Source: Planctomycetota bacterium (GTDB taxonomy: Bacteria > Planctomycetota > Phycisphaerae > UBA1845 > UTPLA1). Taken from it: DNA of 64,000 nt. The notes under the pieces are model-generated. The model did no database searches. It had not been told where the DNA came from and worked only from the letters and a program-made list of their open reading frames with translations. The DNA is taken from assembly GCA_015654675.1 (NCBI GenBank), contig JAATGM010000047.1, forward strand, positions 1 through 64,000. Direction: 5' to 3'. This document shows, one piece after another, positions 1 to 64,000 of the stretch; the first letter of the stretch is position 1; each line of letters begins with the position of its first letter. The position numbers and the translations under genes were made by a program.

Positions 1-928
1 CGCCGATGGTGCACGCCACGAAGAAATATTGTTGGATCAGTCGCAGCCGCTTGCCCTGCTCAGTTTCGTCGGCCGGATAGAGCACTTTCGAGATCGTCTC
101 GCTCATGGCCTTATCGCGCACCGCATCGATGTAGCCGCCGCGATTGAACTTCTCGAGGTCGAGATCGGAAGATGCGCGCGAGGCCCACAGCCGCAGGATA
201 TTCACGGTGTTGTTATTGTAGCCGACGATCGGGACGTCGTAGGGAACGCCGATGACCGTATCGAAGCCGACCCAGCGGGCCTGGTAGCGGCCCTGCGCGT
301 CGGTCGTGTGCTCGACGCGGCCGTTCAGACGGACTTGATGGGCAAACTCCGGCCGGACAACTTCCCACGGGGAACCGAACTGTAGCCAGTACTCGGGTCG
401 CTCGATCTGCCAGCCGTTCTTGATTTGCTGCTCGAAGATGCCGTATTCGTAGCGGATGCTGTAGCCGTAAACGGGGTATTCAAGCGACGCGGCCGAATCG
501 AGATAGCACGCCGCAAGACGGCCAAGTCCGCCGTTGCCGAGCCCGGCGTCCGGCTCGAACTCGCAGATTTCATCCAGCGGTGCTCCGAGGGCGGACGCGC
601 CTTCCCGGGCGGCATCGAGCAGGCCAAGGTTGAGCAGGTTGGAGCGGAGCAGCCGGCCGAGGAGAAATTCGAGTGATAAGTAGTAGATTCGCTTGACGCG
701 CTTATCGACATAGGTCGCCTGGGTGGCGATGAGTTTTTCGAGGGCGTAATCGCGGACGGCGGTGGCGAGACTGACGTAGCGGTCGTGGCCCGTCGCGCCG
801 GCGATATGTTTGCCCTGCGTGTAGCGGAGATGGTAGAGGGCTCGTTCGATGAGCGGATGGAGTTTGGTAGCGGCGGCGGGCGGTGTGGTCTTCGTCGATT
901 GAGCGGCGGACGCGACGGACGGGGTCAT
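1..928 (-). CDS. glgP: Glycogen/alpha-glucan phosphorylase, N-terminal part (cut by left edge)
   Basis: The reverse strand translates without a stop from ATG at 928 to the window edge, giving about 309 residues of a protein that normally has about 800. Hallmarks of the GT35 phosphorylase family are clear: YYLSLEFLLGR near residue 83, EPDAGLGNGGLGRLAACYLD near 125-145, YGYSIRYEYGIFEQ, NGWQIERPEYW, and VPYDVPIVGY further on. The family releases glucose-1-phosphate from glycogen or maltodextrin by phosphorolysis with pyridoxal phosphate. The PLP-binding lysine and the C-terminal half lie outside the window. GGAG sits about 8 bases before the ATG, which supports this start. It is divergent from the TetR gene across 195 bases. 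Family assignment is firm; glycogen versus maltodextrin preference cannot be told. Confidence 0.95.
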   Translation of the reverse strand, partial: MTPSVASAAQSTKTTPPAAATKLHPLIERALYHLRYTQGKHIAGATGHDRYVSLATAVRDYALEKLIATQATYVDKRVKRIYYLSLEFLLGRLLRSNLLNLGLLDAAREGASALGAPLDEICEFEPDAGLGNGGLGRLAACYLDSAASLEYPVYGYSIRYEYGIFEQQIKNGWQIERPEYWLQFGSPWEVVRPEFAHQVRLNGRVEHTTDAQGRYQARWVGFDTVIGVPYDVPIVGYNNNTVNILRLWASRASSDLDLEKFNRGGYIDAVRDKAMSETISKVLYPADETEQGKRLRLIQQYFFVACTIG

Positions 929-1088
929 GTTTTGGCTCCGGCGGGTGGACGCGGAGCATGTTACCGGAGAAGTCGGGATTACAGTCTGAAAATGGCGAGT
1001 GCTTGGCGAATCGGGCGACAGTCCTAATCTTTTTATTGTTCTAAATGTTTATTCCGACTTAGCTTATGCCAGCTTTGTTAGTGTTTTA

Positions 1089-1117
1089 TTGTCGCTGTAC
1101 CGTCTGGACGGTATAGT
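1089..1117 (+). promoter_or_regulatory. Sigma70-like promoter of the TetR-RND operon
   Basis: TTGTCG at 1089-1094 and TATAGT at 1112-1117 are separated by exactly 17 bases. A transcript starting about 7 bases after the -10 box would begin at or next to 1124, which is the G of the GTG start codon. The mRNA would then be leaderless. The inverted repeat 1098-1113 fills the spacer and touches the -10 box, so a bound repressor would block RNA polymerase. The elements are seen; promoter activity is inferred. Confidence 0.6.
1098..1113. promoter_or_regulatory. 16-bp palindromic operator, probable TetR-family binding site
   Basis: TACCGTCTGGACGGTA is a perfect inverted repeat of 7-base arms (TACCGTC / GACGGTA) around two central bases. 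It lies between the -35 and -10 boxes, 10 bases before the TetR-family start codon. Size and place are typical of autoregulatory sites of AcrR-like repressors that control RND pumps. Binding by this particular TetR protein is inferred. Confidence 0.65.
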
Positions 1118-1123
1118 CCCGCC

Positions 1124-1732
1124 GTGATTCCAGTCGCCTTACAACTTTCGGTTCGAGATCGCCTGCTTAACGCGGCCGAGCGCGTGGTCGCACGCGACGG
1201 CGTCAGCAACATGACGCTGGAGGCCGTGGCGCGCGAGGCGGGCGTGAGCAAGGGCGGACTTCTCTATCACTTTCGCTCGAAGCCGACCTTGATCAACGCT
1301 GTTGTCGAGCGGATGGGCTCGCGCTGCCAGGCCGATCAGGTTCGAGCCATGGCCGGCGATGAAGGCAAACCCGGCGCGTTCACGCGGGCCTACCTCGCGG
1401 CGCGGTCCGAGCCGCCCAAGCCGGAGGAAGAGCCGGTGGTAACGGCGATTTTGGCTGCCGCCGGGACCGATCCGCAATATCTCGAGCCCATTCGCAAACG
1501 CGTATTGGAGTGGCAGGCGCGGCTGGAGTCCGACGGCATCGATCCGGCCACGGCCACGATTGTGCGCCTGGCGATCGACGGTTTGAGTTTGTGCCGGCTC
1601 ATGCGACTGCCGGTCCCGCAGGGCGAGCTGTGCGATACGGTGATGAAAAAACTGGTGGCGATGACGGAACCCCGCGTCGGGGAAAATGGCAACGCGCGGC
1701 GGAAGCGATCTGCAGAGGACAAGAAGTCGTGA
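1124..1732 (+). CDS. TetR/AcrR family transcriptional repressor
   Basis: This 202-residue protein has the usual TetR length. Residues 9-55 form the N-terminal helix-turn-helix: RDRLLNAAERVVARDG, then TLEAVAREAGVSKGGLLYHF and the K-x-x-L-I segment. The variable C-terminal ligand and dimer domain follows. It probably represses the efflux genes downstream and itself through the palindrome at 1098-1113. GTG at 1124 is the only plausible in-frame start after the stop at 1079-1081, and no Shine-Dalgarno precedes it, so a leaderless message is likely. Its stop overlaps a GTG start of the next gene (GTGA). The inducer is unknown. Confidence 0.88.
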   Translation: MIPVALQLSVRDRLLNAAERVVARDGVSNMTLEAVAREAGVSKGGLLYHFRSKPTLINAVVERMGSRCQADQVRAMAGDEGKPGAFTRAYLAARSEPPKPEEEPVVTAILAAAGTDPQYLEPIRKRVLEWQARLESDGIDPATATIVRLAIDGLSLCRLMRLPVPQGELCDTVMKKLVAMTEPRVGENGNARRKRSAEDKKS

Positions 1733-2988
1733 GACTAATAACGATGCGACGGGTGTTCGGAGCGGCGCTAATGTCGTCCGCGTTAATTGCAGGTTGCAAG
1801 CCCGCGGCCCCGCCGGCCATGCCGCCGCGCCCGCCCGCGATGGTGACAGCGGCAACGGCAGAGGCGCGCGATGTCCCCATTTATCTGGAGGAGATCGGCC
1901 GCGTGGTTCCGATCGAGACGGTGTCGGTGATGCCGCAGGTGGGCGGGAAGGTAATTGCCGCGCACGTGGCCGACGGATCGTTTGTGAAGAAAGGCGATCT
2001 GCTTTTCGAGCTTGATCCGCGTCCGTTCAAGGCGGCCCTGGCATCGGCCGAAGCCGCTCTGGAACAGAGCAAGGCCGAACGAGCGCTGGCCGAGATCGAA
2101 TTCAAACGCATTCAGGGGCTTTCGTCGAGGTCGCAGGCCAGCCAGATTGAGTACGACCGAACGCGAATCGCGCAGGATGTGGCGGCCGCCAAGGTTCACT
2201 CGGCCGAAGCGGCGGTCGAGATGGCGAAGCTGGATCTTGATTACACGACGATCGAGTCGCCGATTTCGGGCCGGGCGGCGTGGCGGATGGTCGATCCGGG
2301 CAACGTGGTGAAGCCGAACGAGGCGACGATGCAGATGATTCGTCGTTTAGATCCGATCTATGTCGAGTTCACCGTGCCCGAGAATGATCTGGCCGCGGTG
2401 CGACGGTCAATAAGCGCGGACGCAGCTGACGGTTCGGCGAGCGGGTTGGCCGTTGAGATTACGGTCCCGAAGGACTCCGCGCGCGTGCTGTCGGCAGCCG
2501 TGAATGCGACGGCGACGAGCCAGCCGAGTTCGGCGATATCCCGCGCTCGGATAGGCCAGCTCACGTTTCTCGACAATGTCGTGCAAGGCGGGACGGGCAC
2601 GGTGAAGCTCCGCGCGACCGTCGACAACGCTGATTATCTCTTGTGGCCGGGGCAGTTCGTGAACGCGCGGCTGGTGCTCGAAACGAAGAAACAGGCGGTG
2701 CTCGTGCCAGCCAAGGCGGAGCAGATCGGGCAGGTCGGGCCTTACGTGTATGTCGTGAGCGATGACGGAAAGGCGGAATTGCGGCCGATCACGCCGGGGC
2801 AGTTGCAGGGCGACCTGCTGGTTGTCGATCACGGCGTGAAAGTGGGCGAGCGCGTCATCATAGCCGGGCATCTGTCGGTGATGCCGGGCGGACCGGTAAA
2901 CGTAATAAACGCTGCACCGGCGGGCGCGACGGCCAATGCGAATAGTGCGATCGCGGCCAACCCGAAAGGACGAGATTCGAAGCCGTGA
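1729..2988 (+). CDS. RND efflux periplasmic adaptor (membrane fusion lipoprotein)
   Basis: This 419-residue HlyD/AcrA-type adaptor bridges an inner-membrane RND pump to an outer-membrane channel. A lipoprotein signal ends in LIAGC, so the mature N-terminal Cys would be lipidated. Then come the lipoyl half-motif (VMPQVGGKVIAAHVADGSFV), a helical hairpin of about 70 residues rich in A, E, K and R, the second half (LDLDYTTIESPISGR), the beta-barrel (LDPIYVEFTVPEND) and a membrane-proximal domain. GTG at 1729 overlaps the tetR stop and has AGAGGA 9 bases upstream. ATG at 1744 is the alternative and would give 414 residues. The gene overlaps the pump gene by 4 bases, which suggests translational coupling. 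Confidence 0.92.
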   Translation: MRLITMRRVFGAALMSSALIAGCKPAAPPAMPPRPPAMVTAATAEARDVPIYLEEIGRVVPIETVSVMPQVGGKVIAAHVADGSFVKKGDLLFELDPRPFKAALASAEAALEQSKAERALAEIEFKRIQGLSSRSQASQIEYDRTRIAQDVAAAKVHSAEAAVEMAKLDLDYTTIESPISGRAAWRMVDPGNVVKPNEATMQMIRRLDPIYVEFTVPENDLAAVRRSISADAADGSASGLAVEITVPKDSARVLSAAVNATATSQPSSAISRARIGQLTFLDNVVQGGTGTVKLRATVDNADYLLWPGQFVNARLVLETKKQAVLVPAKAEQIGQVGPYVYVVSDDGKAELRPITPGQLQGDLLVVDHGVKVGERVIIAGHLSVMPGGPVNVINAAPAGATANANSAIAANPKGRDSKP

Positions 2989-5900
2989 GTTTGTCCGAAC
3001 GATTTATTCAGCGGCCGGTCATGACCGTCGTTCTGACGTTGTCAGCCATCTTGTTTGGCGTTCTGGCCTACGACCAGCTTCCCGTGAACGATCTGCCGGC
3101 GGTGGATTACCCCGTGATCCAGGTCACGGTGGGATATCCCGGCGCGAACCCGGAGACCGTCGCGTCGAATATCGCGACGCCGCTCGAACGGCAGTTCATG
3201 CAGATTCCCGGGCTGGAGCTGATTACCAGCAAGAGCTCGCAGGGGTTCTGCAGTCTCACGCTTCAGTTCGCACTCTCGAAGAGCATCGACGCGGCTGCGA
3301 CCGACGTGCAGGCCGCCATCAGCCGGTCCACGGGCAGCTTGCCGATTGATTTGCCGGCCCCGCCCACCTTCACCAAGACGAATCCGAACGACCAGCCGAT
3401 TCTCTATATCGCTCTCACGAGCAACAGCATGACGGTGGGGCAACTCTACGACCTGGCGAATACGCAGGTAGGGCAACGGATCAGCATTGTCAGCGGCGTG
3501 AGTCAGGTGGCAGTGTTTGGAACGAAGTCGGCGGTGCGGATCAAGGCCGATCCGTCGGCGCTGGCCTCGCGCGGCATGACGATCGACGACCTGGCGCTCG
3601 CGATTCGGCAGGGAACTTCGTATCAAGGTGCCGGTCAGTTTGACGGGCCGGATCGCTCATTTCTGTTGCAGCCGCAAGGGCAGTTGAACGGCGCGAAGGA
3701 CTATGGCGATCTGATCATCGGAACGCGCGACGGCTGGCCGGTGTATCTGAAAGACGTGGCGACGGCCAAGGACGGCGTTCAGGACGAGCGGATCGACATG
3801 CGTTTCTGGGTCCGTGGCCACGAGGTGCCGAAGGCGACCGTGGTCGTCGCGGTGTTTCGGCAGGCGGGGTCGAACGCAGTATCGGTGGCTGGCGCGGTGA
3901 AGTCGCTGTTGCCGGTCGTGTCGCGTGAGCTGCCGGGCAGTGTCGAGATTATTCCGATTTACGACCGCTCGCAGACGATCGTGGACAGCGTCAAGGACGT
4001 GAAAGAGACGCTGTTTATCGCCTTTATTCTCGTCGTGGCGGTCATTTTCGTATTCCTCGGACGCGTAACGGACACACTGATCCCGGTCGTGGCCCTGCCG
4101 CTCTCGCTGCTGCTGACGTTCATGGTGATGAACGTTCTGGGATACAGTTTGGACAACCTGTCGCTGATGGCGCTTACGCTGGCGATCGGGTTTCTCGTCG
4201 ATGACGCCATCGTGTTCCTGGAGAACACGGTGCGGCGAATGGAGAAGTTCGGCGAAACGCCGATGGTCGCGGCCATCAATAGCACGCGCGAGATCAGTTT
4301 CACGATTCTATCGATGACCCTTTCGTTGGCGGCGGTGTTCCTGCCGCTGGTGTTCATGAGCGGCCTGGTGGGGCGCATCTTCCGCGAGTTCGCCGTGACG
4401 ATTGTCGTGTCGATCATCGCCAGCGGTATCGTGTCTCTAACGCTGACGCCGCTCATGTGCTCGCGTTTGCTCAGGGCGCGCGGGCACGGCGAAAAGAAGA
4501 ACTGGATCGAACGCGTCATCGGCGCAATCGAACACCGCGTGCTTGGCGTTTATGGAAGCGCGCTTTGGTTTTTCCTGAAGCATCGCTGGATTTCCGCCGC
4601 GACGTGGGCCATTTGCATGGCCGGCACAATCTGGCTGTGGAACGTGGTGCCGCGCTCGTTCCTGCCAATCGGCGACAGTTCATTTATTTGGGGCGTCTTC
4701 GTCGGCCCGGAGGGCGCGTCGCCGGAGCAGATGCGGCGTTTTCAGGACGCGGGCGAGAAGGCCCTGCACGAGAATCCGGCCGTCGACACGACCTTTACCA
4801 TGACGGGCAACGGGCAGTTCCTCTCTTCCAACTGGGGCATGCTGCTGGCTTTCCTCTCGGACCCGAAAACGCGGCCGCCGATCGAATCCGTGGCGACCGA
4901 GCTCGGAAAGCAGACGTCGATGGCGATGAACGGTGCCTTCGGCTTCATGAAGCCACAGCCGGTGTTGCAGATTTCGACGGGGGCGACGGCCAATCAGGGC
5001 GGGCAGTTCGCGTATGCGCTTTCGGGTATTAACGCGGATGAGGTATACGCTGCCAGCAATGCCATGCTGGGCAAGCTGATGGCCCAGACGGGGCGATTGT
5101 TCGAGTCGGTCATTCCCGATCTCTACGTGAAAACGCCGCAGCTTAAGATCAACATCCTGCGCGAGAAGGCGGCCAGCTACGGAATTTCAGCGGCGCGAAT
5201 CGAGACGCTGCTGCGTAATTCGTACAGCCAGAACTACGTCTACCTCATCAAGCGTCCCGAAGATCAGTATCAGGTGATTCTGGAGGCGAAGGACGCATCG
5301 CGCACGCATCCGGAGGACTTGAGCCGGCTCTATATTCGCAGCGACGACGGGAAGAACACGATTCCGCTGTCTGCGGTGGCCACATGGGAAACAACCGTCG
5401 GCCCGCAGGCCGTGAACCACATGAATCAGTTCACCAGCGTGACGATTCAGTTCAACCTGAAAACGGGTGTGCCAATCGGGACTGCGGTCGAATACATCGA
5501 GCAATCGGCGCGCGAAGTCGTCCCCGCGCAGGTTCGCGGCGACTTTCAGGGCGAGGCACTGACGTTTCGCGACACCGTCAAGAGCCTGACCATTCTCATG
5601 ATTCTCGCGGTCTTCGTCATGTACGTGATTCTCGCGATTCTCTACGAGAGCTACGTTCACCCGATCACCGTGCTCTCGACCTTGCCGCCTGCGCTTGTTG
5701 GCGGATTGCTGACGCTGTTCCTGTTCGGGCAGGAAGCATCGCTTTATGCGTTCGTCGGACTCTTCATGTTGATGGGTATCGTGAAGAAGAACGGCATCAT
5801 GATCGTCGACTTCGCGATCCAGCGCGTGGCGCAGGGACGCTCGGCCGAGGAGTCGATTCACGAGGCCAGCATGGATCGCTTCCGACCGATTCTCATGACG

Positions 5901-6233
5901 ACGCTGGCGGCCGTCATGGGCGCGATCCCGATCGCCCTTGGATGGGGCGCCGATGGCGCGAGCCGCCGGCCGCTGGGACTGGTCATTGTGGGCGGGCTGG
6001 CCGTCAGCCAGTTGATCACGCTGTTTGTGACGCCGGTCATCTATCTCTATCTGGAAATCTTCCAAGAACGGGTGCTGAACCGGATTCCCTTCTTTGCTTC
6101 GCGCTATGAAAAGCACGGATTGGCCCCGGAGCCACCGCCGGACGTCGATTTGCACGAGAAAACGGGCGGAGTCGAACCGCACTACGGCGGGCCTGTGCCG
6201 GTCGGGGTTGGTGGCAATGGGAACCGCATCTAA
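2985..6233 (+). CDS. RND multidrug efflux permease (HAE-1, AcrB/MdtB-like)
   Basis: This 1082-residue inner-membrane proton antiporter has the expected length of about 1030-1080. It starts with the family's N-terminal pattern (FIQRPVMTVVLTLSAILFG and a DLPAVDYPVIQV region). The proton-relay pair in TM4 is kept as D406-D407 in GFLVDDAIVFLEN, and the TM10-11 region reads GLFMLMGIVKKNGIMIVDFA. Two large periplasmic loops follow TM1 and TM7, as usual. With the adaptor it should form a tripartite pump. No TolC-type outer-membrane channel gene lies nearby, so that part must come from elsewhere. Substrates cannot be predicted. The GTG start overlaps the adaptor stop. Confidence 0.95.
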   Translation: MSLSERFIQRPVMTVVLTLSAILFGVLAYDQLPVNDLPAVDYPVIQVTVGYPGANPETVASNIATPLERQFMQIPGLELITSKSSQGFCSLTLQFALSKSIDAAATDVQAAISRSTGSLPIDLPAPPTFTKTNPNDQPILYIALTSNSMTVGQLYDLANTQVGQRISIVSGVSQVAVFGTKSAVRIKADPSALASRGMTIDDLALAIRQGTSYQGAGQFDGPDRSFLLQPQGQLNGAKDYGDLIIGTRDGWPVYLKDVATAKDGVQDERIDMRFWVRGHEVPKATVVVAVFRQAGSNAVSVAGAVKSLLPVVSRELPGSVEIIPIYDRSQTIVDSVKDVKETLFIAFILVVAVIFVFLGRVTDTLIPVVALPLSLLLTFMVMNVLGYSLDNLSLMALTLAIGFLVDDAIVFLENTVRRMEKFGETPMVAAINSTREISFTILSMTLSLAAVFLPLVFMSGLVGRIFREFAVTIVVSIIASGIVSLTLTPLMCSRLLRARGHGEKKNWIERVIGAIEHRVLGVYGSALWFFLKHRWISAATWAICMAGTIWLWNVVPRSFLPIGDSSFIWGVFVGPEGASPEQMRRFQDAGEKALHENPAVDTTFTMTGNGQFLSSNWGMLLAFLSDPKTRPPIESVATELGKQTSMAMNGAFGFMKPQPVLQISTGATANQGGQFAYALSGINADEVYAASNAMLGKLMAQTGRLFESVIPDLYVKTPQLKINILREKAASYGISAARIETLLRNSYSQNYVYLIKRPEDQYQVILEAKDASRTHPEDLSRLYIRSDDGKNTIPLSAVATWETTVGPQAVNHMNQFTSVTIQFNLKTGVPIGTAVEYIEQSAREVVPAQVRGDFQGEALTFRDTVKSLTILMILAVFVMYVILAILYESYVHPITVLSTLPPALVGGLLTLFLFGQEASLYAFVGLFMLMGIVKKNGIMIVDFAIQRVAQGRSAEESIHEASMDRFRPILMTTLAAVMGAIPIALGWGADGASRRPLGLVIVGGLAVSQLITLFVTPVIYLYLEIFQERVLNRIPFFASRYEKHGLAPEPPPDVDLHEKTGGVEPHYGGPVPVGVGGNGNRI

Positions 6234-6241
6234 ATAGTGGC

Positions 6242-6281
6242 TTTCGGGTCGCCGAAAATCGACTTTCGCGGTGGCCGAAAG
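6242..6281 (+). terminator. Two short tandem hairpins after the RND gene, possible terminator
   Basis: TTTCGG-GTCG-CCGAAA at 6242-6257 is a 6-bp stem with a 4-base loop. CTTTCG and CGAAAG at 6263-6268 and 6276-6281 form a second stem. They start 9 bases after the RND stop codon. No U-run follows, so they may only stabilise the 3' end or mark a factor-dependent end. Confidence 0.3.
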
Positions 6282-6394
6282 CGGTTTAGTCTACCTACGT
6301 TCATAGGGTCGGAAGCAAGGAAATATCGCCTGCCGGTTGCGCGGCGCGTTCGCGCGGAGTTCTCGGCGGGCGGAACGAATGAGGCGATGCGTGC

Positions 6395-8245
6395 ATGTCT
6401 CCGGATGAGACGATCGCGCCATTTCAATTGCCGAAAGGCGCCTTTGAGAGTTTCCCGGGGCCGATTGCGTCCGGCCTCAAGTCCGGGATCGAGCGCGTAC
6501 TGGGTTTCCCCCATCTGAACTACATCTATGCCAAAACGCAGGCGCCGGGGTGTCCCGGGCCGTTCAGCGAAGCCGTCCTGCGCGAAATGGGCATTCGCTT
6601 CATCGTCCGCGGGGACGATCTTGCGCGCATCCCGAAAAAAGGCCCGCTCATCGTGGTCGCCAATCACCCGTTCGGCGGGGCCGACGGACTGTTTCTCATC
6701 GCCATGCTCTTGCGCGTCCGGCCGGATGTGCGGATGCTGGCGAACTACATCCTGCACATGCTTCCGGCCATGCGCCCGAGTTGCTTCTTCGTCGATCCTT
6801 TTGGCGGCGAGGGTGCGGCCGAGCGAAACCTCAAGTCGACCAAGGCCGCGATCCGCTGGGTGCGCGAGGGCGGGGCTCTCACGGTCTTCCCGGCTGGCGA
6901 GGTATCGCACCTCACGCTGCGCAGCCGCTCGATCACTGATCCGCCGTGGGGCGAGGCGGCGGCGAAACTGATCAGGGCGACGAAGGCGGACGTGGTCCCG
7001 GTGTTCTTCGACGGGGCCAACGGACGGCTGTTTCAACTATCTGGTTTGCTTCACCAGCGGCTGCGGACGGCGATGCTGTCGCGTGAGCTGGTGTCGAAAA
7101 GCAATCGTCGCTTCCGCGTTGCTGTGGGAAATGTGATTCCCTACGCGCGAATGGAGCAGGTCTATGCCGGCGACGATTCTGCGCCGCGCGGCGAAGGCAG
7201 CGGAGCCGGGCGTCTGACCGAATATTTGCGCGGCCGGACATACGTGCTCAAGGCGCGATTCGCGATCGGGGCCCGCCGCAACGCACGCCGGCCGCGACCG
7301 GAGCGGCCGCATGCGGTGCCGATCGGGCGGGCCGAGTCACCGGAGCGCGTAGCAGCGGACGTAGCTGGATTGCCGGCGGCCGCATGCCTCGTCGATGGCG
7401 GAAAGCTGAGTGTTTACACGGCGAGAGCGCATGAAATACCGACGCTGCTGCGCGAGATTGGCCGGCTGCGCGAACTGACGTTTCGCGGCGTGGGCGAGGG
7501 CACGGGCAAGGCCATCGACCTCGATCGATACGACGAACACTATGTGCACCTTTTCGTCTGGGATTCGCACGCGTCCAAGGTGGTCGGGGCGTATCGGCTC
7601 GGCTTGACCGACGAGCTGCTGGATCGCTTCGGCCCGCGCGGCCTCTACACCAGCACGCTGTTCGACTATCAGCCGGCCTTGTTGCGGCAGCTTTGCCCGG
7701 CGGTCGAAATGGGGCGGTCGTTCGTCGCCCCGGACTACCAGCGCGACTACGCCCCGTTGATGATGCTCTGGAAGGGGATCGGGCATTTCGCGGTTCGTTA
7801 CCCGCGCTACCGGCACCTCTTTGGGGCAGTGAGCATCAGCGACGAGTTTCAGTCCATGACGCGCGAGCTGCTCATGTCGTTCCTCAAGTGTCATCGGATG
7901 GACACCGGCATGGCGGCGCTCGTCAAGCCGAAGAACCCGCCCCGGCGGCGAATGCGGATCGATGCTGAGTGGGAGCGATTCTCGACTCTGGTTAGCAATC
8001 TCGACGAGGTGGCCGAACTGGTGGGCGAGATTGAATCGCACCGGCGGAATGTCCCCGTTCTGCTCAAGCAGTACCTGCGGCTGAACGGCCGGCTGCTCGG
8101 ATTCAACGTCGACCGGGAGTTCGGCGACGTCCTGGACGGGCTGATCCTGGTTGACCTGGCCAGGGTGGACAGGCCGATTCTGGATCGTTACATGACGCGC
8201 GACGGGGCGGCGGAGTTCCTGTCGCGGCATGCGGCTTGTCGCTGA
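6395..8245 (+). CDS. Fused PlsC-type O-acyltransferase / GNAT N-acyltransferase (OlsF-like, ornithine lipid synthesis)
   Basis: This 616-residue protein joins two acyltransferases. Residues about 60-290 are PlsC/lysophosphatidate acyltransferase-like: NHPFGGADG at 90-98 (the family's His/Asp motif), FPAGEVS in place of FPEGT, and VPVFFDG. Residues about 340-545 resemble OlsB-type GNAT N-acyltransferases (hemolysin-like Acetyltransf_5), with VVGAYRL, VEMGRSFVAPDYQRD near 437 and the HLFGAVSIS segment. The same pairing is known in bifunctional OlsF, which makes ornithine lipids: N-acylation of ornithine, then O-acylation to the diacyl lipid. Such lipids are phosphate-free membrane lipids. The amino acid substrate (ornithine, glycine or other) is not shown by the sequence. 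GAGG lies 10 bases before the ATG. Confidence 0.78.
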   Translation: MSPDETIAPFQLPKGAFESFPGPIASGLKSGIERVLGFPHLNYIYAKTQAPGCPGPFSEAVLREMGIRFIVRGDDLARIPKKGPLIVVANHPFGGADGLFLIAMLLRVRPDVRMLANYILHMLPAMRPSCFFVDPFGGEGAAERNLKSTKAAIRWVREGGALTVFPAGEVSHLTLRSRSITDPPWGEAAAKLIRATKADVVPVFFDGANGRLFQLSGLLHQRLRTAMLSRELVSKSNRRFRVAVGNVIPYARMEQVYAGDDSAPRGEGSGAGRLTEYLRGRTYVLKARFAIGARRNARRPRPERPHAVPIGRAESPERVAADVAGLPAAACLVDGGKLSVYTARAHEIPTLLREIGRLRELTFRGVGEGTGKAIDLDRYDEHYVHLFVWDSHASKVVGAYRLGLTDELLDRFGPRGLYTSTLFDYQPALLRQLCPAVEMGRSFVAPDYQRDYAPLMMLWKGIGHFAVRYPRYRHLFGAVSISDEFQSMTRELLMSFLKCHRMDTGMAALVKPKNPPRRRMRIDAEWERFSTLVSNLDEVAELVGEIESHRRNVPVLLKQYLRLNGRLLGFNVDREFGDVLDGLILVDLARVDRPILDRYMTRDGAAEFLSRHAACR

Positions 8246-8284
8246 GCCACGCACTTCGTTAGACTGATTGACGTTCGAGGGAAT

Positions 8285-8959
8285 ATGGAAACGGACCGCA
8301 CGTCCATCGATCGATCTGTCGTCGTTGACGAAGAGCAGATGCGGCGAATGCTGACGACGCTCGAGTCATCGATGCGCCGTTACATCGACGACCGTCTGCC
8401 TCGGTCCGTGCGCGCGGCGGTGTCGGCGGAAGACGTCTTGCAGAACGCATGGGCGGCGGCCTTCGAGCAGCGCGAGCACTTCCGCCTGGTCTCGCCGGCC
8501 GCGTTCGAGAACTGGTTCCGAACGATTGTGGATCGCAAGCTGATCGACGTGAAGCGGCGCGCGTATGCCACCAAGCGCGGCGGAGCGACCGGCTTCCGGC
8601 GGCTGATTCCGGCGGCGCTGCTGTCGTGGTCTCGACTTGAGCACGTGGGCACAGGTTCGTCGCAGACGCCCAGTCGCGCGGCATCGACAAAAGAGGCCGA
8701 GCGGGCGATCAACGAGGGACTTAACGGCCTGCCCGAGGATGTGCGCCGGGCCGTCGTCATGCACGATTTGCAGGGCCGCCCGCTGGATGAAGTGGCTCGG
8801 TCGCTGAACCGGCCGCCGAGCACGCTGCGCGGCATGCTACATCGCGGCCGCTCGCGCTTGCGCGAATTGCTGGGTGACCCGCGGCGGTTTTTCAGCGAGT
8901 CGGGCATCGTGGTGAAAAAGGGCGCCGAGCTTCCGCCCGACGGACCGAAGGCGAACTGA
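8285..8959 (+). CDS. ECF-type RNA polymerase sigma factor (planctomycete family)
   Basis: This is a 224-residue sigma factor. Region 2 lies near residues 28-100 (RRYIDDRLPRSVRAAVSAED, then DVLQNAWAAAF and WFRTIVDRKLIDVKRR). Region 4 lies near 140-205 (LNGLPEDVRRAVVMHDLQG, LDEVARSLNRPPSTLRGMLH, GRSRLRELL). It resembles the ECF group expanded in Rhodopirellula-type planctomycetes. No anti-sigma gene is adjacent. Instead a membrane Ser/Thr kinase follows after 48 bases, a pairing seen again at 61.4-64 kb, so control by the kinase is plausible but inferred. GAGGGA is only 2 bases from the chosen ATG, so a start at residue 19 (ATG 8339) is possible. Confidence 0.87.
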   Translation: METDRTSIDRSVVVDEEQMRRMLTTLESSMRRYIDDRLPRSVRAAVSAEDVLQNAWAAAFEQREHFRLVSPAAFENWFRTIVDRKLIDVKRRAYATKRGGATGFRRLIPAALLSWSRLEHVGTGSSQTPSRAASTKEAERAINEGLNGLPEDVRRAVVMHDLQGRPLDEVARSLNRPPSTLRGMLHRGRSRLRELLGDPRRFFSESGIVVKKGAELPPDGPKAN

Positions 8960-9007
8960 GCCGACGCGGAGATGCGAGGTCACGGCCGGAAGCCGTGAGA
9001 CGCGGCG

Positions 9008-10870
9008 ATGAGCACGCAAGTCCATGAGTCGCCGCCGGTCTTCCGCGACTACGAAATCATTGAACGGTTGCACGAAGGGGGGCAGGGGGTTGTCTACCGG
9101 GCCTATCATCGCGCCACGCGGCGGCTGGCGGCGGTCAAGGTGCTGCGCGGTGGCAGCCGGGCGCGCGAGGCGCAGCGGATGCGGTTCGCGCGCGAGGTCG
9201 AGGTCGTCTCGCGGCTCAACCACCCGCACATTGTGACGATCTATGACAGCGGCGTGCTGCACGGCAGCTACTTCTTCGCGATGGAGTTCGTCGAAGGGCT
9301 GCCGATCGACGAATACGTCTTCCTGCACGAGCTGCCGATCGAGCAGACGCTCGAGCTGATGATCAAGGTCTGCCGGGCCGTGCATCACGCCCACCTGAGC
9401 GGCGTGATCCATCGCGATCTGAAGCCGTCGAACATTCTGATCGACTCGGCCGGCGAGCCGCACCTGCTGGACTTCGGGCTGGCGAAAGACGTGATGGACG
9501 ACGAGTTCGGCCATCCGGCCCACGCGCCGTCGATGAGCGGGCAGATCGTCGGAACGCTGCCGTATCTCAGTCCCGAGCAGGCGGCCGGCCGGTCGCGCAA
9601 CGCCGACATTCGCGCCGACGTCTACGCGCTGGGGGTGATCCTGTTTCAGGTCCTGTCGCGGCAGTTTCCCTATTCGGTCATCGGACATCCGGACGACGTT
9701 CGCGGAAACATCATCCGCAAGCCGCCCGCGCCGCTGCGATCGGCCTTGCGATCGGAATTCGGCACGTCGCGGACTTTCTCGGCGACGATGACCGAGGACC
9801 TCGAGGCGGTGCTCTTCCGGGCTTTGGAGAAGGACCCGGAGTTGCGCTATCAGTCGGCAGCGGCGCTGGCTGACGATCTGGATCGCTGCGCCGCAGGCAA
9901 GCCGGTCGACGCAAAATCACACCAGCGGTTCTACCTGCTGCGGAAGACTCTGCGGGCCTACCGGACGCACGCGATTCTGGCGGGCGTCTTTGTGCTGATT
10001 CTGATGGGAGCGGTGGTGGGAGTGACGGTGGCCTGGCGGCGGGCCGAACGCGTGGCCGAGATCGCGCGGGCTGGGTTGGAGATGGGGTCGCTCTTTCGAA
10101 GTGCTACGGTCGCTCGCGACGCGTTACGGTTGGAGCAGGCCGTCGGTTTGCTTGAGAAAGCCGCGGAAATTGGTGCAAAGTCGGATTCGAGCGATCAGAC
10201 GGTGCTTCGACTTGCTGTGAGCGTAAACGCGGAACTGGGGCGGTTGCGAATGCAGTCCGGCGACCCGCGGCGGGCCGAAGAGCATCTTTCAAGAGCCAGG
10301 CAGTATGAGAGTGTCTTAACGAGCGACGACGCCGTTGACCTTCGACTTAAGAGCGGCATTCGAATGTTGCAGGGCGAATTGCAAACGCAGCGGGACGAGT
10401 GGGCTGGGGCACTATTCGCATTTGATGAAGCGCAATCGTTCATCGATCGGCAGATTTCCATGGCGCCAAATTCCGAGTCAGCCCGGTTGGATCGATGCAT
10501 AACTCTCGGCTGGGCAGCGATGTGCAAGCGCAAGCTACAACTCTACTCAGACGCGTTGCGCGATTACTGTGATAGCTTCGACGGTCTGGCAGTTCTGGTT
10601 CAACGGTGGCCAAGTCGAGGCGATTTTCTACTTGAATACGCCCGGGCCCACGAAAAATTGGCAGCGTGGCATATGGTTCAGCATACCCAAACCGACAACC
10701 AAGCCGCGCTGGATGTCCTGCTTTCTGAAGAATCGCTGCTCGTGGCTGCGGAACGCGACGGATTGCTTGATGCACTCTACCGGGACACAAAGCTCCTTTT
10801 CGGGAACCTTCGGGCTAATCTCGCGACGGTTCGCGCTCGTATTCCCAACGATGTGAAGTTGTTGCATTAG
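9008..10870 (+). CDS. Transmembrane Ser/Thr protein kinase with helical-repeat C-terminal domain
   Basis: The 620-residue protein has an N-terminal Hanks-type kinase domain at residues 14-300. It shows the Gly-rich loop (EGGQGVVYRA), the ATP lysine K44 (AAVKVL), the catalytic loop HRDLKPSN with D137, the metal-binding D155 in DFGLAK, the activation-segment end GTLPYLSPEQ and DVYALGVILF. One membrane segment lies at about 321-343. The remaining 275 residues are outside and look TPR-like (alternating helices, 'LEQAVGLLEKAAEIG'). The layout is a cytoplasmic kinase with an exported sensor. It is probably cotranscribed with the sigma factor 48 bases upstream. Its stop overlaps that of the convergent gene by 4 bases. 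Confidence 0.92.
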   Translation: MSTQVHESPPVFRDYEIIERLHEGGQGVVYRAYHRATRRLAAVKVLRGGSRAREAQRMRFAREVEVVSRLNHPHIVTIYDSGVLHGSYFFAMEFVEGLPIDEYVFLHELPIEQTLELMIKVCRAVHHAHLSGVIHRDLKPSNILIDSAGEPHLLDFGLAKDVMDDEFGHPAHAPSMSGQIVGTLPYLSPEQAAGRSRNADIRADVYALGVILFQVLSRQFPYSVIGHPDDVRGNIIRKPPAPLRSALRSEFGTSRTFSATMTEDLEAVLFRALEKDPELRYQSAAALADDLDRCAAGKPVDAKSHQRFYLLRKTLRAYRTHAILAGVFVLILMGAVVGVTVAWRRAERVAEIARAGLEMGSLFRSATVARDALRLEQAVGLLEKAAEIGAKSDSSDQTVLRLAVSVNAELGRLRMQSGDPRRAEEHLSRARQYESVLTSDDAVDLRLKSGIRMLQGELQTQRDEWAGALFAFDEAQSFIDRQISMAPNSESARLDRCITLGWAAMCKRKLQLYSDALRDYCDSFDGLAVLVQRWPSRGDFLLEYARAHEKLAAWHMVQHTQTDNQAALDVLLSEESLLVAAERDGLLDALYRDTKLLFGNLRANLATVRARIPNDVKLLH

Positions 10871-11442
10871 TGCGGGTCTGAATTCCCTCCGCTCTCTACT
10901 GGTTCTTCCGCGCCTTCGACAATTGGTGTTTCTGGATTGGATTCAGTTGCAAGTGAATACGTTGCGCGAGCTTCCCTTTCTCCAGTCGAGTTGTCGATCG
11001 CACCGTTGCTTGTGAGTGAATAGAAGAGATTCTTGTCAGCGATTGCGATCGGTGTCGCTCGGCCAACCAACTGGGGGAGGTCGATGAATTCCTTGGGGTT
11101 GGGACTCTCAGTGTTGGCGTGACTCACCCACCAAAGCTGATCGGAGTCGGATTGCAGAACTCGGGAATCGACCCAGAGACTGTCGGGATCTCCTTCGTAG
11201 CCGTGTTTCGTGATTTCGACCGATTTCACTCGCCAACCGATCGTGTCGCCTCGTTGCTCGATTGGTTCAATCCTGAGCTTGAAGGTGAACCGCACCGGGC
11301 TTTCCGGCGCCGCCGGGTCCTCATGAACCTGAAACGTCACCACGCGGTCTTCGGGGGCCGCGGCGGCGGGTGCGGTCATCCACGCGAATGCGGACAGTGC
11401 GGCCAAAAACAAATGCGTGCCGGTGCGAGGTACGGCGGTCAT
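10867..11442 (-). CDS. Secreted protein of unknown function
   Basis: The 191-residue protein starts at ATG 11442 because AGGAGG lies 6 bases upstream and a good signal peptide follows at once (HLFLAALSAFAW then MTAPAAAA). An open frame extends further upstream to 11625 but is Arg-rich and has no signal. The mature protein is acidic and mostly beta by pattern (RVVTFQVHED, VRFTFKLRIEPIEQRGDTIG), ending in a low-complexity tail rich in E, P and N. I recognise no family. Its last four bases overlap the end of the convergent kinase gene. It is probably a stand-alone gene. Confidence 0.7.
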   Translation of the reverse strand: MTAVPRTGTHLFLAALSAFAWMTAPAAAAPEDRVVTFQVHEDPAAPESPVRFTFKLRIEPIEQRGDTIGWRVKSVEITKHGYEGDPDSLWVDSRVLQSDSDQLWWVSHANTESPNPKEFIDLPQLVGRATPIAIADKNLFYSLTSNGAIDNSTGEREARATYSLATESNPETPIVEGAEEPVESGGNSDPH

Positions 11443-11881
11443 GGGCTGCCTCCTTCGAACGGACGGCGCGGCTTGAAATCGGGCGCGCACCGGTAGCCCG
11501 GCTCTGCGTTTCCGCCACGCGGGCAGAACTCGATTCGGAAGTGGCGTGGCTCGAAATTGTTCCCGGCCGGGCAAGGTCCCAATCCGCGCGGCCGAGCGTG
11601 CATTCGGACCTCGATGCGCCGCCAACAGGCAGGCATCGACACCGCTTGAGGGCTATCCATCGCACGGACCGCGCAGCGCGCACGCGAAATCCGCGGAATT
11701 TCGGACGACCCATGTCGCGAGCGCACGCAGCGGCGGCCGCGCTGGCGATTTTTCCGTCGGGAAAGTTTTTTCAGTTTTTTTGTGCGCGCCGGGAAGATTT
11801 TGCGATGGGAGACAATCGTGGGAGTGGGAAGGACTTTTATCCGACACGGGCCGCCGCGCGTGACGGGTGAGGATGCGCGAA
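11443..11881. other. Intergenic region between divergent secreted-protein and histidine-kinase genes
   Basis: About 440 bases separate the two divergent start codons. Frames crossing it are Arg-rich and unlike any protein I know. It holds a T-rich patch at 11765-11781 (GTTTTTTCAGTTTTTTTG) about 100 bases before the kinase gene, which could be an upstream promoter element. I see no clear -35/-10 pair and no RNA gene. Confidence 0.5.
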
Positions 11882-12655
11882 ATGGACGCCCCAGAACCAA
11901 CGACCGCCGCCACCGAGGACGCGCGTCCGGCTATTCCAGCCACGGTCCTGGCGAGTGCGATTCAGGAGTTGAGCTGGCCGCTGGACCGAATTGCGGACTT
12001 TGCGCAGTTGTGTATGCGTTCGTTGCGGGCCGCCCCCGGGCCGAGCGACTGCTTGTCATCCGTCGAGGAAATTCGCGTGCTCGCGCTGCGGGCGCGGCGG
12101 AGAGTTCGCAACATCGCCCACTATTCGCGCTTGGAGCGGGCCGAGTTTGGCAGCGTGGATATGAACCGTCTGGCCGAAGATTGCCGCGCGCTCCTCGAGC
12201 CCGAGCTGCGGCAACAAGGTGTTTCGCTCAAACTGGAGCCCTCCAGTGAGCTGCCATACGCGAAAGGCAACGTCGCTCATCTGCGACACGCCTTGGCGAA
12301 CCTCATCGAGAATGGCGCCGAGGCGATGGCGGCCGTCGAGCCCGAGCAGCGCGAGGTATCCGTGGCGACGCGCCTGAACTCGGAAGGAGTCGTGATCGAG
12401 GTCCGCGATCGCGGCACGGGCATTCCGCCGGAGCTGCAGGATCGCGTCTTCGATCCCTTCTACACGACGAAGGGACGCGGAATGGGCCTCGGCCTGACGG
12501 TCGTCCGGATGATCGTGCGCCAGCACAGTGGCATGCTGACAGTGGGGCGGCGCGCCGGCGGCGGGATGGCGATTCGGCTCTCGGTGCCGATCGTCGGCCT
12601 GCAAGCCCGCGGACCGGCCGGCGACAGCAGCGGCCTAACTTCCGATTCAAACTGA
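11882..12655 (+). CDS. Orphan soluble histidine-kinase-like protein with degenerate H-box
   Basis: The 257-residue protein has a two-helix dimerisation region (residues about 18-100) and a HATPase_c domain (about 105-240). The ATP-binding boxes are complete: N-box LRHALANLIENGAEAM, G1 DRGTGIP, F-box FDPFYTTKG and G2 GMGLGLTVV. The H-box, normally H-E-L-x-x-P-L, reads QELSWPL, so the phospho-accepting His is replaced by Gln. There is no membrane segment, input domain or nearby response regulator. It may therefore be a pseudokinase, an ATP-dependent scaffold, or a phosphatase-type partner. GAGG lies 9 bases before ATG 11882; GTG 11867 and ATG 11873 are alternatives. Confidence 0.82.
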   Translation: MDAPEPTTAATEDARPAIPATVLASAIQELSWPLDRIADFAQLCMRSLRAAPGPSDCLSSVEEIRVLALRARRRVRNIAHYSRLERAEFGSVDMNRLAEDCRALLEPELRQQGVSLKLEPSSELPYAKGNVAHLRHALANLIENGAEAMAAVEPEQREVSVATRLNSEGVVIEVRDRGTGIPPELQDRVFDPFYTTKGRGMGLGLTVVRMIVRQHSGMLTVGRRAGGGMAIRLSVPIVGLQARGPAGDSSGLTSDSN

Positions 12656-12728
12656 ATACAAGCACGATGTGGCGCGACAGCCAGCCCAGGGCACAGCCGC
12701 TCACGGACCATCGCAACTCGTATCCGGT

Positions 12729-13871
12729 CTATTTGGGGAACATCAGAGAGCTCAGCAGCAACGATTTGAATCGTTGCACATCTGCCGCGTCAATTCGCCC
12801 GTTGCCATCGAGATCGGCCGCGCAGCGAACGTCCGGCGATGCCGAATCAGAGTTCACGACAAGGTTCATGAATATCTGCAGGTCGTTGCCGTCGATGTGA
12901 TTGTCGCCGTTGACATCCCCCGGCATGAGTGAGCACGAACAGCCATTTGCGCCGACTTGCTGTCCGGCCGGAGTGCCGGGACACAGATCATCGCAATTGG
13001 GAACTCCATCGTGGTCGAAGTCGCCGGAGGGAAACCCCGTATATCGCGTCAGCAGGCCAACGTCGTCCGCAATGAAAACATCACACGGCGGTTTGACCGC
13101 GATACCTTCCTGCTGAATCCCCGGCACGAACCATTCTTCGATCAACGACATGTCGAGGTTCACCGCGCGAATGACATCGGAGTTGTCGTAGAGAATATAG
13201 AGCACGTTGTTGTCGCGATCGAAGCAAAGATCGGCGATGTCAACGCGACCGGGCACCGGCGTAACGTTTCCGAGATAGGTCACCGTGGTCGATGTCTGGC
13301 TGGAACGAATCGGCAGGCGGAATTTGTAGATCTTCCCGTTGTCCTGATGTCCGCCGTAGAAGATTCCGCCCTCAGGGTCGGTCGCCGAAGGGACGAAGGT
13401 AAGACCTTCCATGCCTGAATTGGGTGGAGTGGGCATCCATGGACTAAGGTCGAACGTACGCGTCACCTGGCCGGTAACGAAGTTGAACTCGATGACGCGC
13501 GCTGGAACTTCGTTTGCGACGTAAACGATATTTGTGGCCGGGTCGGCAATGCAGATGCCTTCGAGATCGCCGGGAACAGACCAGTTCTGAACATTGCTGC
13601 CATCCGCATCCAGCGCGGAGACAATTCCGCCATCGCTGATAATAAATAGCTTATTGAGTCGCTGATGCCACACGGCGCCGCTGGGTTCGTAGCCGAGCGG
13701 AAGCAGGAGCTGCATGGGAAGTCCTGGAAGCAGGCCGGGGAAAATCGATTGGGCTCGCGCCACGGGGGCGCCGAGCATGAGGGGAATGATCGCACAAAAC
13801 CTTAGTCCTCTGAGTCGGCGCGCGCGACCTGACGCCGAGACCCGAGGTGGGCAGGTATTACGACACTTCAT
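12729..13871 (-). CDS. Secreted SdiA-regulated-like beta-propeller protein with TSP3 unit and dockerin-like C-terminus
   Basis: The 380-residue protein has an export signal (an Arg-rich start, then a hydrophobic stretch ending APVARAQS near residue 42). Residues about 55-280 match the SdiA-regulated/NHL-like propeller pattern (EPSGAVWHQRLNKLFIISD, DLEGICIADP, GMEGLTFVPS and later blades). A single thrombospondin type-3-like unit follows (GDFDHDGVPNCDDLCPGTPAG). The end is a dockerin-like EF pair (DVNGDNHIDGNDLQIFMN and DLDGNGRIDAADVQRFKSLL). The same TSP3 and dockerin-like elements build the giant proteins downstream, so it probably belongs to the same extracellular system although it lies on the other strand. 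The SdiA-regulated family has no firmly known activity. Confidence 0.8.
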   Translation of the reverse strand: MKCRNTCPPRVSASGRARRLRGLRFCAIIPLMLGAPVARAQSIFPGLLPGLPMQLLLPLGYEPSGAVWHQRLNKLFIISDGGIVSALDADGSNVQNWSVPGDLEGICIADPATNIVYVANEVPARVIEFNFVTGQVTRTFDLSPWMPTPPNSGMEGLTFVPSATDPEGGIFYGGHQDNGKIYKFRLPIRSSQTSTTVTYLGNVTPVPGRVDIADLCFDRDNNVLYILYDNSDVIRAVNLDMSLIEEWFVPGIQQEGIAVKPPCDVFIADDVGLLTRYTGFPSGDFDHDGVPNCDDLCPGTPAGQQVGANGCSCSLMPGDVNGDNHIDGNDLQIFMNLVVNSDSASPDVRCAADLDGNGRIDAADVQRFKSLLLSSLMFPK

Positions 13872-15210
13872 TTTCGAACAACAACTTCCTGAGGAACGTT
13901 TAATCCACGAGGTAGATTCGTGGCGGACTGCGTTCGACTCCTGTATGGCGCGTGGCGCCGGCGAGGTCCGAACTGCGTTAGAGCAGCGAGTGCGCGGTGA
14001 GATTCACCGGCGCGCCGCGTTGAGCGGGCTGCAATCGCTGCTGACGTCCCATCCAGGTCTGCAGATAACCACCCGTTGGATGGAGTGCTTTTCCTTCTGC
14101 CTATGGCGTCGGTCGAAAAACGGTGCTCCCGTTTGCCTTTGTTCGCGATTTAGCCGCGGAAAGACGTCCCCAGAGAGCGAAGAACCTGATGGAGCGATCG
14201 ATCAATTTGATTGGAGTCGATCGGCCGGTAGCAATCCACGTACCGACGATTTGAGCCATATTATCCCTTAGGATCGGGGAAACCACGCGAATTATTAAGA
14301 CAATCTCCGGGTAAAACGATTTGCTTTAGCCGCACGCGGGCCGTTTGAGCAGCGACGTGCCTGACGCAACCATTTCTAAATTCGCGATTTAGAACCGCCG
14401 GAGGGTCCTGTGGATTGCTTTGCCCGATCGCGCGCAAGTTCTTAGCAAGATTTTTCACATTTCTTAGCGCCCTCGGGAATATTTCGCACGTCTTCCATGC
14501 TGACGTGAAGGTAGGGACAAGAACCTCGTGCTTCGACGGTGCTGGGTGCATGATCGCTACAGGCGGAAGATTCGGACGAATCGATTTCCGGGAATGCAAC
14601 TCGACGCATTTGAGTTGATCAATGGAACCCGCGTTTTGTGTCGCGCGATGGCGAATGGAGAAGTTCATAAATAGTTCGAGCGCCGGCCACGGACGATTCG
14701 CGGCGCATTCAGCCAATCGTGCAAGAAACCGCGGACGAGTTCGTTTCAACTTCGGTCGGCTGCTGAGATTCAGCGAGTCGCTGATCGACATCAAAGCGAC
14801 TCAATTACAAAACGGGGCACTCCATTTGTCGTACTGTGAACCCCGATGATTGTTAAGGATGAGTGATAAATTGCATCAGGAGTTTAGGTCCAGTAATACG
14901 GGAAAACCCCGACGGCGGATTGGATGCTTTTGTCTTCTTCCGCGAGGAAGGACGTGGTAAACTGTTACACTTCGGGTTGATTCACGTCGGCACCGCGTGA
15001 GTCGTTTGGGTAATCCCGACATCGGTCGCCTCAATATTGTTAAGGTCGCGCGAAGGGGCTGGATCCGGCAAATCGGAATTCGGCGTACGTAGCACACAAG
15101 TTGCTCGTCGATGGCGCGAGAGCGCGCCACTCGATTGGGTAACAACCATTCGATGCGTCGCGACAGGAATTAGGGTGGAGAACCGGCGAACGGGTTAAAC
15201 CCGAGGACCG
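13872..15210. other. Long non-coding region upstream of the LuxR-type gene and the giant cluster
   Basis: About 1.34 kb without a convincing gene. It is visibly more AT-rich than its surroundings, mainly from 14.25 to 15.05 kb. Frames of up to 177 codons exist on both strands, but none has a domain, signal peptide or good ribosome site. It contains inverted repeats: TTCTAAAT/ATTTAGAA at 14374-14394, CACGTC/GACGTG at 14487-14507, and a CTTCC-GCGA-GGAAG hairpin at 14937-14950. It may be a control region, hold an RNA gene, or be the remnant of decayed genes. Confidence 0.5.
14374..14394. repeat. Inverted repeat, 8-bp arms and 5-base centre
   Basis: TTCTAAAT (14374-14381) and ATTTAGAA (14387-14394) pair perfectly around TCGCG. 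The site lies in the AT-rich non-coding stretch. It could be a protein-binding site or an RNA hairpin. No U-run follows on either strand, so an intrinsic terminator is unlikely. Confidence 0.5.
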
Positions 15211-15212
15211 GT
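15182..15212. promoter_or_regulatory. Nested 31-bp palindrome at the start of the LuxR-type gene
   Basis: Two inverted repeats share one centre. The inner arms are CGGGTT (15191-15196) and AACCCG (15198-15203) around one A. The outer arms are ACCGG (15182-15186) and CCGGT (15208-15212), each set off by exactly four bases. The right outer arm covers the first bases of the GTG at 15211. It could be an operator for autoregulation or an RNA hairpin hiding the ribosome site (GAGGA is in the right spacer). Confidence 0.5.
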
Positions 15213-15666
15213 GAATCCGGGAGAAGCGGCCCGGGCGTGCACGCTTAGGCGTGGTGTTGTACTGCAACATCGCGCGGGGAGCCGCGGAAGGGGAAAGAGG
15301 AGTTGGGAGCAGTGCATTCTGGACGGGCACGATCGATTTGCCATTGGCCAATCGGAGGCCTTGCTCGCGCGTTCGCCCCTGCCGGGGCGAGTTATGCCAC
15401 CGCGCGCGGGCCAGGGTATTGCCCAATTGAATGCGCGTCGTCGATTGACCGCACGCGAAACGGACGTCGTGACTCTGATATGTCATGGCCTCAAGAACGA
15501 GGCCATTGCGCAGGAGCTTCATCTGACGAACTCGACCATCCGGTTTCATCTTCGAAATATTCATCGCAAAACGGAGACGGGCGACAAGCTCGATTTATTG
15601 TTACTGGTCTGGAATCTCTCTGAGGCGAGCGCAACCGCGTCAGGGCCGGACCCTCGTATTAGCTAG
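15211..15666 (+). CDS. Small LuxR/GerE-type helix-turn-helix regulator
   Basis: Of 151 residues, only the last 90 are recognisable. LTARETDVVTLICHGLKNEA, IAQELHLTNSTIRFHLRNIH and RKTETGDKLDLLLLVW form the GerE/LuxR DNA-binding domain with its usual 'LTxRExxV' opening and recognition helix. No receiver or sensor domain is present. The first 60 residues are Arg/Gly-rich and without a domain. Two starts are possible: GTG 15211 (GAGGA 3 bases away) and ATG 15394, which would give a bare 90-residue HTH protein. It is the last regulator before the giant cluster and on the same strand, so it is a candidate activator of that cluster; this is inferred from position only. Confidence 0.65.
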   Translation: MNPGEAARACTLRRGVVLQHRAGSRGRGKRSWEQCILDGHDRFAIGQSEALLARSPLPGRVMPPRAGQGIAQLNARRRLTARETDVVTLICHGLKNEAIAQELHLTNSTIRFHLRNIHRKTETGDKLDLLLLVWNLSEASATASGPDPRIS

Positions 15667-16138
15667 CTTGAATTGGGTAGGCAATTGAATTTAGAGTCTG
15701 GTTGTAGATTGACATTCGGCGTCGTCAGACGCCTTCCGAGTATTGCACCGGTCGGCGCACGCATCTCTCCAAATCAGGAGCGGATGACAGGCACCGGGCC
15801 GGGGCAAGCTGCCTTCGGCGTTCAACAAGACGGATTGTCAGTAGCGCACTTACGCCGTAGGTCGGTGGCTGTAACGCGGCGGACGGGGTTCCGAGATTAT
15901 TCCCGGCTCGCGGGTGCGACTCTAACGCATTGGGAGGCGCTGAATTATGGGTAGTTCCGGGCTGCCGGCGGGTGGAATCCCGCAGTGCAAAGGGCATAAA
16001 GTTCTAAGCGGGCGGAATCGTCCATCGGGGTCTTCCCTCCGCGTTAGATCGGGACGTGGCTTGAGCTGCGCGTTTCGCGCATTCGAGCATTCGGGCATCG
16101 CTGCGATCGGTTCAACGCGGATTTGGAAAGGGGCTTGT
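15667..16138. other. Leader region of the giant secreted-protein cluster
   Basis: About 470 bases between the LuxR-type stop and the first giant gene. The reading frame of the giant gene is open back to 15947, but those residues are not protein-like, and the signal peptide and ribosome site place the start at 16139. The promoter of the cluster should lie here; I find no clear -35/-10 pair. The stretch 15960-16010 can form GC-rich stems but matches no riboswitch I know. Confidence 0.45.
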
Positions 16139-19100
16139 GTGGTTAAGCTTCGGGTTTTGGCGGTAGCGGCAGGGCTCTTCGCATTTGCGAGCGTCTCCGC
16201 GTTCGGTCAGGTCGTCATCAACGAAATTCATTACAACCCTCCCGCGACGGCCGGAGCGGATGCCGAGTTCATCGAGCTCTATAACGCCGGCGCTTCCTCC
16301 GCCGACCTTACCGGCTGGACCATTTCCAACGGCGTGGTCTATTCATTCCCGAATGGCACGACCATTCCGGCCGGCGGATATCTGGTCATCGCGAAAAACC
16401 CGGCCCTGCTTCAGGCGGCCACCGGCTACAGCGGCGCGCTCACTTGGACGTCGGGCTCGCTCGACAATGGTGGCGAGACCGTATCGATTTCAAATGCGAC
16501 GCCGATCATCGTCGACACGGTTTCCTACGACGACGTAGCGCCCTGGCCGACAGCTCCGGACGGCAACGGCAAGTCGCTCGAACTGATTTCTCCGACGCTC
16601 GACAACAGTCTCGCGGCGTCGTGGGCAGCGTCGACGGGTAACAACGGAACGCCTGGCGCCCAGAACAGCGTCTTTGTTTCGGCACCGGTGATCGTCGCGC
16701 GCACACCGATTCCGCAGACAATGGTGCCGACTCTGACGAGCATTTCTGTGACCTTTGATCGCGTCGTTACAGGAGTCGCGGCTAACAAGGTAACAGTGAA
16801 CGGATCACCGGCGACGTCATTCTCCGGCAGTGGTGTCGGCCCTTACAACTTCAGCGGTTTTACCGCTCCGACGCCCGGCTCGGTGACGATCGCCGTTTCG
16901 GGGACGGGCATTCTGGATGGCTCGAACGTGCCGTTCGGCGGCGCGGCATGGACAACCGCAGTCGGAACCAACATCGTTATCAACGAGCTTAATTATCACC
17001 CCAACGAAGTAGTCTACCCGACACAGGACACCGAGTTCGTCGAGCTATACAACGCCGGCGCGAACAACGTAAGTCTGAGCGGCTGGCAGTTCACAAACGG
17101 AATTACCTACACATTCCCCAATGGAACCACGCTGAACGCCGGGGCCTACCTGGTCGTTGCGGTGAATCCAACGGCGCTGCAAGCCGCGACTGGTTATGCG
17201 GGCGCGTTGCAGTGGACCTCGGGAAATCTGTCCAATTCCGGTGAAAAAGTCGGGATCGCCGACGCGAGTTTGAATCAGATCGACCTTGTGGACTACGCCG
17301 ACTCAGGCGTATGGCCGACCGCCGCCGACGGTGACGGCCCGTCGCTCGAGCTGCGCAATCCGGGCTATCCGAACGAATACGGCGCGGCATGGGGCGCGTC
17401 CGTTCCCAACAACGGCACGCCCGGGGCACAGAACAGCATCTATCAGGCCTCGCTCGGCCCGATCATTTTTGGGACCAAGCATCTTCCGATCATTCCGGCC
17501 GCGAATCAGGCCATCTCGATTACGGCCACGGTCGTGGATGATTCGCCCAGCCCAACCGTAACGCTCTACTACCGGCAGGATCAGGATCCGACCATCGCGT
17601 ATTCATCCGTCGTCATGTTGGACGACGGGGCCCACGGCGACGGCGCCGCGGGAGATAAGGTATACGGCGCGACAGTTCCCGGACTGGCAGACGGCCAGCG
17701 TCTGGACTTCACGATTCGCGCTGACGACGGCACAAACGTTTCGGCGGCGCCTGCGGGAAATAACACGCTGACGGCGGGGCAGTACCCGACGCAGACCTAT
17801 CTGTGTAAGTTCTCCAGTGCCGCCTTGCCGAGCGATTTTCCGTCCTATCACCTGATTACAACGCAGCGCGTTCGAAACCTTCAGACGCCGGCCATTGAGG
17901 ACGAGTTTGACGGAACGTTTGTGCGTTGCGATACGGCTGGAAACTGCGAGAACTTCTACAACATCGGCGAGCACTATCGCGGATCGAGCAGTCTCAATCA
18001 GCTTCCGCACTCTTATCGAATCGATTTTTCGGATACCAAGGCGCTCGATTCAGAGCTGGGTTACAAAGTCACCAAGCTGAATCTGCTGTCGCAATCCATC
18101 CACAAGCAGTACCTCGGAATGCAATTCTTCCGGGAGGCGTTCGGCGGACAGATTCCGACTCCGCGCAGTCAGTTCGTTCGATTCAACACGAATCCGCTCA
18201 GTCAGGGCGGCGTTCAGGACTACGTTTATCACGATGTCGAAGTCCTCGATGGATCTTTCATCGAATCGCAGAAGGGCGATTTCACACCGCTCCGTTTCCC
18301 GGATCGATGCAGCACGAGCTCGGCTGTGTGTAACGGAACGCCGGACTGTCCGGTGGGCCAGACCTGCGTTGCAACCGACGACGGCAACCTCTACCGCGGA
18401 AGAAACGACGGGGCGCGGCTCAATTACAAGGGACCGGATAAGAACTCCTACCGCACAGATGCCAATGGCACGAACGGCTACCAGAAATACACCAACGAAA
18501 CCGAGGACAACTGGGTCGACCTGATCGCGCTCAGTTTCGCACTCGATCCGTCGACAACACCGGACGCGAGCTACGAGTCATCCCTCAATCCGATCATCGA
18601 TGAAGACGAATGGGCAAAGTGGTTTGCGATCCACATGCTGCTGGTCAATGAGGAAGGTGGCATCTATCGCGACACCGGCGACGACTACTTCCTGTACTTC
18701 CAGCGCTCCACCTCGCCCGGCGGCTACAACGCCAAGCTCCTTCCGTGGGACATGGATTCGACCCTGGGCGGTGGATACGACACGTACGACCAGGAGTCGA
18801 TCTGGCGCACAACGGTTGTGTGTCCGCAACGCTTCATTCGCTCAAACATGTACGCCGGCCGTTTCGTGAAGGCCATCTGCGACATGATGGGGAACGAATT
18901 CCTGCAGGCGACGATGAATGCCAAGATCGACGCGCTGCCGACGGCAGTTGCTGACGCGGCAAGGAAGACTCAGCTGAAGAACTGGGTCACGGCACGGCGC
19001 GCATTCGTTCAGAATGAGATCAAGACTCAGCTGACCATCGCAAACCTGCCGGCCAGCCCCTACACGAATGCCAATCCGGTCATCTCTCTCAATGGTCAGC

Positions 19101-22100
19101 TCAATCAGTGCGGGACGCGCTATGTGAAGGTCAACGGGCAGGATGCCGACGGCTACAGCGTCTATCTCGCCAGTTGGAACAAGCAGATCACGCTGACGCC
19201 GGGCTTGAACCACATCACCGTGCAGTGTCTCGATTACACCAACACCGAGATCAGCCGCGTCGACGCGACCGTGCTCTACGATCCGCCGGATTCGACACCG
19301 GGCATTCGCCTGACCATGCCGCAGCGGATGGTCAACACGAAGACGCTCACCCTGAAGGCGGAGTTGCTCGATTCCAGCGGCAACATCGACTGGCGCGTGT
19401 GGAACACGCTGGGCACTGTCTCAGCGACGCGCGTGTCCAATGGACAAGCTGTTCCGTTGACTGTGACGGTATTCGAGCGTCATACGGCAGGGGCCGGCGC
19501 CGGCGGTCCGCCGACAACCGATTCGATCCGCCTATACAACGGCGTTGGCAGCGTCTCGCTGACGCTGAACAACGGTGCGAGCGTCCCGGCCGGGGACCTC
19601 ATCATCACGGTTAATGCAAACAGCAAATCGGCGTCCAGACTTGTGACGGTCGTAGATGCCGCCGCTCCCGGAACCTTCCAGGATCTGTCTGGCGCCCTCT
19701 CGGGCGGCAATCTGATTTGGGAGCCGGCTGACGGCGTCATCCACTTGACCGGTCACGTCAATGTTCCGCCCGGGCAAACGCTGACGATCATGCCCGGAAC
19801 GCTGATCATGGTGGACTCGGGGCCCGATGGCGACGGCAACCGCATCGACTCAAACACCAGCACCATCAATGCGCAGGGTACGCGCACAAACCCAATCTAC
19901 TTCTTCCCGACAAACGGGCCGCCCGCCATGGTTCTGCCGCAGACAGGCAGCGAGGGCAGCGGCAACGGCCACAACAATCCGGCCTGCTGGGGTGGATTTG
20001 ATTTGATCGGCGCCGGATCGATGACGTGGTCCTACGTCTTCATGACCGGAACGGGCAACGGCGTCGTTTCGGGTCACCCGCGGCCGACGGTCATCCGGCT
20101 CGCGAATAATTATGCATTTACCGCGTCGGACTCGGTTCTTTGCGATTCGCCCGGCAAGATCATCTACGGCAACGGCAACGGCGTGTACACGATTCAGCGC
20201 TGTCTCTTCGCCCGTTGCGGTATCGGTGGCGAGTGGATCGGTTCCGGCTACACCCTGACGGTGGACGACACTTGGATGACGCGTATCGGCCGTGCGCCGA
20301 TCAACGCATCCAACCGCCTCGATGGCGACATCCTGCATATCGATCAGCCGTCGAATGCCCGCGTGCGGCGATGTATTCTGACCGACGGTGGCGACGACAT
20401 TATCGATCACAGCAGCGCCGCCACGCCGATCGTCGAAAACTCGATTCTTTACGACGCCAACGACAAGACGGTCAGCATCGGCGGCGGTGGTTCGATCACG
20501 ATGACGAACTGTCTCGTGTTCGAGGTTCCGGGAGGAATCCGCTGCGCCGGCGTGCCGGCCTATCTGACGCACGTCACGCTCGGGCCAAACACCAACGTGA
20601 ACGGGCAAGACACGGTCAATTCCGTCATGCAGCAGTGCATCTTCTGGCCGCTGGGTTCACCCACCTGCGCATCGGGCCAGATGAATTACTGCGACACCGC
20701 AAACGCCGCGAACCTTGGGTGCGGTACGGGCAATATTTCGGCCAATCCGAATTACGTGGATTCGAACTTTAGTCCGCCCGGCGATGTATTCGTCAATTTC
20801 GGGTTGCAGGCCGGTTCGCCCGCTCTCACCGCGGGCCCGAGCGGCAACCAGATCGGCTGGCTCGGGTTCCCGAATCCGTCCGGTTGTGTCAACAACTCGG
20901 ATTGCAACGACAGCAATCCTTGCACCACCGACACTTGCTCGAACGGCACCTGCAGCAACACCCCGATCGCGAACTGCTGCCAGGGCGCGGGAGATTGCAA
21001 CGACGGCGACCCCTGCACCGATGACGCCTGTTCGAACAACGTCTGTACGCACACGCCGGCCAACTGCAGCGACGGCAACGCTTGCACGACCGATTCGTGC
21101 TCGCCCGGCGTCGGTTGCCAGCACGTCGCGGTGAATTGCGACGACAACAATGCCTGCACGATCGACAGTTGCGACTCGGTCAACGGCTGCCAGCATACGC
21201 CGGTCGGCTGTCCGCAAGGTCAGTCCTGCAATCCCGCCAACGGCCAGTGCCAGACGGGACCGGTCACGGTGACATTCCAAAATGGATTCAACAGCTACAC
21301 CGGCACGGTCGACACCTACATCGACACGGCTTTGGGCTCGCAGGCCACTGTGTCGCCGGTCGTCGTCGATAGCAGTCCGGAAGAGCAGGTGCTCCTGCGG
21401 TTCGACAACATTTTCGGATCCGGCGCCGGTCAGATTCCGGCCGGGTCAACGATTTCGTCAGCGACTCTGACCATCTGGTCCGGGCCGAATACCAACGACG
21501 AAAGCGCCAATGCAGTCAACTTCCACCGTCTGCTCCATACCTGGAGCGACACCAGCGTCTGGGCCGCGTACGGCGCTTCGCCATGGAATGCCTCGGGCGG
21601 AATCCAGAACGACGGCGTGGATGCAGTCATCGCGCAGGCCGGCACCACGACGATCACCACGGTCGCCACGTCGGCCAATATCGACGTGACGTCGAGTCTC
21701 CAGGCCTGGGTGTCGAGTCCGACCAGTAACTTCGGTTGGGCGATTCTGCCGACCGGAACCGATGGGCTCCGGCTCGAATCCGCGGAATCCACCACATCGA
21801 GCAACTCGCGCCGGCCGAAGCTGTCGGTAACGTACGTGCCGCCGACATCAACCTGCACGACCGCGGCGGACTGCAACGACAACGACGCCTGCACGACCGA
21901 CGCGTGCAACGCCGGCTCGTGTTCGCACACGCCGATCACCTGCAACGACAACAACGCCTGCACGACCGATTCATGCAGCCCGGCATCGGGTTGCGTCTTT
22001 TCGCCCGTCGCGAACGGCACGGCCTGCAGCGACGGCAATGCCTGCAACGGGGCCGAGTCATGCCAGGGCGGCAACTGCACCCCGGGCACTCCGCTCAATT

Positions 22101-24250
22101 GCGACGACGGCCTGGCCTGCACGGTCGACAGTTGCAATTCGGGCAGCGGTTGCGTCCATACCGACAACTGTCCGTCCGGCAGCCTCTGTAATCACAGCAC
22201 CGGCAATTGCGATCAGCCGCCGGCCTTACCGATCGCCAACGGAGCCACCTGGAAGTACCTCAAGGGTACGGCCGAGCCGGCCCCCGGCGACCTGACCTCG
22301 TGGACGCACGTCGGCTATGACGACTCGTCGTGGTCGAGCGGTGCCAGCGGTTTCGGCTACGGCGACAACGATGACGCAACGGTATTGAGCGACATGCAAA
22401 ATACCTACGCCAGCGTTTACATTCGCAAGACCTTTACGGTCGCCAATCCCGCTGTGGTGACGCAGCTGACGCTGACCGTCGACTACGACGATGCGTACAT
22501 CGCCTATATCAACGGTGTCGAAGTCACCCGCAGCGCAAGCATGGGCGGTACGGCCGGCACACCGACGGCGTTCAACGCCTTGGCTCCGACCGGACACGAG
22601 GCATCGGGCGGCGACGCGGGATCGAGTCCGCAACCGCCCGAAGTGACCCATCCGTCGCCGAGCGTACTGGTGGCAGGCGTCAACGTGATCGCCATCCACG
22701 GACACAATCAGACGCTCGCAAGCAGCGACTTCTCGCTCATCCCATCGCTGACGGCTACCGTCGGCGGCTGCGTCAACGCGTCCGACTGCAACGACAACAA
22801 CGCCTGCACGACCGACGCCTGCAACGCCGGTTCGTGTACGCATACGCCGATCACGTGCAACGACAATAATTCGTGCACGACCGACACCTGCAACCCGGCA
22901 TCGGGCTGCGTTTACACGCCGGTGACGGATGGCACGGCGTGCGCCGACGGCAACGCCTGCAACGGCGCCGAGACTTGTCAGTCAGGCAATTGCTCGCCGG
23001 GTACGCCGCTCAATTGCGACGACGGCGACCCGTGCACCACCGACACATGCGACGGGCAGAACGGCTGCCAGCACGCTCCGATTCCGGGCTGCTGCCACAA
23101 CGCCGGCGAGTGCAACGACAACAGCGCCTGCACCACCGACAGTTGCGTGAATAACGTCTGCCAGCACGACCCGGTCAGTTGCGATGACGGCATCGCCTGT
23201 ACGACCGATTCGTGCGACTCGGTGAATGGTTGCCAGCATGCGAACACCTGCGCTCCGACGGTTGTCGCGATGGGTTCGCGCTATCTGGCGATCACGCCGC
23301 CGCCCGGCATTCCGTCGGTGGCATTGCGGATCGAGTCACCGTCCATGTCGTGCATGCCGATGTACGTGGACGCCAATGGCCATCTCTCGCCAACGCCGGT
23401 CTTCCGGTCGTCGGCGGCGTGGGGCACGGTACACGTTGGCGATCGCGCCATCGTCCCGTCGACCCCCTACGACGTGCGAGCCGACGTTCGCACGCAATCC
23501 GATCCTGTAAACCTCTCAGGCACGGCCACCGCGTCCACCTGGGCGTGGGGCGACGCCAACAACGCCGGCGGAGTCGATGTCTTTGACATCGTCTGCGTCC
23601 TCGATGGCTTCCAGTCCACGTTCGGCGGCTGCTCGATCTACGGCGACGACCTTCGCGGGAACGTTCCCGATCAGGGCGTCGATGTGTTCGACATTGTCGC
23701 CGTGCTCGATGCCTTCCAGGGCACGCCGTATCCCGATTCGACTCCGTGCGGATCGAGTCTGCTCCTCGCGCCTCCGGCCGCGACGACTCCGGCTGTGATC
23801 ACGCTGACGCCGCGAACGCGCAGTGTTGCCCCCGGCGGATCGGTCGTGGTGGATATGTTCGTGAGCGGAGCTCCGATGCTGCGGGCCTATCAGCTCGCCG
23901 CAGACGTCCGCGGCGGGTTGACTGTCGAGGCCATCAGTGTCGACGCGGCTCGCGCCGACAACGCCTTCGCCAACGCCGACGCGCGCAGCGCGTTCGACAC
24001 GTCGCGGGCTCGCATGGCCAACGCCCTGACCCAGGGTTGGAGCGATTGTTCCAATAGGCACTATCTAGGCACGATGACGCTGCGGGCCACCGGCGATGCC
24101 ACCGGCACGCTCAGCATCGGGCTCAAGTCCGCTGGGCAAACGATTCTCATCGACGCTGACCACGCGGCCGCCGCGTTCACGGTGACCGGAGCGAAGGTCT
24201 CCGTGATCCGAACCGTCGGCATCAGTGGAGCCGGTGTTCAGCCGGGCTGA
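16139..24250 (+). CDS. Giant secreted multidomain protein: lamin-tail, CotH kinase-like, beta-helix, CTDC, DNRLRE, dockerin and cohesin-like
   Basis: This is a 2703-residue exported protein. GTG 16139 is chosen because GAAAGGGG precedes it by about 6 bases and a signal peptide follows (VKLRVLAVAAGLFAFASVSA). In order: lamin-tail domain (LTD) about 26-178; Ig-like domain; second LTD about 278-431; CotH kinase-like domain about 567-940 with its LLPWDMDSTLG motif near 868-878; right-handed beta-helix about 1185-1568; Cys-rich CTDC repeats (1582-1704, 1904-2026, 2211-2371); DNRLRE domain about 1709-1901; jelly-roll-like 'WKYLKGT' module about 2031-2209; dockerin-like pair (GVDVFDIV twice) about 2473-2541; cohesin-like end about 2551-2701. 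CotH proteins are kinase-fold proteins that phosphorylate secreted proteins; activity here is untested. It overlaps the next gene by one base and heads the cluster. Confidence 0.85.
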   Translation: MVKLRVLAVAAGLFAFASVSAFGQVVINEIHYNPPATAGADAEFIELYNAGASSADLTGWTISNGVVYSFPNGTTIPAGGYLVIAKNPALLQAATGYSGALTWTSGSLDNGGETVSISNATPIIVDTVSYDDVAPWPTAPDGNGKSLELISPTLDNSLAASWAASTGNNGTPGAQNSVFVSAPVIVARTPIPQTMVPTLTSISVTFDRVVTGVAANKVTVNGSPATSFSGSGVGPYNFSGFTAPTPGSVTIAVSGTGILDGSNVPFGGAAWTTAVGTNIVINELNYHPNEVVYPTQDTEFVELYNAGANNVSLSGWQFTNGITYTFPNGTTLNAGAYLVVAVNPTALQAATGYAGALQWTSGNLSNSGEKVGIADASLNQIDLVDYADSGVWPTAADGDGPSLELRNPGYPNEYGAAWGASVPNNGTPGAQNSIYQASLGPIIFGTKHLPIIPAANQAISITATVVDDSPSPTVTLYYRQDQDPTIAYSSVVMLDDGAHGDGAAGDKVYGATVPGLADGQRLDFTIRADDGTNVSAAPAGNNTLTAGQYPTQTYLCKFSSAALPSDFPSYHLITTQRVRNLQTPAIEDEFDGTFVRCDTAGNCENFYNIGEHYRGSSSLNQLPHSYRIDFSDTKALDSELGYKVTKLNLLSQSIHKQYLGMQFFREAFGGQIPTPRSQFVRFNTNPLSQGGVQDYVYHDVEVLDGSFIESQKGDFTPLRFPDRCSTSSAVCNGTPDCPVGQTCVATDDGNLYRGRNDGARLNYKGPDKNSYRTDANGTNGYQKYTNETEDNWVDLIALSFALDPSTTPDASYESSLNPIIDEDEWAKWFAIHMLLVNEEGGIYRDTGDDYFLYFQRSTSPGGYNAKLLPWDMDSTLGGGYDTYDQESIWRTTVVCPQRFIRSNMYAGRFVKAICDMMGNEFLQATMNAKIDALPTAVADAARKTQLKNWVTARRAFVQNEIKTQLTIANLPASPYTNANPVISLNGQLNQCGTRYVKVNGQDADGYSVYLASWNKQITLTPGLNHITVQCLDYTNTEISRVDATVLYDPPDSTPGIRLTMPQRMVNTKTLTLKAELLDSSGNIDWRVWNTLGTVSATRVSNGQAVPLTVTVFERHTAGAGAGGPPTTDSIRLYNGVGSVSLTLNNGASVPAGDLIITVNANSKSASRLVTVVDAAAPGTFQDLSGALSGGNLIWEPADGVIHLTGHVNVPPGQTLTIMPGTLIMVDSGPDGDGNRIDSNTSTINAQGTRTNPIYFFPTNGPPAMVLPQTGSEGSGNGHNNPACWGGFDLIGAGSMTWSYVFMTGTGNGVVSGHPRPTVIRLANNYAFTASDSVLCDSPGKIIYGNGNGVYTIQRCLFARCGIGGEWIGSGYTLTVDDTWMTRIGRAPINASNRLDGDILHIDQPSNARVRRCILTDGGDDIIDHSSAATPIVENSILYDANDKTVSIGGGGSITMTNCLVFEVPGGIRCAGVPAYLTHVTLGPNTNVNGQDTVNSVMQQCIFWPLGSPTCASGQMNYCDTANAANLGCGTGNISANPNYVDSNFSPPGDVFVNFGLQAGSPALTAGPSGNQIGWLGFPNPSGCVNNSDCNDSNPCTTDTCSNGTCSNTPIANCCQGAGDCNDGDPCTDDACSNNVCTHTPANCSDGNACTTDSCSPGVGCQHVAVNCDDNNACTIDSCDSVNGCQHTPVGCPQGQSCNPANGQCQTGPVTVTFQNGFNSYTGTVDTYIDTALGSQATVSPVVVDSSPEEQVLLRFDNIFGSGAGQIPAGSTISSATLTIWSGPNTNDESANAVNFHRLLHTWSDTSVWAAYGASPWNASGGIQNDGVDAVIAQAGTTTITTVATSANIDVTSSLQAWVSSPTSNFGWAILPTGTDGLRLESAESTTSSNSRRPKLSVTYVPPTSTCTTAADCNDNDACTTDACNAGSCSHTPITCNDNNACTTDSCSPASGCVFSPVANGTACSDGNACNGAESCQGGNCTPGTPLNCDDGLACTVDSCNSGSGCVHTDNCPSGSLCNHSTGNCDQPPALPIANGATWKYLKGTAEPAPGDLTSWTHVGYDDSSWSSGASGFGYGDNDDATVLSDMQNTYASVYIRKTFTVANPAVVTQLTLTVDYDDAYIAYINGVEVTRSASMGGTAGTPTAFNALAPTGHEASGGDAGSSPQPPEVTHPSPSVLVAGVNVIAIHGHNQTLASSDFSLIPSLTATVGGCVNASDCNDNNACTTDACNAGSCTHTPITCNDNNSCTTDTCNPASGCVYTPVTDGTACADGNACNGAETCQSGNCSPGTPLNCDDGDPCTTDTCDGQNGCQHAPIPGCCHNAGECNDNSACTTDSCVNNVCQHDPVSCDDGIACTTDSCDSVNGCQHANTCAPTVVAMGSRYLAITPPPGIPSVALRIESPSMSCMPMYVDANGHLSPTPVFRSSAAWGTVHVGDRAIVPSTPYDVRADVRTQSDPVNLSGTATASTWAWGDANNAGGVDVFDIVCVLDGFQSTFGGCSIYGDDLRGNVPDQGVDVFDIVAVLDAFQGTPYPDSTPCGSSLLLAPPAATTPAVITLTPRTRSVAPGGSVVVDMFVSGAPMLRAYQLAADVRGGLTVEAISVDAARADNAFANADARSAFDTSRARMANALTQGWSDCSNRHYLGTMTLRATGDATGTLSIGLKSAGQTILIDADHAAAAFTVTGAKVSVIRTVGISGAGVQPG

Positions 24251-25245
24251 TGCGGCTTGCGAAAGAGGGTTTAGAGTTGCAAAGGGGAAGAAGCACAATC
24301 TGGTGGGTGGTATCGGCCGCGTCGGCGTTGAGCTGGTGCGCGCTGGCCTCCGCCCATCCCGGCATTCATCACGACATCGAGCGTGTCTCGGCCTCCCTTC
24401 AGAAAGAGCCGGGCAACGCCGAATTGTTGATGGAGCGCGGCTACTACTACCGGCTCGCCGGCCAGCTCAAGGAGTCACTGGCCGACCTCGACCAGGCCGA
24501 GAAACTCGCCCCGAGCAATCTCGATATTGTGGGCCAGCGCGGCATGACATTGGCCGCGATCGGCCGCGGCGAGGATGCCGAGGCCGAGTTGACCCGTTTC
24601 ATCAATTCCGGACGCGGCAGTGCTGCCGTCCTTGCCGATCGTGCCCGCATTCGCGCCAAGTCCGGGCGCGCGGATGCCGCCATCGAAGACTACTCGGCGG
24701 CCCTGAAACTCGGACCCGACGTGGATCTCTATATCGAGCGCTGCTCGGTTCAGGAGATCGAAGGCCGATTGAGCCACGCCGCTGCCGGACTTCGCGAGGG
24801 AATCAATGAGCTTGGTGGGGCGATCGTTCTGCGCGAGCGATTGGTCGAAATCGAAGTTCGCCGGAAGAGGTACGACGCCGCACTGAAGGTCATCGATGAC
24901 CAGCTTGCGGTCGCTCCGGTGAAATCAGAATGGTATCTGCGGCGAGGCAACGTGCTGGCAGCGGCCGGTCGCGATGCCGATGCCCGCGCCGATTGGAAGC
25001 GCGCGTTGGACGAGGCAAATCGCGTACTCGAGACGCGGCCGACGGCGACGCATCTGATTTCGCGGGCCCGCGCCAACCTCGCGTTGGGCTACTCACAACA
25101 GGCATTGTCGGATGCCCGGCTGGCGGTGCAGCGCTCACCACGCTTCGCCGAAGCGCGGGCATTATTGGAACAGATTGAATCGAAGACGTCGGGGGCAACG
25201 TTTTCCCATACGGGGACGGAAGGATTGAAGAATGACAGCCGGTAA
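24250..25245 (+). CDS. Exported TPR-repeat protein
   Basis: The 331-residue protein has an N-terminal membrane or signal segment (TIWWVVSAASALSWCALASA) after a basic start. About seven TPR-like units follow, such as AELLMERGYYYRLAGQLKES and LADLDQAEKLAPSN, and SEWYLRRGNVLAAAGRDADA near the end. TPR proteins act as protein-protein docking surfaces. Its start codon overlaps the stop of the preceding giant gene (TGATG), and its end overlaps the next giant gene by 14 bases, so the three genes must be made together. It may assist export or assembly of its giant neighbours, which is inferred from context only. A tail of about 20 residues after the last repeat is polar and disordered. Confidence 0.85.
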   Translation: MRLAKEGLELQRGRSTIWWVVSAASALSWCALASAHPGIHHDIERVSASLQKEPGNAELLMERGYYYRLAGQLKESLADLDQAEKLAPSNLDIVGQRGMTLAAIGRGEDAEAELTRFINSGRGSAAVLADRARIRAKSGRADAAIEDYSAALKLGPDVDLYIERCSVQEIEGRLSHAAAGLREGINELGGAIVLRERLVEIEVRRKRYDAALKVIDDQLAVAPVKSEWYLRRGNVLAAAGRDADARADWKRALDEANRVLETRPTATHLISRARANLALGYSQQALSDARLAVQRSPRFAEARALLEQIESKTSGATFSHTGTEGLKNDSR

Positions 25246-28200
25246 TTTCGGTTGGGATTTGAAGCGGTTGTTGGCGTTGGCGTGTGGCGTCGTCCTTGCG
25301 ACGACTTTCAGCGTCGCGTCGGCAGTGACGGTGACGTTCCAGCAGGGCGTTAGTGGATATACCGGCGCAGTCGATACCTATGTCGATGCCGGATTCCCCA
25401 CGACCAATAACGCTGCGGCTGTATTGTTGACGACGGACTTTCCTCCGCCGACGACCGACGAGCGCCAGATACTGATCCGCTTCGACAACATCTTCGGCAA
25501 CGGCGCTGGACAGATTCCCGCCGGCGCGACCATCAATTCGGCCACGCTGACGGTCAACGTCTCCAACTCAATTGCCGTCGTGACCAATATCAATCACATG
25601 AAGCAGACCTGGGCCGACACGATCACCTGGAATGCCCTCGGTGCGTCGCCGTGGAACGGCACGGCCGGTGTCCAGGCCGACGATGTCGAGGCCGTCTCAA
25701 CGGCCGCGGCGTCCCCAGCGAGCGTGGGAACCGGATCGCAGGCCATCACCGTGACTTCAAGTCTTCAGACTTGGTCAGCCGCGCCTGCCACCAACTTCGG
25801 TTGGGTCCTCCGCTCCACGGGCGCCGACTCATTGGCTTTCGATTCGTCCGAAGTCACCACAGCCGCCAACCGGCCAAAGCTCACCGTGACGTATAACGAG
25901 GGTGGCGGCGGTTCAGCAACGCTGTTGCGCCAGCCCTACCTCCAGCTCGGAACACCGACGTCCATGACCGTTTGCTGGCGAACCGACGTCGCCACCGACA
26001 GTCGCGTGCAATACGGAACCGTCCAGGGAACGCTCGACCAGACCGCGACCAGCGGCACGACCGCGACCGATCACTTCGTGACGATCAACGGCCTGACCGC
26101 CGGAACGAAATATTTCTATAACGTCGGTTCGACGACCACCGTCCACGGTGGTGGAACGGCCAATCACTACTTCAAGACTTCGCCGACGCCCGGCAGCACC
26201 GGCGCCATGCGAATCTGGGTGGTCGGCGACAGCGGCACCGGTTCGTCAATCCAGTCTAACGTGATGAACGCGATGCTGACCGTGGCCGGAGCGAGTCCTC
26301 CGGACTTCGCTCTACATGTCGGCGACATCGCCTACAACAGCGGTACGGACGCGGAATTCACGAGCAATCATTTCACGCCATTCGCGAACGTGCTTCGCAA
26401 CACCGTCATGTGGCCGTCGCTTGGCAACCACGAAGCGGCGTCGGTCAATACGGCGGCGCAGTCCGGTCCCTACTATTCGGCCCACGTTCTTCCGACAGCG
26501 GCCCAGGCGGGCGGCGTCGCATCCGGCACCGAGGCGTACTACTCCTTCGACTACGGCAACGCTCACTTTATCTGCCTCGATTCGCAGGACAGCAGCCGCG
26601 CATCCGGCGGTCCAATGCTGACCTGGCTCGCCAACGACCTGGCCGCGACTACGCAGCAGTGGTTGATTGCTTACTGGCATCACCCGCCTTATTCGAAGGG
26701 CTCGCACAACTCAGATAGCTACGGCGATTCCGAAGGCCGACTTGTGGACATGCGCGAAACCGTGCTGCCCATTCTCGAGGCCGCCGGTGTCGACCTCGTC
26801 TTGTCCGGCCACTCGCACTCGTACGAGCGGTCCTATCTCATCGACCGAGCCTATGGATTCGGCTCGGCCCCCGATCGACCGACTCCGAGCTTCGCGACCC
26901 TTAACGGTCAGGGGAGAATTCTCGATAGCGGAAACGGACGGCCGGCTCCGGGCGGAACCGGTGAATATCACAAAACAAGCGGATTGCATCCGCATGAAGG
27001 CGCCGTTTACGTCGTCGCCGGCCACGGGGCCCAGGGCGGCAGCGGGTCGCTCAATCACCCGGTCATGTACTACTCGGAAGTCGACCACGGGTCGTGCATC
27101 GTGGACATTAACGGCGCCGAGCTGACGCTTCGTAATGTCCGTGACACCGGCACGGTTTCGGACACTTTCAAGATCCTCAAGGGCCAGGTTCCGCCGCGAA
27201 TCACGGCCGTAACGCCGACACGCGACTCAACGCTGAGTCTGCTGTCGTCCGTCGCCGTAACGTTCTCGCGGCCGGTCTCAGGCGTTTCGCCGGACGATCT
27301 GACCGTGAACAACTCGCCCGCGACAAACGTTTCCGGATCGGGAGCAGGGCCCTACACGTTCACGGGATACGCCACTCCGAGCACCGGCGTGGTCAACGTC
27401 GTCGTCGCAACCGGCGGCATTCAGGACACCGGCGCGCCCAATCTGGCGTTTGACGGCGATTCGTGGACTTACACCATCGATACCAACGCGCCCGTCGTCA
27501 CGGGCGTATCGCCGCCGCGGAACGGAACCGTCAGCCAATTGAGCAACGTCAGCGTCACCTTCAGTAAGCCGGTGATGGGCGTCGTTGCGAGCAACATGAC
27601 CGTCGGCGGATCGCCGGCCACGACCCTTTCGGGCGTAGCGGGCACGGCTGGTCCGTACATCTTCTCCGGGTATACAACGCCGACCGAAGGCGCCGTGAGC
27701 GTGGTCTTGGCGGCCGGGGCGATCGTCGAAGTGAACGGGCTGGGCTTGCACTTCGTCGGCGACAGTTGGAGCTACACGCTCAAGGCGCAGCTCGTCATTA
27801 ACGAGTTCCTCGCCTCAAACAACTCCGTGAACTCCGATCCGGCCGATGGCAGCTTCGACGACTGGCTCGAAATCTACAATCCGGGCTCGCAGGCCGTGAA
27901 TATGGCCGGCATGTTCCTGACGGACGATCTCGACTTCCCGACGCAGTATCAGATTCCCGCGGGCGTCACGATCCCGGCCGGTGGCTACCTGGTCTTCTGG
28001 TGCGACACGACGCCGGGCCAGGGTCCGCTGCATACAAACTTCAACATCTCGCGCACCGGCGAGGACCTGGGCCTTTTCGACACGATTGCGAACGGCAACC
28101 AGATGCTCGACGGATTCACGTTCCCGACCCAGACGACCGACGTCACTTCGGGGCGCTTCCCGAACGGCACCGGTCCGATCGGAGTCCTTGCGTCGCCGAC

Positions 28201-31200
28201 GCCGGGCGCGACCAATGGCGGTCCGCCGCCGGCCGCCGGTCCGCTGCCCATCGTGGCGGGCAACGCGTGGAAATACTTCAAGGGCACGGTCGCGCCGCCG
28301 ACCGAGTGGCGCACGACCGGATTCGACGACAGCAGTTGGGCCTCTGGAAACAGCGGCTTTGGTTATGGCGACAACGATGACGCCACCGTCCTGAGCGACA
28401 TGATCAACAGCTACACGAGCGTCTATGTTCGCAGGACGTTCAGCATCGCCAACCCCGCGACCATCACCGGCCTGACGTTGACCGTCGACTATGACGACGC
28501 GTTCGTCGCGTACCTGAACGGCGTGGAAGTCGCGCGCAGTGCAAGCATGGGCGGAACCGTCGGTGTTCAACCGGCGTTCAATGCCACGGCCGCTTCCGGG
28601 CACGAGTGTTCCGTCGGCGATTCAACTCCTCAGCCGGCCGATGTGATCAACATCAATTCCTTTATCTCGCAGCTTCAGGCCGGGACCAATGTCCTCGCGA
28701 TTATTGGATTCAACCAGACGATCGGCAGCAGCGACCTGTCGCTGATTCCGTCGCTGTCGGCATCGAGCGTGCAGTGCACCGGCGCCGGCGACTGCAACGA
28801 CAACAATCCTTGCACGGTCGATTCGTGCAGCTCGGGCTCCTGCGTTCACACGCCGGTGAGCTGTCCGGGCGGGCAGACCTGCAACTCATCCAACGGCCAG
28901 TGCGAATCGACGCCCGTAACCGTCACGTTCCAGCAGGGCGTCAGCGGCTACACCGGCGAAGTCGATACCTATCTGGACGCCGGCGCCCCGACAACCAGTC
29001 ATGCCACGACGACGCCGTTGATCGTCGACCTGGCTCCAAACGTCAACCAGATTCTTCTGCGGTTCGACAATATCTTCGGAAACGGCGCCGGACAAATCCC
29101 GGCTGGCGCGACAATTCAGTCGGCCACTCTGACGATCGACATTACCAATGCGAGCGCGGCAGGCGCCGGTCTGTATCGCATGACGCAATCGTGGAACGAT
29201 ACTGACACCTGGAACACGTTCAGCACCGGCGGCAACGGCATCCAGGCGGGGACCGAGTGCCTCGCATCGGCCGACGTTTCAAGTCTGCTGAACGCGACTG
29301 GTACGCACACGATCACCGTGACGAACAGCTTGCAGGCATGGCTGGCCAATCCAGCAACCAACCACGGTTGGGCCTGGCTGCCACCGGCCGTTGACGATTC
29401 TTGGCAGTTCGATTCGGCCGAAGGCGCAACTGCTTCATTGCGACCCAAGCTCAGCGTCACCTACGTTCCAGCCGCGGGTTGCACGACCAACGCTCAGTGC
29501 GACGACGGCAATCCCTGCACGACCGACACGTGCAACAGCGGTACGTGCTCGCATACGAATAACAATGACTCCTGCAACGACGGCAACCTCTGCACGAACG
29601 GCGACGTCTGCTCAGGCGGCGCTTGCGCCGGCACGCCGGTAAGCTGCCCGCCGGGCCAGACCTGCAACGGCACCAACGGCTTGTGCGAAACTGCTCCCCA
29701 GACGGTCTCGTTCCAGGACGGTTTCAATAGTTATTCCGGCACGGTCGACACTTACATCGAGTCAGCCACGCCGACGACTGCTCTGGGAACCGTGGATCCG
29801 ATCAAGTGGGATTCATCGGACGGCTCGCCGGCCGGCCCGGTTTACCTCTTACTCAGGTTTGACAATATTTTCGGCGCTGGTGCGGGCCAGGTCCCGCCCG
29901 GTTCGACGATTCAAACTGCGACGCTTCAGTACACAGTCGGCGGCGACGCCAATGCGATTGGCGACGACGGCGACCTGCGTGAGGCGCTGACCACGTGGAG
30001 TGAGAGCGAGACCTACAACAGCTTCGGCGGTGACGCGGGCGTTCAGTCCGATGAATACAGCGGATCGAGTCTCGCGACGATGGCCGGAGGGACGCTTGGA
30101 TCGCATTCCGTCAGCGTCCTGAGCAGTCTGCAGGCCTGGAGCGCCGCGCCGGCAAACAATCATGGCTGGATCGTACTGCCCACCAACACGAACGGCGTTC
30201 AGGTACGGTCGCGCGAATACGCGACCACCCCGAGCGAGCGGCCCAAGCTGACGGTGACCTTCATCGCCGGCTGCCAAAATGCGAGCGACTGCAACGATAA
30301 CAACGCCTGCACGACCGATGCCTGCAATGCTGGATCGTGCGTCAATACGCCCGTCAGTTGCGACGATGGCAATCCCTGTACGGTCGATGCCTGCGACTCG
30401 GTCAACGGTTGCTCGCATACCCCGATCGTCTGCAACGACACCAACCCCTGCACGACGGATACCTGCGTGGGCGGCTCGTGCCAGTTCACGCCGGTAGCCA
30501 ACGGCACAGGTTGCAGCGACGGTAACGCCTGCAATGGCGCCGAGACGTGCCAGGCCGGCGCCTGCACGCCCGGTACGCCGCCGAACTGCAACGACAACAA
30601 TCCTTGCACGATCGATTCGTGCGACAACATCAACGGCTGCCAGCATGTGGCCATCGCCAATGGCACGCCGTGTCCTAATGGAACGGTGTGCGACGGCGCT
30701 GAGACCTGCCAGAACGGTGTCCCAACGGCCGGCACGGCACTGACCTGCGACGACGGCCTGTTCTGCAATGGCGCCGAAAGCTGCAACGCTGGCACTGGCT
30801 GCCAGCCGGGTACGCCGCCGTGCTCCGGTCTGCAGCAGTGTGACGAGGCCATTGATCAGTGCCGCAATCCGCGGATATCGTGCCAGCTTTCGTCCTCTAC
30901 GGCCGACGCCGGCACCACTGTCACGATGACGGTCTTCCTCGAAGACGTTCGCAATGTCCGCGGATACCAGACGCGTATCGCGATCACACCCACCTCGGGC
31001 TCCGGCACCGTCAGTGTCAATTGTCCGGGTGGAGTGTCCATCAACGAGTCGCGTCCGGATTATGTCTTCGCCGGACTTGGCACGACGTTCCCGGTCACGA
31101 ACTGTGCCCAGCGCCGGGCGGCGTCCGCTCTGCTCAGTGGCTCGGCCACCGTCAACTCGCCGAAATACCTGGCGACTTACGTCCTGACCGTCTCGAACGA

Positions 31201-32155
31201 CGCCGCCGCCGGCAGCACGTTCGACGTATCGATCATGGCCACACCGGACTCGGCTCTAACCGATGCAAGCAACCAGCCGATTCCGTTTACCGTTTCCTCG
31301 CCCTGCACGCTGTCGGTCGCCTCGGGCAAGATCGGCTCTGTCACCGTCAACCTGACGATTCCAGGATTGACCGGCGGCCCGTCGGTCTCGAACGGCCAGA
31401 CCGTGGCGCAGCGATCGGTTGAGTTCCTGTTCACCAGCTGCTCCGGCGGCATGGACGCCCGCTCGGTGCCCGTGACGTTCACGCGACAGGGTGGAAATGG
31501 TGTCGGACAGGCCGTGCTCAATAGCATCGACACGCAGGCCACCTGGCTGGCCGTTCGCGAAGGACATTCCTTGCGGAAACGCGTACCGATCGATCTGACC
31601 GGCGACCATCTCGACACGGCCAACATTACGCTGACGATGGGCGACTTCCAGACGTCCGGCGTCCCGCAGGATGGCATGGTCGACATCACCGACTTCGCGA
31701 TTCTCGCGGCCCGCTTCAACACGGCCGTCTCGGATTGCATGGTTGCCGATCCGTCCCCGCAGAACTGTTCGCTCGGAGCCGACGTGACCGGCGACGGTCT
31801 GCAGGACACCCCGGACTTCACCGCCGTGCAGATCAATTTCTTCGCGGTCGGCGATTCGATCGACGGCTGCCCGCCGCCACTCACCGATGGACGCAAGCCG
31901 ACCAAGCCGGTGACGGGACCGATCACCAAGGCGCCGGCCGTCCCCGCGGCGGGCTTGCGCAGTCGCGTCCGCGTAGCAGACCTGCGAATGGTTCCGGGTG
32001 TCATGAGTGTCGACGTCAATCGTGATTCGGTCATCGACGCGGCCGACGTTCGACTCTTCGCACAACAGCACGGATTGACGCTCCTGCCCGAGTTCGAGCA
32101 GAAGCTGAATCAATTGCCGACATCGGGTGCACTGGCGCCCGCCGCCGGACAGTAA
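25232..32155 (+). CDS. Giant secreted protein with purple-acid-phosphatase-like domain, three DNRLRE, lamin-tail, CTDC repeats and dockerin-like end
   Basis: This is a 2307-residue exported protein; GGAAGGA lies 7 bases before the ATG and a signal peptide ends FSVASA. Order: DNRLRE about 33-220; purple acid phosphatase FN3-like domain about 228-317; metallophosphoesterase about 325-610 with all five motifs (GDSGT, GDIAY, GNHE, WHHPPYS, GHSHSYERS); two Ig-like domains; lamin-tail about 853-995; jelly-roll-like 'WKYFKGT' module about 1003-1180; DNRLRE about 1228-1413 and 1490-1678 separated by CTDC repeats; CTDC block about 1680-1880; cohesin-like domain about 1884-2033 (NVRGYQTRI); shared C-terminal module about 2035-2307 with dockerin-like motifs. 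A phosphomonoesterase with a bimetal centre is expected. The shared end links it to the genes at 32.2 and 39.7 kb. Confidence 0.87.
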   Translation: MTAGNFGWDLKRLLALACGVVLATTFSVASAVTVTFQQGVSGYTGAVDTYVDAGFPTTNNAAAVLLTTDFPPPTTDERQILIRFDNIFGNGAGQIPAGATINSATLTVNVSNSIAVVTNINHMKQTWADTITWNALGASPWNGTAGVQADDVEAVSTAAASPASVGTGSQAITVTSSLQTWSAAPATNFGWVLRSTGADSLAFDSSEVTTAANRPKLTVTYNEGGGGSATLLRQPYLQLGTPTSMTVCWRTDVATDSRVQYGTVQGTLDQTATSGTTATDHFVTINGLTAGTKYFYNVGSTTTVHGGGTANHYFKTSPTPGSTGAMRIWVVGDSGTGSSIQSNVMNAMLTVAGASPPDFALHVGDIAYNSGTDAEFTSNHFTPFANVLRNTVMWPSLGNHEAASVNTAAQSGPYYSAHVLPTAAQAGGVASGTEAYYSFDYGNAHFICLDSQDSSRASGGPMLTWLANDLAATTQQWLIAYWHHPPYSKGSHNSDSYGDSEGRLVDMRETVLPILEAAGVDLVLSGHSHSYERSYLIDRAYGFGSAPDRPTPSFATLNGQGRILDSGNGRPAPGGTGEYHKTSGLHPHEGAVYVVAGHGAQGGSGSLNHPVMYYSEVDHGSCIVDINGAELTLRNVRDTGTVSDTFKILKGQVPPRITAVTPTRDSTLSLLSSVAVTFSRPVSGVSPDDLTVNNSPATNVSGSGAGPYTFTGYATPSTGVVNVVVATGGIQDTGAPNLAFDGDSWTYTIDTNAPVVTGVSPPRNGTVSQLSNVSVTFSKPVMGVVASNMTVGGSPATTLSGVAGTAGPYIFSGYTTPTEGAVSVVLAAGAIVEVNGLGLHFVGDSWSYTLKAQLVINEFLASNNSVNSDPADGSFDDWLEIYNPGSQAVNMAGMFLTDDLDFPTQYQIPAGVTIPAGGYLVFWCDTTPGQGPLHTNFNISRTGEDLGLFDTIANGNQMLDGFTFPTQTTDVTSGRFPNGTGPIGVLASPTPGATNGGPPPAAGPLPIVAGNAWKYFKGTVAPPTEWRTTGFDDSSWASGNSGFGYGDNDDATVLSDMINSYTSVYVRRTFSIANPATITGLTLTVDYDDAFVAYLNGVEVARSASMGGTVGVQPAFNATAASGHECSVGDSTPQPADVININSFISQLQAGTNVLAIIGFNQTIGSSDLSLIPSLSASSVQCTGAGDCNDNNPCTVDSCSSGSCVHTPVSCPGGQTCNSSNGQCESTPVTVTFQQGVSGYTGEVDTYLDAGAPTTSHATTTPLIVDLAPNVNQILLRFDNIFGNGAGQIPAGATIQSATLTIDITNASAAGAGLYRMTQSWNDTDTWNTFSTGGNGIQAGTECLASADVSSLLNATGTHTITVTNSLQAWLANPATNHGWAWLPPAVDDSWQFDSAEGATASLRPKLSVTYVPAAGCTTNAQCDDGNPCTTDTCNSGTCSHTNNNDSCNDGNLCTNGDVCSGGACAGTPVSCPPGQTCNGTNGLCETAPQTVSFQDGFNSYSGTVDTYIESATPTTALGTVDPIKWDSSDGSPAGPVYLLLRFDNIFGAGAGQVPPGSTIQTATLQYTVGGDANAIGDDGDLREALTTWSESETYNSFGGDAGVQSDEYSGSSLATMAGGTLGSHSVSVLSSLQAWSAAPANNHGWIVLPTNTNGVQVRSREYATTPSERPKLTVTFIAGCQNASDCNDNNACTTDACNAGSCVNTPVSCDDGNPCTVDACDSVNGCSHTPIVCNDTNPCTTDTCVGGSCQFTPVANGTGCSDGNACNGAETCQAGACTPGTPPNCNDNNPCTIDSCDNINGCQHVAIANGTPCPNGTVCDGAETCQNGVPTAGTALTCDDGLFCNGAESCNAGTGCQPGTPPCSGLQQCDEAIDQCRNPRISCQLSSSTADAGTTVTMTVFLEDVRNVRGYQTRIAITPTSGSGTVSVNCPGGVSINESRPDYVFAGLGTTFPVTNCAQRRAASALLSGSATVNSPKYLATYVLTVSNDAAAGSTFDVSIMATPDSALTDASNQPIPFTVSSPCTLSVASGKIGSVTVNLTIPGLTGGPSVSNGQTVAQRSVEFLFTSCSGGMDARSVPVTFTRQGGNGVGQAVLNSIDTQATWLAVREGHSLRKRVPIDLTGDHLDTANITLTMGDFQTSGVPQDGMVDITDFAILAARFNTAVSDCMVADPSPQNCSLGADVTGDGLQDTPDFTAVQINFFAVGDSIDGCPPPLTDGRKPTKPVTGPITKAPAVPAAGLRSRVRVADLRMVPGVMSVDVNRDSVIDAADVRLFAQQHGLTLLPEFEQKLNQLPTSGALAPAAGQ

Positions 32156-32200
32156 ATGGGAATTGGGACGAATATACAGTCGAAGGAAAAGGAGAATTAG

Positions 32201-35200
32201 ATGCCGGGGCGCTCGCACACTATCGCAAAACTCACTGCACTACTCTGCCTCGGCAGCGCAGGGTCGCTGCTCGCGGCAACAGGTGAAATTCGCGTTCGCA
32301 CCGGCAACGAGCCGGCGGCGGCCTGTCTGGCCTCGCCCAACTCCATAGGCGTGTCGATCCAGGTCGCCTCGCTCAGCGACGCGGTTAACGGCGCCCAGGC
32401 GCGAATCAGCTACAACACGTCGCTTCTGACATTGAACATTGGCAGCTCGACGGCCGCGCCGGGCTGGACCATAGTCGCCCTGACTGATGCTTCCGGGCTT
32501 GTAACCTGCGCTGCCATCAACAATGGCGGCTCTGTCGGCCCAGGCGCCGGACCATTCACGGTCGCCAACCTCGTCTTTTCCGCAACAGCCGCGCAGGGCA
32601 GCAGCTCAATTGCGTTCCAGCCGGATGACGGCCTTTTTGTAACAAAGCTCACCACGGCCGGGAATGATCCGACCACCATCAGTGGCGCCAATCTTACCAA
32701 GTCGCCTTCCGGCCTGATCGTGGTCAACTCGCCCACTGCAACAGCATCCAGCAACAGCCCGGTCTGCAGCGGCGCGACCCTCAGTCTCACCGGCGGCCCC
32801 AATGGCATGTCTGGCTACAGCTGGTCCGGTCCGAACAGCTTCTCGTCGATCATGCAGAGCCCGAGCATCAGCAACGTCACGCCTGCCGCAGCCGGCACCT
32901 ACACGCTGACGGTGACCGACTCGAACGGTTGCCAGAAGACAGCCCAGACGACGGTGACGATCAACACCAGCCCGACAGCGACTGCCTCCAGCAACAGCCC
33001 GCTCTGCGCCGGCGGAACGCTGAACCTGCTCGGCGGACCGGGCGGCATGACCAGCTACAGCTGGACCGGCCCGAACAGCTTCACCTCGATTGCGCAGAAC
33101 CCGACCATCACGAATGCTACTGGTGCGGCCTCGGGTACCTACACCCTGACCGTCACCGACTCGAACGGCTGTCAGGGCACTGCCCAGACATCCGTCACGA
33201 TCAATCCAAATCCGACCGCCACCGCATCCAGCAACAGTCCGGTTTGCGCCGGCGGAACGCTGAACCTGCTGGGCGGACCAGGCGGCATGACCGGCTACAG
33301 TTGGACCGGCCCTAACAGCTTCGCTTCAAGCGACCGGAATCCGAGTATCCCCGCTGTGACTGGAGCGGCGTCCGGCACCTACACCCTGACCGTGACCGAC
33401 TCCAACGGTTGCCAGGGCACTGCCCAAACTTCAGTCACGATCAACTCCAATCCGACTGCGACCGCATCCAGCAATAGTCCGGTTTGCACCGGCGGAACGC
33501 TGAATCTCATTGGTGGTCCGGGCGGCATGACCAGCTACAGTTGGACCGGCCCGAATAGCTTTACATCCATCTCGCAGAGTCCGAGCATCTCAAACGTTTC
33601 TGCCGCAGCGGCGGGAACGTACACCCTCACCGTGACCGATTCGAACGGCTGCCAGGGTTCGGCCCAGACGTCGGTTTCGACCGTCGCGGCCGCGACGGCG
33701 AATGCCGGCCCGGATCAGTCGAGCTGCGGTGCCGCGGCGGTGACGCTGGCCGGTTCGGCGACCAACGCCGCGGGCGTGGCCTGGTCGGGCGGAACAGGTT
33801 CGTTCAATCCGAGCAACACGACGCTAAATCCCCAGTACACGCCCAGCCCGGCCGAAGTAACGGCCGGTACGGTCACGCTGACGCTCACGGCGACGGGCAA
33901 CAGCCCGTGCGGCAATGCCGTGGATTCAATGACCATCACAATCGTCGGGGCGCCAACAGCCAACGCCGGCCCGGATCAGTCGAGCTGCGGCGCTGCTGCG
34001 GTGACGCTGGCCGGCTCGGCAACCAACGCCGCGAGCGTGGCTTGGTCGGGTGGAACCGGAACCTTCACTCCGAACAACACAACGCTGAATGCTCAATACA
34101 CACCGAGTGCAGCCGAAGTAACGGCCGGCACGGTGACATTGACGCTGACGGCCACGGGTAACAGCCCGTGCGGCAATGCGGCCGATTCGATGACGATTAC
34201 GATCGTCGCCGTCGCGACGGCGAACGCCGGCCCGGATCAGTCGAGCTGTGGCGCTGCCGCGGTGACGCTGGCCGGCTCGGCAACCAACGCCGCGAGCGTG
34301 GCCTGGTCAGGCGGAGCAGGTTCGTTCAATCCCAACAATACAACGCTGAATGCTCAGTACACACCCAGCGCAGCCGAAGTGACGGCTGGCACAGTGACGC
34401 TGACACTGACCGCGACGGGCAACAGCCCGTGCGGCAACGCGGTTGACTCGATGACGATTACGATCGTCGCCGCCGCGACATCCAACGCCGGCCCTGATCA
34501 ATCGAGCTGCGGCGCTGCCGCGGTGACGCTGGCCGGTTCGGCGACCAATGCCGCAGGTGTGGCCTGGTCAGGCGGAGCGGGTTCATTCAATCCCAACAAC
34601 ACAACACTGAATGCTCAATACACACCCAGTGCAGCCGAAGTAACGGCCGGCACGGTGACGCTGACGTTGACCGCCACCGGCAACAGCCCGTGCGGCAATG
34701 CAGTTGATTCAATGACGATCACGATCCAGGGCGTCCCGACCGTAAATGCCGGCACCGACCAGTCGGTTTGTGCAGGCAACTCGGTGACGCTGGCCGGCTC
34801 GGCCAGTAACGCCACCGGCGTGGCCTGGTCAGGCGGAGCGGGAACCTTCAATCCGAACAACACGACGTTGAACGCTCAGTACACGCCGAGCCCGGCTGAA
34901 GTGACGGCCGGCACGGTCACGCTGACGCTCAGCGGCAACGCGATCTCGCCCTGCTCAGGCAGCGCGTCGGATCAATTAACGATCACGATCACGACGACGG
35001 CCAGCGCGAATGCCGGTCCCGATCAGAGCATTTGTGCCGGCAGCACAGTGCAACTCGCGGGCACGGCCAGCAATCCGGCCGGAGCGAGCTGGTCCGGCGG
35101 TTCGGGGACATTCAATCCGGACAATACGACCCTGAATGCGGTCTATACCCCCAGCCCCGCAGAGGTCGTTGCCGGAACCGTGACGCTGACTCTGACGGTA

Positions 35201-37633
35201 AGCGCGGTATCACCCTGCACCGGAAGCGCATCCGACCAGATGACGGTCACAATCATCGCGGCTCCGACGGCTAACGCAGGATCCGATCAGTCGAGCTGTG
35301 GCGCTGCTGCGGTAACGCTGGCTGGCTCGGCAACCAATGCCGCGAGTGTGGCCTGGTCGGGCGGAACGGGAACCTTCAATCCGAACAACACGACGCTGAA
35401 TGCTCAGTACACGCCGAGCGCAGCCGAAGTAACGGCTGGCACGGTCACGCTGACGCTGACCGCAACTGGTAATAGTCCCTGCGGCAACGCAGTTGACTCG
35501 ATGACGATCACAATCGTCGCCGCCGCGGCGGCCAATGCTGGCCCGGATCAGTCGAGCTGCGGCGCCGCCGCGGTAACGCTGGCCGGTTCAGCGACCAATG
35601 CCGCAAGCGTGGCCTGGTCGGGCGGAACGGGAACGTTCAATCCAAACAATACGACGCTCAATGCTCAGTACACGCCGAGCGCGGCCGAAGTAACGGCCGG
35701 CACAGTGACACTGACACTGACCGCAACGGGCAACAGCCCGTGCGGCAACGCCGCCGACTCGATGACGATCACAATCGTCGCCGCCGCGACGGCGAATGCC
35801 GGCCCGGATCAGTCGAGCTGCGGCGCCGCCGCGGTAACGCTGGCCGGTTCAGCGACCAATGCCGCGAGCGTGGCCTGGTCAGGCGGAGCGGGAACCTTCA
35901 ATCCGAACAACACGACGCTCAATGCTCAGTACACGCCGAGCGCGGCCGAAGTGACGGCTGGAACCGTAACGCTGACGCTGACCGCAACGGGCAACAGCCC
36001 CTGCGGCAACGCGGCTGATTCGACGACGATCACGATCGTCGCCGCCGCGACGGCGAATGCCGGCCCGGATCAGTCGAGCTGCGGCGGTGCCGCGGTGACG
36101 CTGGCCGGCTCGGCCACGCACATGTCCGGCGTGACCTGGTCAGGCGGAGCGGGAACCTTCAATCCGAACAACACGACGCTCAATGCTCAGTACACGCCGA
36201 GCGCGGCCGAAGTAACGGCCGGAACCGTAACGCTGACATTGACCGCCACCGGCAATCCGCCCTGTGGCAATGCAGTTGATTCAATGACGATCACGATCCA
36301 GGGCGTCCCGACAGTGAACGCCGGCACCGACCAGTCGGTCTGCGCGGGCAACCCGGTGACGCTGGCCGGCTCGGCCAGCAACGCGACCGGCGTGGCCTGG
36401 TCGGGTGGAACGGGAACCTTCAATCCGAACAATACGACGCTGAACGCTCAGTACACACCCAGCCCGACCGAAGTGACGGCCGGCACGGTCACCCTGACGC
36501 TCAGCGGCAACGCGATCTCGCCCTGCTCAGGCAGCGCGTCGGACTCGATGACGATCACCATCGTCGCAGCCCCGACGGCCGAAGCCGGTAGCAATCAGAC
36601 CATCTGCGGCGGCGGCAGCGTAACCCTGGCCGGCTCGACGACGAACGCGGTTAGCGCGAGCTGGTCGGGCGGATCGGGCACTTTCGTTCCGAACGCGTCG
36701 GCATTGAATGCCCAGTACACCCCCAGCGCCGCCGAGATCGCCGCCGGCACGGTGACCCTGACGCTCACCGCCACGGGCAACAGCCCCTGTGGCACGGCGG
36801 TGGACACGATGACGATTACGATTCAGGCCTGCCTGACGGTGAACATCGATATCCCGGGCCTCATCGGCTCCGCCTCGGAGGGCGGTCATGTAGCCGATCG
36901 CAGCGTTGAGTTCGTGCTGACCGCCTGTCCGGCCACGACGGAAACGCGGAATCAGACCGTTTCGTTTACTCGGACCGGTTCAAGCGGCACAGCCCAGATC
37001 CAACTGACCAATATCAATCCAACGACCAGTTGGCTCAGCGTCCGCGAAGCTCACACGCTGCGGAAGCTCGCGGCCGTCGATCTTTCAGGCGACGCGAACG
37101 ACACCGTCAGCGTGAGTCTGAAATCCGGCGATTTCCAGACGTCATCCATCAACCAGGATGGCGTGGTCGATATTGTCGACTTCTCAATTCTCGCCTCGCG
37201 CTGGAACACGGTTGTATCGGACTGCGGATCGGGCGATCCGGAGGATTGCTCGCTCGGCGCTGATGCCAACGGCGACGGCATCCAGAATACGGTGGACTTC
37301 ACCGCGATCCAGATCAATTATTTCCAAACCAGCGACGCCCAGGACAACTGCCCGCCTCCGCTGCACGACAAGCCGGGCGGAACGCGGCCAACCGGGCCGT
37401 CGCGACCTATTTCAGTCTCGGGGGGAGTGACTCAGCGCGGAAGGAGTTCCGTGCCGGTCCTGGAGCTCTCAGCATTTGTCAGCCGCGTGGGTCGCGCCGA
37501 CCTCACGGGCGACGGCGTCGTCGATGCTCGCGATGTGCGGGCATTCGCGCGTGCGAACGGCCTCGTACTCAGGCCGGAATTTGAAGCGAAACTGGGACCG
37601 ATCGCGACCGATCGGCCGGCGGCCGGAAACTAA
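32201..37633 (+). CDS. Giant secreted repeat protein: cohesin-like head, 16 PKD/Ig-like repeats, shared dockerin-like end
   Basis: The 1810-residue protein starts at ATG 32201 with AAGGAG 5-8 bases upstream and a signal peptide (LTALLCLGSAGSLLAATG). Residues about 28-175 are cohesin-like (VSIQVASLSDAVNGAQARIS). Four repeats of 80 residues follow (YSWTGPNSF, GTYTLTVTDSNGCQ), then twelve of 87-88 residues (NAGPDQSSCGAAAVTLAG, AEVTAGTVTLTLTATGNSPC). Each repeat has two Cys, probably one disulfide. Residues about 1545-1810 are the C-terminal module shared with the genes at 25.2 and 39.7 kb, with dockerin-like motifs. There is no catalytic domain. It looks like a long stalk or fibre carrying a cohesin-like tip, so it could display or collect dockerin-bearing partners. 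That role is inferred. Confidence 0.85.
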   Translation: MPGRSHTIAKLTALLCLGSAGSLLAATGEIRVRTGNEPAAACLASPNSIGVSIQVASLSDAVNGAQARISYNTSLLTLNIGSSTAAPGWTIVALTDASGLVTCAAINNGGSVGPGAGPFTVANLVFSATAAQGSSSIAFQPDDGLFVTKLTTAGNDPTTISGANLTKSPSGLIVVNSPTATASSNSPVCSGATLSLTGGPNGMSGYSWSGPNSFSSIMQSPSISNVTPAAAGTYTLTVTDSNGCQKTAQTTVTINTSPTATASSNSPLCAGGTLNLLGGPGGMTSYSWTGPNSFTSIAQNPTITNATGAASGTYTLTVTDSNGCQGTAQTSVTINPNPTATASSNSPVCAGGTLNLLGGPGGMTGYSWTGPNSFASSDRNPSIPAVTGAASGTYTLTVTDSNGCQGTAQTSVTINSNPTATASSNSPVCTGGTLNLIGGPGGMTSYSWTGPNSFTSISQSPSISNVSAAAAGTYTLTVTDSNGCQGSAQTSVSTVAAATANAGPDQSSCGAAAVTLAGSATNAAGVAWSGGTGSFNPSNTTLNPQYTPSPAEVTAGTVTLTLTATGNSPCGNAVDSMTITIVGAPTANAGPDQSSCGAAAVTLAGSATNAASVAWSGGTGTFTPNNTTLNAQYTPSAAEVTAGTVTLTLTATGNSPCGNAADSMTITIVAVATANAGPDQSSCGAAAVTLAGSATNAASVAWSGGAGSFNPNNTTLNAQYTPSAAEVTAGTVTLTLTATGNSPCGNAVDSMTITIVAAATSNAGPDQSSCGAAAVTLAGSATNAAGVAWSGGAGSFNPNNTTLNAQYTPSAAEVTAGTVTLTLTATGNSPCGNAVDSMTITIQGVPTVNAGTDQSVCAGNSVTLAGSASNATGVAWSGGAGTFNPNNTTLNAQYTPSPAEVTAGTVTLTLSGNAISPCSGSASDQLTITITTTASANAGPDQSICAGSTVQLAGTASNPAGASWSGGSGTFNPDNTTLNAVYTPSPAEVVAGTVTLTLTVSAVSPCTGSASDQMTVTIIAAPTANAGSDQSSCGAAAVTLAGSATNAASVAWSGGTGTFNPNNTTLNAQYTPSAAEVTAGTVTLTLTATGNSPCGNAVDSMTITIVAAAAANAGPDQSSCGAAAVTLAGSATNAASVAWSGGTGTFNPNNTTLNAQYTPSAAEVTAGTVTLTLTATGNSPCGNAADSMTITIVAAATANAGPDQSSCGAAAVTLAGSATNAASVAWSGGAGTFNPNNTTLNAQYTPSAAEVTAGTVTLTLTATGNSPCGNAADSTTITIVAAATANAGPDQSSCGGAAVTLAGSATHMSGVTWSGGAGTFNPNNTTLNAQYTPSAAEVTAGTVTLTLTATGNPPCGNAVDSMTITIQGVPTVNAGTDQSVCAGNPVTLAGSASNATGVAWSGGTGTFNPNNTTLNAQYTPSPTEVTAGTVTLTLSGNAISPCSGSASDSMTITIVAAPTAEAGSNQTICGGGSVTLAGSTTNAVSASWSGGSGTFVPNASALNAQYTPSAAEIAAGTVTLTLTATGNSPCGTAVDTMTITIQACLTVNIDIPGLIGSASEGGHVADRSVEFVLTACPATTETRNQTVSFTRTGSSGTAQIQLTNINPTTSWLSVREAHTLRKLAAVDLSGDANDTVSVSLKSGDFQTSSINQDGVVDIVDFSILASRWNTVVSDCGSGDPEDCSLGADANGDGIQNTVDFTAIQINYFQTSDAQDNCPPPLHDKPGGTRPTGPSRPISVSGGVTQRGRSSVPVLELSAFVSRVGRADLTGDGVVDARDVRAFARANGLVLRPEFEAKLGPIATDRPAAGN
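32729..33688 (+). repeat. Four tandem 240-bp repeats (80 aa, Ig/PKD-like)
   Basis: Anchors GCATCCAGCAACAG or close variants recur at 32746, 32986, 33226 and 33466, exactly 240 bases apart. Each codes for one Ig/PKD-like unit with a conserved SSNSPVC opening and a TVTDSNGCQ closing. The bases differ mostly at third positions. Confidence 0.85.
33689..36829 (+). repeat. Twelve tandem 261/264-bp repeats (87-88 aa)
   Basis: The anchor TCGAGCTG recurs at 33719, 33980, 34241, 34502, 35291, 35552, 35813 and 36074, spaced 261 bases. Four diverged units fill the rest: two of type B (NAGTDQSVCAGN), one type C at 34.99-35.26 kb and one final type D. Order: A A A A B C A A A A B D, so a five-unit block of about 1.3 kb looks duplicated. 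Copy number may vary between strains and could be misassembled. Confidence 0.88.
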
Positions 37634-37645
37634 AGGGCGAATGAC

Positions 37646-38821
37646 GTGAGAAAACGCATACTCTTTGCGATCGTTTCAATGCTGACCCTGGCCGGTCCCG
37701 GCGCCATTTCGGCGCTCGGGCAGGCTCAGATCAGCGGCCAGCTTTCGTCGGCCACCGCCGCCCCGAACGGATCGGCCACCCTGCGCCTGTTCCTGAGCAA
37801 CGCGTCCAACGTGCGCGCCTACCAGACGCGCATCTCGATCACGCGCACCTCGGGAACCGGTACGGTCAGCGTGACCTGTCCCGGCGGCATCTCGATCGAC
37901 CAGGCCCGCGCCGACTATCTGTTCCTCGGGCAGTCGGGTCAGTTTCCGGCCATCAACTGTCCGCAGCTCCTGGCCGCCTGCTCGCTGCTCTCGGGCGGCG
38001 TGTCGACCGGTGGCGGTCAGAAATACCTCTCCGAATACACACTAAGTGTCTCCAATGACGCGATCTCCGGCAGTACGTTCGAAATGGCCATTCTGGCCGC
38101 GCCGGCCTCTGCTTTGATCGATTCGTCGAGCAATGCCATCCCGTTCACGGTCGCCGCGCCAACCGTCCTCACAATTGTCGGCCCCAAGCTGACATTCGTG
38201 AGTGATATCTGCTCCGAATGCGTCCGCGCTCCCGGAACGGCTCAGGTCGCGCTCAAAGTTTCGCAGCTCACCTCTGCCATCAACGGCGTGCAGGCCCTCT
38301 TCGCCTACAACCCGTCAGTCATGACGTTGTCGTCTGTCACGCCCGGCGACGGAGCCGGCTCACCCTGGGATCCCGCGATGATCGTCGCGGTTCAGGACAA
38401 CGCCGGCATCGCAACGGTCGCCCTCGTGCTAAACGGCGGACAGTCAATCGCCGACGCGACGGTGGCCACGCTGCATTTCACCGCCGCCGGGTCCGGAACC
38501 ACCGACGTCAATTTCCGGCCGGACGACCCACCGCAGTTCACCAAGGTAACAGTGGCGTCCAACAACAGCACCATTCTGCCGGCCAAGGAGGGCTCCGGCT
38601 CGATCATCGTGGGAACGCGTTCAAAGGGTGATGTGAACGGTGATGGCCTGCGGAATGGCGACGACGTGCAATCATTCGTCGTCGTGCTGTTCTCGCCCGG
38701 GACTGCGCCGCCAGCCGAGCGCTGCGCCGCCGACATGAGCGGCGACGGCAATGTCCAACCCATCCCGGACGTACCGCTGTTTATCGATTGTTTGTTAACG
38801 GGGAATTGTACATGCCCGTAA
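37646..38821 (+). CDS. Secreted protein with two cohesin-like domains and a dockerin-like end
   Basis: The 391-residue protein has a signal peptide (ILFAIVSMLTLAGPGAISAL). Residues about 28-180 hold a domain closely similar to the one before the C-terminal module of the 25.2-kb giant (NVRAYQTRISIT, VTCPGGISIDQARADYLF, KYLSEYTLSVSNDAISGSTF). Residues about 185-320 are a second cohesin-like domain (VALKVSQLTSAINGVQALFA). The end is dockerin-like (GDVNGDGLRNGDDVQSFVVV and DMSGDGNVQPIPDVPLFIDC). GTG 37646 lies 12 bases after the previous stop. It carries both halves of a cohesin-dockerin pair, so it could be an adaptor of the extracellular assembly. Carbohydrate binding is an alternative. Confidence 0.82.
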   Translation: MRKRILFAIVSMLTLAGPGAISALGQAQISGQLSSATAAPNGSATLRLFLSNASNVRAYQTRISITRTSGTGTVSVTCPGGISIDQARADYLFLGQSGQFPAINCPQLLAACSLLSGGVSTGGGQKYLSEYTLSVSNDAISGSTFEMAILAAPASALIDSSSNAIPFTVAAPTVLTIVGPKLTFVSDICSECVRAPGTAQVALKVSQLTSAINGVQALFAYNPSVMTLSSVTPGDGAGSPWDPAMIVAVQDNAGIATVALVLNGGQSIADATVATLHFTAAGSGTTDVNFRPDDPPQFTKVTVASNNSTILPAKEGSGSIIVGTRSKGDVNGDGLRNGDDVQSFVVVLFSPGTAPPAERCAADMSGDGNVQPIPDVPLFIDCLLTGNCTCP

Positions 38822-38885
38822 GCACACATTCAGAGATGTTTTCCGGCCCGCGCCGATGGGCGCGCAGCCATTGGAGGTGGATGTG

Positions 38886-39614
38886 ATGCTGAATCGTCGA
38901 ATTCTCTCGGCCGCAGTCGCGGTCATTTCGCTTGCAGCGCCCGCGCTGGCCGGCGTAAATCTGGAGTTCCGGGCCGCGTCGCAGGTGGCCCGCATCAACG
39001 ACACGGTCTCGGTCGGGCTCTACGCGGTCTATACCGGATCAGGATCGAGCAACATTTCGGCCATGGACGTCCTGCTTCAGTGGGACGCCACGAAAATCCA
39101 ATTGCTCGGCAATGTAAACAACGGCCCCTATTCGTGGCTGCAATCCAATTTTCCACCGGATAGCGGCCTCGACGGCCTGAACAACACCTTTGCTGACGGC
39201 AACGCGAAATACACCGCGCTGGCGAATTTTTCGGCCACGGCACAGGCCATTCCGGCCGGCCTGCTCGTGACGACCTTGCAGTTCAAGGCCCTCGCCGCGA
39301 CGCCCGGCACGACCATTTCAATTCCCCTGACGCTCGGCGCGAACTCGCGCACGGCCGTCTATGGCAATGCGTTCCCGGGCGAAGACATCACGGGCACGCG
39401 CGGCACGGCGAACGTCGCGGTCTGCGCCCTGGCCGCCAATGGCGACATGAACGCCAGCGGAACGACCAACGGTGACGACGTGCAGGCCTTCGTCGCGGCC
39501 CTGTCGGCAAGCTCGACCCTCGCGGTCGACGTCTGCCCCGGCGACTTCAGCGGAAATCATGTGATTGACTCGGCCGACGTGCCGGGAATGGTGGCGGCGC
39601 TGCTCGGGCTATAG
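38886..39614 (+). CDS. Small secreted cohesin-like/dockerin-like protein
   Basis: The 242-residue protein is started at ATG 38886, 8 bases after GGAGG, giving a compact signal peptide (ILSAAVAVISLAAPALA). Residues about 24-170 are cohesin-like (DTVSVGLYAVYTGSG, MDVLLQWDATKIQLLG, VTTLQFKALAATPGT). The end has dockerin-like motifs (NGDMNASGTTNGDDVQAFVA and GDFSGNHVIDSADVPGMVAA). It follows the previous gene by 64 bases. As the smallest member of the cluster it may be a connector between larger proteins. The frame is also open from ATG 38856, but that start lacks a ribosome site. Confidence 0.8.
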   Translation: MLNRRILSAAVAVISLAAPALAGVNLEFRAASQVARINDTVSVGLYAVYTGSGSSNISAMDVLLQWDATKIQLLGNVNNGPYSWLQSNFPPDSGLDGLNNTFADGNAKYTALANFSATAQAIPAGLLVTTLQFKALAATPGTTISIPLTLGANSRTAVYGNAFPGEDITGTRGTANVAVCALAANGDMNASGTTNGDDVQAFVAALSASSTLAVDVCPGDFSGNHVIDSADVPGMVAALLGL

Positions 39615-39659
39615 GCAAGCGGCCGCTGTCGCGGTGTATAGGAAAAAGGACATGGCGGA

Positions 39660-39683
39660 TCGTCATCCTTCTCAGGATGACGA
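39660..39683 (+). promoter_or_regulatory. 9-bp stem-loop ahead of the largest gene
   Basis: TCGTCATCC (39660-39668) and GGATGACGA (39675-39683) pair perfectly around TTCTCA. The hairpin ends 24 bases before the ATG of the 3337-residue gene. It could be an RNA processing or stability element, or a weak terminator that sets the ratio of upstream to downstream products. No U-run follows directly. Confidence 0.45.
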
Positions 39684-39707
39684 ACGTCGTTTGGAAGAGG
39701 AAAGCCC

Positions 39708-42700
39708 ATGAAGCGCGCACACGTCCATCTGGCCTGCCTTCTCGCGGGATGTCTCGCGACCGCCGCGGCACAGGGGCAGACCGCCCTCCAGTTCAACGGC
39801 ACAAATCAGTATGTCACCATGGGGACTGCCTCCGGTCTCGGCACCGCCACCTTCACACTTGAGTGCTGGTTCAAACGCGCGAGTGCGTCGGGCAACGCCG
39901 GCTTGGGGACGGTGACGGGTGGAAACGGATTCAACGGAAGCATTATCCCGCTGGTATCGAAGGGCCGCGGCGAAGCCGACGCGACCAACGTCGATTGCAA
40001 CTACATCCTGGGAATACAGACCACAAGCAACCTGCTGGTTGCCGATTTCGAAGAAGCCGGCACCGGCCCGAATCCGGGCCTCAATCACCCGATTTGCGGC
40101 TCCACTGCCATAGCGGACACAAACTGGCACCACGCCGCCGCCACCTACAGCACCGCAGCGGGATGGAGTCTCTATCTCGATGGAGTCGCTCAGACCGTCG
40201 CGACCGCTTGCACGAATTGCCAGACAACCGCTCCGAACAACTGCCTCGTCAGCCCCGGTGTTGCTCCTAGAAGCGACAGCATTCAGCACTTCGGTATCGC
40301 CAGTGCTTTGACCTCGACCGGCGTGGCCGATGGGTTCTTCAACGGCTCGATCGACGAGGTTCGCGTCTGGAACGTCGTTCGTACCCTGGCCGAAATCCAA
40401 GGAGCTATGAACCAGCAGCTGACGTCCGGTACCGGACTCATCGGCCGTTGGGGATTCAACGATGGGTCCGGATCTTCCGCCACAAATTCAATCGCTGGAT
40501 CGCCGGCCGGCACGCTGACCAACACCCCGACCTGGGTCACAGGCGCGCCCGCGCTCAACAATCAGCCGCCCAATCAACCGACGCTCGTGACTCCCGCAAA
40601 TGGGGCGTCGGGCGTGAGTACGTCGCCGACTCTGACCGTCAACGTAACCGACCCCGAAAGCAACCCGATGACGGTGACGTTCTTTGGTCGGGCGAACACC
40701 ATTCCGCCGCCCGGGCCGGACTTCAGCATCATCGCTCTACCCGATACGCAGTTTTATGCCTGCGGCGTGCCCTGCAGCTCGGACAACGGATTGCTCAACG
40801 CCCAGCTTCAGTGGATCGTGGACAACAAGGCCAGCCGCAACATTGCCTTCGTGACCCAACTTGGCGATTGCGTGGAGCACGGGAACGACGGCAACGCCAA
40901 TGGCGTCAACGCCGAGTGGGATGTGGCCAATGCCGCCTATCAGCTGATCGAGAACCCCGCGACGACCCTGCTCACCTACGGCATCCCCTTTGGCATCGCA
41001 GTCGGCAACCACGACCAGACCCCGATCAACTCGCCGCGCAACGGCTCCGACGAAGGCGCCACGACCACGCGATACAACAACACCTTCGGCGTCAGTCGAT
41101 TTCTCGGCCGATCCTACTACGGCGGGCGATACGATTTCGGCGCACCGGCCTCCTACCCCAACAACAACGACAACCACTATGAGCTGTTCAGCGCCAGCGG
41201 GCTGGATTTCATCATCATCCATCTTGAGTACGACGACACGGCCAACACCACGCGCACGGCGGTGCTGAATTGGGCGAACGGATTGCTTCAGACCCACAGC
41301 AATCGCCGCGCCATCATCACCTCGCACTACATCCTCAATCCGGACGGAACATTTGGAAATCAGGGACAGGCCATTTACGACGCCCTGAAGGGAAACGCCA
41401 ATCTCTTCCTGATGCTGTGCGGACACCTCGACCAGGCCAATCGCCGCTCCGATACCTTCGGCGGCAACACCGTGAACACGCTCCTGTCCGACTACCAGTC
41501 TCGCCCGACTGGCGGTCGCGGCTGGATGCGCCGCCTGCTCTTCTCGCCGGCCAACAACACCATTCACGTTGAGACGTTTTCGCCGTGGGCAAACTATCCG
41601 ACAACTCCCAAACAGGAACAGCTGATCAATAGCCACGCCGACAACGCCGGCACCGCTCTCAACGATTTCACGCTGACCTATTCGATGAGCAACAGCGCAC
41701 CGGCGTTCGCTCAGATCGGCAGCACGCAGACCGGCGTGGCCAGCGGAAGCAATACAAGCGTGTCCTGGCCCGGCCTCACCGCCAATTTAATCTACGAATG
41801 GAAGGTGACCGTCTCGGACGGCACTTCGACCACCAACGGCCCAACTTGGAACTTCCAGACCCAGTGCACCGGCAACGCCGCCTGCGACGACGGCAACCCC
41901 TGCACGACCGACGTTTGCGATAACGGCGCTTGCACCCATACGAATAACACCAATAGTTGCAATGACGGGAACAACTGTACGACCGGCGATGTGTGCAGCG
42001 GAGGCGTCTGCGCGGGAACACCAACAAACTGCCTGCCCGGAACGAGCTGCAACCCGGCCAACGGTCTGTGCGAGTCGCAGCCGGTAACCGTCACATTCCA
42101 GCAGGGAACTGCCGGGTATTCGGGTGAAGTCGATACCTATATCGACGCCGGTGCGGCGACCGCGAATAACGGCGCGGCAGCAGCGCTGGTTGTCGATCTC
42201 GCGCCCAGTGTGAAACAGGCCCTGCTCCGATTTGGAAATCTCTTCGCGTCCGAGGGCGGCCCGATTCCAGCCGGTGCGACGATCATGTCTGCCACGCTGA
42301 CGGTAAACGTCGGCGCCGGGGCAGGTACTGTCCAGCAGGTCGGTTTCCATCGAATGAAAGCGGCATGGTCCGCCAGCGACAACTGGAACACGTTCGGCAC
42401 TACGCCGTGGAATTCCACCGCCGGCATCCAACTCGACAACGTCGAGGCGAATACCTCGCCGGATGCGTCCACCACCATTCCCGACGGCGTGAACGTCATC
42501 ACCGTGACATCGAGCGTGCAGGCATGGTACGCCAGTCCGTCAAGCAACTTTGGCTGGGTTCTGAACGAGACGGTTGATGATTCCGTGACGTTTGATTCCG
42601 CCGAGGGGGCGACCGTTGCCAACCGTCCCAAACTGACCGTGACCTATTTGCCGCCGCCGCCATGCCAGGTCAATGGCGATTGCAACGACGGTAACGCCTG

Positions 42701-45700
42701 CACCACCGACACCTGCAACAGCGGCACATGCGTCTATACGCCAATCACTTGTAACGACAACAGCGCGTGCACGACCGACACCTGCAACCCGGCCACCGGG
42801 TGCGTCTATACCGCGATCAGTTGCGACGACGGCGATGGCTGCACCACCGACGGCTGTGTGGCCGCGACGGGCTGCACGCACACGCCGGTCGATTGCAACG
42901 ACAACGATCCTTGTACGGCCGATTCGTGTCAGCCCGCCAACACCGCCGCGGTCTCGATGAACGGATCGAGCCAATACGTGAGTATCGGAACCGGCGCGGC
43001 GGTTGCAAACTTCGGTACAGGCAGCTTCACCATCGAGGGCTGGTTCAAGGCAACTGCCACGCCGACGGCCAATGTGAGCTTGTTCCGCATGGGACGCTCG
43101 GGCAATTTCCCGCAGGCCGTCGTTCAGATTCTTGCCAACACCAATACCATCGCGGCCTCGGTCGAAACGAATACTTCGCCAAGCCAGGCCGACACGGCGA
43201 CGGGAATCACATTCACGTTGAATACATGGACGCACTTCGCGGCCGTGGCCGATCGCACGGCGGGCGCGCAGCGGCTGCGTCTCTACGTCAATGGATCGCT
43301 GGTCAGCGACGTCGATGCCTCGGTTTGGAGTACGAATGCGATCTCAAGCACCGACCCCACCATTTTCGGAGCTGCCCGGGCGGCGGACGGCACCCTGAAC
43401 GCTTTCTACAGCGGAGCGCTCGACGAAATCCGGCTTTGGAACACGATCCGCACCCAGACCCAAATTCAAACCAACATGAATTCGCAGCTCTCGTCGGCGT
43501 CGGGTCTCATCGCGCACTGGGCCTTCAACGAAGGCACCGGAACCAGCGCGGCCGACTCAGTCGGTGGCAATTCCGGTACCCTGACTGGCGGCGCAACGTG
43601 GATCACTGGCGCGGCCAACCTCGTGAACATGGGCTCCGGCGGCTGCGTCCATACGCCCATCGCAAATTGCTGTTCGAGCGCTGCTCAATGCAACGACAAC
43701 AACCCTTGCACCACCGACACATGCAATAGCGGCACCTGCGGCCATACCCCGGTCAGTTGCCCATCCGGCCAAACCTGCAACGCGACCAACGGCCAATGCG
43801 AACTCATCCCGCTCGAGCCGCCGCTGCCCATCGTGGCCGGCAACACCTGGAAGTACTTCAAGGGCACCGTCGCGCCGCCTTCGACGTGGCGGGCCGTCGG
43901 CTTCGATGACTCGACCTGGCTCTCCGGTCCCAGCGGTTTCGGCTATGCCGACAACGACGACGCGACCGTGCTGAGCGATATGATCAACACATACTCGGCT
44001 GTCTTCATCCGCCGCAAATTCAACATCACAAATCCGGCGACTGTCACCCAACTCACGCTGTCAGTCGATTACGACGACGGCTACGTCGCCTACATCAACG
44101 GAGTCGAAGTCGCACGTAGTGCGAGCATGGGTGGAACCGTCGGAACGCCACCTGCGTTTAACGCGCTGGCGACCGGCAGTCACGAGGCCTCCGGAGGAGA
44201 CTCGAGTCCTCAACCCGTCGAAGTCACTCATCCGTCACCCAGTGTCCTGGTGGCCGGCGCAAACGTGATCGCCATCCAATGCCACAACAACACCATCGGA
44301 AGCTCGGACTTTTCGCTGATTCCCGCTCTGAGCGCCACCGCGGTCGAGTGCGTGGTCGCGGCCGACTGCAACGACAACAACGCCTGCACGACCGACGCCT
44401 GCAACAGCGGAACCTGCACGCACACCGCCATCAGTTGCGACGACGGCAATGGCTGCACCACCGACTCATGCAACCCCGCCACCGGCTGCGCCCATACCCC
44501 GCTGAGCTGCGACGACGGCGACTCCTGCACCGTGGACTCCTGCTCGGGCGGCTCCTGCCAGCACGTCGTCAACTGTGACGACGGCAACCCCTGCACGCTC
44601 GATAGCTGTGCTCCGGGCAACACCGCCGCCCTCGTCTTCGACGGAACGAACGACTACGTCACCATGGGCGCCGCGGCCGCACTGAATGCCTCGCCGGCCT
44701 TCACCCTCGAATGCTGGTTCAAGCGAACCGGCACCGGCGTCCCGACCAACACCGGCACGAACGGTATCGCAAGTCTGGTTCCGCTGATCAGCAAGGGCGG
44801 TCCGCAGGATGAGACCGCCGCCAACAACATGAACTACGTCCTCGGAATCGACACCTCCACGAACACGCTGGCGGTGGACTTCGAGGAAGCGACCGGCGCG
44901 AATACCGGCCTCAATCATCCGGCCACATCACCGGTTGGCGCCGCAAACGCCAACGTCATCGCCAACAATGTCTGGTATCACGCCGCCGCGACCTACGACG
45001 GAACCAACTGGCGCATCTACCTCAACGGAAATCTGATCCACACGCTGCTCGTCAGCGCCGTGCCCGAGCCCAACAGCGGCCAGCATTTTGCCCTCGGCAC
45101 CATGCTCAAGACCGACGGCACCGCCGCCGCCAATCCCAGCGCGGCCTACTTTGCCGGCGTGCTCGATGAAGTCCGCGTTTGGAACGTCGCCCGCGCGGCT
45201 GGCGAAGTCTCGTCAAACATGAACGGCCAAATCACCTCGGCCACGGGCCTCATCGGCCGCTGGGGATTGAACGACGCATCGGGATCAACCGCGACGGCAT
45301 CGGTAGGTCCGAATGGCACGCTGACCAACGGTCCGACCTGGGCGACCACGTCCTTGCCGAATGTCGGCGGTGGCTGCACGCACGTCGTCCAGGATTCGGA
45401 CGGCGACGGCGTGTGCAATGCAAACGACGGCTGCCCCAACGATCCCAACAAGATCGCGCCAGGTCAGTGTGGTTGCGGAATCGCCGACACGGATTCTGAC
45501 GGCGACGGAACTGCAAACTGCAACGACGGCTGCCCGAATGACGCGAACAAGCTCGCTCCGGGTATTTGCGGTTGCGGTGTGGCCGATACCGACAGCGACG
45601 GCGACGGTACCCCGAACTGCCATGACGGCTGCCCGAACGATCCGAACAAGACCGCCCCCGGAATCTGCGGTTGCGGCGTGGCTGACACCGATAGCGACGG

Positions 45701-48700
45701 CGACGGAACCGCCAACTGCATCGACGGCTGCCCGAACGATCCCAACAAGATCGCGCCGGGTCAGTGCGGTTGCGGAACGGCCGACACCGACACGGATGGG
45801 GACGGCACTCCGAACTGTCACGACGGTTGTCCGACCGATGCCAACAAGATCGCCCCCGGCGTCTGCGGCTGCGGCGTTTCCGATGTCGACGCCGATGGCG
45901 ACGGTACTCCCAACTGCATCGACGGCTGCCCGACCGATCCGAACAAGATCAACCCGGGCATCTGCGGCTGCGGCACGCCCGACACCGACTCCGATCACGA
46001 CGGCATCCCAGATTGCAACGACCATTGCCCCGGAACGACCGACGTCGATACCGACGGCGACGGCGTCTACGACTGCACTGATGGCTGCCCGAACGATCCG
46101 AATAAGTCGTCGCCGGGCCAGTGCGGCTGCGGCTTACCCGACACAGATTCAGACAACGACGGCACCGCCAACTGCCACGACAATTGCCCGAACGATCCGA
46201 GCAAGATCAATCCCGGCCAGTGCGGCTGCGGCAATCCGGAAACGGATACCGACGGCGACGGTACCGCCAACTGCAACGACGGCTGCCCCAACGATCCGCT
46301 CAAGACGGTCGCAGGCCAGTGCGGATGCGGCCATCCCGATACCGATTCCGACAACGACGGCACGGCCAACTGCAACGACGGCTGTCCGAATGATCCCGAC
46401 AAGATTGCTCCCGGCCTCTGCGGTTGCGGCTTCTCAGACGCCGACACCGATGGCGACGGTACGCCAAATTGTCACGACGGCTGTCCGGCCGATCCGCTGA
46501 AGACGGCGCCGGGCCAGTGCGGTTGCGGAATTGCAGACACCGATACGGACAACGACGGAACGGCGAACTGCAACGACAGTTGCCCGACCGATCCGAACAA
46601 GATCGCCCCGGGCGCCTGCGGTTGCGGAGTCGCGGACACCGACAGCGACAATGACGGCGTCCCCGATTGTCACGACGTTTGCCCCGGAGCGCCCGACATC
46701 GATACCGATGGCGACGGCACGTTGGACTGCCATGACGGCTGTCCCGCCGATCCGCTCAAGACGGTTCCCGGCCAGTGCGGCTGCGGCAATCTGGATACGG
46801 ACACCGACGGCGACGGTACCGCCGACTGTCACGACGGCTGCCCGCTCGATTCGACCAAGACCGCCCCCGGCGTCTGCGGTTGCGGCATGTCCGATGCCGA
46901 TTCCGACAACGACGGCACGCCCAACTGCATCGACGGCTGCCCGACTGATCCGAACAAGATCAACCCGGGCGTCTGCGGCTGCGGAACGCCCGACACCGAC
47001 TCCGATCACGACGGCATCCCGGACTGCAACGATCATTGCCCCGGTACGGCCGACATCGACTCTGACGGCGACGGCGTCCTCGATTGCACCGATGGTTGCC
47101 CCAACGATCCGGCCAAGACGACGCCGGGCCAGTGCGGCTGCGGTACTCCCGACACCGATTCAGACGGCGACGGCACGGCCAACTGCCACGACGCCTGCCC
47201 GAATGACCCGAACAAGGTGGTTGCCGGCCAGTGCGGTTGCGGAAATCCGGAAACCGATTCCGATCACGATGGCACAGCCGACTGCATCGACAGTTGCCCC
47301 AACGATCCGGCCAAGACAACGCCCGGCCAGTGCGGCTGCGGCAATCCCGAGACAGATTCAGACGGCGACGGCACGGCCAACTGCATCGACGGCTGCCCCA
47401 ACGACCCGGCCAAGATCAGTCCGGGTGCTTGCGGCTGCGGTGTTGCCGACACCGACACCGACACCGACGGCACGCCCGACTGTCACGACCTGTGCCCGGC
47501 CGATCCGCTGAAGACGGCCCCGGGCCAGTGCGGCTGCGGTAATGCCGAAACGGATACCGACAGCGACGGCACGGCCGACTGCATCGACGGTTGCCCGACC
47601 GATCCGAACAAGATCGCGCCCGGCCTGTGCGGCTGCAACGTGGCCGAGACCGACAACGACAACGATGGCACGCCGAATTGCATCGATGGCTGCCCGAACG
47701 ATCCCAACAAGATCGCCCCGGGTGCCTGCGGCTGCGGCGTCTCCGATGCCGACTCCGACCACGACGGTACACCAAATTGTCACGACGGCTGCCCGTCCGA
47801 CCCGAACAAGACCAGCCCCGGCATCTGCGGCTGCGGCGTGGCCGACACTGATTCCGACAACGATGGCATCCCCGATTGCAACGACCATTGCCCCGGATCG
47901 GCCGACGTCGATTCCGATGGCGACGGCGTCCTCGATTGCAGCGATGGCTGCCCGAACGACCCGAACAAGTCCGATCCAGGCCAGTGCGGCTGCGGAGTTG
48001 CCGACATCGATACGGACAAGGATGGCACCGCAAACTGCAACGACGGCTGCCCGACCGATCCCGACAAGACCGCCGCCGGCCAGTGCGGCTGCGGCATTGC
48101 CGACACTGACGACGATCACGACGGCACGGCCAACTGCAACGACGGCTGCCCGAATGATCCGAACAAAATTGCGGCCGGCGTCTGCGGCTGCGGAGTCGCC
48201 GACACTGATAGCGATGCCGATGGCGTGGCCGATTGCCACGACATCTGCTCAGACACGCCGTCCGGCCAGACGCCGAACGCCCAGGGTTGCTCATGCAGCC
48301 AGGTGAATTGCGACGACGGCAACGCCTGCACCGCCGACACGTGCACGAATGGCGTCTGCTCCAACACGCCGCTCACCTGCGACGATGGCGATGCCTGCAC
48401 CACCGATTCCTGCGATACGCAGACCGGCTGTCATCATGTGGCCGTGAACTGCGACGACGGCAATCCTTGCACGGTCGACTCCTGCAATTCGCAGACCGGC
48501 TGCCATCACCAGAACGCCTCCGACGGAACCAGTTGCTCAAACGGCCAGTTCTGCGACGGAGCCGAAACCTGTATGAGCGGCGCCTGCCAGCCCGGCACGC
48601 CGCCATGCGACTCGGCACACTGCAACGAGGCCAGCGACACCTGCGCCCAGTGCATCAGCGACGCCGAGTGCGCCGACGATGGCAATCCCTGCACCGACGA

Positions 48701-49721
48701 AGTCTGCTCCGCCGGGCAGTGCACCCATCCGCCAAAGACCAACGGCACGTCCTGTTCGGACGGCCTCTATTGCAACGGCGCTGAAACCTGCCAGGGCGGC
48801 GTCTGTGCTGATGGCCTCGATCCATGCGTCGATCTGGCGCACTGCAATGAGGCGACTGACTCTTGCAATCAGTGCGTCAGCGCGGCCGAGTGCGACGACA
48901 ACAATCCGTGTACGGCGGACACCTGTTCAGCCGGCGCATGCGTCCACACGCCGCTCAATTGCATCAACGTCACGCTCCATGTCGATGGCCTCGGCCATGC
49001 CGTGACGCGCAGCGTGACATTCGTGCTGACGCCCTGCGGCGGTACGCCCGAGACGCGCGTCCTGCCGGTCTCATTTGCACCGAGCGGACAGGGTTATGGC
49101 ATCGGTAGCGTGACGCTCTCCAACGTCAACGCAAACACGGCCTGGCTCAGCGCCCGCGAGGGTCACACGCTGCGTCGCCGCCTGCCGGTCAGCTTCCCGC
49201 CGACCCTCTCGGCCTCGGTCGACTTCACCGGGAGTAACAAGCTTCTGGCGGGTGACCTGCAAACGCCTGCTTCAAGTCAGGACAACCTGGTCGACGTGAT
49301 CGACTTTGCCATCCTGGCTGCTCGCTGGAACACGGTGGTCGGCGATTGCGTCGGCGGACTGCCCGCTGAGTGTTCGCGCGGGGCCGACGTCAATGGCGAC
49401 GGACAACAGGGCACGATCGACTTCACCGCGTTGCAGATCAACTTCTTCGCCACGGGCGACTCGGACGACGCCTGCCCGCCGGGCGTGCAAGCCAAGCGGC
49501 CCATCGGCGTCGATGGCCCGCTGCAGTCGGCCCGGATGATGCGTGTGCGTGTCTCAGAGATTGCGAATCGCGTGCCAAACGCGGCGCTCGCAGATCAGAA
49601 CGCGGACGGTGTCATCGATTCGGCCGACATCCGGCTCTTCGCGATGCGCAATCGTTTGAAGCTGCTGCCGGCGTTCGATCGCCTGCTGCAACAGACGGCG
49701 CCACTCGCGGCTGAGCGCTAA
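39708..49721 (+). CDS. Giant secreted protein (3337 aa): LamG, calcineurin-like phosphoesterase, DNRLRE, CTDC, 31 TSP3-like repeats, dockerin-like end
   Basis: AGAGGA precedes the ATG. The leader contains LLAGC at residues 11-15, which reads as a lipobox, but cleavage after TAAA is also possible, so it is a lipoprotein or secreted. Order: LamG-like about 27-280; calcineurin-like phosphoesterase about 338-632 (LPDTQFY, GDCVEHG, GNHD near 433, SHYIL, CGHLDQ near 571); CTDC; DNRLRE about 793-981; CTDC; LamG about 1080-1308; CTDC; jelly-roll-like 'WKYFKGT' module about 1373-1545; CTDC; LamG about 1640-1886; TSP3-like calcium repeats 1896-2861; CTDC 2866-3086; shared C-terminal module 3086-3337 with dockerin-like motifs. 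The TSP3 array should form a calcium-stabilised rod. It is the last gene of the cluster; a strong hairpin follows. Confidence 0.87.
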   Translation: MKRAHVHLACLLAGCLATAAAQGQTALQFNGTNQYVTMGTASGLGTATFTLECWFKRASASGNAGLGTVTGGNGFNGSIIPLVSKGRGEADATNVDCNYILGIQTTSNLLVADFEEAGTGPNPGLNHPICGSTAIADTNWHHAAATYSTAAGWSLYLDGVAQTVATACTNCQTTAPNNCLVSPGVAPRSDSIQHFGIASALTSTGVADGFFNGSIDEVRVWNVVRTLAEIQGAMNQQLTSGTGLIGRWGFNDGSGSSATNSIAGSPAGTLTNTPTWVTGAPALNNQPPNQPTLVTPANGASGVSTSPTLTVNVTDPESNPMTVTFFGRANTIPPPGPDFSIIALPDTQFYACGVPCSSDNGLLNAQLQWIVDNKASRNIAFVTQLGDCVEHGNDGNANGVNAEWDVANAAYQLIENPATTLLTYGIPFGIAVGNHDQTPINSPRNGSDEGATTTRYNNTFGVSRFLGRSYYGGRYDFGAPASYPNNNDNHYELFSASGLDFIIIHLEYDDTANTTRTAVLNWANGLLQTHSNRRAIITSHYILNPDGTFGNQGQAIYDALKGNANLFLMLCGHLDQANRRSDTFGGNTVNTLLSDYQSRPTGGRGWMRRLLFSPANNTIHVETFSPWANYPTTPKQEQLINSHADNAGTALNDFTLTYSMSNSAPAFAQIGSTQTGVASGSNTSVSWPGLTANLIYEWKVTVSDGTSTTNGPTWNFQTQCTGNAACDDGNPCTTDVCDNGACTHTNNTNSCNDGNNCTTGDVCSGGVCAGTPTNCLPGTSCNPANGLCESQPVTVTFQQGTAGYSGEVDTYIDAGAATANNGAAAALVVDLAPSVKQALLRFGNLFASEGGPIPAGATIMSATLTVNVGAGAGTVQQVGFHRMKAAWSASDNWNTFGTTPWNSTAGIQLDNVEANTSPDASTTIPDGVNVITVTSSVQAWYASPSSNFGWVLNETVDDSVTFDSAEGATVANRPKLTVTYLPPPPCQVNGDCNDGNACTTDTCNSGTCVYTPITCNDNSACTTDTCNPATGCVYTAISCDDGDGCTTDGCVAATGCTHTPVDCNDNDPCTADSCQPANTAAVSMNGSSQYVSIGTGAAVANFGTGSFTIEGWFKATATPTANVSLFRMGRSGNFPQAVVQILANTNTIAASVETNTSPSQADTATGITFTLNTWTHFAAVADRTAGAQRLRLYVNGSLVSDVDASVWSTNAISSTDPTIFGAARAADGTLNAFYSGALDEIRLWNTIRTQTQIQTNMNSQLSSASGLIAHWAFNEGTGTSAADSVGGNSGTLTGGATWITGAANLVNMGSGGCVHTPIANCCSSAAQCNDNNPCTTDTCNSGTCGHTPVSCPSGQTCNATNGQCELIPLEPPLPIVAGNTWKYFKGTVAPPSTWRAVGFDDSTWLSGPSGFGYADNDDATVLSDMINTYSAVFIRRKFNITNPATVTQLTLSVDYDDGYVAYINGVEVARSASMGGTVGTPPAFNALATGSHEASGGDSSPQPVEVTHPSPSVLVAGANVIAIQCHNNTIGSSDFSLIPALSATAVECVVAADCNDNNACTTDACNSGTCTHTAISCDDGNGCTTDSCNPATGCAHTPLSCDDGDSCTVDSCSGGSCQHVVNCDDGNPCTLDSCAPGNTAALVFDGTNDYVTMGAAAALNASPAFTLECWFKRTGTGVPTNTGTNGIASLVPLISKGGPQDETAANNMNYVLGIDTSTNTLAVDFEEATGANTGLNHPATSPVGAANANVIANNVWYHAAATYDGTNWRIYLNGNLIHTLLVSAVPEPNSGQHFALGTMLKTDGTAAANPSAAYFAGVLDEVRVWNVARAAGEVSSNMNGQITSATGLIGRWGLNDASGSTATASVGPNGTLTNGPTWATTSLPNVGGGCTHVVQDSDGDGVCNANDGCPNDPNKIAPGQCGCGIADTDSDGDGTANCNDGCPNDANKLAPGICGCGVADTDSDGDGTPNCHDGCPNDPNKTAPGICGCGVADTDSDGDGTANCIDGCPNDPNKIAPGQCGCGTADTDTDGDGTPNCHDGCPTDANKIAPGVCGCGVSDVDADGDGTPNCIDGCPTDPNKINPGICGCGTPDTDSDHDGIPDCNDHCPGTTDVDTDGDGVYDCTDGCPNDPNKSSPGQCGCGLPDTDSDNDGTANCHDNCPNDPSKINPGQCGCGNPETDTDGDGTANCNDGCPNDPLKTVAGQCGCGHPDTDSDNDGTANCNDGCPNDPDKIAPGLCGCGFSDADTDGDGTPNCHDGCPADPLKTAPGQCGCGIADTDTDNDGTANCNDSCPTDPNKIAPGACGCGVADTDSDNDGVPDCHDVCPGAPDIDTDGDGTLDCHDGCPADPLKTVPGQCGCGNLDTDTDGDGTADCHDGCPLDSTKTAPGVCGCGMSDADSDNDGTPNCIDGCPTDPNKINPGVCGCGTPDTDSDHDGIPDCNDHCPGTADIDSDGDGVLDCTDGCPNDPAKTTPGQCGCGTPDTDSDGDGTANCHDACPNDPNKVVAGQCGCGNPETDSDHDGTADCIDSCPNDPAKTTPGQCGCGNPETDSDGDGTANCIDGCPNDPAKISPGACGCGVADTDTDTDGTPDCHDLCPADPLKTAPGQCGCGNAETDTDSDGTADCIDGCPTDPNKIAPGLCGCNVAETDNDNDGTPNCIDGCPNDPNKIAPGACGCGVSDADSDHDGTPNCHDGCPSDPNKTSPGICGCGVADTDSDNDGIPDCNDHCPGSADVDSDGDGVLDCSDGCPNDPNKSDPGQCGCGVADIDTDKDGTANCNDGCPTDPDKTAAGQCGCGIADTDDDHDGTANCNDGCPNDPNKIAAGVCGCGVADTDSDADGVADCHDICSDTPSGQTPNAQGCSCSQVNCDDGNACTADTCTNGVCSNTPLTCDDGDACTTDSCDTQTGCHHVAVNCDDGNPCTVDSCNSQTGCHHQNASDGTSCSNGQFCDGAETCMSGACQPGTPPCDSAHCNEASDTCAQCISDAECADDGNPCTDEVCSAGQCTHPPKTNGTSCSDGLYCNGAETCQGGVCADGLDPCVDLAHCNEATDSCNQCVSAAECDDNNPCTADTCSAGACVHTPLNCINVTLHVDGLGHAVTRSVTFVLTPCGGTPETRVLPVSFAPSGQGYGIGSVTLSNVNANTAWLSAREGHTLRRRLPVSFPPTLSASVDFTGSNKLLAGDLQTPASSQDNLVDVIDFAILAARWNTVVGDCVGGLPAECSRGADVNGDGQQGTIDFTALQINFFATGDSDDACPPGVQAKRPIGVDGPLQSARMMRVRVSEIANRVPNAALADQNADGVIDSADIRLFAMRNRLKLLPAFDRLLQQTAPLAAER
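45393..48298 (+). repeat. 31 tandem TSP3-like calcium-binding repeats (99-bp units with four 60-bp units)
   Basis: Units of 33 residues follow DxDxDGxxxCxDGCPxDPxK and end with xPGxCGCG. Four short units of 20 residues (DSDxDGxPDCxDxCPG) lie at 45987-46046, 46641-46700, 46998-47057 and 47850-47909. The pattern is 6 long, short, 6 long, short, 3 long, short, 8 long, short, 3 long, then one diverged final unit at 48207. Every boundary falls at the predicted base, so there is no frameshift. Short units with their neighbours are near-copies of each other, which points to block duplication. Confidence 0.9.
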
Positions 49722-49754
49722 CCCCCGGTCAGGCATATCTTAAGAATTGAATTT

Positions 49755-49780
49755 CGCGGTCCCCCGCTCAGGGGGCCGCG
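49755..49780 (+). terminator. Strong GC-rich hairpin after the giant cluster
   Basis: CGCGG-(T)-CCCCC pairs with GGGGG-CCGCG around the loop GCTCA: ten base pairs with one bulged T. It starts 33 bases after the last giant gene and precedes the BlaI promoter. The usual U-run is missing (CGCATTC follows), so it may act as an RNA end stabiliser or an atypical terminator. Confidence 0.5.
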
Positions 49781-49819
49781 CGCATTCAAAGAAAAAATCT
49801 TCGAAAACGCTCGAACCCC

Positions 49820-49848
49820 TTGACGATCTCCTACATAAGTAGTAGGAT
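49820..49848 (+). promoter_or_regulatory. Sigma70-like promoter of the BlaI-M56 operon
   Basis: TTGACG (49820-49825) and TAGGAT (49843-49848) are separated by 17 bases. Transcription would begin near 49855, leaving a leader of about 38 bases before ATG 49893. It is the best-formed promoter in the window. The inverted repeat at 49829-49847 covers the spacer and most of the -10 box. Confidence 0.65.
49829..49847. promoter_or_regulatory. BlaI-type operator (inverted repeat TCCTAC-N7-GTAGGA)
   Basis: The arms TCCTAC and GTAGGA are perfect and flank ATAAGTA. The CTAC...GTAG core is like the dyads bound by BlaI/MecI repressors, whose core is TACA...TGTA or CTAC...GTAG. It overlaps the -10 box of the repressor's own promoter, so autoregulation is likely. 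Confidence 0.62.
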
Positions 49849-49892
49849 GCCTCCGACACCTGTAGTTGGCCGCCCGGAGATTGCCGACGCCC

Positions 49893-50294
49893 ATGAGCGA
49901 CAAGGAACTCGAACTGGCTCCGGCCGAGCTCGATGTGCTCCGAGCTCTCTGGGATCTTGGCTCGGCCACGGTGCGGCAGGTCATGCATCACCTGCACGAG
50001 CGCGGCCGGCGTGTCGCCTACACCACCGTCCTCACTTTCCTGACCCGACTGGAACAAAAGGGCTATGTCCGCAGCGACAAGTCCGAGCTGGCCTACGTCT
50101 ATCGCGCGAAACTTTCGCGCGAGCGCGTGAGTCGCTCGCGTTTGCGCTCGTTAATAGAACAGTTGTACGACGGTGCGGCGGGGCCGCTCGTGCTGCAGCT
50201 CGTCCAAAGCGAACGCCTGACCCCCGAGGAAATCGAAACCCTTCAAAAACTGATCGAACGCCTGGATCTCCAAAACCCGGAAGCGGAGAAATAA
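49893..50294 (+). CDS. BlaI/MecI family transcriptional repressor
   Basis: The 133-residue protein has the winged-helix domain of penicillinase repressors at residues about 5-75: LAPAELDVLRALWDLGSATV, then RQVMHHL, AYTTVLTFLTRLEQKGYVRS and YVYRAKLSRE. The C-terminal dimer helices end with TPEEIETLQKLIERL. In known systems a BlaR1-type membrane protease triggers cleavage of such repressors. The next gene, 7 bases downstream, encodes an M56 peptidase, which fits. ATG 49893 is chosen over an upstream in-frame TTG at 49866 because the family starts near MSDKEL. The likely targets are its own operon and perhaps the genes up to 61.2 kb. No beta-lactamase lies nearby. Confidence 0.9.
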   Translation: MSDKELELAPAELDVLRALWDLGSATVRQVMHHLHERGRRVAYTTVLTFLTRLEQKGYVRSDKSELAYVYRAKLSRERVSRSRLRSLIEQLYDGAAGPLVLQLVQSERLTPEEIETLQKLIERLDLQNPEAEK

Positions 50295-50301
50295 GGCAAT
50301 C

Positions 50302-53064
50302 ATGATTGCGACGACCTGGGTCCTGTCGGCGATGGAAGTCATGTGGCGAAGCGCCCTGACGGTCATCCCGCCGGCATTGCTCGTCGCCGGAATCTGCCGA
50401 TGGGGCGGCTGTCGCCCGGCAACCCGGCACTTGCTCTGGCTAGTCGTCTTATTGATGCCGGCCGCATTGCCATTTCTCACACTGATTGATGCTCCAACCG
50501 CACGCCCGCAACCAATCCCCGATGTCGTCGACGAGCCCGCTCCGGAAGTTGAGCAGGTCGCCATCGAATCGCCCGAACCGCCTGCATCGCCCGAACCGAC
50601 CAATTCGATTGAGCCGGTGGATCATGAAGTTGCGACGCTCCCAGGCGAACCGCAACCCGCTGCCGAATCAGACGACGAAGCGGTCCCCAGCGCTGCTGGG
50701 CCCGCGGACGAGCCGCGTACCGAACGGGAGTTGACGGATGTTCGCGCCGGATCGAACCGGCCGCTTGTGCTCGCACGCGGGCCGGCGCCGGCCGAACGTC
50801 CGTCACAACCCACCTCGATCGAAATCGAACCGTCCTCCGATTCGACCGGCGGCGGCGAAGCGTTTGCCGCGTTCCCAGGCGTTAGTACGCTTGATTCGCC
50901 CCGCGGCGAGTCTGTGACCGCACTCTGGGGAAATGCGACTCGCACCCTTCGTCTCGGCTTGGCGACCGGACTGCAAAGTGTAAAAACCATCGCCGAGACA
51001 GCCATTCAACAATTGCAGCGCGTCATGCCGCCCGCGCCGGTTCGACTTTGGCTGGTAGGCGGCGGTCTGCTGCTGATGATGCACGTCATCGGTGTTCTTC
51101 GCTTCGATCGCCTGCGGCGCCGCGCGCGTCCCGCGGGTGCTGAAATTTCAAACATGGTCGCCGAGTCCGCCGCGGCCCTCGGCCTGCGGCGCGTGCCGTC
51201 GGCCTGGCTGAGTGACGATCAGGTTTCCCCGATGGTGGGGGGGCTGATCTTCCCTCGCCTGATCTTTCCTGCGCCGCTCTGGGCCCAACTGGATCAGCCG
51301 GGCCGCCGCGCGATTCTGGTGCACGAACTGGCTCACCTTCATCGCCGCGATCATTGGGTGCGGGCCATCGAATCTGCCGTCATCGCGGTTTTCTGGTGGC
51401 ACCCGGCCATCTGGTGGGCGCGACGGCGGGTTCGCGAAGAAGCTGAAGTCTGTTGCGACGCCTGGGTGACATGGCTGCTGCCGCATGGACGGCGCGCCTA
51501 CGCCACGGCGTTGCTCAAGACGCAGACATTTGTTGGAAATAGTGCGGCTCCGAGCTCCGGGTCGGGAATCGGGGTCGTAAGCGTGCGAGCGAGACGTTTT
51601 GCTAGGAGATTAACCATGGTTATGTCAGACAGCGGCAAACCGCGACTTTCCCCGCTGGCAGTATTGCTTGCGTTCGTTCCTGTATTGCTCGCATGGGCTG
51701 CCGCCCCGGTGCTCTCGTGCCCGCCCAAGGCAACTCCCGAGTCCGACGCCACGGCCGCGATGGAGCCCAGCCCGGCACCGGCGCCGTGCCCCGAGGCAAC
51801 ACCGACCCCATCGGCGATGGGCGGCCCCTACCAGTCTTATCAGTCCTACCTCCAGACCCAAACTCCGCGACCGATCCCGAATCTGGTGTCGAACCTGTAT
51901 TCGCAGCTCGTCGGAAGCACCCTCGGGACGATGCAGCAGCCCCGGCCGCGCGCCGGCGGCGACCGCGACAACCTCGAAGCACGGCTGGATCGACTCGAAC
52001 GCCAGCTTGACGCGCTCAGTCGGCGTCTCGAATCAATGGGCAGCGCTCGCGGACCCACGCCACCCGTTGCGACCGCAATGCGCGGCGCCGCGCCCGTCGC
52101 CATCGCGCGCAGCGCCGACGGCCCGGTGGTCGGAAAGGTCTATCGCCTGAGCGGCGGCAAACTCGAACCACTCACCCAGCTCATGATTCGCGAGGATGTG
52201 CCCATCAAGGTGCGTCCGATGGGCGATGCCATTGAGATCTTCGCCACGCCGGGACAGCACCAGGCGCTGGCCGGCTTCATCGCCATCATCGATCCGTCGC
52301 AGAGCGGCGGCGTGATTGTCGCCCCGCGGGCACGCTCCGCCGGTAATGGCAATTCGTCTTCGAACTGGGTGGCCCCGCAGGGATTTGTCGTTCCCGACAT
52401 GAAGGCCCATGCCAAAGCCACCAAAGCGGCCGCCAAGGCACTTGAAGCCCAGCGCCGCGCCCTCGAGAAGCAGGCCGAAAAGCTCCGCGAGCAAAGCGAA
52501 AAGCTTCAGGAGCGCGCCGACGAACTGAAGAATGACGCTCGTTCGGACGCCGGCCCGAAGATCCAGGAACTCCATCAGAAGTCGCTGGCCATGGCGACCG
52601 AGGCCGAGATGCGCGAAAAGCAGTTGGCCGAGGTCGAGAGCCAGCTCGATGCCGTCAGCGACGCGACCGAAGCGATCGAAGCATCCTCATCAGACGACAA
52701 GGACAACGATGACGGCGAAGACGTGATCTCCGACCTGCGCGCCAAGGCCGAGTCAAATGAGAAGGACGGCTCGACCTGGTTCAAGCTGGGCTTTGCCCTT
52801 CACAGCGCCGGCAAGTACGACGAGGCCCGCAAGGCCTTCGAGCGCTCCGCCGACCTCGACTACAACAAGATGCAGTCGCTCTACAACGTCGCCTGCGGTT
52901 ACGCCCGCTCGGGCGATTCCGATCAAGCCATGGTCTGGCTCAAGAAGGCCTGGGATGCAGGCTTCACCGACCCGGATCAGTACAAAAATGATGACGATCT
53001 CGCGAGTCTGCGAAACGATCCGCGATTCAATTCGTTGCTCGAGTCGAAGAACGAAGCGCCCTGA
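50302..53064 (+). CDS. M56 (BlaR1-like) membrane metallopeptidase with coiled coil and TPR C-terminus
   Basis: The 920-residue protein has two N-terminal membrane segments (about 13-33 and 39-58), a long Pro/Glu-rich loop (about 65-235), a third segment (about 248-266) and the M56 zinc site H341-E-L-A-H345 with RREHW-like 'LHRRDHW' and the third-ligand region REEAEVCCDAW near 379-388. A last membrane segment lies near 450-472. The outer C-terminal part lacks the penicillin-binding sensor of BlaR1. It instead has an Ala/Glu/Lys coiled coil (about 700-790) and a TPR-like end (about 812-913). It probably relieves repression by the BlaI protein upstream when it senses an unknown envelope signal. 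Confidence 0.88.
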   Translation: MIATTWVLSAMEVMWRSALTVIPPALLVAGICRWGGCRPATRHLLWLVVLLMPAALPFLTLIDAPTARPQPIPDVVDEPAPEVEQVAIESPEPPASPEPTNSIEPVDHEVATLPGEPQPAAESDDEAVPSAAGPADEPRTERELTDVRAGSNRPLVLARGPAPAERPSQPTSIEIEPSSDSTGGGEAFAAFPGVSTLDSPRGESVTALWGNATRTLRLGLATGLQSVKTIAETAIQQLQRVMPPAPVRLWLVGGGLLLMMHVIGVLRFDRLRRRARPAGAEISNMVAESAAALGLRRVPSAWLSDDQVSPMVGGLIFPRLIFPAPLWAQLDQPGRRAILVHELAHLHRRDHWVRAIESAVIAVFWWHPAIWWARRRVREEAEVCCDAWVTWLLPHGRRAYATALLKTQTFVGNSAAPSSGSGIGVVSVRARRFARRLTMVMSDSGKPRLSPLAVLLAFVPVLLAWAAAPVLSCPPKATPESDATAAMEPSPAPAPCPEATPTPSAMGGPYQSYQSYLQTQTPRPIPNLVSNLYSQLVGSTLGTMQQPRPRAGGDRDNLEARLDRLERQLDALSRRLESMGSARGPTPPVATAMRGAAPVAIARSADGPVVGKVYRLSGGKLEPLTQLMIREDVPIKVRPMGDAIEIFATPGQHQALAGFIAIIDPSQSGGVIVAPRARSAGNGNSSSNWVAPQGFVVPDMKAHAKATKAAAKALEAQRRALEKQAEKLREQSEKLQERADELKNDARSDAGPKIQELHQKSLAMATEAEMREKQLAEVESQLDAVSDATEAIEASSSDDKDNDDGEDVISDLRAKAESNEKDGSTWFKLGFALHSAGKYDEARKAFERSADLDYNKMQSLYNVACGYARSGDSDQAMVWLKKAWDAGFTDPDQYKNDDDLASLRNDPRFNSLLESKNEAP

Positions 53065-53135
53065 CCAATAGAGTCTGATTTTGACGGCGTTGTTACAGCG
53101 CTTGCGCCCAGTCCGCGCCGTCGCCGGAGCCGCGA

Positions 53136-56100
53136 ATGATGGAGCCACTCGGTCGAATGCGGACGGCGCTGCTTGGTGCGGCGCTGGCGGGCGCACTATG
53201 CATCGGGGCCGGACCGGCGTCCGCGCCGGCCAACGACGATCCGGCTCTTCGCGAATACCTCAGTGCCAACGGGCTTCTCAATCGCGGACTGAACGAACTG
53301 GCCTGCAAGGAATACCGCAAATTCCTGACCGGCCACGCCGACCATCCGCGCGCCTCGTTGGCCCGCTACGGACTCGGTGTGGCGCTCTTTCGCCTCCAAC
53401 GCCTCGACGAAGCCGCGACCGAGCTCAAACAACTCTCGGCCGACGCTTCATTTGAGTTCGCCCCTGAGGTTCAGGCCATCCTCGGCCAATGCGCGCTCGC
53501 CCAGAAGCAGTACGAAGCCGCCGCGGATTGCTTCCGGAAGGTGTTGCAGCGCAAGCCGGCCGAATCGCTGTCCGGCGCAGCATCGGCCGGGCTGGTCGAA
53601 TCGCTCTATCGCGCGGGGCGATACGACGACGCAATGCGCGAGGCCCGCGCCGCGCCAAAGGCCGGACCCGCCAGGCAGCGCGTCGATCTCTTCATCGGAC
53701 TCGCGCAGATCGCCAAACATGACGACGCAGCGGCGGCCGCGACCTTCGAAAACGTGATCGCTCAAGGCGGCGATGCCGAGACCACGGAGCGCGCCACGCT
53801 CCTCCTCGCACAGTGCTGCGTTCGCCTGCATCAACCGGAAAAGGCCGCAAAACACTTCCGGTCCGTGCTCGAAAAGCCCGAGTCACCGCTTGCCGCCGAG
53901 GCGCAGGCCGGCCTCGCCGCAGCGTTGCTCGACGGCGGCAAACCGCAGGACGCGCTGGGTCTTTACGATAACTTGCTCACCAAGGACACACCCGGTCGCG
54001 ATGCCTGGGCGATCCGTCTGCAACGCGGCCAGGCGCTCTTCGCAATCAAGGACTACGGCAAGGCCCTGAAGGAATTTGCTGCGGTCGCCGAGTCGACATC
54101 CGACTCGTCGCCGTCGGGTGCTTATTGGGCGGCAAAATGCCTGCTTCGCCTCGATCGACCGAAAGATGCCGCCGAAAAACTCCGCGCAGCCATTCGCGAT
54201 CATGCCGAAAGCGAGCTGCTGCCCGAAATGTCCTACGATCTTGGCGTCGCACTCGCCCGCGCCGACCGCACCGATGATGCGTTGGCCGCCTTGGGCGAGT
54301 TTCAGAAGCGATTCCCAAAGCATGCGCTCAGCCCCGCAGCCCTGCGACTAACCGCCGAGCTTCAGCATCAGCAAAAACACTTTGACCGCTGCATTGCTGC
54401 GTGTCGCGCTTATCTGGATACCTATGCCGATAGTGCCGATCGTCCCGCGCTGGAGTTCCTCCTGGCCGAAAGTCTCTTCCTCGCCGGCGACATGCCGCGC
54501 GCCGCCGACGCGTTTTCGGCCTTCATCCAGGCGCATGCCGACGACGCCAATGTATCCAAGGCCCGATTTCGTCTCGGCGTCGCCCAGTTCCGCCAGGCCA
54601 AACTGGACGACGCGAAGGCCACCCTCGCTCCGCTCGCCAAAGCCGCGCCCGATGATGCGACCGTCCGCCCGGCTCTGCAGATACTGGCCGAGATCGCCTT
54701 TCAACGCAGCGAGTGGAAGTCGTCGGAGGAGTTCATCGATCAGTTCCTGGCCGCCGATCGATCCGGCCCAACCGCCGATCAGGCCTTGCTGACACTGGGC
54801 CTGTCCCGCGCCCGGCAGGAACGCTGGAAGGACGCCATCGTGGCCTACGATGAATTACTCAAACGATTCGAGACCAGCCCGTACCGCCTTCAGGCCGAGT
54901 TCGAGCGCGGACAGGCCCTGCTCGAGTCGGGCGACGACGCCGGTGCCAAGGCGTCATTCGAGCGTGTACTGGCGAGCGAGAGCGGTTCGCCTTTTGCGGC
55001 CTTCGCCAGAAATCATCTGGCCACCATCGCGGCCCGCAATGGCGATTCGCGCCGCGCGGCCGAGTTGTTCGGCGAAGTCGCCACCGATTCGAGCGACCCC
55101 AAAGTTCGCGGCGACGCCATCCTGCGGCAGGCCCAGACGCTCGCCGCGGCCGGCCGGGACGCCGATGCCGAGGCCGCCCTGAACAAGTTTCTCAAGGAGT
55201 TTGCGGGAGATGCGCGGCTTCCAATCGCGCGGGCGCGGCTCGCCGTCGCCATCGCCCGTCAAAATCGCTGCGAAGACGGTTTGCGCCGTATCGACGCGGC
55301 GCTGAGCGATGGCGCGGCCGGCCTCGGCCCCGCGCTGGTCGATTCCCTTCAATATGAAAAGGCCTGGTGTCTGCGTTCGCTCGTTCGCAACGACGAAGCC
55401 GCCGCCGCCTACAAGCCGCTCATCGATCGCGGTGATGGTCCGCTCGCGCTGTCAGCCATGCTCGAATCGGCCGAAATCGACCTCGCCGCCGGTCGCCCCG
55501 ACGCGGCGCTCAAGCTGCTCAAACGGCTGGGCGAGCGAATCGCCGCCGATCCCGAGCATGTGCCCGCCGACATCCGCGAGCAGGCCGCATACCGCGTGGC
55601 GGTCTGCAATTTTCAGCTGAAGCACATTGCCGACGCCGCCAGGGGTTTCGCGGAGTTCGTAACGGATTACCCCGCGAGTCAACTGGCCGCGTCGGCCACC
55701 TACTTCGCCGGCGAATGCGCATTCCAGGCCGGGCGTCATTCCGACGCGTTTCGATTCCTTTCGAGCGTCGAGAAGGACGCCCCAGAGAGCGACGTCGCGA
55801 AGCCGGCCCAGCTTCGCCTCGGCGAAACAGCCGCGGCGCTGCAACGCTGGTCCGAAAGTGAGCAGGCATTCTCAAGTTGGCTCGAACGATTTCCAAAGGA
55901 TGAGGCCTGGTTCCAGGCCAAATTCGGCCTCGGATGGGCGCTCGAAAACCAGGGCCAGCACCGTCGTGCGATCGCCGCCTACCGCAAAGTCGTCGAGTCG
56001 CATCAGGGCCCGACCGCCGCGCGGGCCCAGTTCCAGATCGGCGAATGCCTCTTCGCGCAGAAAAAGTACGACGACGCGGCCGGCGAGCTACTGAAGGTAG

Positions 56101-56297
56101 ACATCCTCTACGCATACCCGGAGTGGAGCGCCGCGGCGCTATATGAAGCGGGCCGCTGCTTCGAGCAACTCGGCAAAACAGCCGAGGCCCGGCAGCAATT
56201 CAAATCCGTTCACGACAAGTATGCACAGACTCGTTGGGCGGCAATGGCCGACGAGCGGCTCTCCGCCACGGCGACCGCCCGTGTCCCGGGCCGCTGA
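53136..56297 (+). CDS. Large exported TPR protein (tol-pal/BamD-like repeats)
   Basis: The 1053-residue protein has a signal peptide (ALLGAALAGALCIGAGPASA). GGAG lies 6 bases before the double ATG. Nearly all of it is TPR-like units of 34-38 residues, for example YRKFLTGHADHPRASLARYG, ECNxGEC-like 'FQIGECLFAQKKYDDAAGEL' and 'VVESHQGPTAARAQFQIGE', of the type found in YbgF/CpoB and BamD. At least twenty units can be counted loosely. It should lie in the periplasm and serve as a scaffold. It is followed by ExbB and ExbD genes after 28 bases, so it may be a periplasmic partner of that energy-transducing complex. Confidence 0.85.
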   Translation: MMEPLGRMRTALLGAALAGALCIGAGPASAPANDDPALREYLSANGLLNRGLNELACKEYRKFLTGHADHPRASLARYGLGVALFRLQRLDEAATELKQLSADASFEFAPEVQAILGQCALAQKQYEAAADCFRKVLQRKPAESLSGAASAGLVESLYRAGRYDDAMREARAAPKAGPARQRVDLFIGLAQIAKHDDAAAAATFENVIAQGGDAETTERATLLLAQCCVRLHQPEKAAKHFRSVLEKPESPLAAEAQAGLAAALLDGGKPQDALGLYDNLLTKDTPGRDAWAIRLQRGQALFAIKDYGKALKEFAAVAESTSDSSPSGAYWAAKCLLRLDRPKDAAEKLRAAIRDHAESELLPEMSYDLGVALARADRTDDALAALGEFQKRFPKHALSPAALRLTAELQHQQKHFDRCIAACRAYLDTYADSADRPALEFLLAESLFLAGDMPRAADAFSAFIQAHADDANVSKARFRLGVAQFRQAKLDDAKATLAPLAKAAPDDATVRPALQILAEIAFQRSEWKSSEEFIDQFLAADRSGPTADQALLTLGLSRARQERWKDAIVAYDELLKRFETSPYRLQAEFERGQALLESGDDAGAKASFERVLASESGSPFAAFARNHLATIAARNGDSRRAAELFGEVATDSSDPKVRGDAILRQAQTLAAAGRDADAEAALNKFLKEFAGDARLPIARARLAVAIARQNRCEDGLRRIDAALSDGAAGLGPALVDSLQYEKAWCLRSLVRNDEAAAAYKPLIDRGDGPLALSAMLESAEIDLAAGRPDAALKLLKRLGERIAADPEHVPADIREQAAYRVAVCNFQLKHIADAARGFAEFVTDYPASQLAASATYFAGECAFQAGRHSDAFRFLSSVEKDAPESDVAKPAQLRLGETAAALQRWSESEQAFSSWLERFPKDEAWFQAKFGLGWALENQGQHRRAIAAYRKVVESHQGPTAARAQFQIGECLFAQKKYDDAAGELLKVDILYAYPEWSAAALYEAGRCFEQLGKTAEARQQFKSVHDKYAQTRWAAMADERLSATATARVPGR

Positions 56298-56325
56298 GAA
56301 TCAATCCTGATCGAGGGATAGGAGC

Positions 56326-57108
56326 ATGGATGTGCCGATAGTCGCAAAGCTACTGATGTGCTCGATCCTCGCGCAAACGACCAGCGCGCCGGCCGACACG
56401 CTGCGGATCGACTCCGTGTGGGACTTCGTCGTCAAGGGCGGCCCGACGATGATTCCCATCGTCCTCGTCTCGCTCGTCGCCCTGGCGGTCACGGTCGAAC
56501 GGCTGATCGTCCTGCGAAAAAAGAACATCGCCCCGCCCGAGTTTCTCACCGGCCTCGATGCCGTCTCGCGCGATCGCCGCCGCGCCATGGAGTTTTGCAA
56601 GGCCAACGGCAGCCCGCTAGCCAACGTGCTTGCGGCCGCGTTGCGGCACTGGACTGATTCCTCCGAGAAAATGGACCGCGCCGTCGAAGAAGCCGGCTAT
56701 CGCGAGCTGATCCGCCTCCGCAAACACATGCGGCTGATGTCGGCTTTGCCGCAGGTCTCCACCATGCTCGGCCTGCTGGGCACGATCTTCGGCATGATCA
56801 AAACCTTTCAATCTGTGGCCGCGTCGGGCGAGTCGATCGGCAAGACCGAAATGTTGGCGAAGGGAATCTACGAGGCATGGACCACGACCGCATCCGGCCT
56901 ATTGGTCGCGATTCCCGTGCTGGTGGCCTACCACGTCATCATGTCACGGATCGATGCAAGCGTCGCCGAGCTCGACCGTGCCGCGGTCGACTGGGTCGAG
57001 CGGCAGCGGGGCGAAGCACGATCTCCAGCAGCGTCCCGGAGCGATAGCGAAGCCCTTGTCGAAGTTCCGGCCAACGCCTTGTCCCAGGCGCCCATCGCCG
57101 CGTCCTAG
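56326..57108 (+). CDS. exbB: MotA/TolQ/ExbB proton channel family protein
   Basis: The 260-residue inner-membrane protein has three membrane segments: about 41-61 (PTMIPIVLVSLVALAVTVERL), 139-160 (LPQVSTMLGLLGTIFGMIKT) and 188-207 (TASGLLVAIPVLVAYHVIMS). The TM2-TM3 signatures 'LGLLGTIxGM' and 'TTxxGLxVAIP' are those of ExbB/TolQ. Unlike most, it begins with an extra hydrophobic, signal-like stretch (residues 4-17). It forms the stator of a proton channel with the ExbD protein encoded 18 bases downstream and drives work at the outer membrane or periplasm. No TonB gene is adjacent. Confidence 0.92.
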   Translation: MDVPIVAKLLMCSILAQTTSAPADTLRIDSVWDFVVKGGPTMIPIVLVSLVALAVTVERLIVLRKKNIAPPEFLTGLDAVSRDRRRAMEFCKANGSPLANVLAAALRHWTDSSEKMDRAVEEAGYRELIRLRKHMRLMSALPQVSTMLGLLGTIFGMIKTFQSVAASGESIGKTEMLAKGIYEAWTTTASGLLVAIPVLVAYHVIMSRIDASVAELDRAAVDWVERQRGEARSPAASRSDSEALVEVPANALSQAPIAAS

Positions 57109-57126
57109 TCGCAGGGAGGCACTACA

Positions 57127-57540
57127 TTGATTATTCGCGAACCCGAAACCGAGGCGAGTCTCCACATCGACTTCGTCCCGATGATCGACACGCTCTTTAA
57201 TCTTCTCATTTTCTTCCTGCTGGCCACCACCATCAAGCAGACCGAGCGCGAAATGAAGGTCGCGCTTCCGATTGCGTCGGCGGCCGGGCCGATCAGCACC
57301 GTCTTGCGGGAAATTGTCGTGAACGTCGCGGCCGACGGTCGCATCGTCGTCGCCGGAAGTGACCGAAACGTCGATGACCTGCGCGCAATCATCAGCGAAG
57401 CGGTGAAGCAGAATCCGCAGCAGAAAGTCACGGTCCGCGGCGATCGCACCACGGCTTATTCAAACGTCGTACGCGTCCTCGATGTGGCCAAGGCCGCCGG
57501 CGTGCAGGAGCCGTATCTTGACACGGTCCTCGATCGCTGA
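57127..57540 (+). CDS. exbD: ExbD/TolR biopolymer transport protein
   Basis: The 137-residue protein has one membrane segment near residues 16-38 (FVPMIDTLFNLLIFFLLATT), with the proton-carrying Asp at D21, as in ExbD/TolR. A periplasmic domain follows (IVVNVAADGRIVVAG, then VTVRGDRTTAYSNVVRVLDV). The start is TTG 57127, with GGGAGG 9 bases upstream; no ATG or GTG fits. It pairs with the ExbB protein just upstream. The protein it energises is not obvious; the TPR protein upstream and the PD40/toroid protein downstream are candidates by neighbourhood. Confidence 0.92.
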   Translation: MIIREPETEASLHIDFVPMIDTLFNLLIFFLLATTIKQTEREMKVALPIASAAGPISTVLREIVVNVAADGRIVVAGSDRNVDDLRAIISEAVKQNPQQKVTVRGDRTTAYSNVVRVLDVAKAAGVQEPYLDTVLDR

Positions 57541-57564
57541 CGCCGGTCTCGCGGGGCGACTGCC

Positions 57565-60500
57565 ATGAAGCGCTGGTGGGTGCGCGCGCTCTTACTGGCA
57601 GGCATCGCTGCCGTCGCCGCGGCGGGCACAATCGCTTGGCGACTGCGACCGCGCGAGTCGATCTTTCTCACCAACGGCGATTCAATTCGCGAGCTCGCAT
57701 CCGTCGCGAGCGTTCGCGAGATCCTCTGGGAACCGCCGATCCCGCTCGATCGCCACATCAACACACCCTCCGATGTCCAGGCCCCGGCTGACGTTTACGA
57801 GCCGTGCATCAGCCGCGACGGCCAGACGCTCTTCTTCGTTCGCGGCCGCGCCGGGCGCAACGCCGACCTTTTCGAATGCCGTCGAACCTTCGAGGGCTGG
57901 ACCGAGCCGGAGGCCATCGAAGCCGTCAACAGCGACTATGACGAACTCGGGCCGCATCCATCACCGGACGGCCGATCGCTCTATTTCTACAGCGACCGCC
58001 CCGGCGGCAGCGGCGGCTTCGATCTCTGGTGCACGAAGCTGGAGGATGACGAATGGTCCCCGCCGGTCAACCTCGGCCGGGGTGTGAACAGCGAATTTAA
58101 CGAGTACGGCCCGTCGCCATCGCCGGATGGCCGATCGCTTTATTTCGCTTCCAACCGGCCGCGACCGAATGAGCGCGTCGCCCCGCAGGCCGGCCGATGG
58201 AGCGCGACGATTCGCGAGGACCAGTCGCATTACGATTACGACCTGTTCGTGGCGCCGATCGACGAAGCCGGCGCGGGCGAGGCCCAGCCGCTCGTCGCCC
58301 TCAACACGCCCGCGAACGAAGGCGCGCCGTGCGTCAGTCCATTCGGCGATTTTCTCTACTTCGGCTCGGACAGGTCGGGCGGGCAGGGCGGCTTCGATCT
58401 CTATCGCGCCCGCCGAATCGCCGACCGCTTCGAGCACGCAACCAACCTCGGTCCGGCCGTCAACACGCCGGCCAATGAGCTCGACCCGGCCCTCGCCCTC
58501 GGCGGCTTCGGGCTCTATTTCAGTTCCGATCGAGCGCGCGATCCGGCACACCCCGATGCCCCCGGCGAGTACAAGCTCTATTACACCGCCTCGCGCGAGG
58601 TCTATCGCGACGTCCTGGTCTCTCGCCCGACCATCGACTGGCGATCGCTCTGGCGGCGACTCGCTCCCAACCTGCTTTGGTCGCTGCTCGCCCTGCTCGC
58701 GATGCTTCTCCTGCTGGCCGGCATTCGCGATGTCCAGCGCCGCAAGCTCGGGTTGCTCACGCGCTGCCTGCTGTTCTCGCTCTTCATCCATTTCCTCCTC
58801 ATGCTGCTCTTCAACGCGTGGCGAGTGGGCTCGACGCTCGCGCAGGAGGTAGGGCGGCGCGGCGGAATCAGGGTCGCGTTCGTCTCATCCTCGGCGGGCG
58901 ACTCACTCGCCGGCCAGGTCCGCGGAAACCTGACTCAAATCGACCCGATCGCGCCAAAGTTCGCACCGGTAACAAAGTCAGGCGCGCTGGACGAACCGGT
59001 TACGCGGGCAGAACGTGTCGCAACGGCTGCACCGCGAACCGAAGTCGTAAACGACCCGCAGCCACGCCCCGCTGTAAATCTCGACGACTCACCGGCGCCC
59101 GCCGTGAACCATTCGCGTGCCGTCGAATCGCGAACGGCGCCAGAGGCGAGTCTGGGGCTCGATGTCAATCTGCCGCACGACGAACAACCCGTCGCCTACG
59201 GCGAGACTAATCTGCCGACCGTGGCCCCCGACACGACGCAGCGCGGTAACCGCATCGCACTCATTGCAGCCACGCAGCCGATTGAGCGAGTCGATCTTCC
59301 ACCCGGTTCAAGGGAGGGAGCGCCCGATCAGACCGTGGTCTCGCTCGGTCGTCCGACCGACGCCAGCCCGCGATCGACCGCAAGCACGCTGTCATCGTCA
59401 TCGGGTGCCGAAGCAGGTGTCGCGCCGACGCCGACCTCTTCCATATTGGCAAATCTAGCAACCCCCAAAGAGACCGCGCCGTCAGCAACGACGACCGAAG
59501 ACTTGCCCATGGCGCAGCCCTCCACCGAAAGAGCCGCTCGAGGCCGAGCCACGGAGGGAGTTGATCCACCGCAATTGGCTCACGTCGATCGACTACCGAC
59601 AGGCGGTACCGCGCTAGCAGGCGGCGGTGATGCGTCGCTCGTGACAGCATCGACCGGCGCGGCCCGCGACGCCACGCCGATTCGAACCGCTCCAGGATTT
59701 AGAGTTGATGTCCCGACCGGCTCGCCCTCGATCGCGACCGCGCTTCGACCACTGGAAGAATCGCCTCATCAAGGCGGCGGCGGAGCAGGCGGCGGAGGCG
59801 TCGCGGAAGTATCACTCTCGGCAAAACCGGCCCCGCTGGGACGGGCAGCAACAGGAACGGGTGACCTCCCCGAATCGCGCGGATCATCGATCACTTCTCC
59901 GCTGCCTGCATTCGGCCGTGGAACAGGCGGACAGGGCGGCGGCAGCGGCGAAGTCGGAAATGGCGCTGGTGGCGGCGGGGCTGGCGGTGGAGACGGCACC
60001 GGCGACAGTCTTGTGCACTCCAACCCGACCGACGCTCCAACACCCGGCCGCCCGTCGGACGACTTGCTCACCGGGCTTTCACAGCAGACCGGTTCCGCAC
60101 CGGACGCACTGGGACTCTCGCTTCGCGTTCCCACCGAGCACCTCGCGCCCGAGAACCCGTACGTCCAACGTGCTCCCGAACAGCGCGAAGACCTGGTTCG
60201 CCGCATGGGAGGCAGCGACCGCACGGAAGCCGCCGTCAGCCGTTCGCTCAAATGGCTCGCGCGACATCAGAATTCCGACGGACACTGGAGCAGCACCGGT
60301 TTCGACAGCGAGTGCGGCGAGTGCGACGGCGCCGCGCAGATCGAAGCCGACGTTGCCATGACCGGCCTCTCAGTGCTCTGTTTCCTCGGCGCCGATCACA
60401 CGCATGCGAAGGACGGCCCATACCGCGACAATGTCCGCCGCGCCATCCGCTGGCTCCGCAAACACCAGGACCCCGACGGCGATCTCCGCAACGGCGAAAG

Positions 60501-61221
60501 CATGTACAGCCACGGCATCGCGACGATCGCGCTGGCCGAGGCCTACGGAATGACGCGCGACGAGCAGTTGCACACCGCCGTACGCCGCGCGACTGAGTTC
60601 ATCTGGAACGCTCGAAACCGCCGGGGAGCCGGCTGGCGCTACGAACCCGGCGAGTTCGGCGACACATCGGTGCTCGGCTGGCAGGTGATGGCGCTGCGCA
60701 GTGCGAAGCGAGCCGGCGTCGACGTGCCCGATGGCGCGTTCGAAATGGCCCAGCACTGGCTGCAACTCGTCTCGTCGCGCTCGCGCCCCGGCCTCTACGC
60801 CTATCAACCCGGTCGGGCGGTCACGCCATCCATGACAGCCGAGGGAATGTTTGTTCTTCAGATCACGGGCGTTTCGCGCGATGACGCGCGCATGGACGCC
60901 GCCTCAGCGCTGATCAGCCGCAATCGACCCGATTGGGATGGCGGTGCCAACACCTACTACTGGTACTACGCGACCCTCGCCCTTTTTCAGCGCCAGGGCG
61001 ACGAGTGGCCGCGCTGGAATCGCCGCCTCGTGCGCGAATTGCTCGCCCACCAACAGAAACGCGGCGCGGCCGCCGGAAGCTGGGACCCGGAAGGCGAATG
61101 GGCCCCGGCCGCCGGACGCGTCTACCAGACCGCCCTCTGCACGCTCATGCTCGAGGTCTACTACCGATACCTCCCAATGTACGCCGACGGCCACGCAACG
61201 ACCCAGCCGGCGAAGGATTAG
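57565..61221 (+). CDS. Membrane protein fusing PD40 (TolB-like) propeller to a squalene-cyclase-like alpha-toroid
   Basis: The 1218-residue protein has an N-terminal membrane anchor (ALLLAGIAAVAAAGTIAW). Residues about 75-345 are PD40/WD40-like blades with repeated 'PSPDGRSLYFxSxRPGG' motifs, as in TolB. Two membrane segments follow near 368-388 and 398-420. A linker of about 460 residues is rich in A, T, G and P, with Gly-rich patches near 735-760 and 790-815. Residues about 884-1210 are a prenyltransferase/squalene-oxidase repeat toroid (SLKWLARHQNSDGHW, AIRWLRKHQDPDGDL, TYYWYYATLALFQRQ). The catalytic DxDD motif of hopene cyclases is not seen, so a binding role is more likely than cyclisation. 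It lies 24 bases after ExbD and probably shares its operon. Confidence 0.85.
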   Translation: MKRWWVRALLLAGIAAVAAAGTIAWRLRPRESIFLTNGDSIRELASVASVREILWEPPIPLDRHINTPSDVQAPADVYEPCISRDGQTLFFVRGRAGRNADLFECRRTFEGWTEPEAIEAVNSDYDELGPHPSPDGRSLYFYSDRPGGSGGFDLWCTKLEDDEWSPPVNLGRGVNSEFNEYGPSPSPDGRSLYFASNRPRPNERVAPQAGRWSATIREDQSHYDYDLFVAPIDEAGAGEAQPLVALNTPANEGAPCVSPFGDFLYFGSDRSGGQGGFDLYRARRIADRFEHATNLGPAVNTPANELDPALALGGFGLYFSSDRARDPAHPDAPGEYKLYYTASREVYRDVLVSRPTIDWRSLWRRLAPNLLWSLLALLAMLLLLAGIRDVQRRKLGLLTRCLLFSLFIHFLLMLLFNAWRVGSTLAQEVGRRGGIRVAFVSSSAGDSLAGQVRGNLTQIDPIAPKFAPVTKSGALDEPVTRAERVATAAPRTEVVNDPQPRPAVNLDDSPAPAVNHSRAVESRTAPEASLGLDVNLPHDEQPVAYGETNLPTVAPDTTQRGNRIALIAATQPIERVDLPPGSREGAPDQTVVSLGRPTDASPRSTASTLSSSSGAEAGVAPTPTSSILANLATPKETAPSATTTEDLPMAQPSTERAARGRATEGVDPPQLAHVDRLPTGGTALAGGGDASLVTASTGAARDATPIRTAPGFRVDVPTGSPSIATALRPLEESPHQGGGGAGGGGVAEVSLSAKPAPLGRAATGTGDLPESRGSSITSPLPAFGRGTGGQGGGSGEVGNGAGGGGAGGGDGTGDSLVHSNPTDAPTPGRPSDDLLTGLSQQTGSAPDALGLSLRVPTEHLAPENPYVQRAPEQREDLVRRMGGSDRTEAAVSRSLKWLARHQNSDGHWSSTGFDSECGECDGAAQIEADVAMTGLSVLCFLGADHTHAKDGPYRDNVRRAIRWLRKHQDPDGDLRNGESMYSHGIATIALAEAYGMTRDEQLHTAVRRATEFIWNARNRRGAGWRYEPGEFGDTSVLGWQVMALRSAKRAGVDVPDGAFEMAQHWLQLVSSRSRPGLYAYQPGRAVTPSMTAEGMFVLQITGVSRDDARMDAASALISRNRPDWDGGANTYYWYYATLALFQRQGDEWPRWNRRLVRELLAHQQKRGAAAGSWDPEGEWAPAAGRVYQTALCTLMLEVYYRYLPMYADGHATTQPAKD

Positions 61222-61372
61222 CACGCTTGCTCACTTTTATCCCGGCAGCGGATGCCTGAAGAGCACGCCAAAACGGCTCCAATAGAGGCGAAATGCCTGT
61301 TCGCATGCGGCGACAGTTCCACACCAGTCGCCCTGATTTCCCATGCGACATCCGAAGAATCGCTACTTTCCG

Positions 61373-61378
61373 TATAAT
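61373..61378 (+). promoter_or_regulatory. -10 box TATAAT of the second ECF sigma gene
   Basis: A perfect TATAAT ends 6 bases before ATG 61385, so a transcript starting at the usual 7 bases would begin at the A of the start codon (leaderless). No good -35 box is seen at the expected 61350-61355. The arrangement copies that of the TetR gene at 1124. Confidence 0.5.
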
Positions 61379-61384
61379 TCGAGC

Positions 61385-62002
61385 ATGCTCGACAACCAAG
61401 CTCCGTCCGGGGCGATCCCCGCTAATCCGCCCGTGGAGGGCGACGACGTGACGCGCCTGCTTAACGCCGCCGCGGCTGGAGACGCCAGCGCACCGAACGA
61501 AGCATTCGGTCTGATCTACGACTGCCTCCGCGGCATCGCCCGGCAGCGCATGGCCGGCGAGCGCGCCAACCATACGCTTCAGGCAACCGCCCTCGTTCAC
61601 GAGGCCTACGTCCGCCTGCTCGGAAAGCCCGACGCCCAATGGGCCGGCCGCGCCCATTTCTTCCGCGCTGCGGCCGAGGCCATGCGAAAAATCCTGATCG
61701 ACCACGCTCGCGCCCGAAACGCCGATAAGCGCGGCGGCGGCAAGGCGGCCCTCTCGATCATGGGCATTGCGTCCATCGCTCCCGACACCGATGCCGCCGG
61801 AATTCTGGCCTTGGACGAAGCCATTCTGCGCCTACAGCAGGTGGACCAACAGGCGGCCGAGGTTGTGCGGCTGAGGTTCTTCGCCGGCCTCGACGGGCCC
61901 GCGGTCGCCGAGTCCCTCGGCATCTCGGAGCGCACTGTCCGCCGCGATTGGTCGTTCGCCCGCGGCTGGCTCCGAGATGCCCTGGAGCGTCATAGCGAGT
62001 AG
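61385..62002 (+). CDS. ECF sigma factor, sigma-70 ECF planctomycete/Acidobacteria subfamily
   Basis: The 205-residue protein matches the ECF family typified by YDxLRxIAxxRMxxERxxHTLQATALVHEAYVRL: here YDCLRGIARQRMAGERANHT and LQATALVHEAYVRLLG, then W-GRAHFFRAAAEAMRKILI and DHARARNADKRGGG. Region 4 is LRFFAGLDGPAVAESLGISE and RTVRRDWSFARGWL. The frame is open back to 61343, but that stretch contains the -10 box, so ATG 61385 is preferred. A Ser/Thr kinase gene starts 8 bases after its stop, the same pairing as at 8.3-10.9 kb. No anti-sigma factor is adjacent. Confidence 0.9.
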   Translation: MLDNQAPSGAIPANPPVEGDDVTRLLNAAAAGDASAPNEAFGLIYDCLRGIARQRMAGERANHTLQATALVHEAYVRLLGKPDAQWAGRAHFFRAAAEAMRKILIDHARARNADKRGGGKAALSIMGIASIAPDTDAAGILALDEAILRLQQVDQQAAEVVRLRFFAGLDGPAVAESLGISERTVRRDWSFARGWLRDALERHSE

Positions 62003-62010
62003 GTAATCAG

Positions 62011-64000
62011 ATGCCGGAATCTCTCGACGTCCGGGCAAAGCGCATCATCGACGCGGCCGTCGAACTCTCTGGCGCCGAGCGCGAGGCCTGCATCCAGCGC
62101 GCCTGCGGCGCCGACACCCAGTTGCGCAATCGCGTGGATGCCTTGCTCGCCGCGATGCAGACCGAAGACACATTCCTCAGCGAACCGGAGGTCAGTGTCC
62201 CGCCGCTCGACACGGCCGCCACCGTCGAACAGGTTGGCGGCCGGATCGGTCCCTACAAACTTCTCGAACTCATCGGTGAAGGCGGATTCGGCTCGGTCTT
62301 CATGGCCGAACAGTTCGTTCCACTCAATCGCCGCGTCGCACTCAAGATCATCAAACTCGGCATGGACACCCGCGCCGTCGTCGCCCGCTTCGAGCAGGAA
62401 CGCCAGGCGCTGGCACTCATGGACCATGCCCACATCGCCAAGGTCCTCGACGCCGGTGCGACTCAGGCCGGCCGGCCGTATTTCGTCATGGAGCTGGTCA
62501 AAGGCCAGCCCATCACCGAATACTGCGACACCGAAAATCTCTCCATCGCTGATCGGCTTCAGTTATTCACCCAGGTGTGCCGCGCCGTCCAGCACGCCCA
62601 CACGAAGGGTGTCATCCATCGCGACATCAAGCCGGGCAACATCCTCGTTCGCACGCAGGACGGTCGGCCGCACTGCAAAATCATCGACTTCGGCGTGGCC
62701 AAAGCCATCCAGCGCCCACTGGTCGACAAAACAATCTTCACCGAGTTTCGCCAGCTCATTGGCACACCCGTCTACATGAGCCCCGAGCAGGCCACCGGCA
62801 GTCTCGACATTGACACCCGCACCGATGTTTATTCGCTCGGCGTCCTGCTCTACGAACTGCTCACCGGCCAGACGCCATTCGAGGCGCATCGGCTCCGCTC
62901 GGCCGCGTTTGAAGAAATGCAGCGCATCATTCGCGATGTCGATCCGCCCAAGCCAAGCACGCGCGTCAGCGCGATGACGGCGGCTTCCGTCCTGCCAAAG
63001 CCGGCCTCAAGCAGCGCCAAGTCATCCGGTTCCGGTCAAACGGCGGCAACGGTCGCCGCCGTGCGCCGCAGCGACCCGCGACTGCTCGTCCGCACCCTCC
63101 GTGGCGAACTCGACTGGATCGTCATGCGCGCCCTCGATAAGGATCGCGCCCGGCGCTATGAGTCCCCCGGCGATCTCGCGGCAGATGTCGAACGGTGCCT
63201 CGCCGGCGAACCCGTGCAGGCCGCGCCGCCCAGCACTTCCTACCGGCTAAGAAAGCTGGCGCGCCGCCATCGTGTCGGCGTGGCCGTCACCGCCATCGTG
63301 ACCGCGGCCCTCGTGCTCGGGTTCGGTGTGGCCGTCTGGGAAGCCCGCGTCGCGGCCCGCGACCGCGATTCCGCCCGGCGTTCGGCCGCCGAAGCCGAGA
63401 AGGCCCGCGCTGATGCCGAGGCGCGCCGCCAGGAGATGGAGCGCGTGGCCCAGTTTCAGGCGGCGGAGCTTCGCGGGGTCGATCCGGAGCAGATGGGCAA
63501 GCAAATCTGCGCGGCCTTGCTGATCGACGCCAAATCGGCGATGCAGCGCGCCGGGTTGCAGGCCACCGAGATCGCCACCCGCCAGGCCGAACTGAACAAA
63601 ATGCTCGCCGACGTAAACCCGACCAACGTCGCGCTCAAAACGCTCGATGAAAACATCTTCGCCCGCGCGCTCGCCGCGGTCGACAAACAATTCAAGGATC
63701 AGCCGCTGATCCGGGCGCGCCTGCTGCACACACTTGGCGAAACGATGTCCAATCTCGGATTGCTCGAATCCGCCGATTCACCACTCGCGCAGGCCCTGGC
63801 GATACGGCGTGAATCGCTCGGCGATCTGCATCGAGATACGATCGACACGCTCGTCGCGGTAGGCATCCTCGCCCAGCAACAGGGGAAGTTGCCGGATGCG
63901 GAGGCAAAACTTCGCGAGGCCGCGCGCCTCGCGATGCTCGTTCCCGACTGTCCCCCTGAATCGCGCCTCGAGGCGACGATTAACCTCGCATCCGTGTTGC
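62011..64000 (+). CDS. Transmembrane Ser/Thr protein kinase with TPR tail (cut by right edge)
   Basis: The frame is open from ATG 62011 (AGGTAATC just upstream) to the window end, 663 residues. A 75-residue N-terminal segment resembles the helical head common in planctomycete kinases (AVELSGAEREACIQRACG). The kinase domain spans about 82-385: Gly loop GEGGFGSVFMAE (89-100), K112, catalytic HRDIKPGN with D205, DFGVAK with D226, GTPVYMSPEQAT, DVYSLGVLLYELLTG. An insertion rich in S and A lies near 325-350. One membrane segment is at about 420-443, then a coiled coil (ARRSAAEAEKARADAEARR) and the first TPR units (LIRARLLHTLGETMSNLGLL). It probably shares a transcript with the sigma gene 8 bases upstream. 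Confidence 0.93.
   Translation, partial: MPESLDVRAKRIIDAAVELSGAEREACIQRACGADTQLRNRVDALLAAMQTEDTFLSEPEVSVPPLDTAATVEQVGGRIGPYKLLELIGEGGFGSVFMAEQFVPLNRRVALKIIKLGMDTRAVVARFEQERQALALMDHAHIAKVLDAGATQAGRPYFVMELVKGQPITEYCDTENLSIADRLQLFTQVCRAVQHAHTKGVIHRDIKPGNILVRTQDGRPHCKIIDFGVAKAIQRPLVDKTIFTEFRQLIGTPVYMSPEQATGSLDIDTRTDVYSLGVLLYELLTGQTPFEAHRLRSAAFEEMQRIIRDVDPPKPSTRVSAMTAASVLPKPASSSAKSSGSGQTAATVAAVRRSDPRLLVRTLRGELDWIVMRALDKDRARRYESPGDLAADVERCLAGEPVQAAPPSTSYRLRKLARRHRVGVAVTAIVTAALVLGFGVAVWEARVAARDRDSARRSAAEAEKARADAEARRQEMERVAQFQAAELRGVDPEQMGKQICAALLIDAKSAMQRAGLQATEIATRQAELNKMLADVNPTNVALKTLDENIFARALAAVDKQFKDQPLIRARLLHTLGETMSNLGLLESADSPLAQALAIRRESLGDLHRDTIDTLVAVGILAQQQGKLPDAEAKLREAARLAMLVPDCPPESRLEATINLASVL

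What the first reader, a model, noticed from the sequence alone, without database searches (positions are those of the whole stretch)
16139..49721. A 33.6-kb same-strand cluster of giant secreted mosaic proteins with cohesin-like and dockerin-like modules
Seven genes (16139-49721) are on one strand with gaps of 93 bases or less or overlaps. All have export signals. Six of them mix cohesin-like and dockerin-like domains, and four are 1800-3300 residues long. Two carry phosphoesterases, one a CotH kinase-like domain, and one is a pure repeat stalk. Cohesin-dockerin pairing is known from cellulosomes, but here there are no glycoside hydrolases. A calcium-dependent extracellular matrix or scaffold with phosphate-handling enzymes is a new reading that the neighbourhood supports.
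Basis: partly seen in the sequence, partly recalled or inferred. Interest (0 to 1): 0.82.

Follow-up and report, generated by a model that had tools for sequence, protein, structure and literature searches.

The report
Conserved planctomycete scaffold-protein gene cluster
A planctomycete carries a block of genes for very large, probably exported proteins built from the snap-together parts of cellulosomes (cohesins and dockerins), and related planctomycetes keep the same kind of block, so it probably codes for the frame of a cell-surface protein assembly, a kind proposed before under the name planctosome and not tested here.

Summary
The observation largely holds: seven same-strand genes (16139-49721), gaps at most 93 bases. 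Corrections: five proteins (A, C, D, E, F) carry cohesin-like plus dockerin-like ends (A's dockerin-like part by eye only); G has the dockerin end only; B is a TPR protein with neither; D is no pure stalk but cohesin, Ig/PKD repeats, X-dockerin.

The main cohesin type is real: its profile matches cellulosomal cohesins in the PDB. C, D and G end in a ~240-residue module: X part, dockerin, third calcium loop.

Among 150 genomes searched (this one included), X-dockerin is in 79, gene-F-type cohesins in 62, both in 59. Of 94 listed non-seed F genes, 35 lie within 15 kb of an X-dockerin (about 2 expected). F relatives end in a dockerin or a PEP-CTERM-like tail; one with PEP-CTERM is in this genome, which has an exosortase: a possible surface-anchored cohesin. 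Dockerin matches (116) far outnumber cohesins genome-wide.

'No glycoside hydrolases' holds for the cluster only (a dockerin-bearing GH44 lies elsewhere); phosphatases look like variable cargo. The general idea is in print as the 'planctosome' (2019). Best reading: scaffold/adaptor locus of a planctosome-like assembly. All binding is inferred.

The parts
16139..24250 (+). Gene A: LTD x2, CotH kinase-like, Cys repeats (Dicty_CTDC), DNRLRE; C-terminal dockerin-like stretch (about 23537-23731, by eye) and A9-type cohesin-like domain (23762-24211)
   Evidence: dockerin-like part by eye only (no Pfam match)
24250..25245 (+). Gene B: TPR protein with signal-like N-terminus; no cohesin or dockerin
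   Evidence: also present between A-like and C-like genes in G005
25232..32155 (+). Gene C: DNRLRE x3, purple acid phosphatase, Big_12, LTD, Cys repeats, A9-type cohesin-like domain, X-dockerin
25916..27181 (+). Purple acid phosphatase part of gene C
   Evidence: PDB purple acid phosphatases E 6e-21 (query 25913-27179 nearly the same stretch); motifs
30872..31321 (+). A9-type cohesin-like domain of gene C
   Evidence: model VIA Z 10.2 to cohesins over residues 1-152; weak by sequence
31340..32149 (+). X-dockerin module of gene C
32201..37633 (+). Gene D: N-terminal cohesin (32291-32737), Ig/PKD repeats, X-dockerin (36830-37630)
36830..37630 (+). X-dockerin module of gene D; Dockerin_1 over Pfam cut-off
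37646..38821 (+). Gene E: A9-type cohesin-like domain (37730-38176), main-type cohesin (38201-38614), C-terminal dockerin-like part
   Evidence: Pfam Cohesin 29.9 bits, cut-off 24.1
38856..39614 (+). Gene F: F-type cohesin (38952-39434) and dockerin-like tail
   Evidence: Pfam Cohesin 15.5 bits, below cut-off
39708..49721 (+). Gene G: LamG x3, phosphoesterase-like region, DNRLRE, Cys repeats, thrombospondin type 3 repeats, X-dockerin; no cohesin found
40665..41687 (+). Phosphoesterase-like region of gene G
   Evidence: Metallophos 20.1 bits, cut-off 21.5; no PDB match
48960..49709 (+). X-dockerin module of gene G
12729..13871 (-). Neighbouring protein with a phytase-like domain and a C-terminal dockerin; possible client, not part of the same-strand cluster
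   Evidence: PF13449 33.4 bits, PF00404 36.7 bits

Best explanation
The cluster encodes scaffold and adaptor proteins of a planctosome-like, non-cellulosomal cohesin-dockerin assembly outside the cell. SHOWN by sequence or fold: D and E carry cohesins of the type that matches PDB cohesins; F carries a variant linked to them by profile-profile comparison; A, C and E carry a further cohesin-like type supported mainly by a fold match; C, D and G end in an X-dockerin; X-dockerin genes and F-type genes tend to occur together and side by side across related Planctomycetota. INFERRED: (1) the proteins are exported and held together by cohesin-dockerin contacts; (2) X-dockerins bind E- or F-type cohesins, as the CipA X-dockerin binds surface type II cohesins (recalled); (3) F relatives with a PEP-CTERM tail, one of them on another contig of this genome, are processed by the exosortase system and hold the assembly to the envelope; (4) D-type proteins, with a cohesin at one end, an X-dockerin at the other and a stalk of variable length between, are spacers or links; (5) modules such as CotH, purple acid phosphatase, LamG and LTD are exchangeable cargo, and many dockerin proteins encoded elsewhere (peptidases, an esterase, a GH44) are possible clients.
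For: Main-type cohesin profile against the PDB: 34 matches at E<=1, best 1.8e-7, most named as cellulosomal scaffoldins or cohesins. F type to main type: hhalign probability 95.4, E 1.8e-8. X-dockerin profile: best PDB match a cellulosomal dockerin, E 8.3e-6, followed by EF-hand proteins and more dockerins. Model of C's last 428 residues: Foldseek ranks 1, 3 and 4 are C. thermocellum scaffoldin chains 3kcp/4fl4, E 3.3e-8 to 1.2e-6; VIA ranks cohesins first, Z 10.2. X-dockerin in 79 of 150 genomes, F type in 62, both 59, neither 68. 35 of 94 listed non-seed F-type places within 15 kb of a listed X-dockerin, 2.1 expected. 16 of 18 neighbourhoods hold a cohesin protein beside X-dockerin genes (chosen by eye). 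Gene order kept in G005. 22 of 35 X-dockerin proteins have a cohesin-like domain on the same chain, N-terminal to it in 22 of 22. F-type protein on C19 ends in PEP-CTERM, 22.4 bits over a cut-off of 20.7; one exosortase match, 190 bits. 116 Dockerin_1 matches against 2 Cohesin matches in this genome.
Against: No binding test was possible. A9-type domains are weak as cohesins by sequence (hhalign probability 15.9; no PDB cohesin) and half of their 6 places in this genome lie outside the window. The F profile found no PDB cohesin and the F model failed (pLDDT 43.8). The model of C is poor in the dockerin part and the match to the scaffoldin chains has low TM-scores (0.20-0.28). G's X-dockerin shows one calcium loop under the pattern used. 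Outside this genome the PEP-CTERM tails scanned are under Pfam's cut-off or unmatched (5 of 5). Interchange of dockerin and PEP-CTERM tails fits a plain-anchor reading equally well. Co-occurrence counts are not corrected for ancestry. No strong promoter or terminator evidence for one transcript.
Confidence: 0.55

Rival explanations
1. Dockerin and X-dockerin ends are envelope-attachment or sorting tags that bind a non-cohesin component, and the cohesin-like domains are ordinary adhesive beta-sandwiches; the proteins do not bind one another. The cluster is then a set of surface adhesins or matrix proteins.
For: Dockerin and PEP-CTERM tails replace each other on F-type proteins, as two kinds of anchor would. 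NCBIfam names a domain 'GC-type dockerin domain-anchored protein', which D's tail matches weakly (18.5 bits, cut-off 29). 116 dockerin against 2 Pfam cohesin matches in the genome. A 2017 review notes many cohesins and dockerins in methanotrophic archaea and suggests a role in cell contact or adhesion (PMC5244752, passages read).
Against: Cohesin and X-dockerin genes occur together and side by side far more than expected, and main-type cohesins match true dockerin-binding cohesins. None of the 9 dockerin-bearing proteins in a 10-protein NCBIfam scan reported the GC-type model at E 0.1.
Confidence: 0.25
2. A phosphate-scavenging surface complex: CotH kinase, purple acid phosphatase, a second phosphoesterase and the neighbouring phytase-like dockerin protein act together on extracellular phosphate esters.
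For: CotH in A, phosphatase in C, phosphoesterase-like region in G, phytase-like neighbour; G005 and G015 loci also have such modules.
Against: Phosphatase or phosphoesterase-like modules in 3 of 18 neighbourhoods only, and CotH found in 3, while cohesin and X-dockerin recur; dockerin proteins elsewhere are mostly not phosphate enzymes.
Confidence: 0.08
3. No functional unit: a run of paralogous secreted mosaic proteins grown by local duplication and module shuffling.
For: C, D and G share C-terminal modules (C 52% and G 48% identical to D); repeats and modules are shared among genes.
Against: Distinct E and F types are kept beside X-dockerin genes in other genera, and the order A-G is kept in G005 at 32-55% identity of the best local matches.
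Confidence: 0.1

Closest known systems
Planctosome (hypothetical; Andrei et al. 2019, PMC6461901, passages read)
   Same: Planctomycete; cohesin and dockerin modules without cellulosomal use; LTD and thrombospondin-3 in giant proteins; adaptor with dockerin, HYR and cohesin, which has counterparts on C19 of this genome and in G031, G073, G090, G093; dockerin-bearing peptidases.
   Different: There an LTD protein is the anchor and the enzymes are M12B and M14 peptidases; the passages seen mention no PEP-CTERM, X module or gene cluster. Here the peptidases seen are M10 and S8, with a conserved cluster, X-dockerins with a third loop, and F-type cohesins with dockerin or PEP-CTERM tails.
Clostridial cellulosome: CipA cohesin-X-dockerin end and surface type II cohesins (recalled; structures 3kcp and 4fl4)
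   Same: Cohesin-like domain, X part and dockerin in the same order at the end of gene C, C30 and others; Foldseek and VIA matches.
   Different: Few cohesins per chain (one or two in the window); no glycoside hydrolase in the cluster; third calcium loop after a spacer; different surface-attachment signal.
Cohesin/dockerin complex of Ca. Stygibacter, Cloacimonadota (PMC8542988, passages read)
   Same: Dockerin peptidases and hydrolases with a surface-attached cohesin protein, inferred from genomes.
   Different: There one 3,755-aa scaffold with tandem cohesins and CBM2/CBM3 and a C-terminal attachment domain; here several proteins with one or two cohesins each.
Cohesins and dockerins of methanotrophic archaea (PMC5244752, passages read)
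   Same: Many cohesin and dockerin domains, HYR domains and an exosortase-type sorting system in one organism.
   Different: Archaea; no cluster or cohesin-PEP-CTERM protein described in the passages seen.

Membership tests
Cohesin domain (PF00963) | Score over Pfam's cut-off (24.1 bits) | tested here: met
   Gene E 29.9 bits. Not reached by F (15.5 bits); no Pfam cohesin match reported for A, C, D or G at E 1; D matched through the main-type profile.
Cohesin domain (PF00963) | Cohesin fold for the A9 type (A, C, E first domain) | tested here: inconclusive
   Model of C: VIA Z 10.2, rmsd 2.8, 115 residues to 4uyq_A, unrelated rows at 8.2; sequence comparison weak.
Dockerin type I (PF00404) | Score over Pfam's cut-off (22.9 bits) | tested here: met
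   D 27.9 bits; C 22.3, E 16.2 and G 12.4 fall short; no match for A and F at E 1.
Dockerin type I (PF00404) | Two calcium-binding loops | tested here: met
   Permissive pattern: C and D two each, G one; 31 of 35 aligned modules two or more.
Cellulosome | Scaffoldin with several cohesins per chain | tested here: not met
   Window: at most two cohesin-like domains per chain (gene E). A three-cohesin protein exists in relative G093.
Cellulosome | Dockerin-bearing plant-wall hydrolases as the main clients | tested here: inconclusive
   1 GH44 and 1 esterase with CBM20 among 19 scanned dockerin proteins, out of 116 dockerin matches.
Planctosome (hypothetical) | Adaptor with dockerin, HYR and cohesin | tested here: met
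   C19 protein of this genome: HYR_4C and Dockerin_1 by Pfam, cohesin by profile; not in the window itself.
Planctosome (hypothetical) | Dockerin-bearing M12B and M14 peptidases | tested here: inconclusive
   None among 19 scanned dockerin proteins; two M10 and two S8 found; the other dockerin proteins were not scanned.
Planctosome (hypothetical) | LTD anchor with P-domains, thrombospondin-3 and cohesin on one chain | tested here: not met
   Window: LTD in A and C, thrombospondin-3 in G, on different chains; the rest of the genome was not searched for it.
PEP-CTERM/exosortase sorting | C-terminal PEP-CTERM motif on a cohesin protein, exosortase present | tested here: met
   C19 F-type protein 22.4 bits, cut-off 20.7; exosortase 190 bits. 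Not met by gene F of the window, which has a dockerin-like tail.
Cohesin-dockerin pair | Calcium-dependent binding | not testable with these tools
   Needs a binding experiment.

The most novel reading that the evidence does not exclude
An order of Planctomycetota builds a cell-surface scaffold in which exosortase-processed (PEP-CTERM) cohesin proteins are the receptors for X-dockerins of giant mosaic proteins, with cohesin-stalk-X-dockerin spacers of variable length. It would be a cohesin-dockerin system fixed to a Gram-negative-type envelope through the PEP-CTERM/exosortase route, and a docking port for part of about a hundred dockerin-bearing secreted proteins.
Probability: 0.28. Interest if true: 0.75.

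Novelty: new variant of a known kind. Interest (0 to 1): 0.55.

Why it matters
Planctomycetes encode many giant secreted proteins of unknown use, and the planctosome was proposed from genomes alone. The conserved cluster names candidate scaffold, adaptor and receptor genes, so the idea becomes testable with a few purified domains, and it bears on why dockerins are so many and cohesins so few in such a genome. The dockerin/PEP-CTERM tail exchange gives a concrete hypothesis for how a complex could be held on the cell.

Tried and rejected
AF2 of gene F (4 sequences) gave pLDDT 43.8 and was not used. AF2 of C's end is weak in the dockerin part (block means 27-67 from residue 251 on), so nothing is said about docking within the chain. 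The F-type profile found no PDB cohesin; the A9-type profile found no PDB relative. Promoter/terminator scans: 0 and 1 promoter-like sites (3.3 and 2.6 in shuffles), 8 and 9 terminator-like sites (14.5 and 13.9 in shuffles); they neither prove nor exclude one transcript. The idea that all cohesin-like domains of the genome sit at X-dockerin loci was dropped: it holds for the main and F profiles (7 of 7 places; these profiles were built from sequences at such loci) and for the 2 Pfam matches, but not for the A9 type (3 of 6 outside the window). The named-genome scan gave one relative. Name lookup failed, so the class is not confirmed; a contig of G015 matches QEVG01000019.1 ('Planctomycetota bacterium isolate PLA2') in length and position. 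A search for papers with cohesin, dockerin and PEP-CTERM together found none; (any two of PEP-CTERM, dockerin, exosortase) listed 12 of 40, none of the 12 with both dockerin and PEP-CTERM; one of them was read in passages. Two A2 'cohesin' matches in G061 giants may be confused with LTD, which Pfam finds in one of them; no conclusion rests on them alone.

Selection and dropped rows: the 18 neighbourhoods were chosen by eye, preferring genomes with several hits, so the count of cohesin genes beside X-dockerins is biased. G002 matched X-dockerin but not in the rescan, so its proteins are not among the 35. The clustering test leaves out the 18 F-type seeds; it uses the 150 X-dockerin places listed and,'s list, 112 rows typed down to about E 1e-25 (the weaker listed rows were left out; both lists are cut by the tool); genome sizes were approximate. 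Of 20 dockerin loci fetched (20 of the 25 highest-ranking places), 19 were scanned; L100 was dropped because it is nearly identical to L098. In one search, 5 of 35 tails were flagged PEP-CTERM by the script and 3 more by eye.

Full report
OBSERVATION. The window is part of a 139-kb contig (C58) of a 4.93-Mb assembly in 62 contigs, about 96% complete. Seven + strand ORFs from 16139 to 49721 (A-G) are separated by at most 93 bases or overlap. Reading the translations, each has an N-terminal signal-peptide-like stretch; no predictor was run. Domain content from Pfam and NCBIfam: A LTD, CotH, DNRLRE, Cys repeats; B TPR; C DNRLRE, purple acid phosphatase, Big_12, LTD, dockerin; D Ig/PKD repeats, dockerin; E cohesin and weak dockerin; F weak cohesin; G LamG, thrombospondin-3, DNRLRE, phosphoesterase-like, weak dockerin.

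THE X-DOCKERIN MODULE. C, D and G end in a shared module of about 240 residues (C 52% and G 48% identical to D): a beta-rich X part, two dockerin loops and, after a spacer of variable length, a third calcium loop. In this genome it is found at six places: C, D, G, one protein on C30 and two on C19. Of 35 modules aligned, a permissive loop pattern gives two loops in 24, three in 7, one in 3 and none in 1. In C and D the second and third loops fit and the first is degenerate; in G only the third fits. Against the PDB the profile's best match is a cellulosomal dockerin (E 8.3e-6), followed by a mixture of EF-hand proteins such as calmodulin and further dockerins (60 of 221 matches shown).

THE COHESINS. 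Three sequence types occur. The main type (D, E second domain, C30, C19) matches PDB cohesins. The F type is a distinct, well conserved variant, linked to the main type by profile comparison but not by direct PDB match. The A9 type (A, C, E first domain) is linked only by fold: a model of C's last 428 residues (mean pLDDT 58.3) gives C. thermocellum scaffoldin chains at Foldseek ranks 1, 3 and 4 with low TM-scores and VIA Z about 10 to several cohesins over residues 1-153, some 2 units above the first unrelated rows. That 3kcp and 4fl4 hold a cohesin-X-dockerin piece of CipA is recalled.

CONSERVATION. The X-dockerin profile matches 79 of 150 genomes searched (this one included) and the F-type profile 62 of 150; 59 hold both, 20 X-dockerin only, 3 F type only, 68 neither (Fisher p 1.6e-20, not corrected for ancestry). 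In a phylum-wide draw of 294 genomes the F type was found in 5, this genome included. Leaving out the 18 seed sequences, 35 of 94 listed F-type places lie within 15 kb of a listed X-dockerin, against 2.1 expected for random placement. I read 18 neighbourhoods, chosen by eye: 16 hold a cohesin protein without X-dockerin at the locus, counting the C19 protein found later; C30 and one G015 locus do not. G005 keeps the order of A to G with one extra gene between F and G; identities of the best local matches are A 32% (the fetched stretch cuts this gene), B 41%, C 50%, D 37%, E 51%, F 53%, G 55%.

ARCHITECTURE. 22 of 35 X-dockerin proteins also carry a cohesin-like domain, N-terminal to it in 22 of 22. 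Two arrangements recur: cohesin directly beside X-dockerin (C, C30, two G001 and two G015 proteins), and cohesin at the N-terminus with Ig/PKD repeats in between (D and relatives in G001, G005, G031, G073, G090; 3 to 18 repeat matches counted with two overlapping models; none in the 467-aa C19 protein). The second has complementary ends and a variable length, which suits a spacer or link.

ANCHORING. Of 35 F-type ORFs in 31 loci, by my reading, 22 end dockerin-like, 8 PEP-CTERM-like, 1 IPTL-like, 2 otherwise and 2 are cut by the stretch. In this genome gene F has the dockerin-like tail and the C19 relative a PEP-CTERM tail over Pfam's cut-off (22.4 against 20.7 bits); of the five other relatives scanned for such tails, three match PEP-CTERM (13.5-18.8 bits) and one IPTL-CTERM below the cut-offs, and one has no such match. 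The genome has one exosortase match. G002, G008 and G061 carry a tandem pair, one of each tail.

CLIENTS. PF00404 gives 116 matches at E<=0.01 over the genome (150 of 233 candidates scored; 86 over the cut-off on their own by my count of the rows), against 2 for PF00963. Nineteen high-ranking dockerin proteins include two M10 and two S8 peptidases, a GH44, an esterase with CBM20, and Kelch, sortilin-like, beta-helix and lectin proteins; six have no other match. So the absence of glycoside hydrolases is true of the cluster only. Purple acid phosphatase or phosphoesterase-like modules are in 3 of 18 neighbourhoods, CotH in at least 3: cargo varies, scaffold parts recur.

PRIOR WORK. Andrei et al. 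2019 (PMC6461901; passages read) proposed the planctosome in freshwater Nemodlikiaceae. Their adaptor (dockerin, HYR, cohesin) has counterparts here: a C19 protein of this genome, and proteins in G031, G073, G090 and G093. The word occurs in 4 papers of the library (listing seen). Similar assemblies were inferred for Cloacimonadota (PMC8542988, passages), and cohesins and dockerins of unknown function are noted in methanotrophic archaea (PMC5244752, passages). I found no paper in that library naming cohesin, dockerin and PEP-CTERM together.

VERDICT. A real, conserved cluster; most likely the scaffold and adaptor locus of a planctosome-like assembly. The general idea is in print as a hypothesis; what this work adds is the conserved cluster, the X-dockerin with a third loop, the E and F gene types and the exchange between dockerin and PEP-CTERM tails. 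All binding claims are inference.

Noticed in passing
window 12729-13871 (-): Probably exported protein with a phytase-like domain and a C-terminal dockerin over Pfam's cut-off, next to the cluster on the other strand.
   Followed up: no
window 8285-10870 and 61343-64000: An ECF sigma factor gene followed by a Ser/Thr kinase gene; near the right end a sigma-like ORF and another long ORF (read, not scanned).
   Followed up: no
window 50302-57108: BlaR1/M56-type peptidase with TPR, a large TPR protein and an ExbB/TolQ-type channel protein follow the cluster on the same strand.
   Followed up: no
genome G089: 17 X-dockerin matches, the most of any genome listed, in open frames of up to 7590 codons.
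   Followed up: no
L055:15462-17651 (G093): One protein with three cohesin matches at an X-dockerin locus, closer to a classical scaffoldin.
   Followed up: partly
L118 (G000:C45:150001-168000): Two long proteins in a row, the second ending like gene A (dockerin-like stretch, then A9-type cohesin-like domain): paralogues of gene A outside the window.
   Followed up: partly
L098 and L100 (ends of contigs C25 and C36): Nearly identical dockerin proteins cut at two contig ends: a repeated gene or an assembly duplicate.
   Followed up: no
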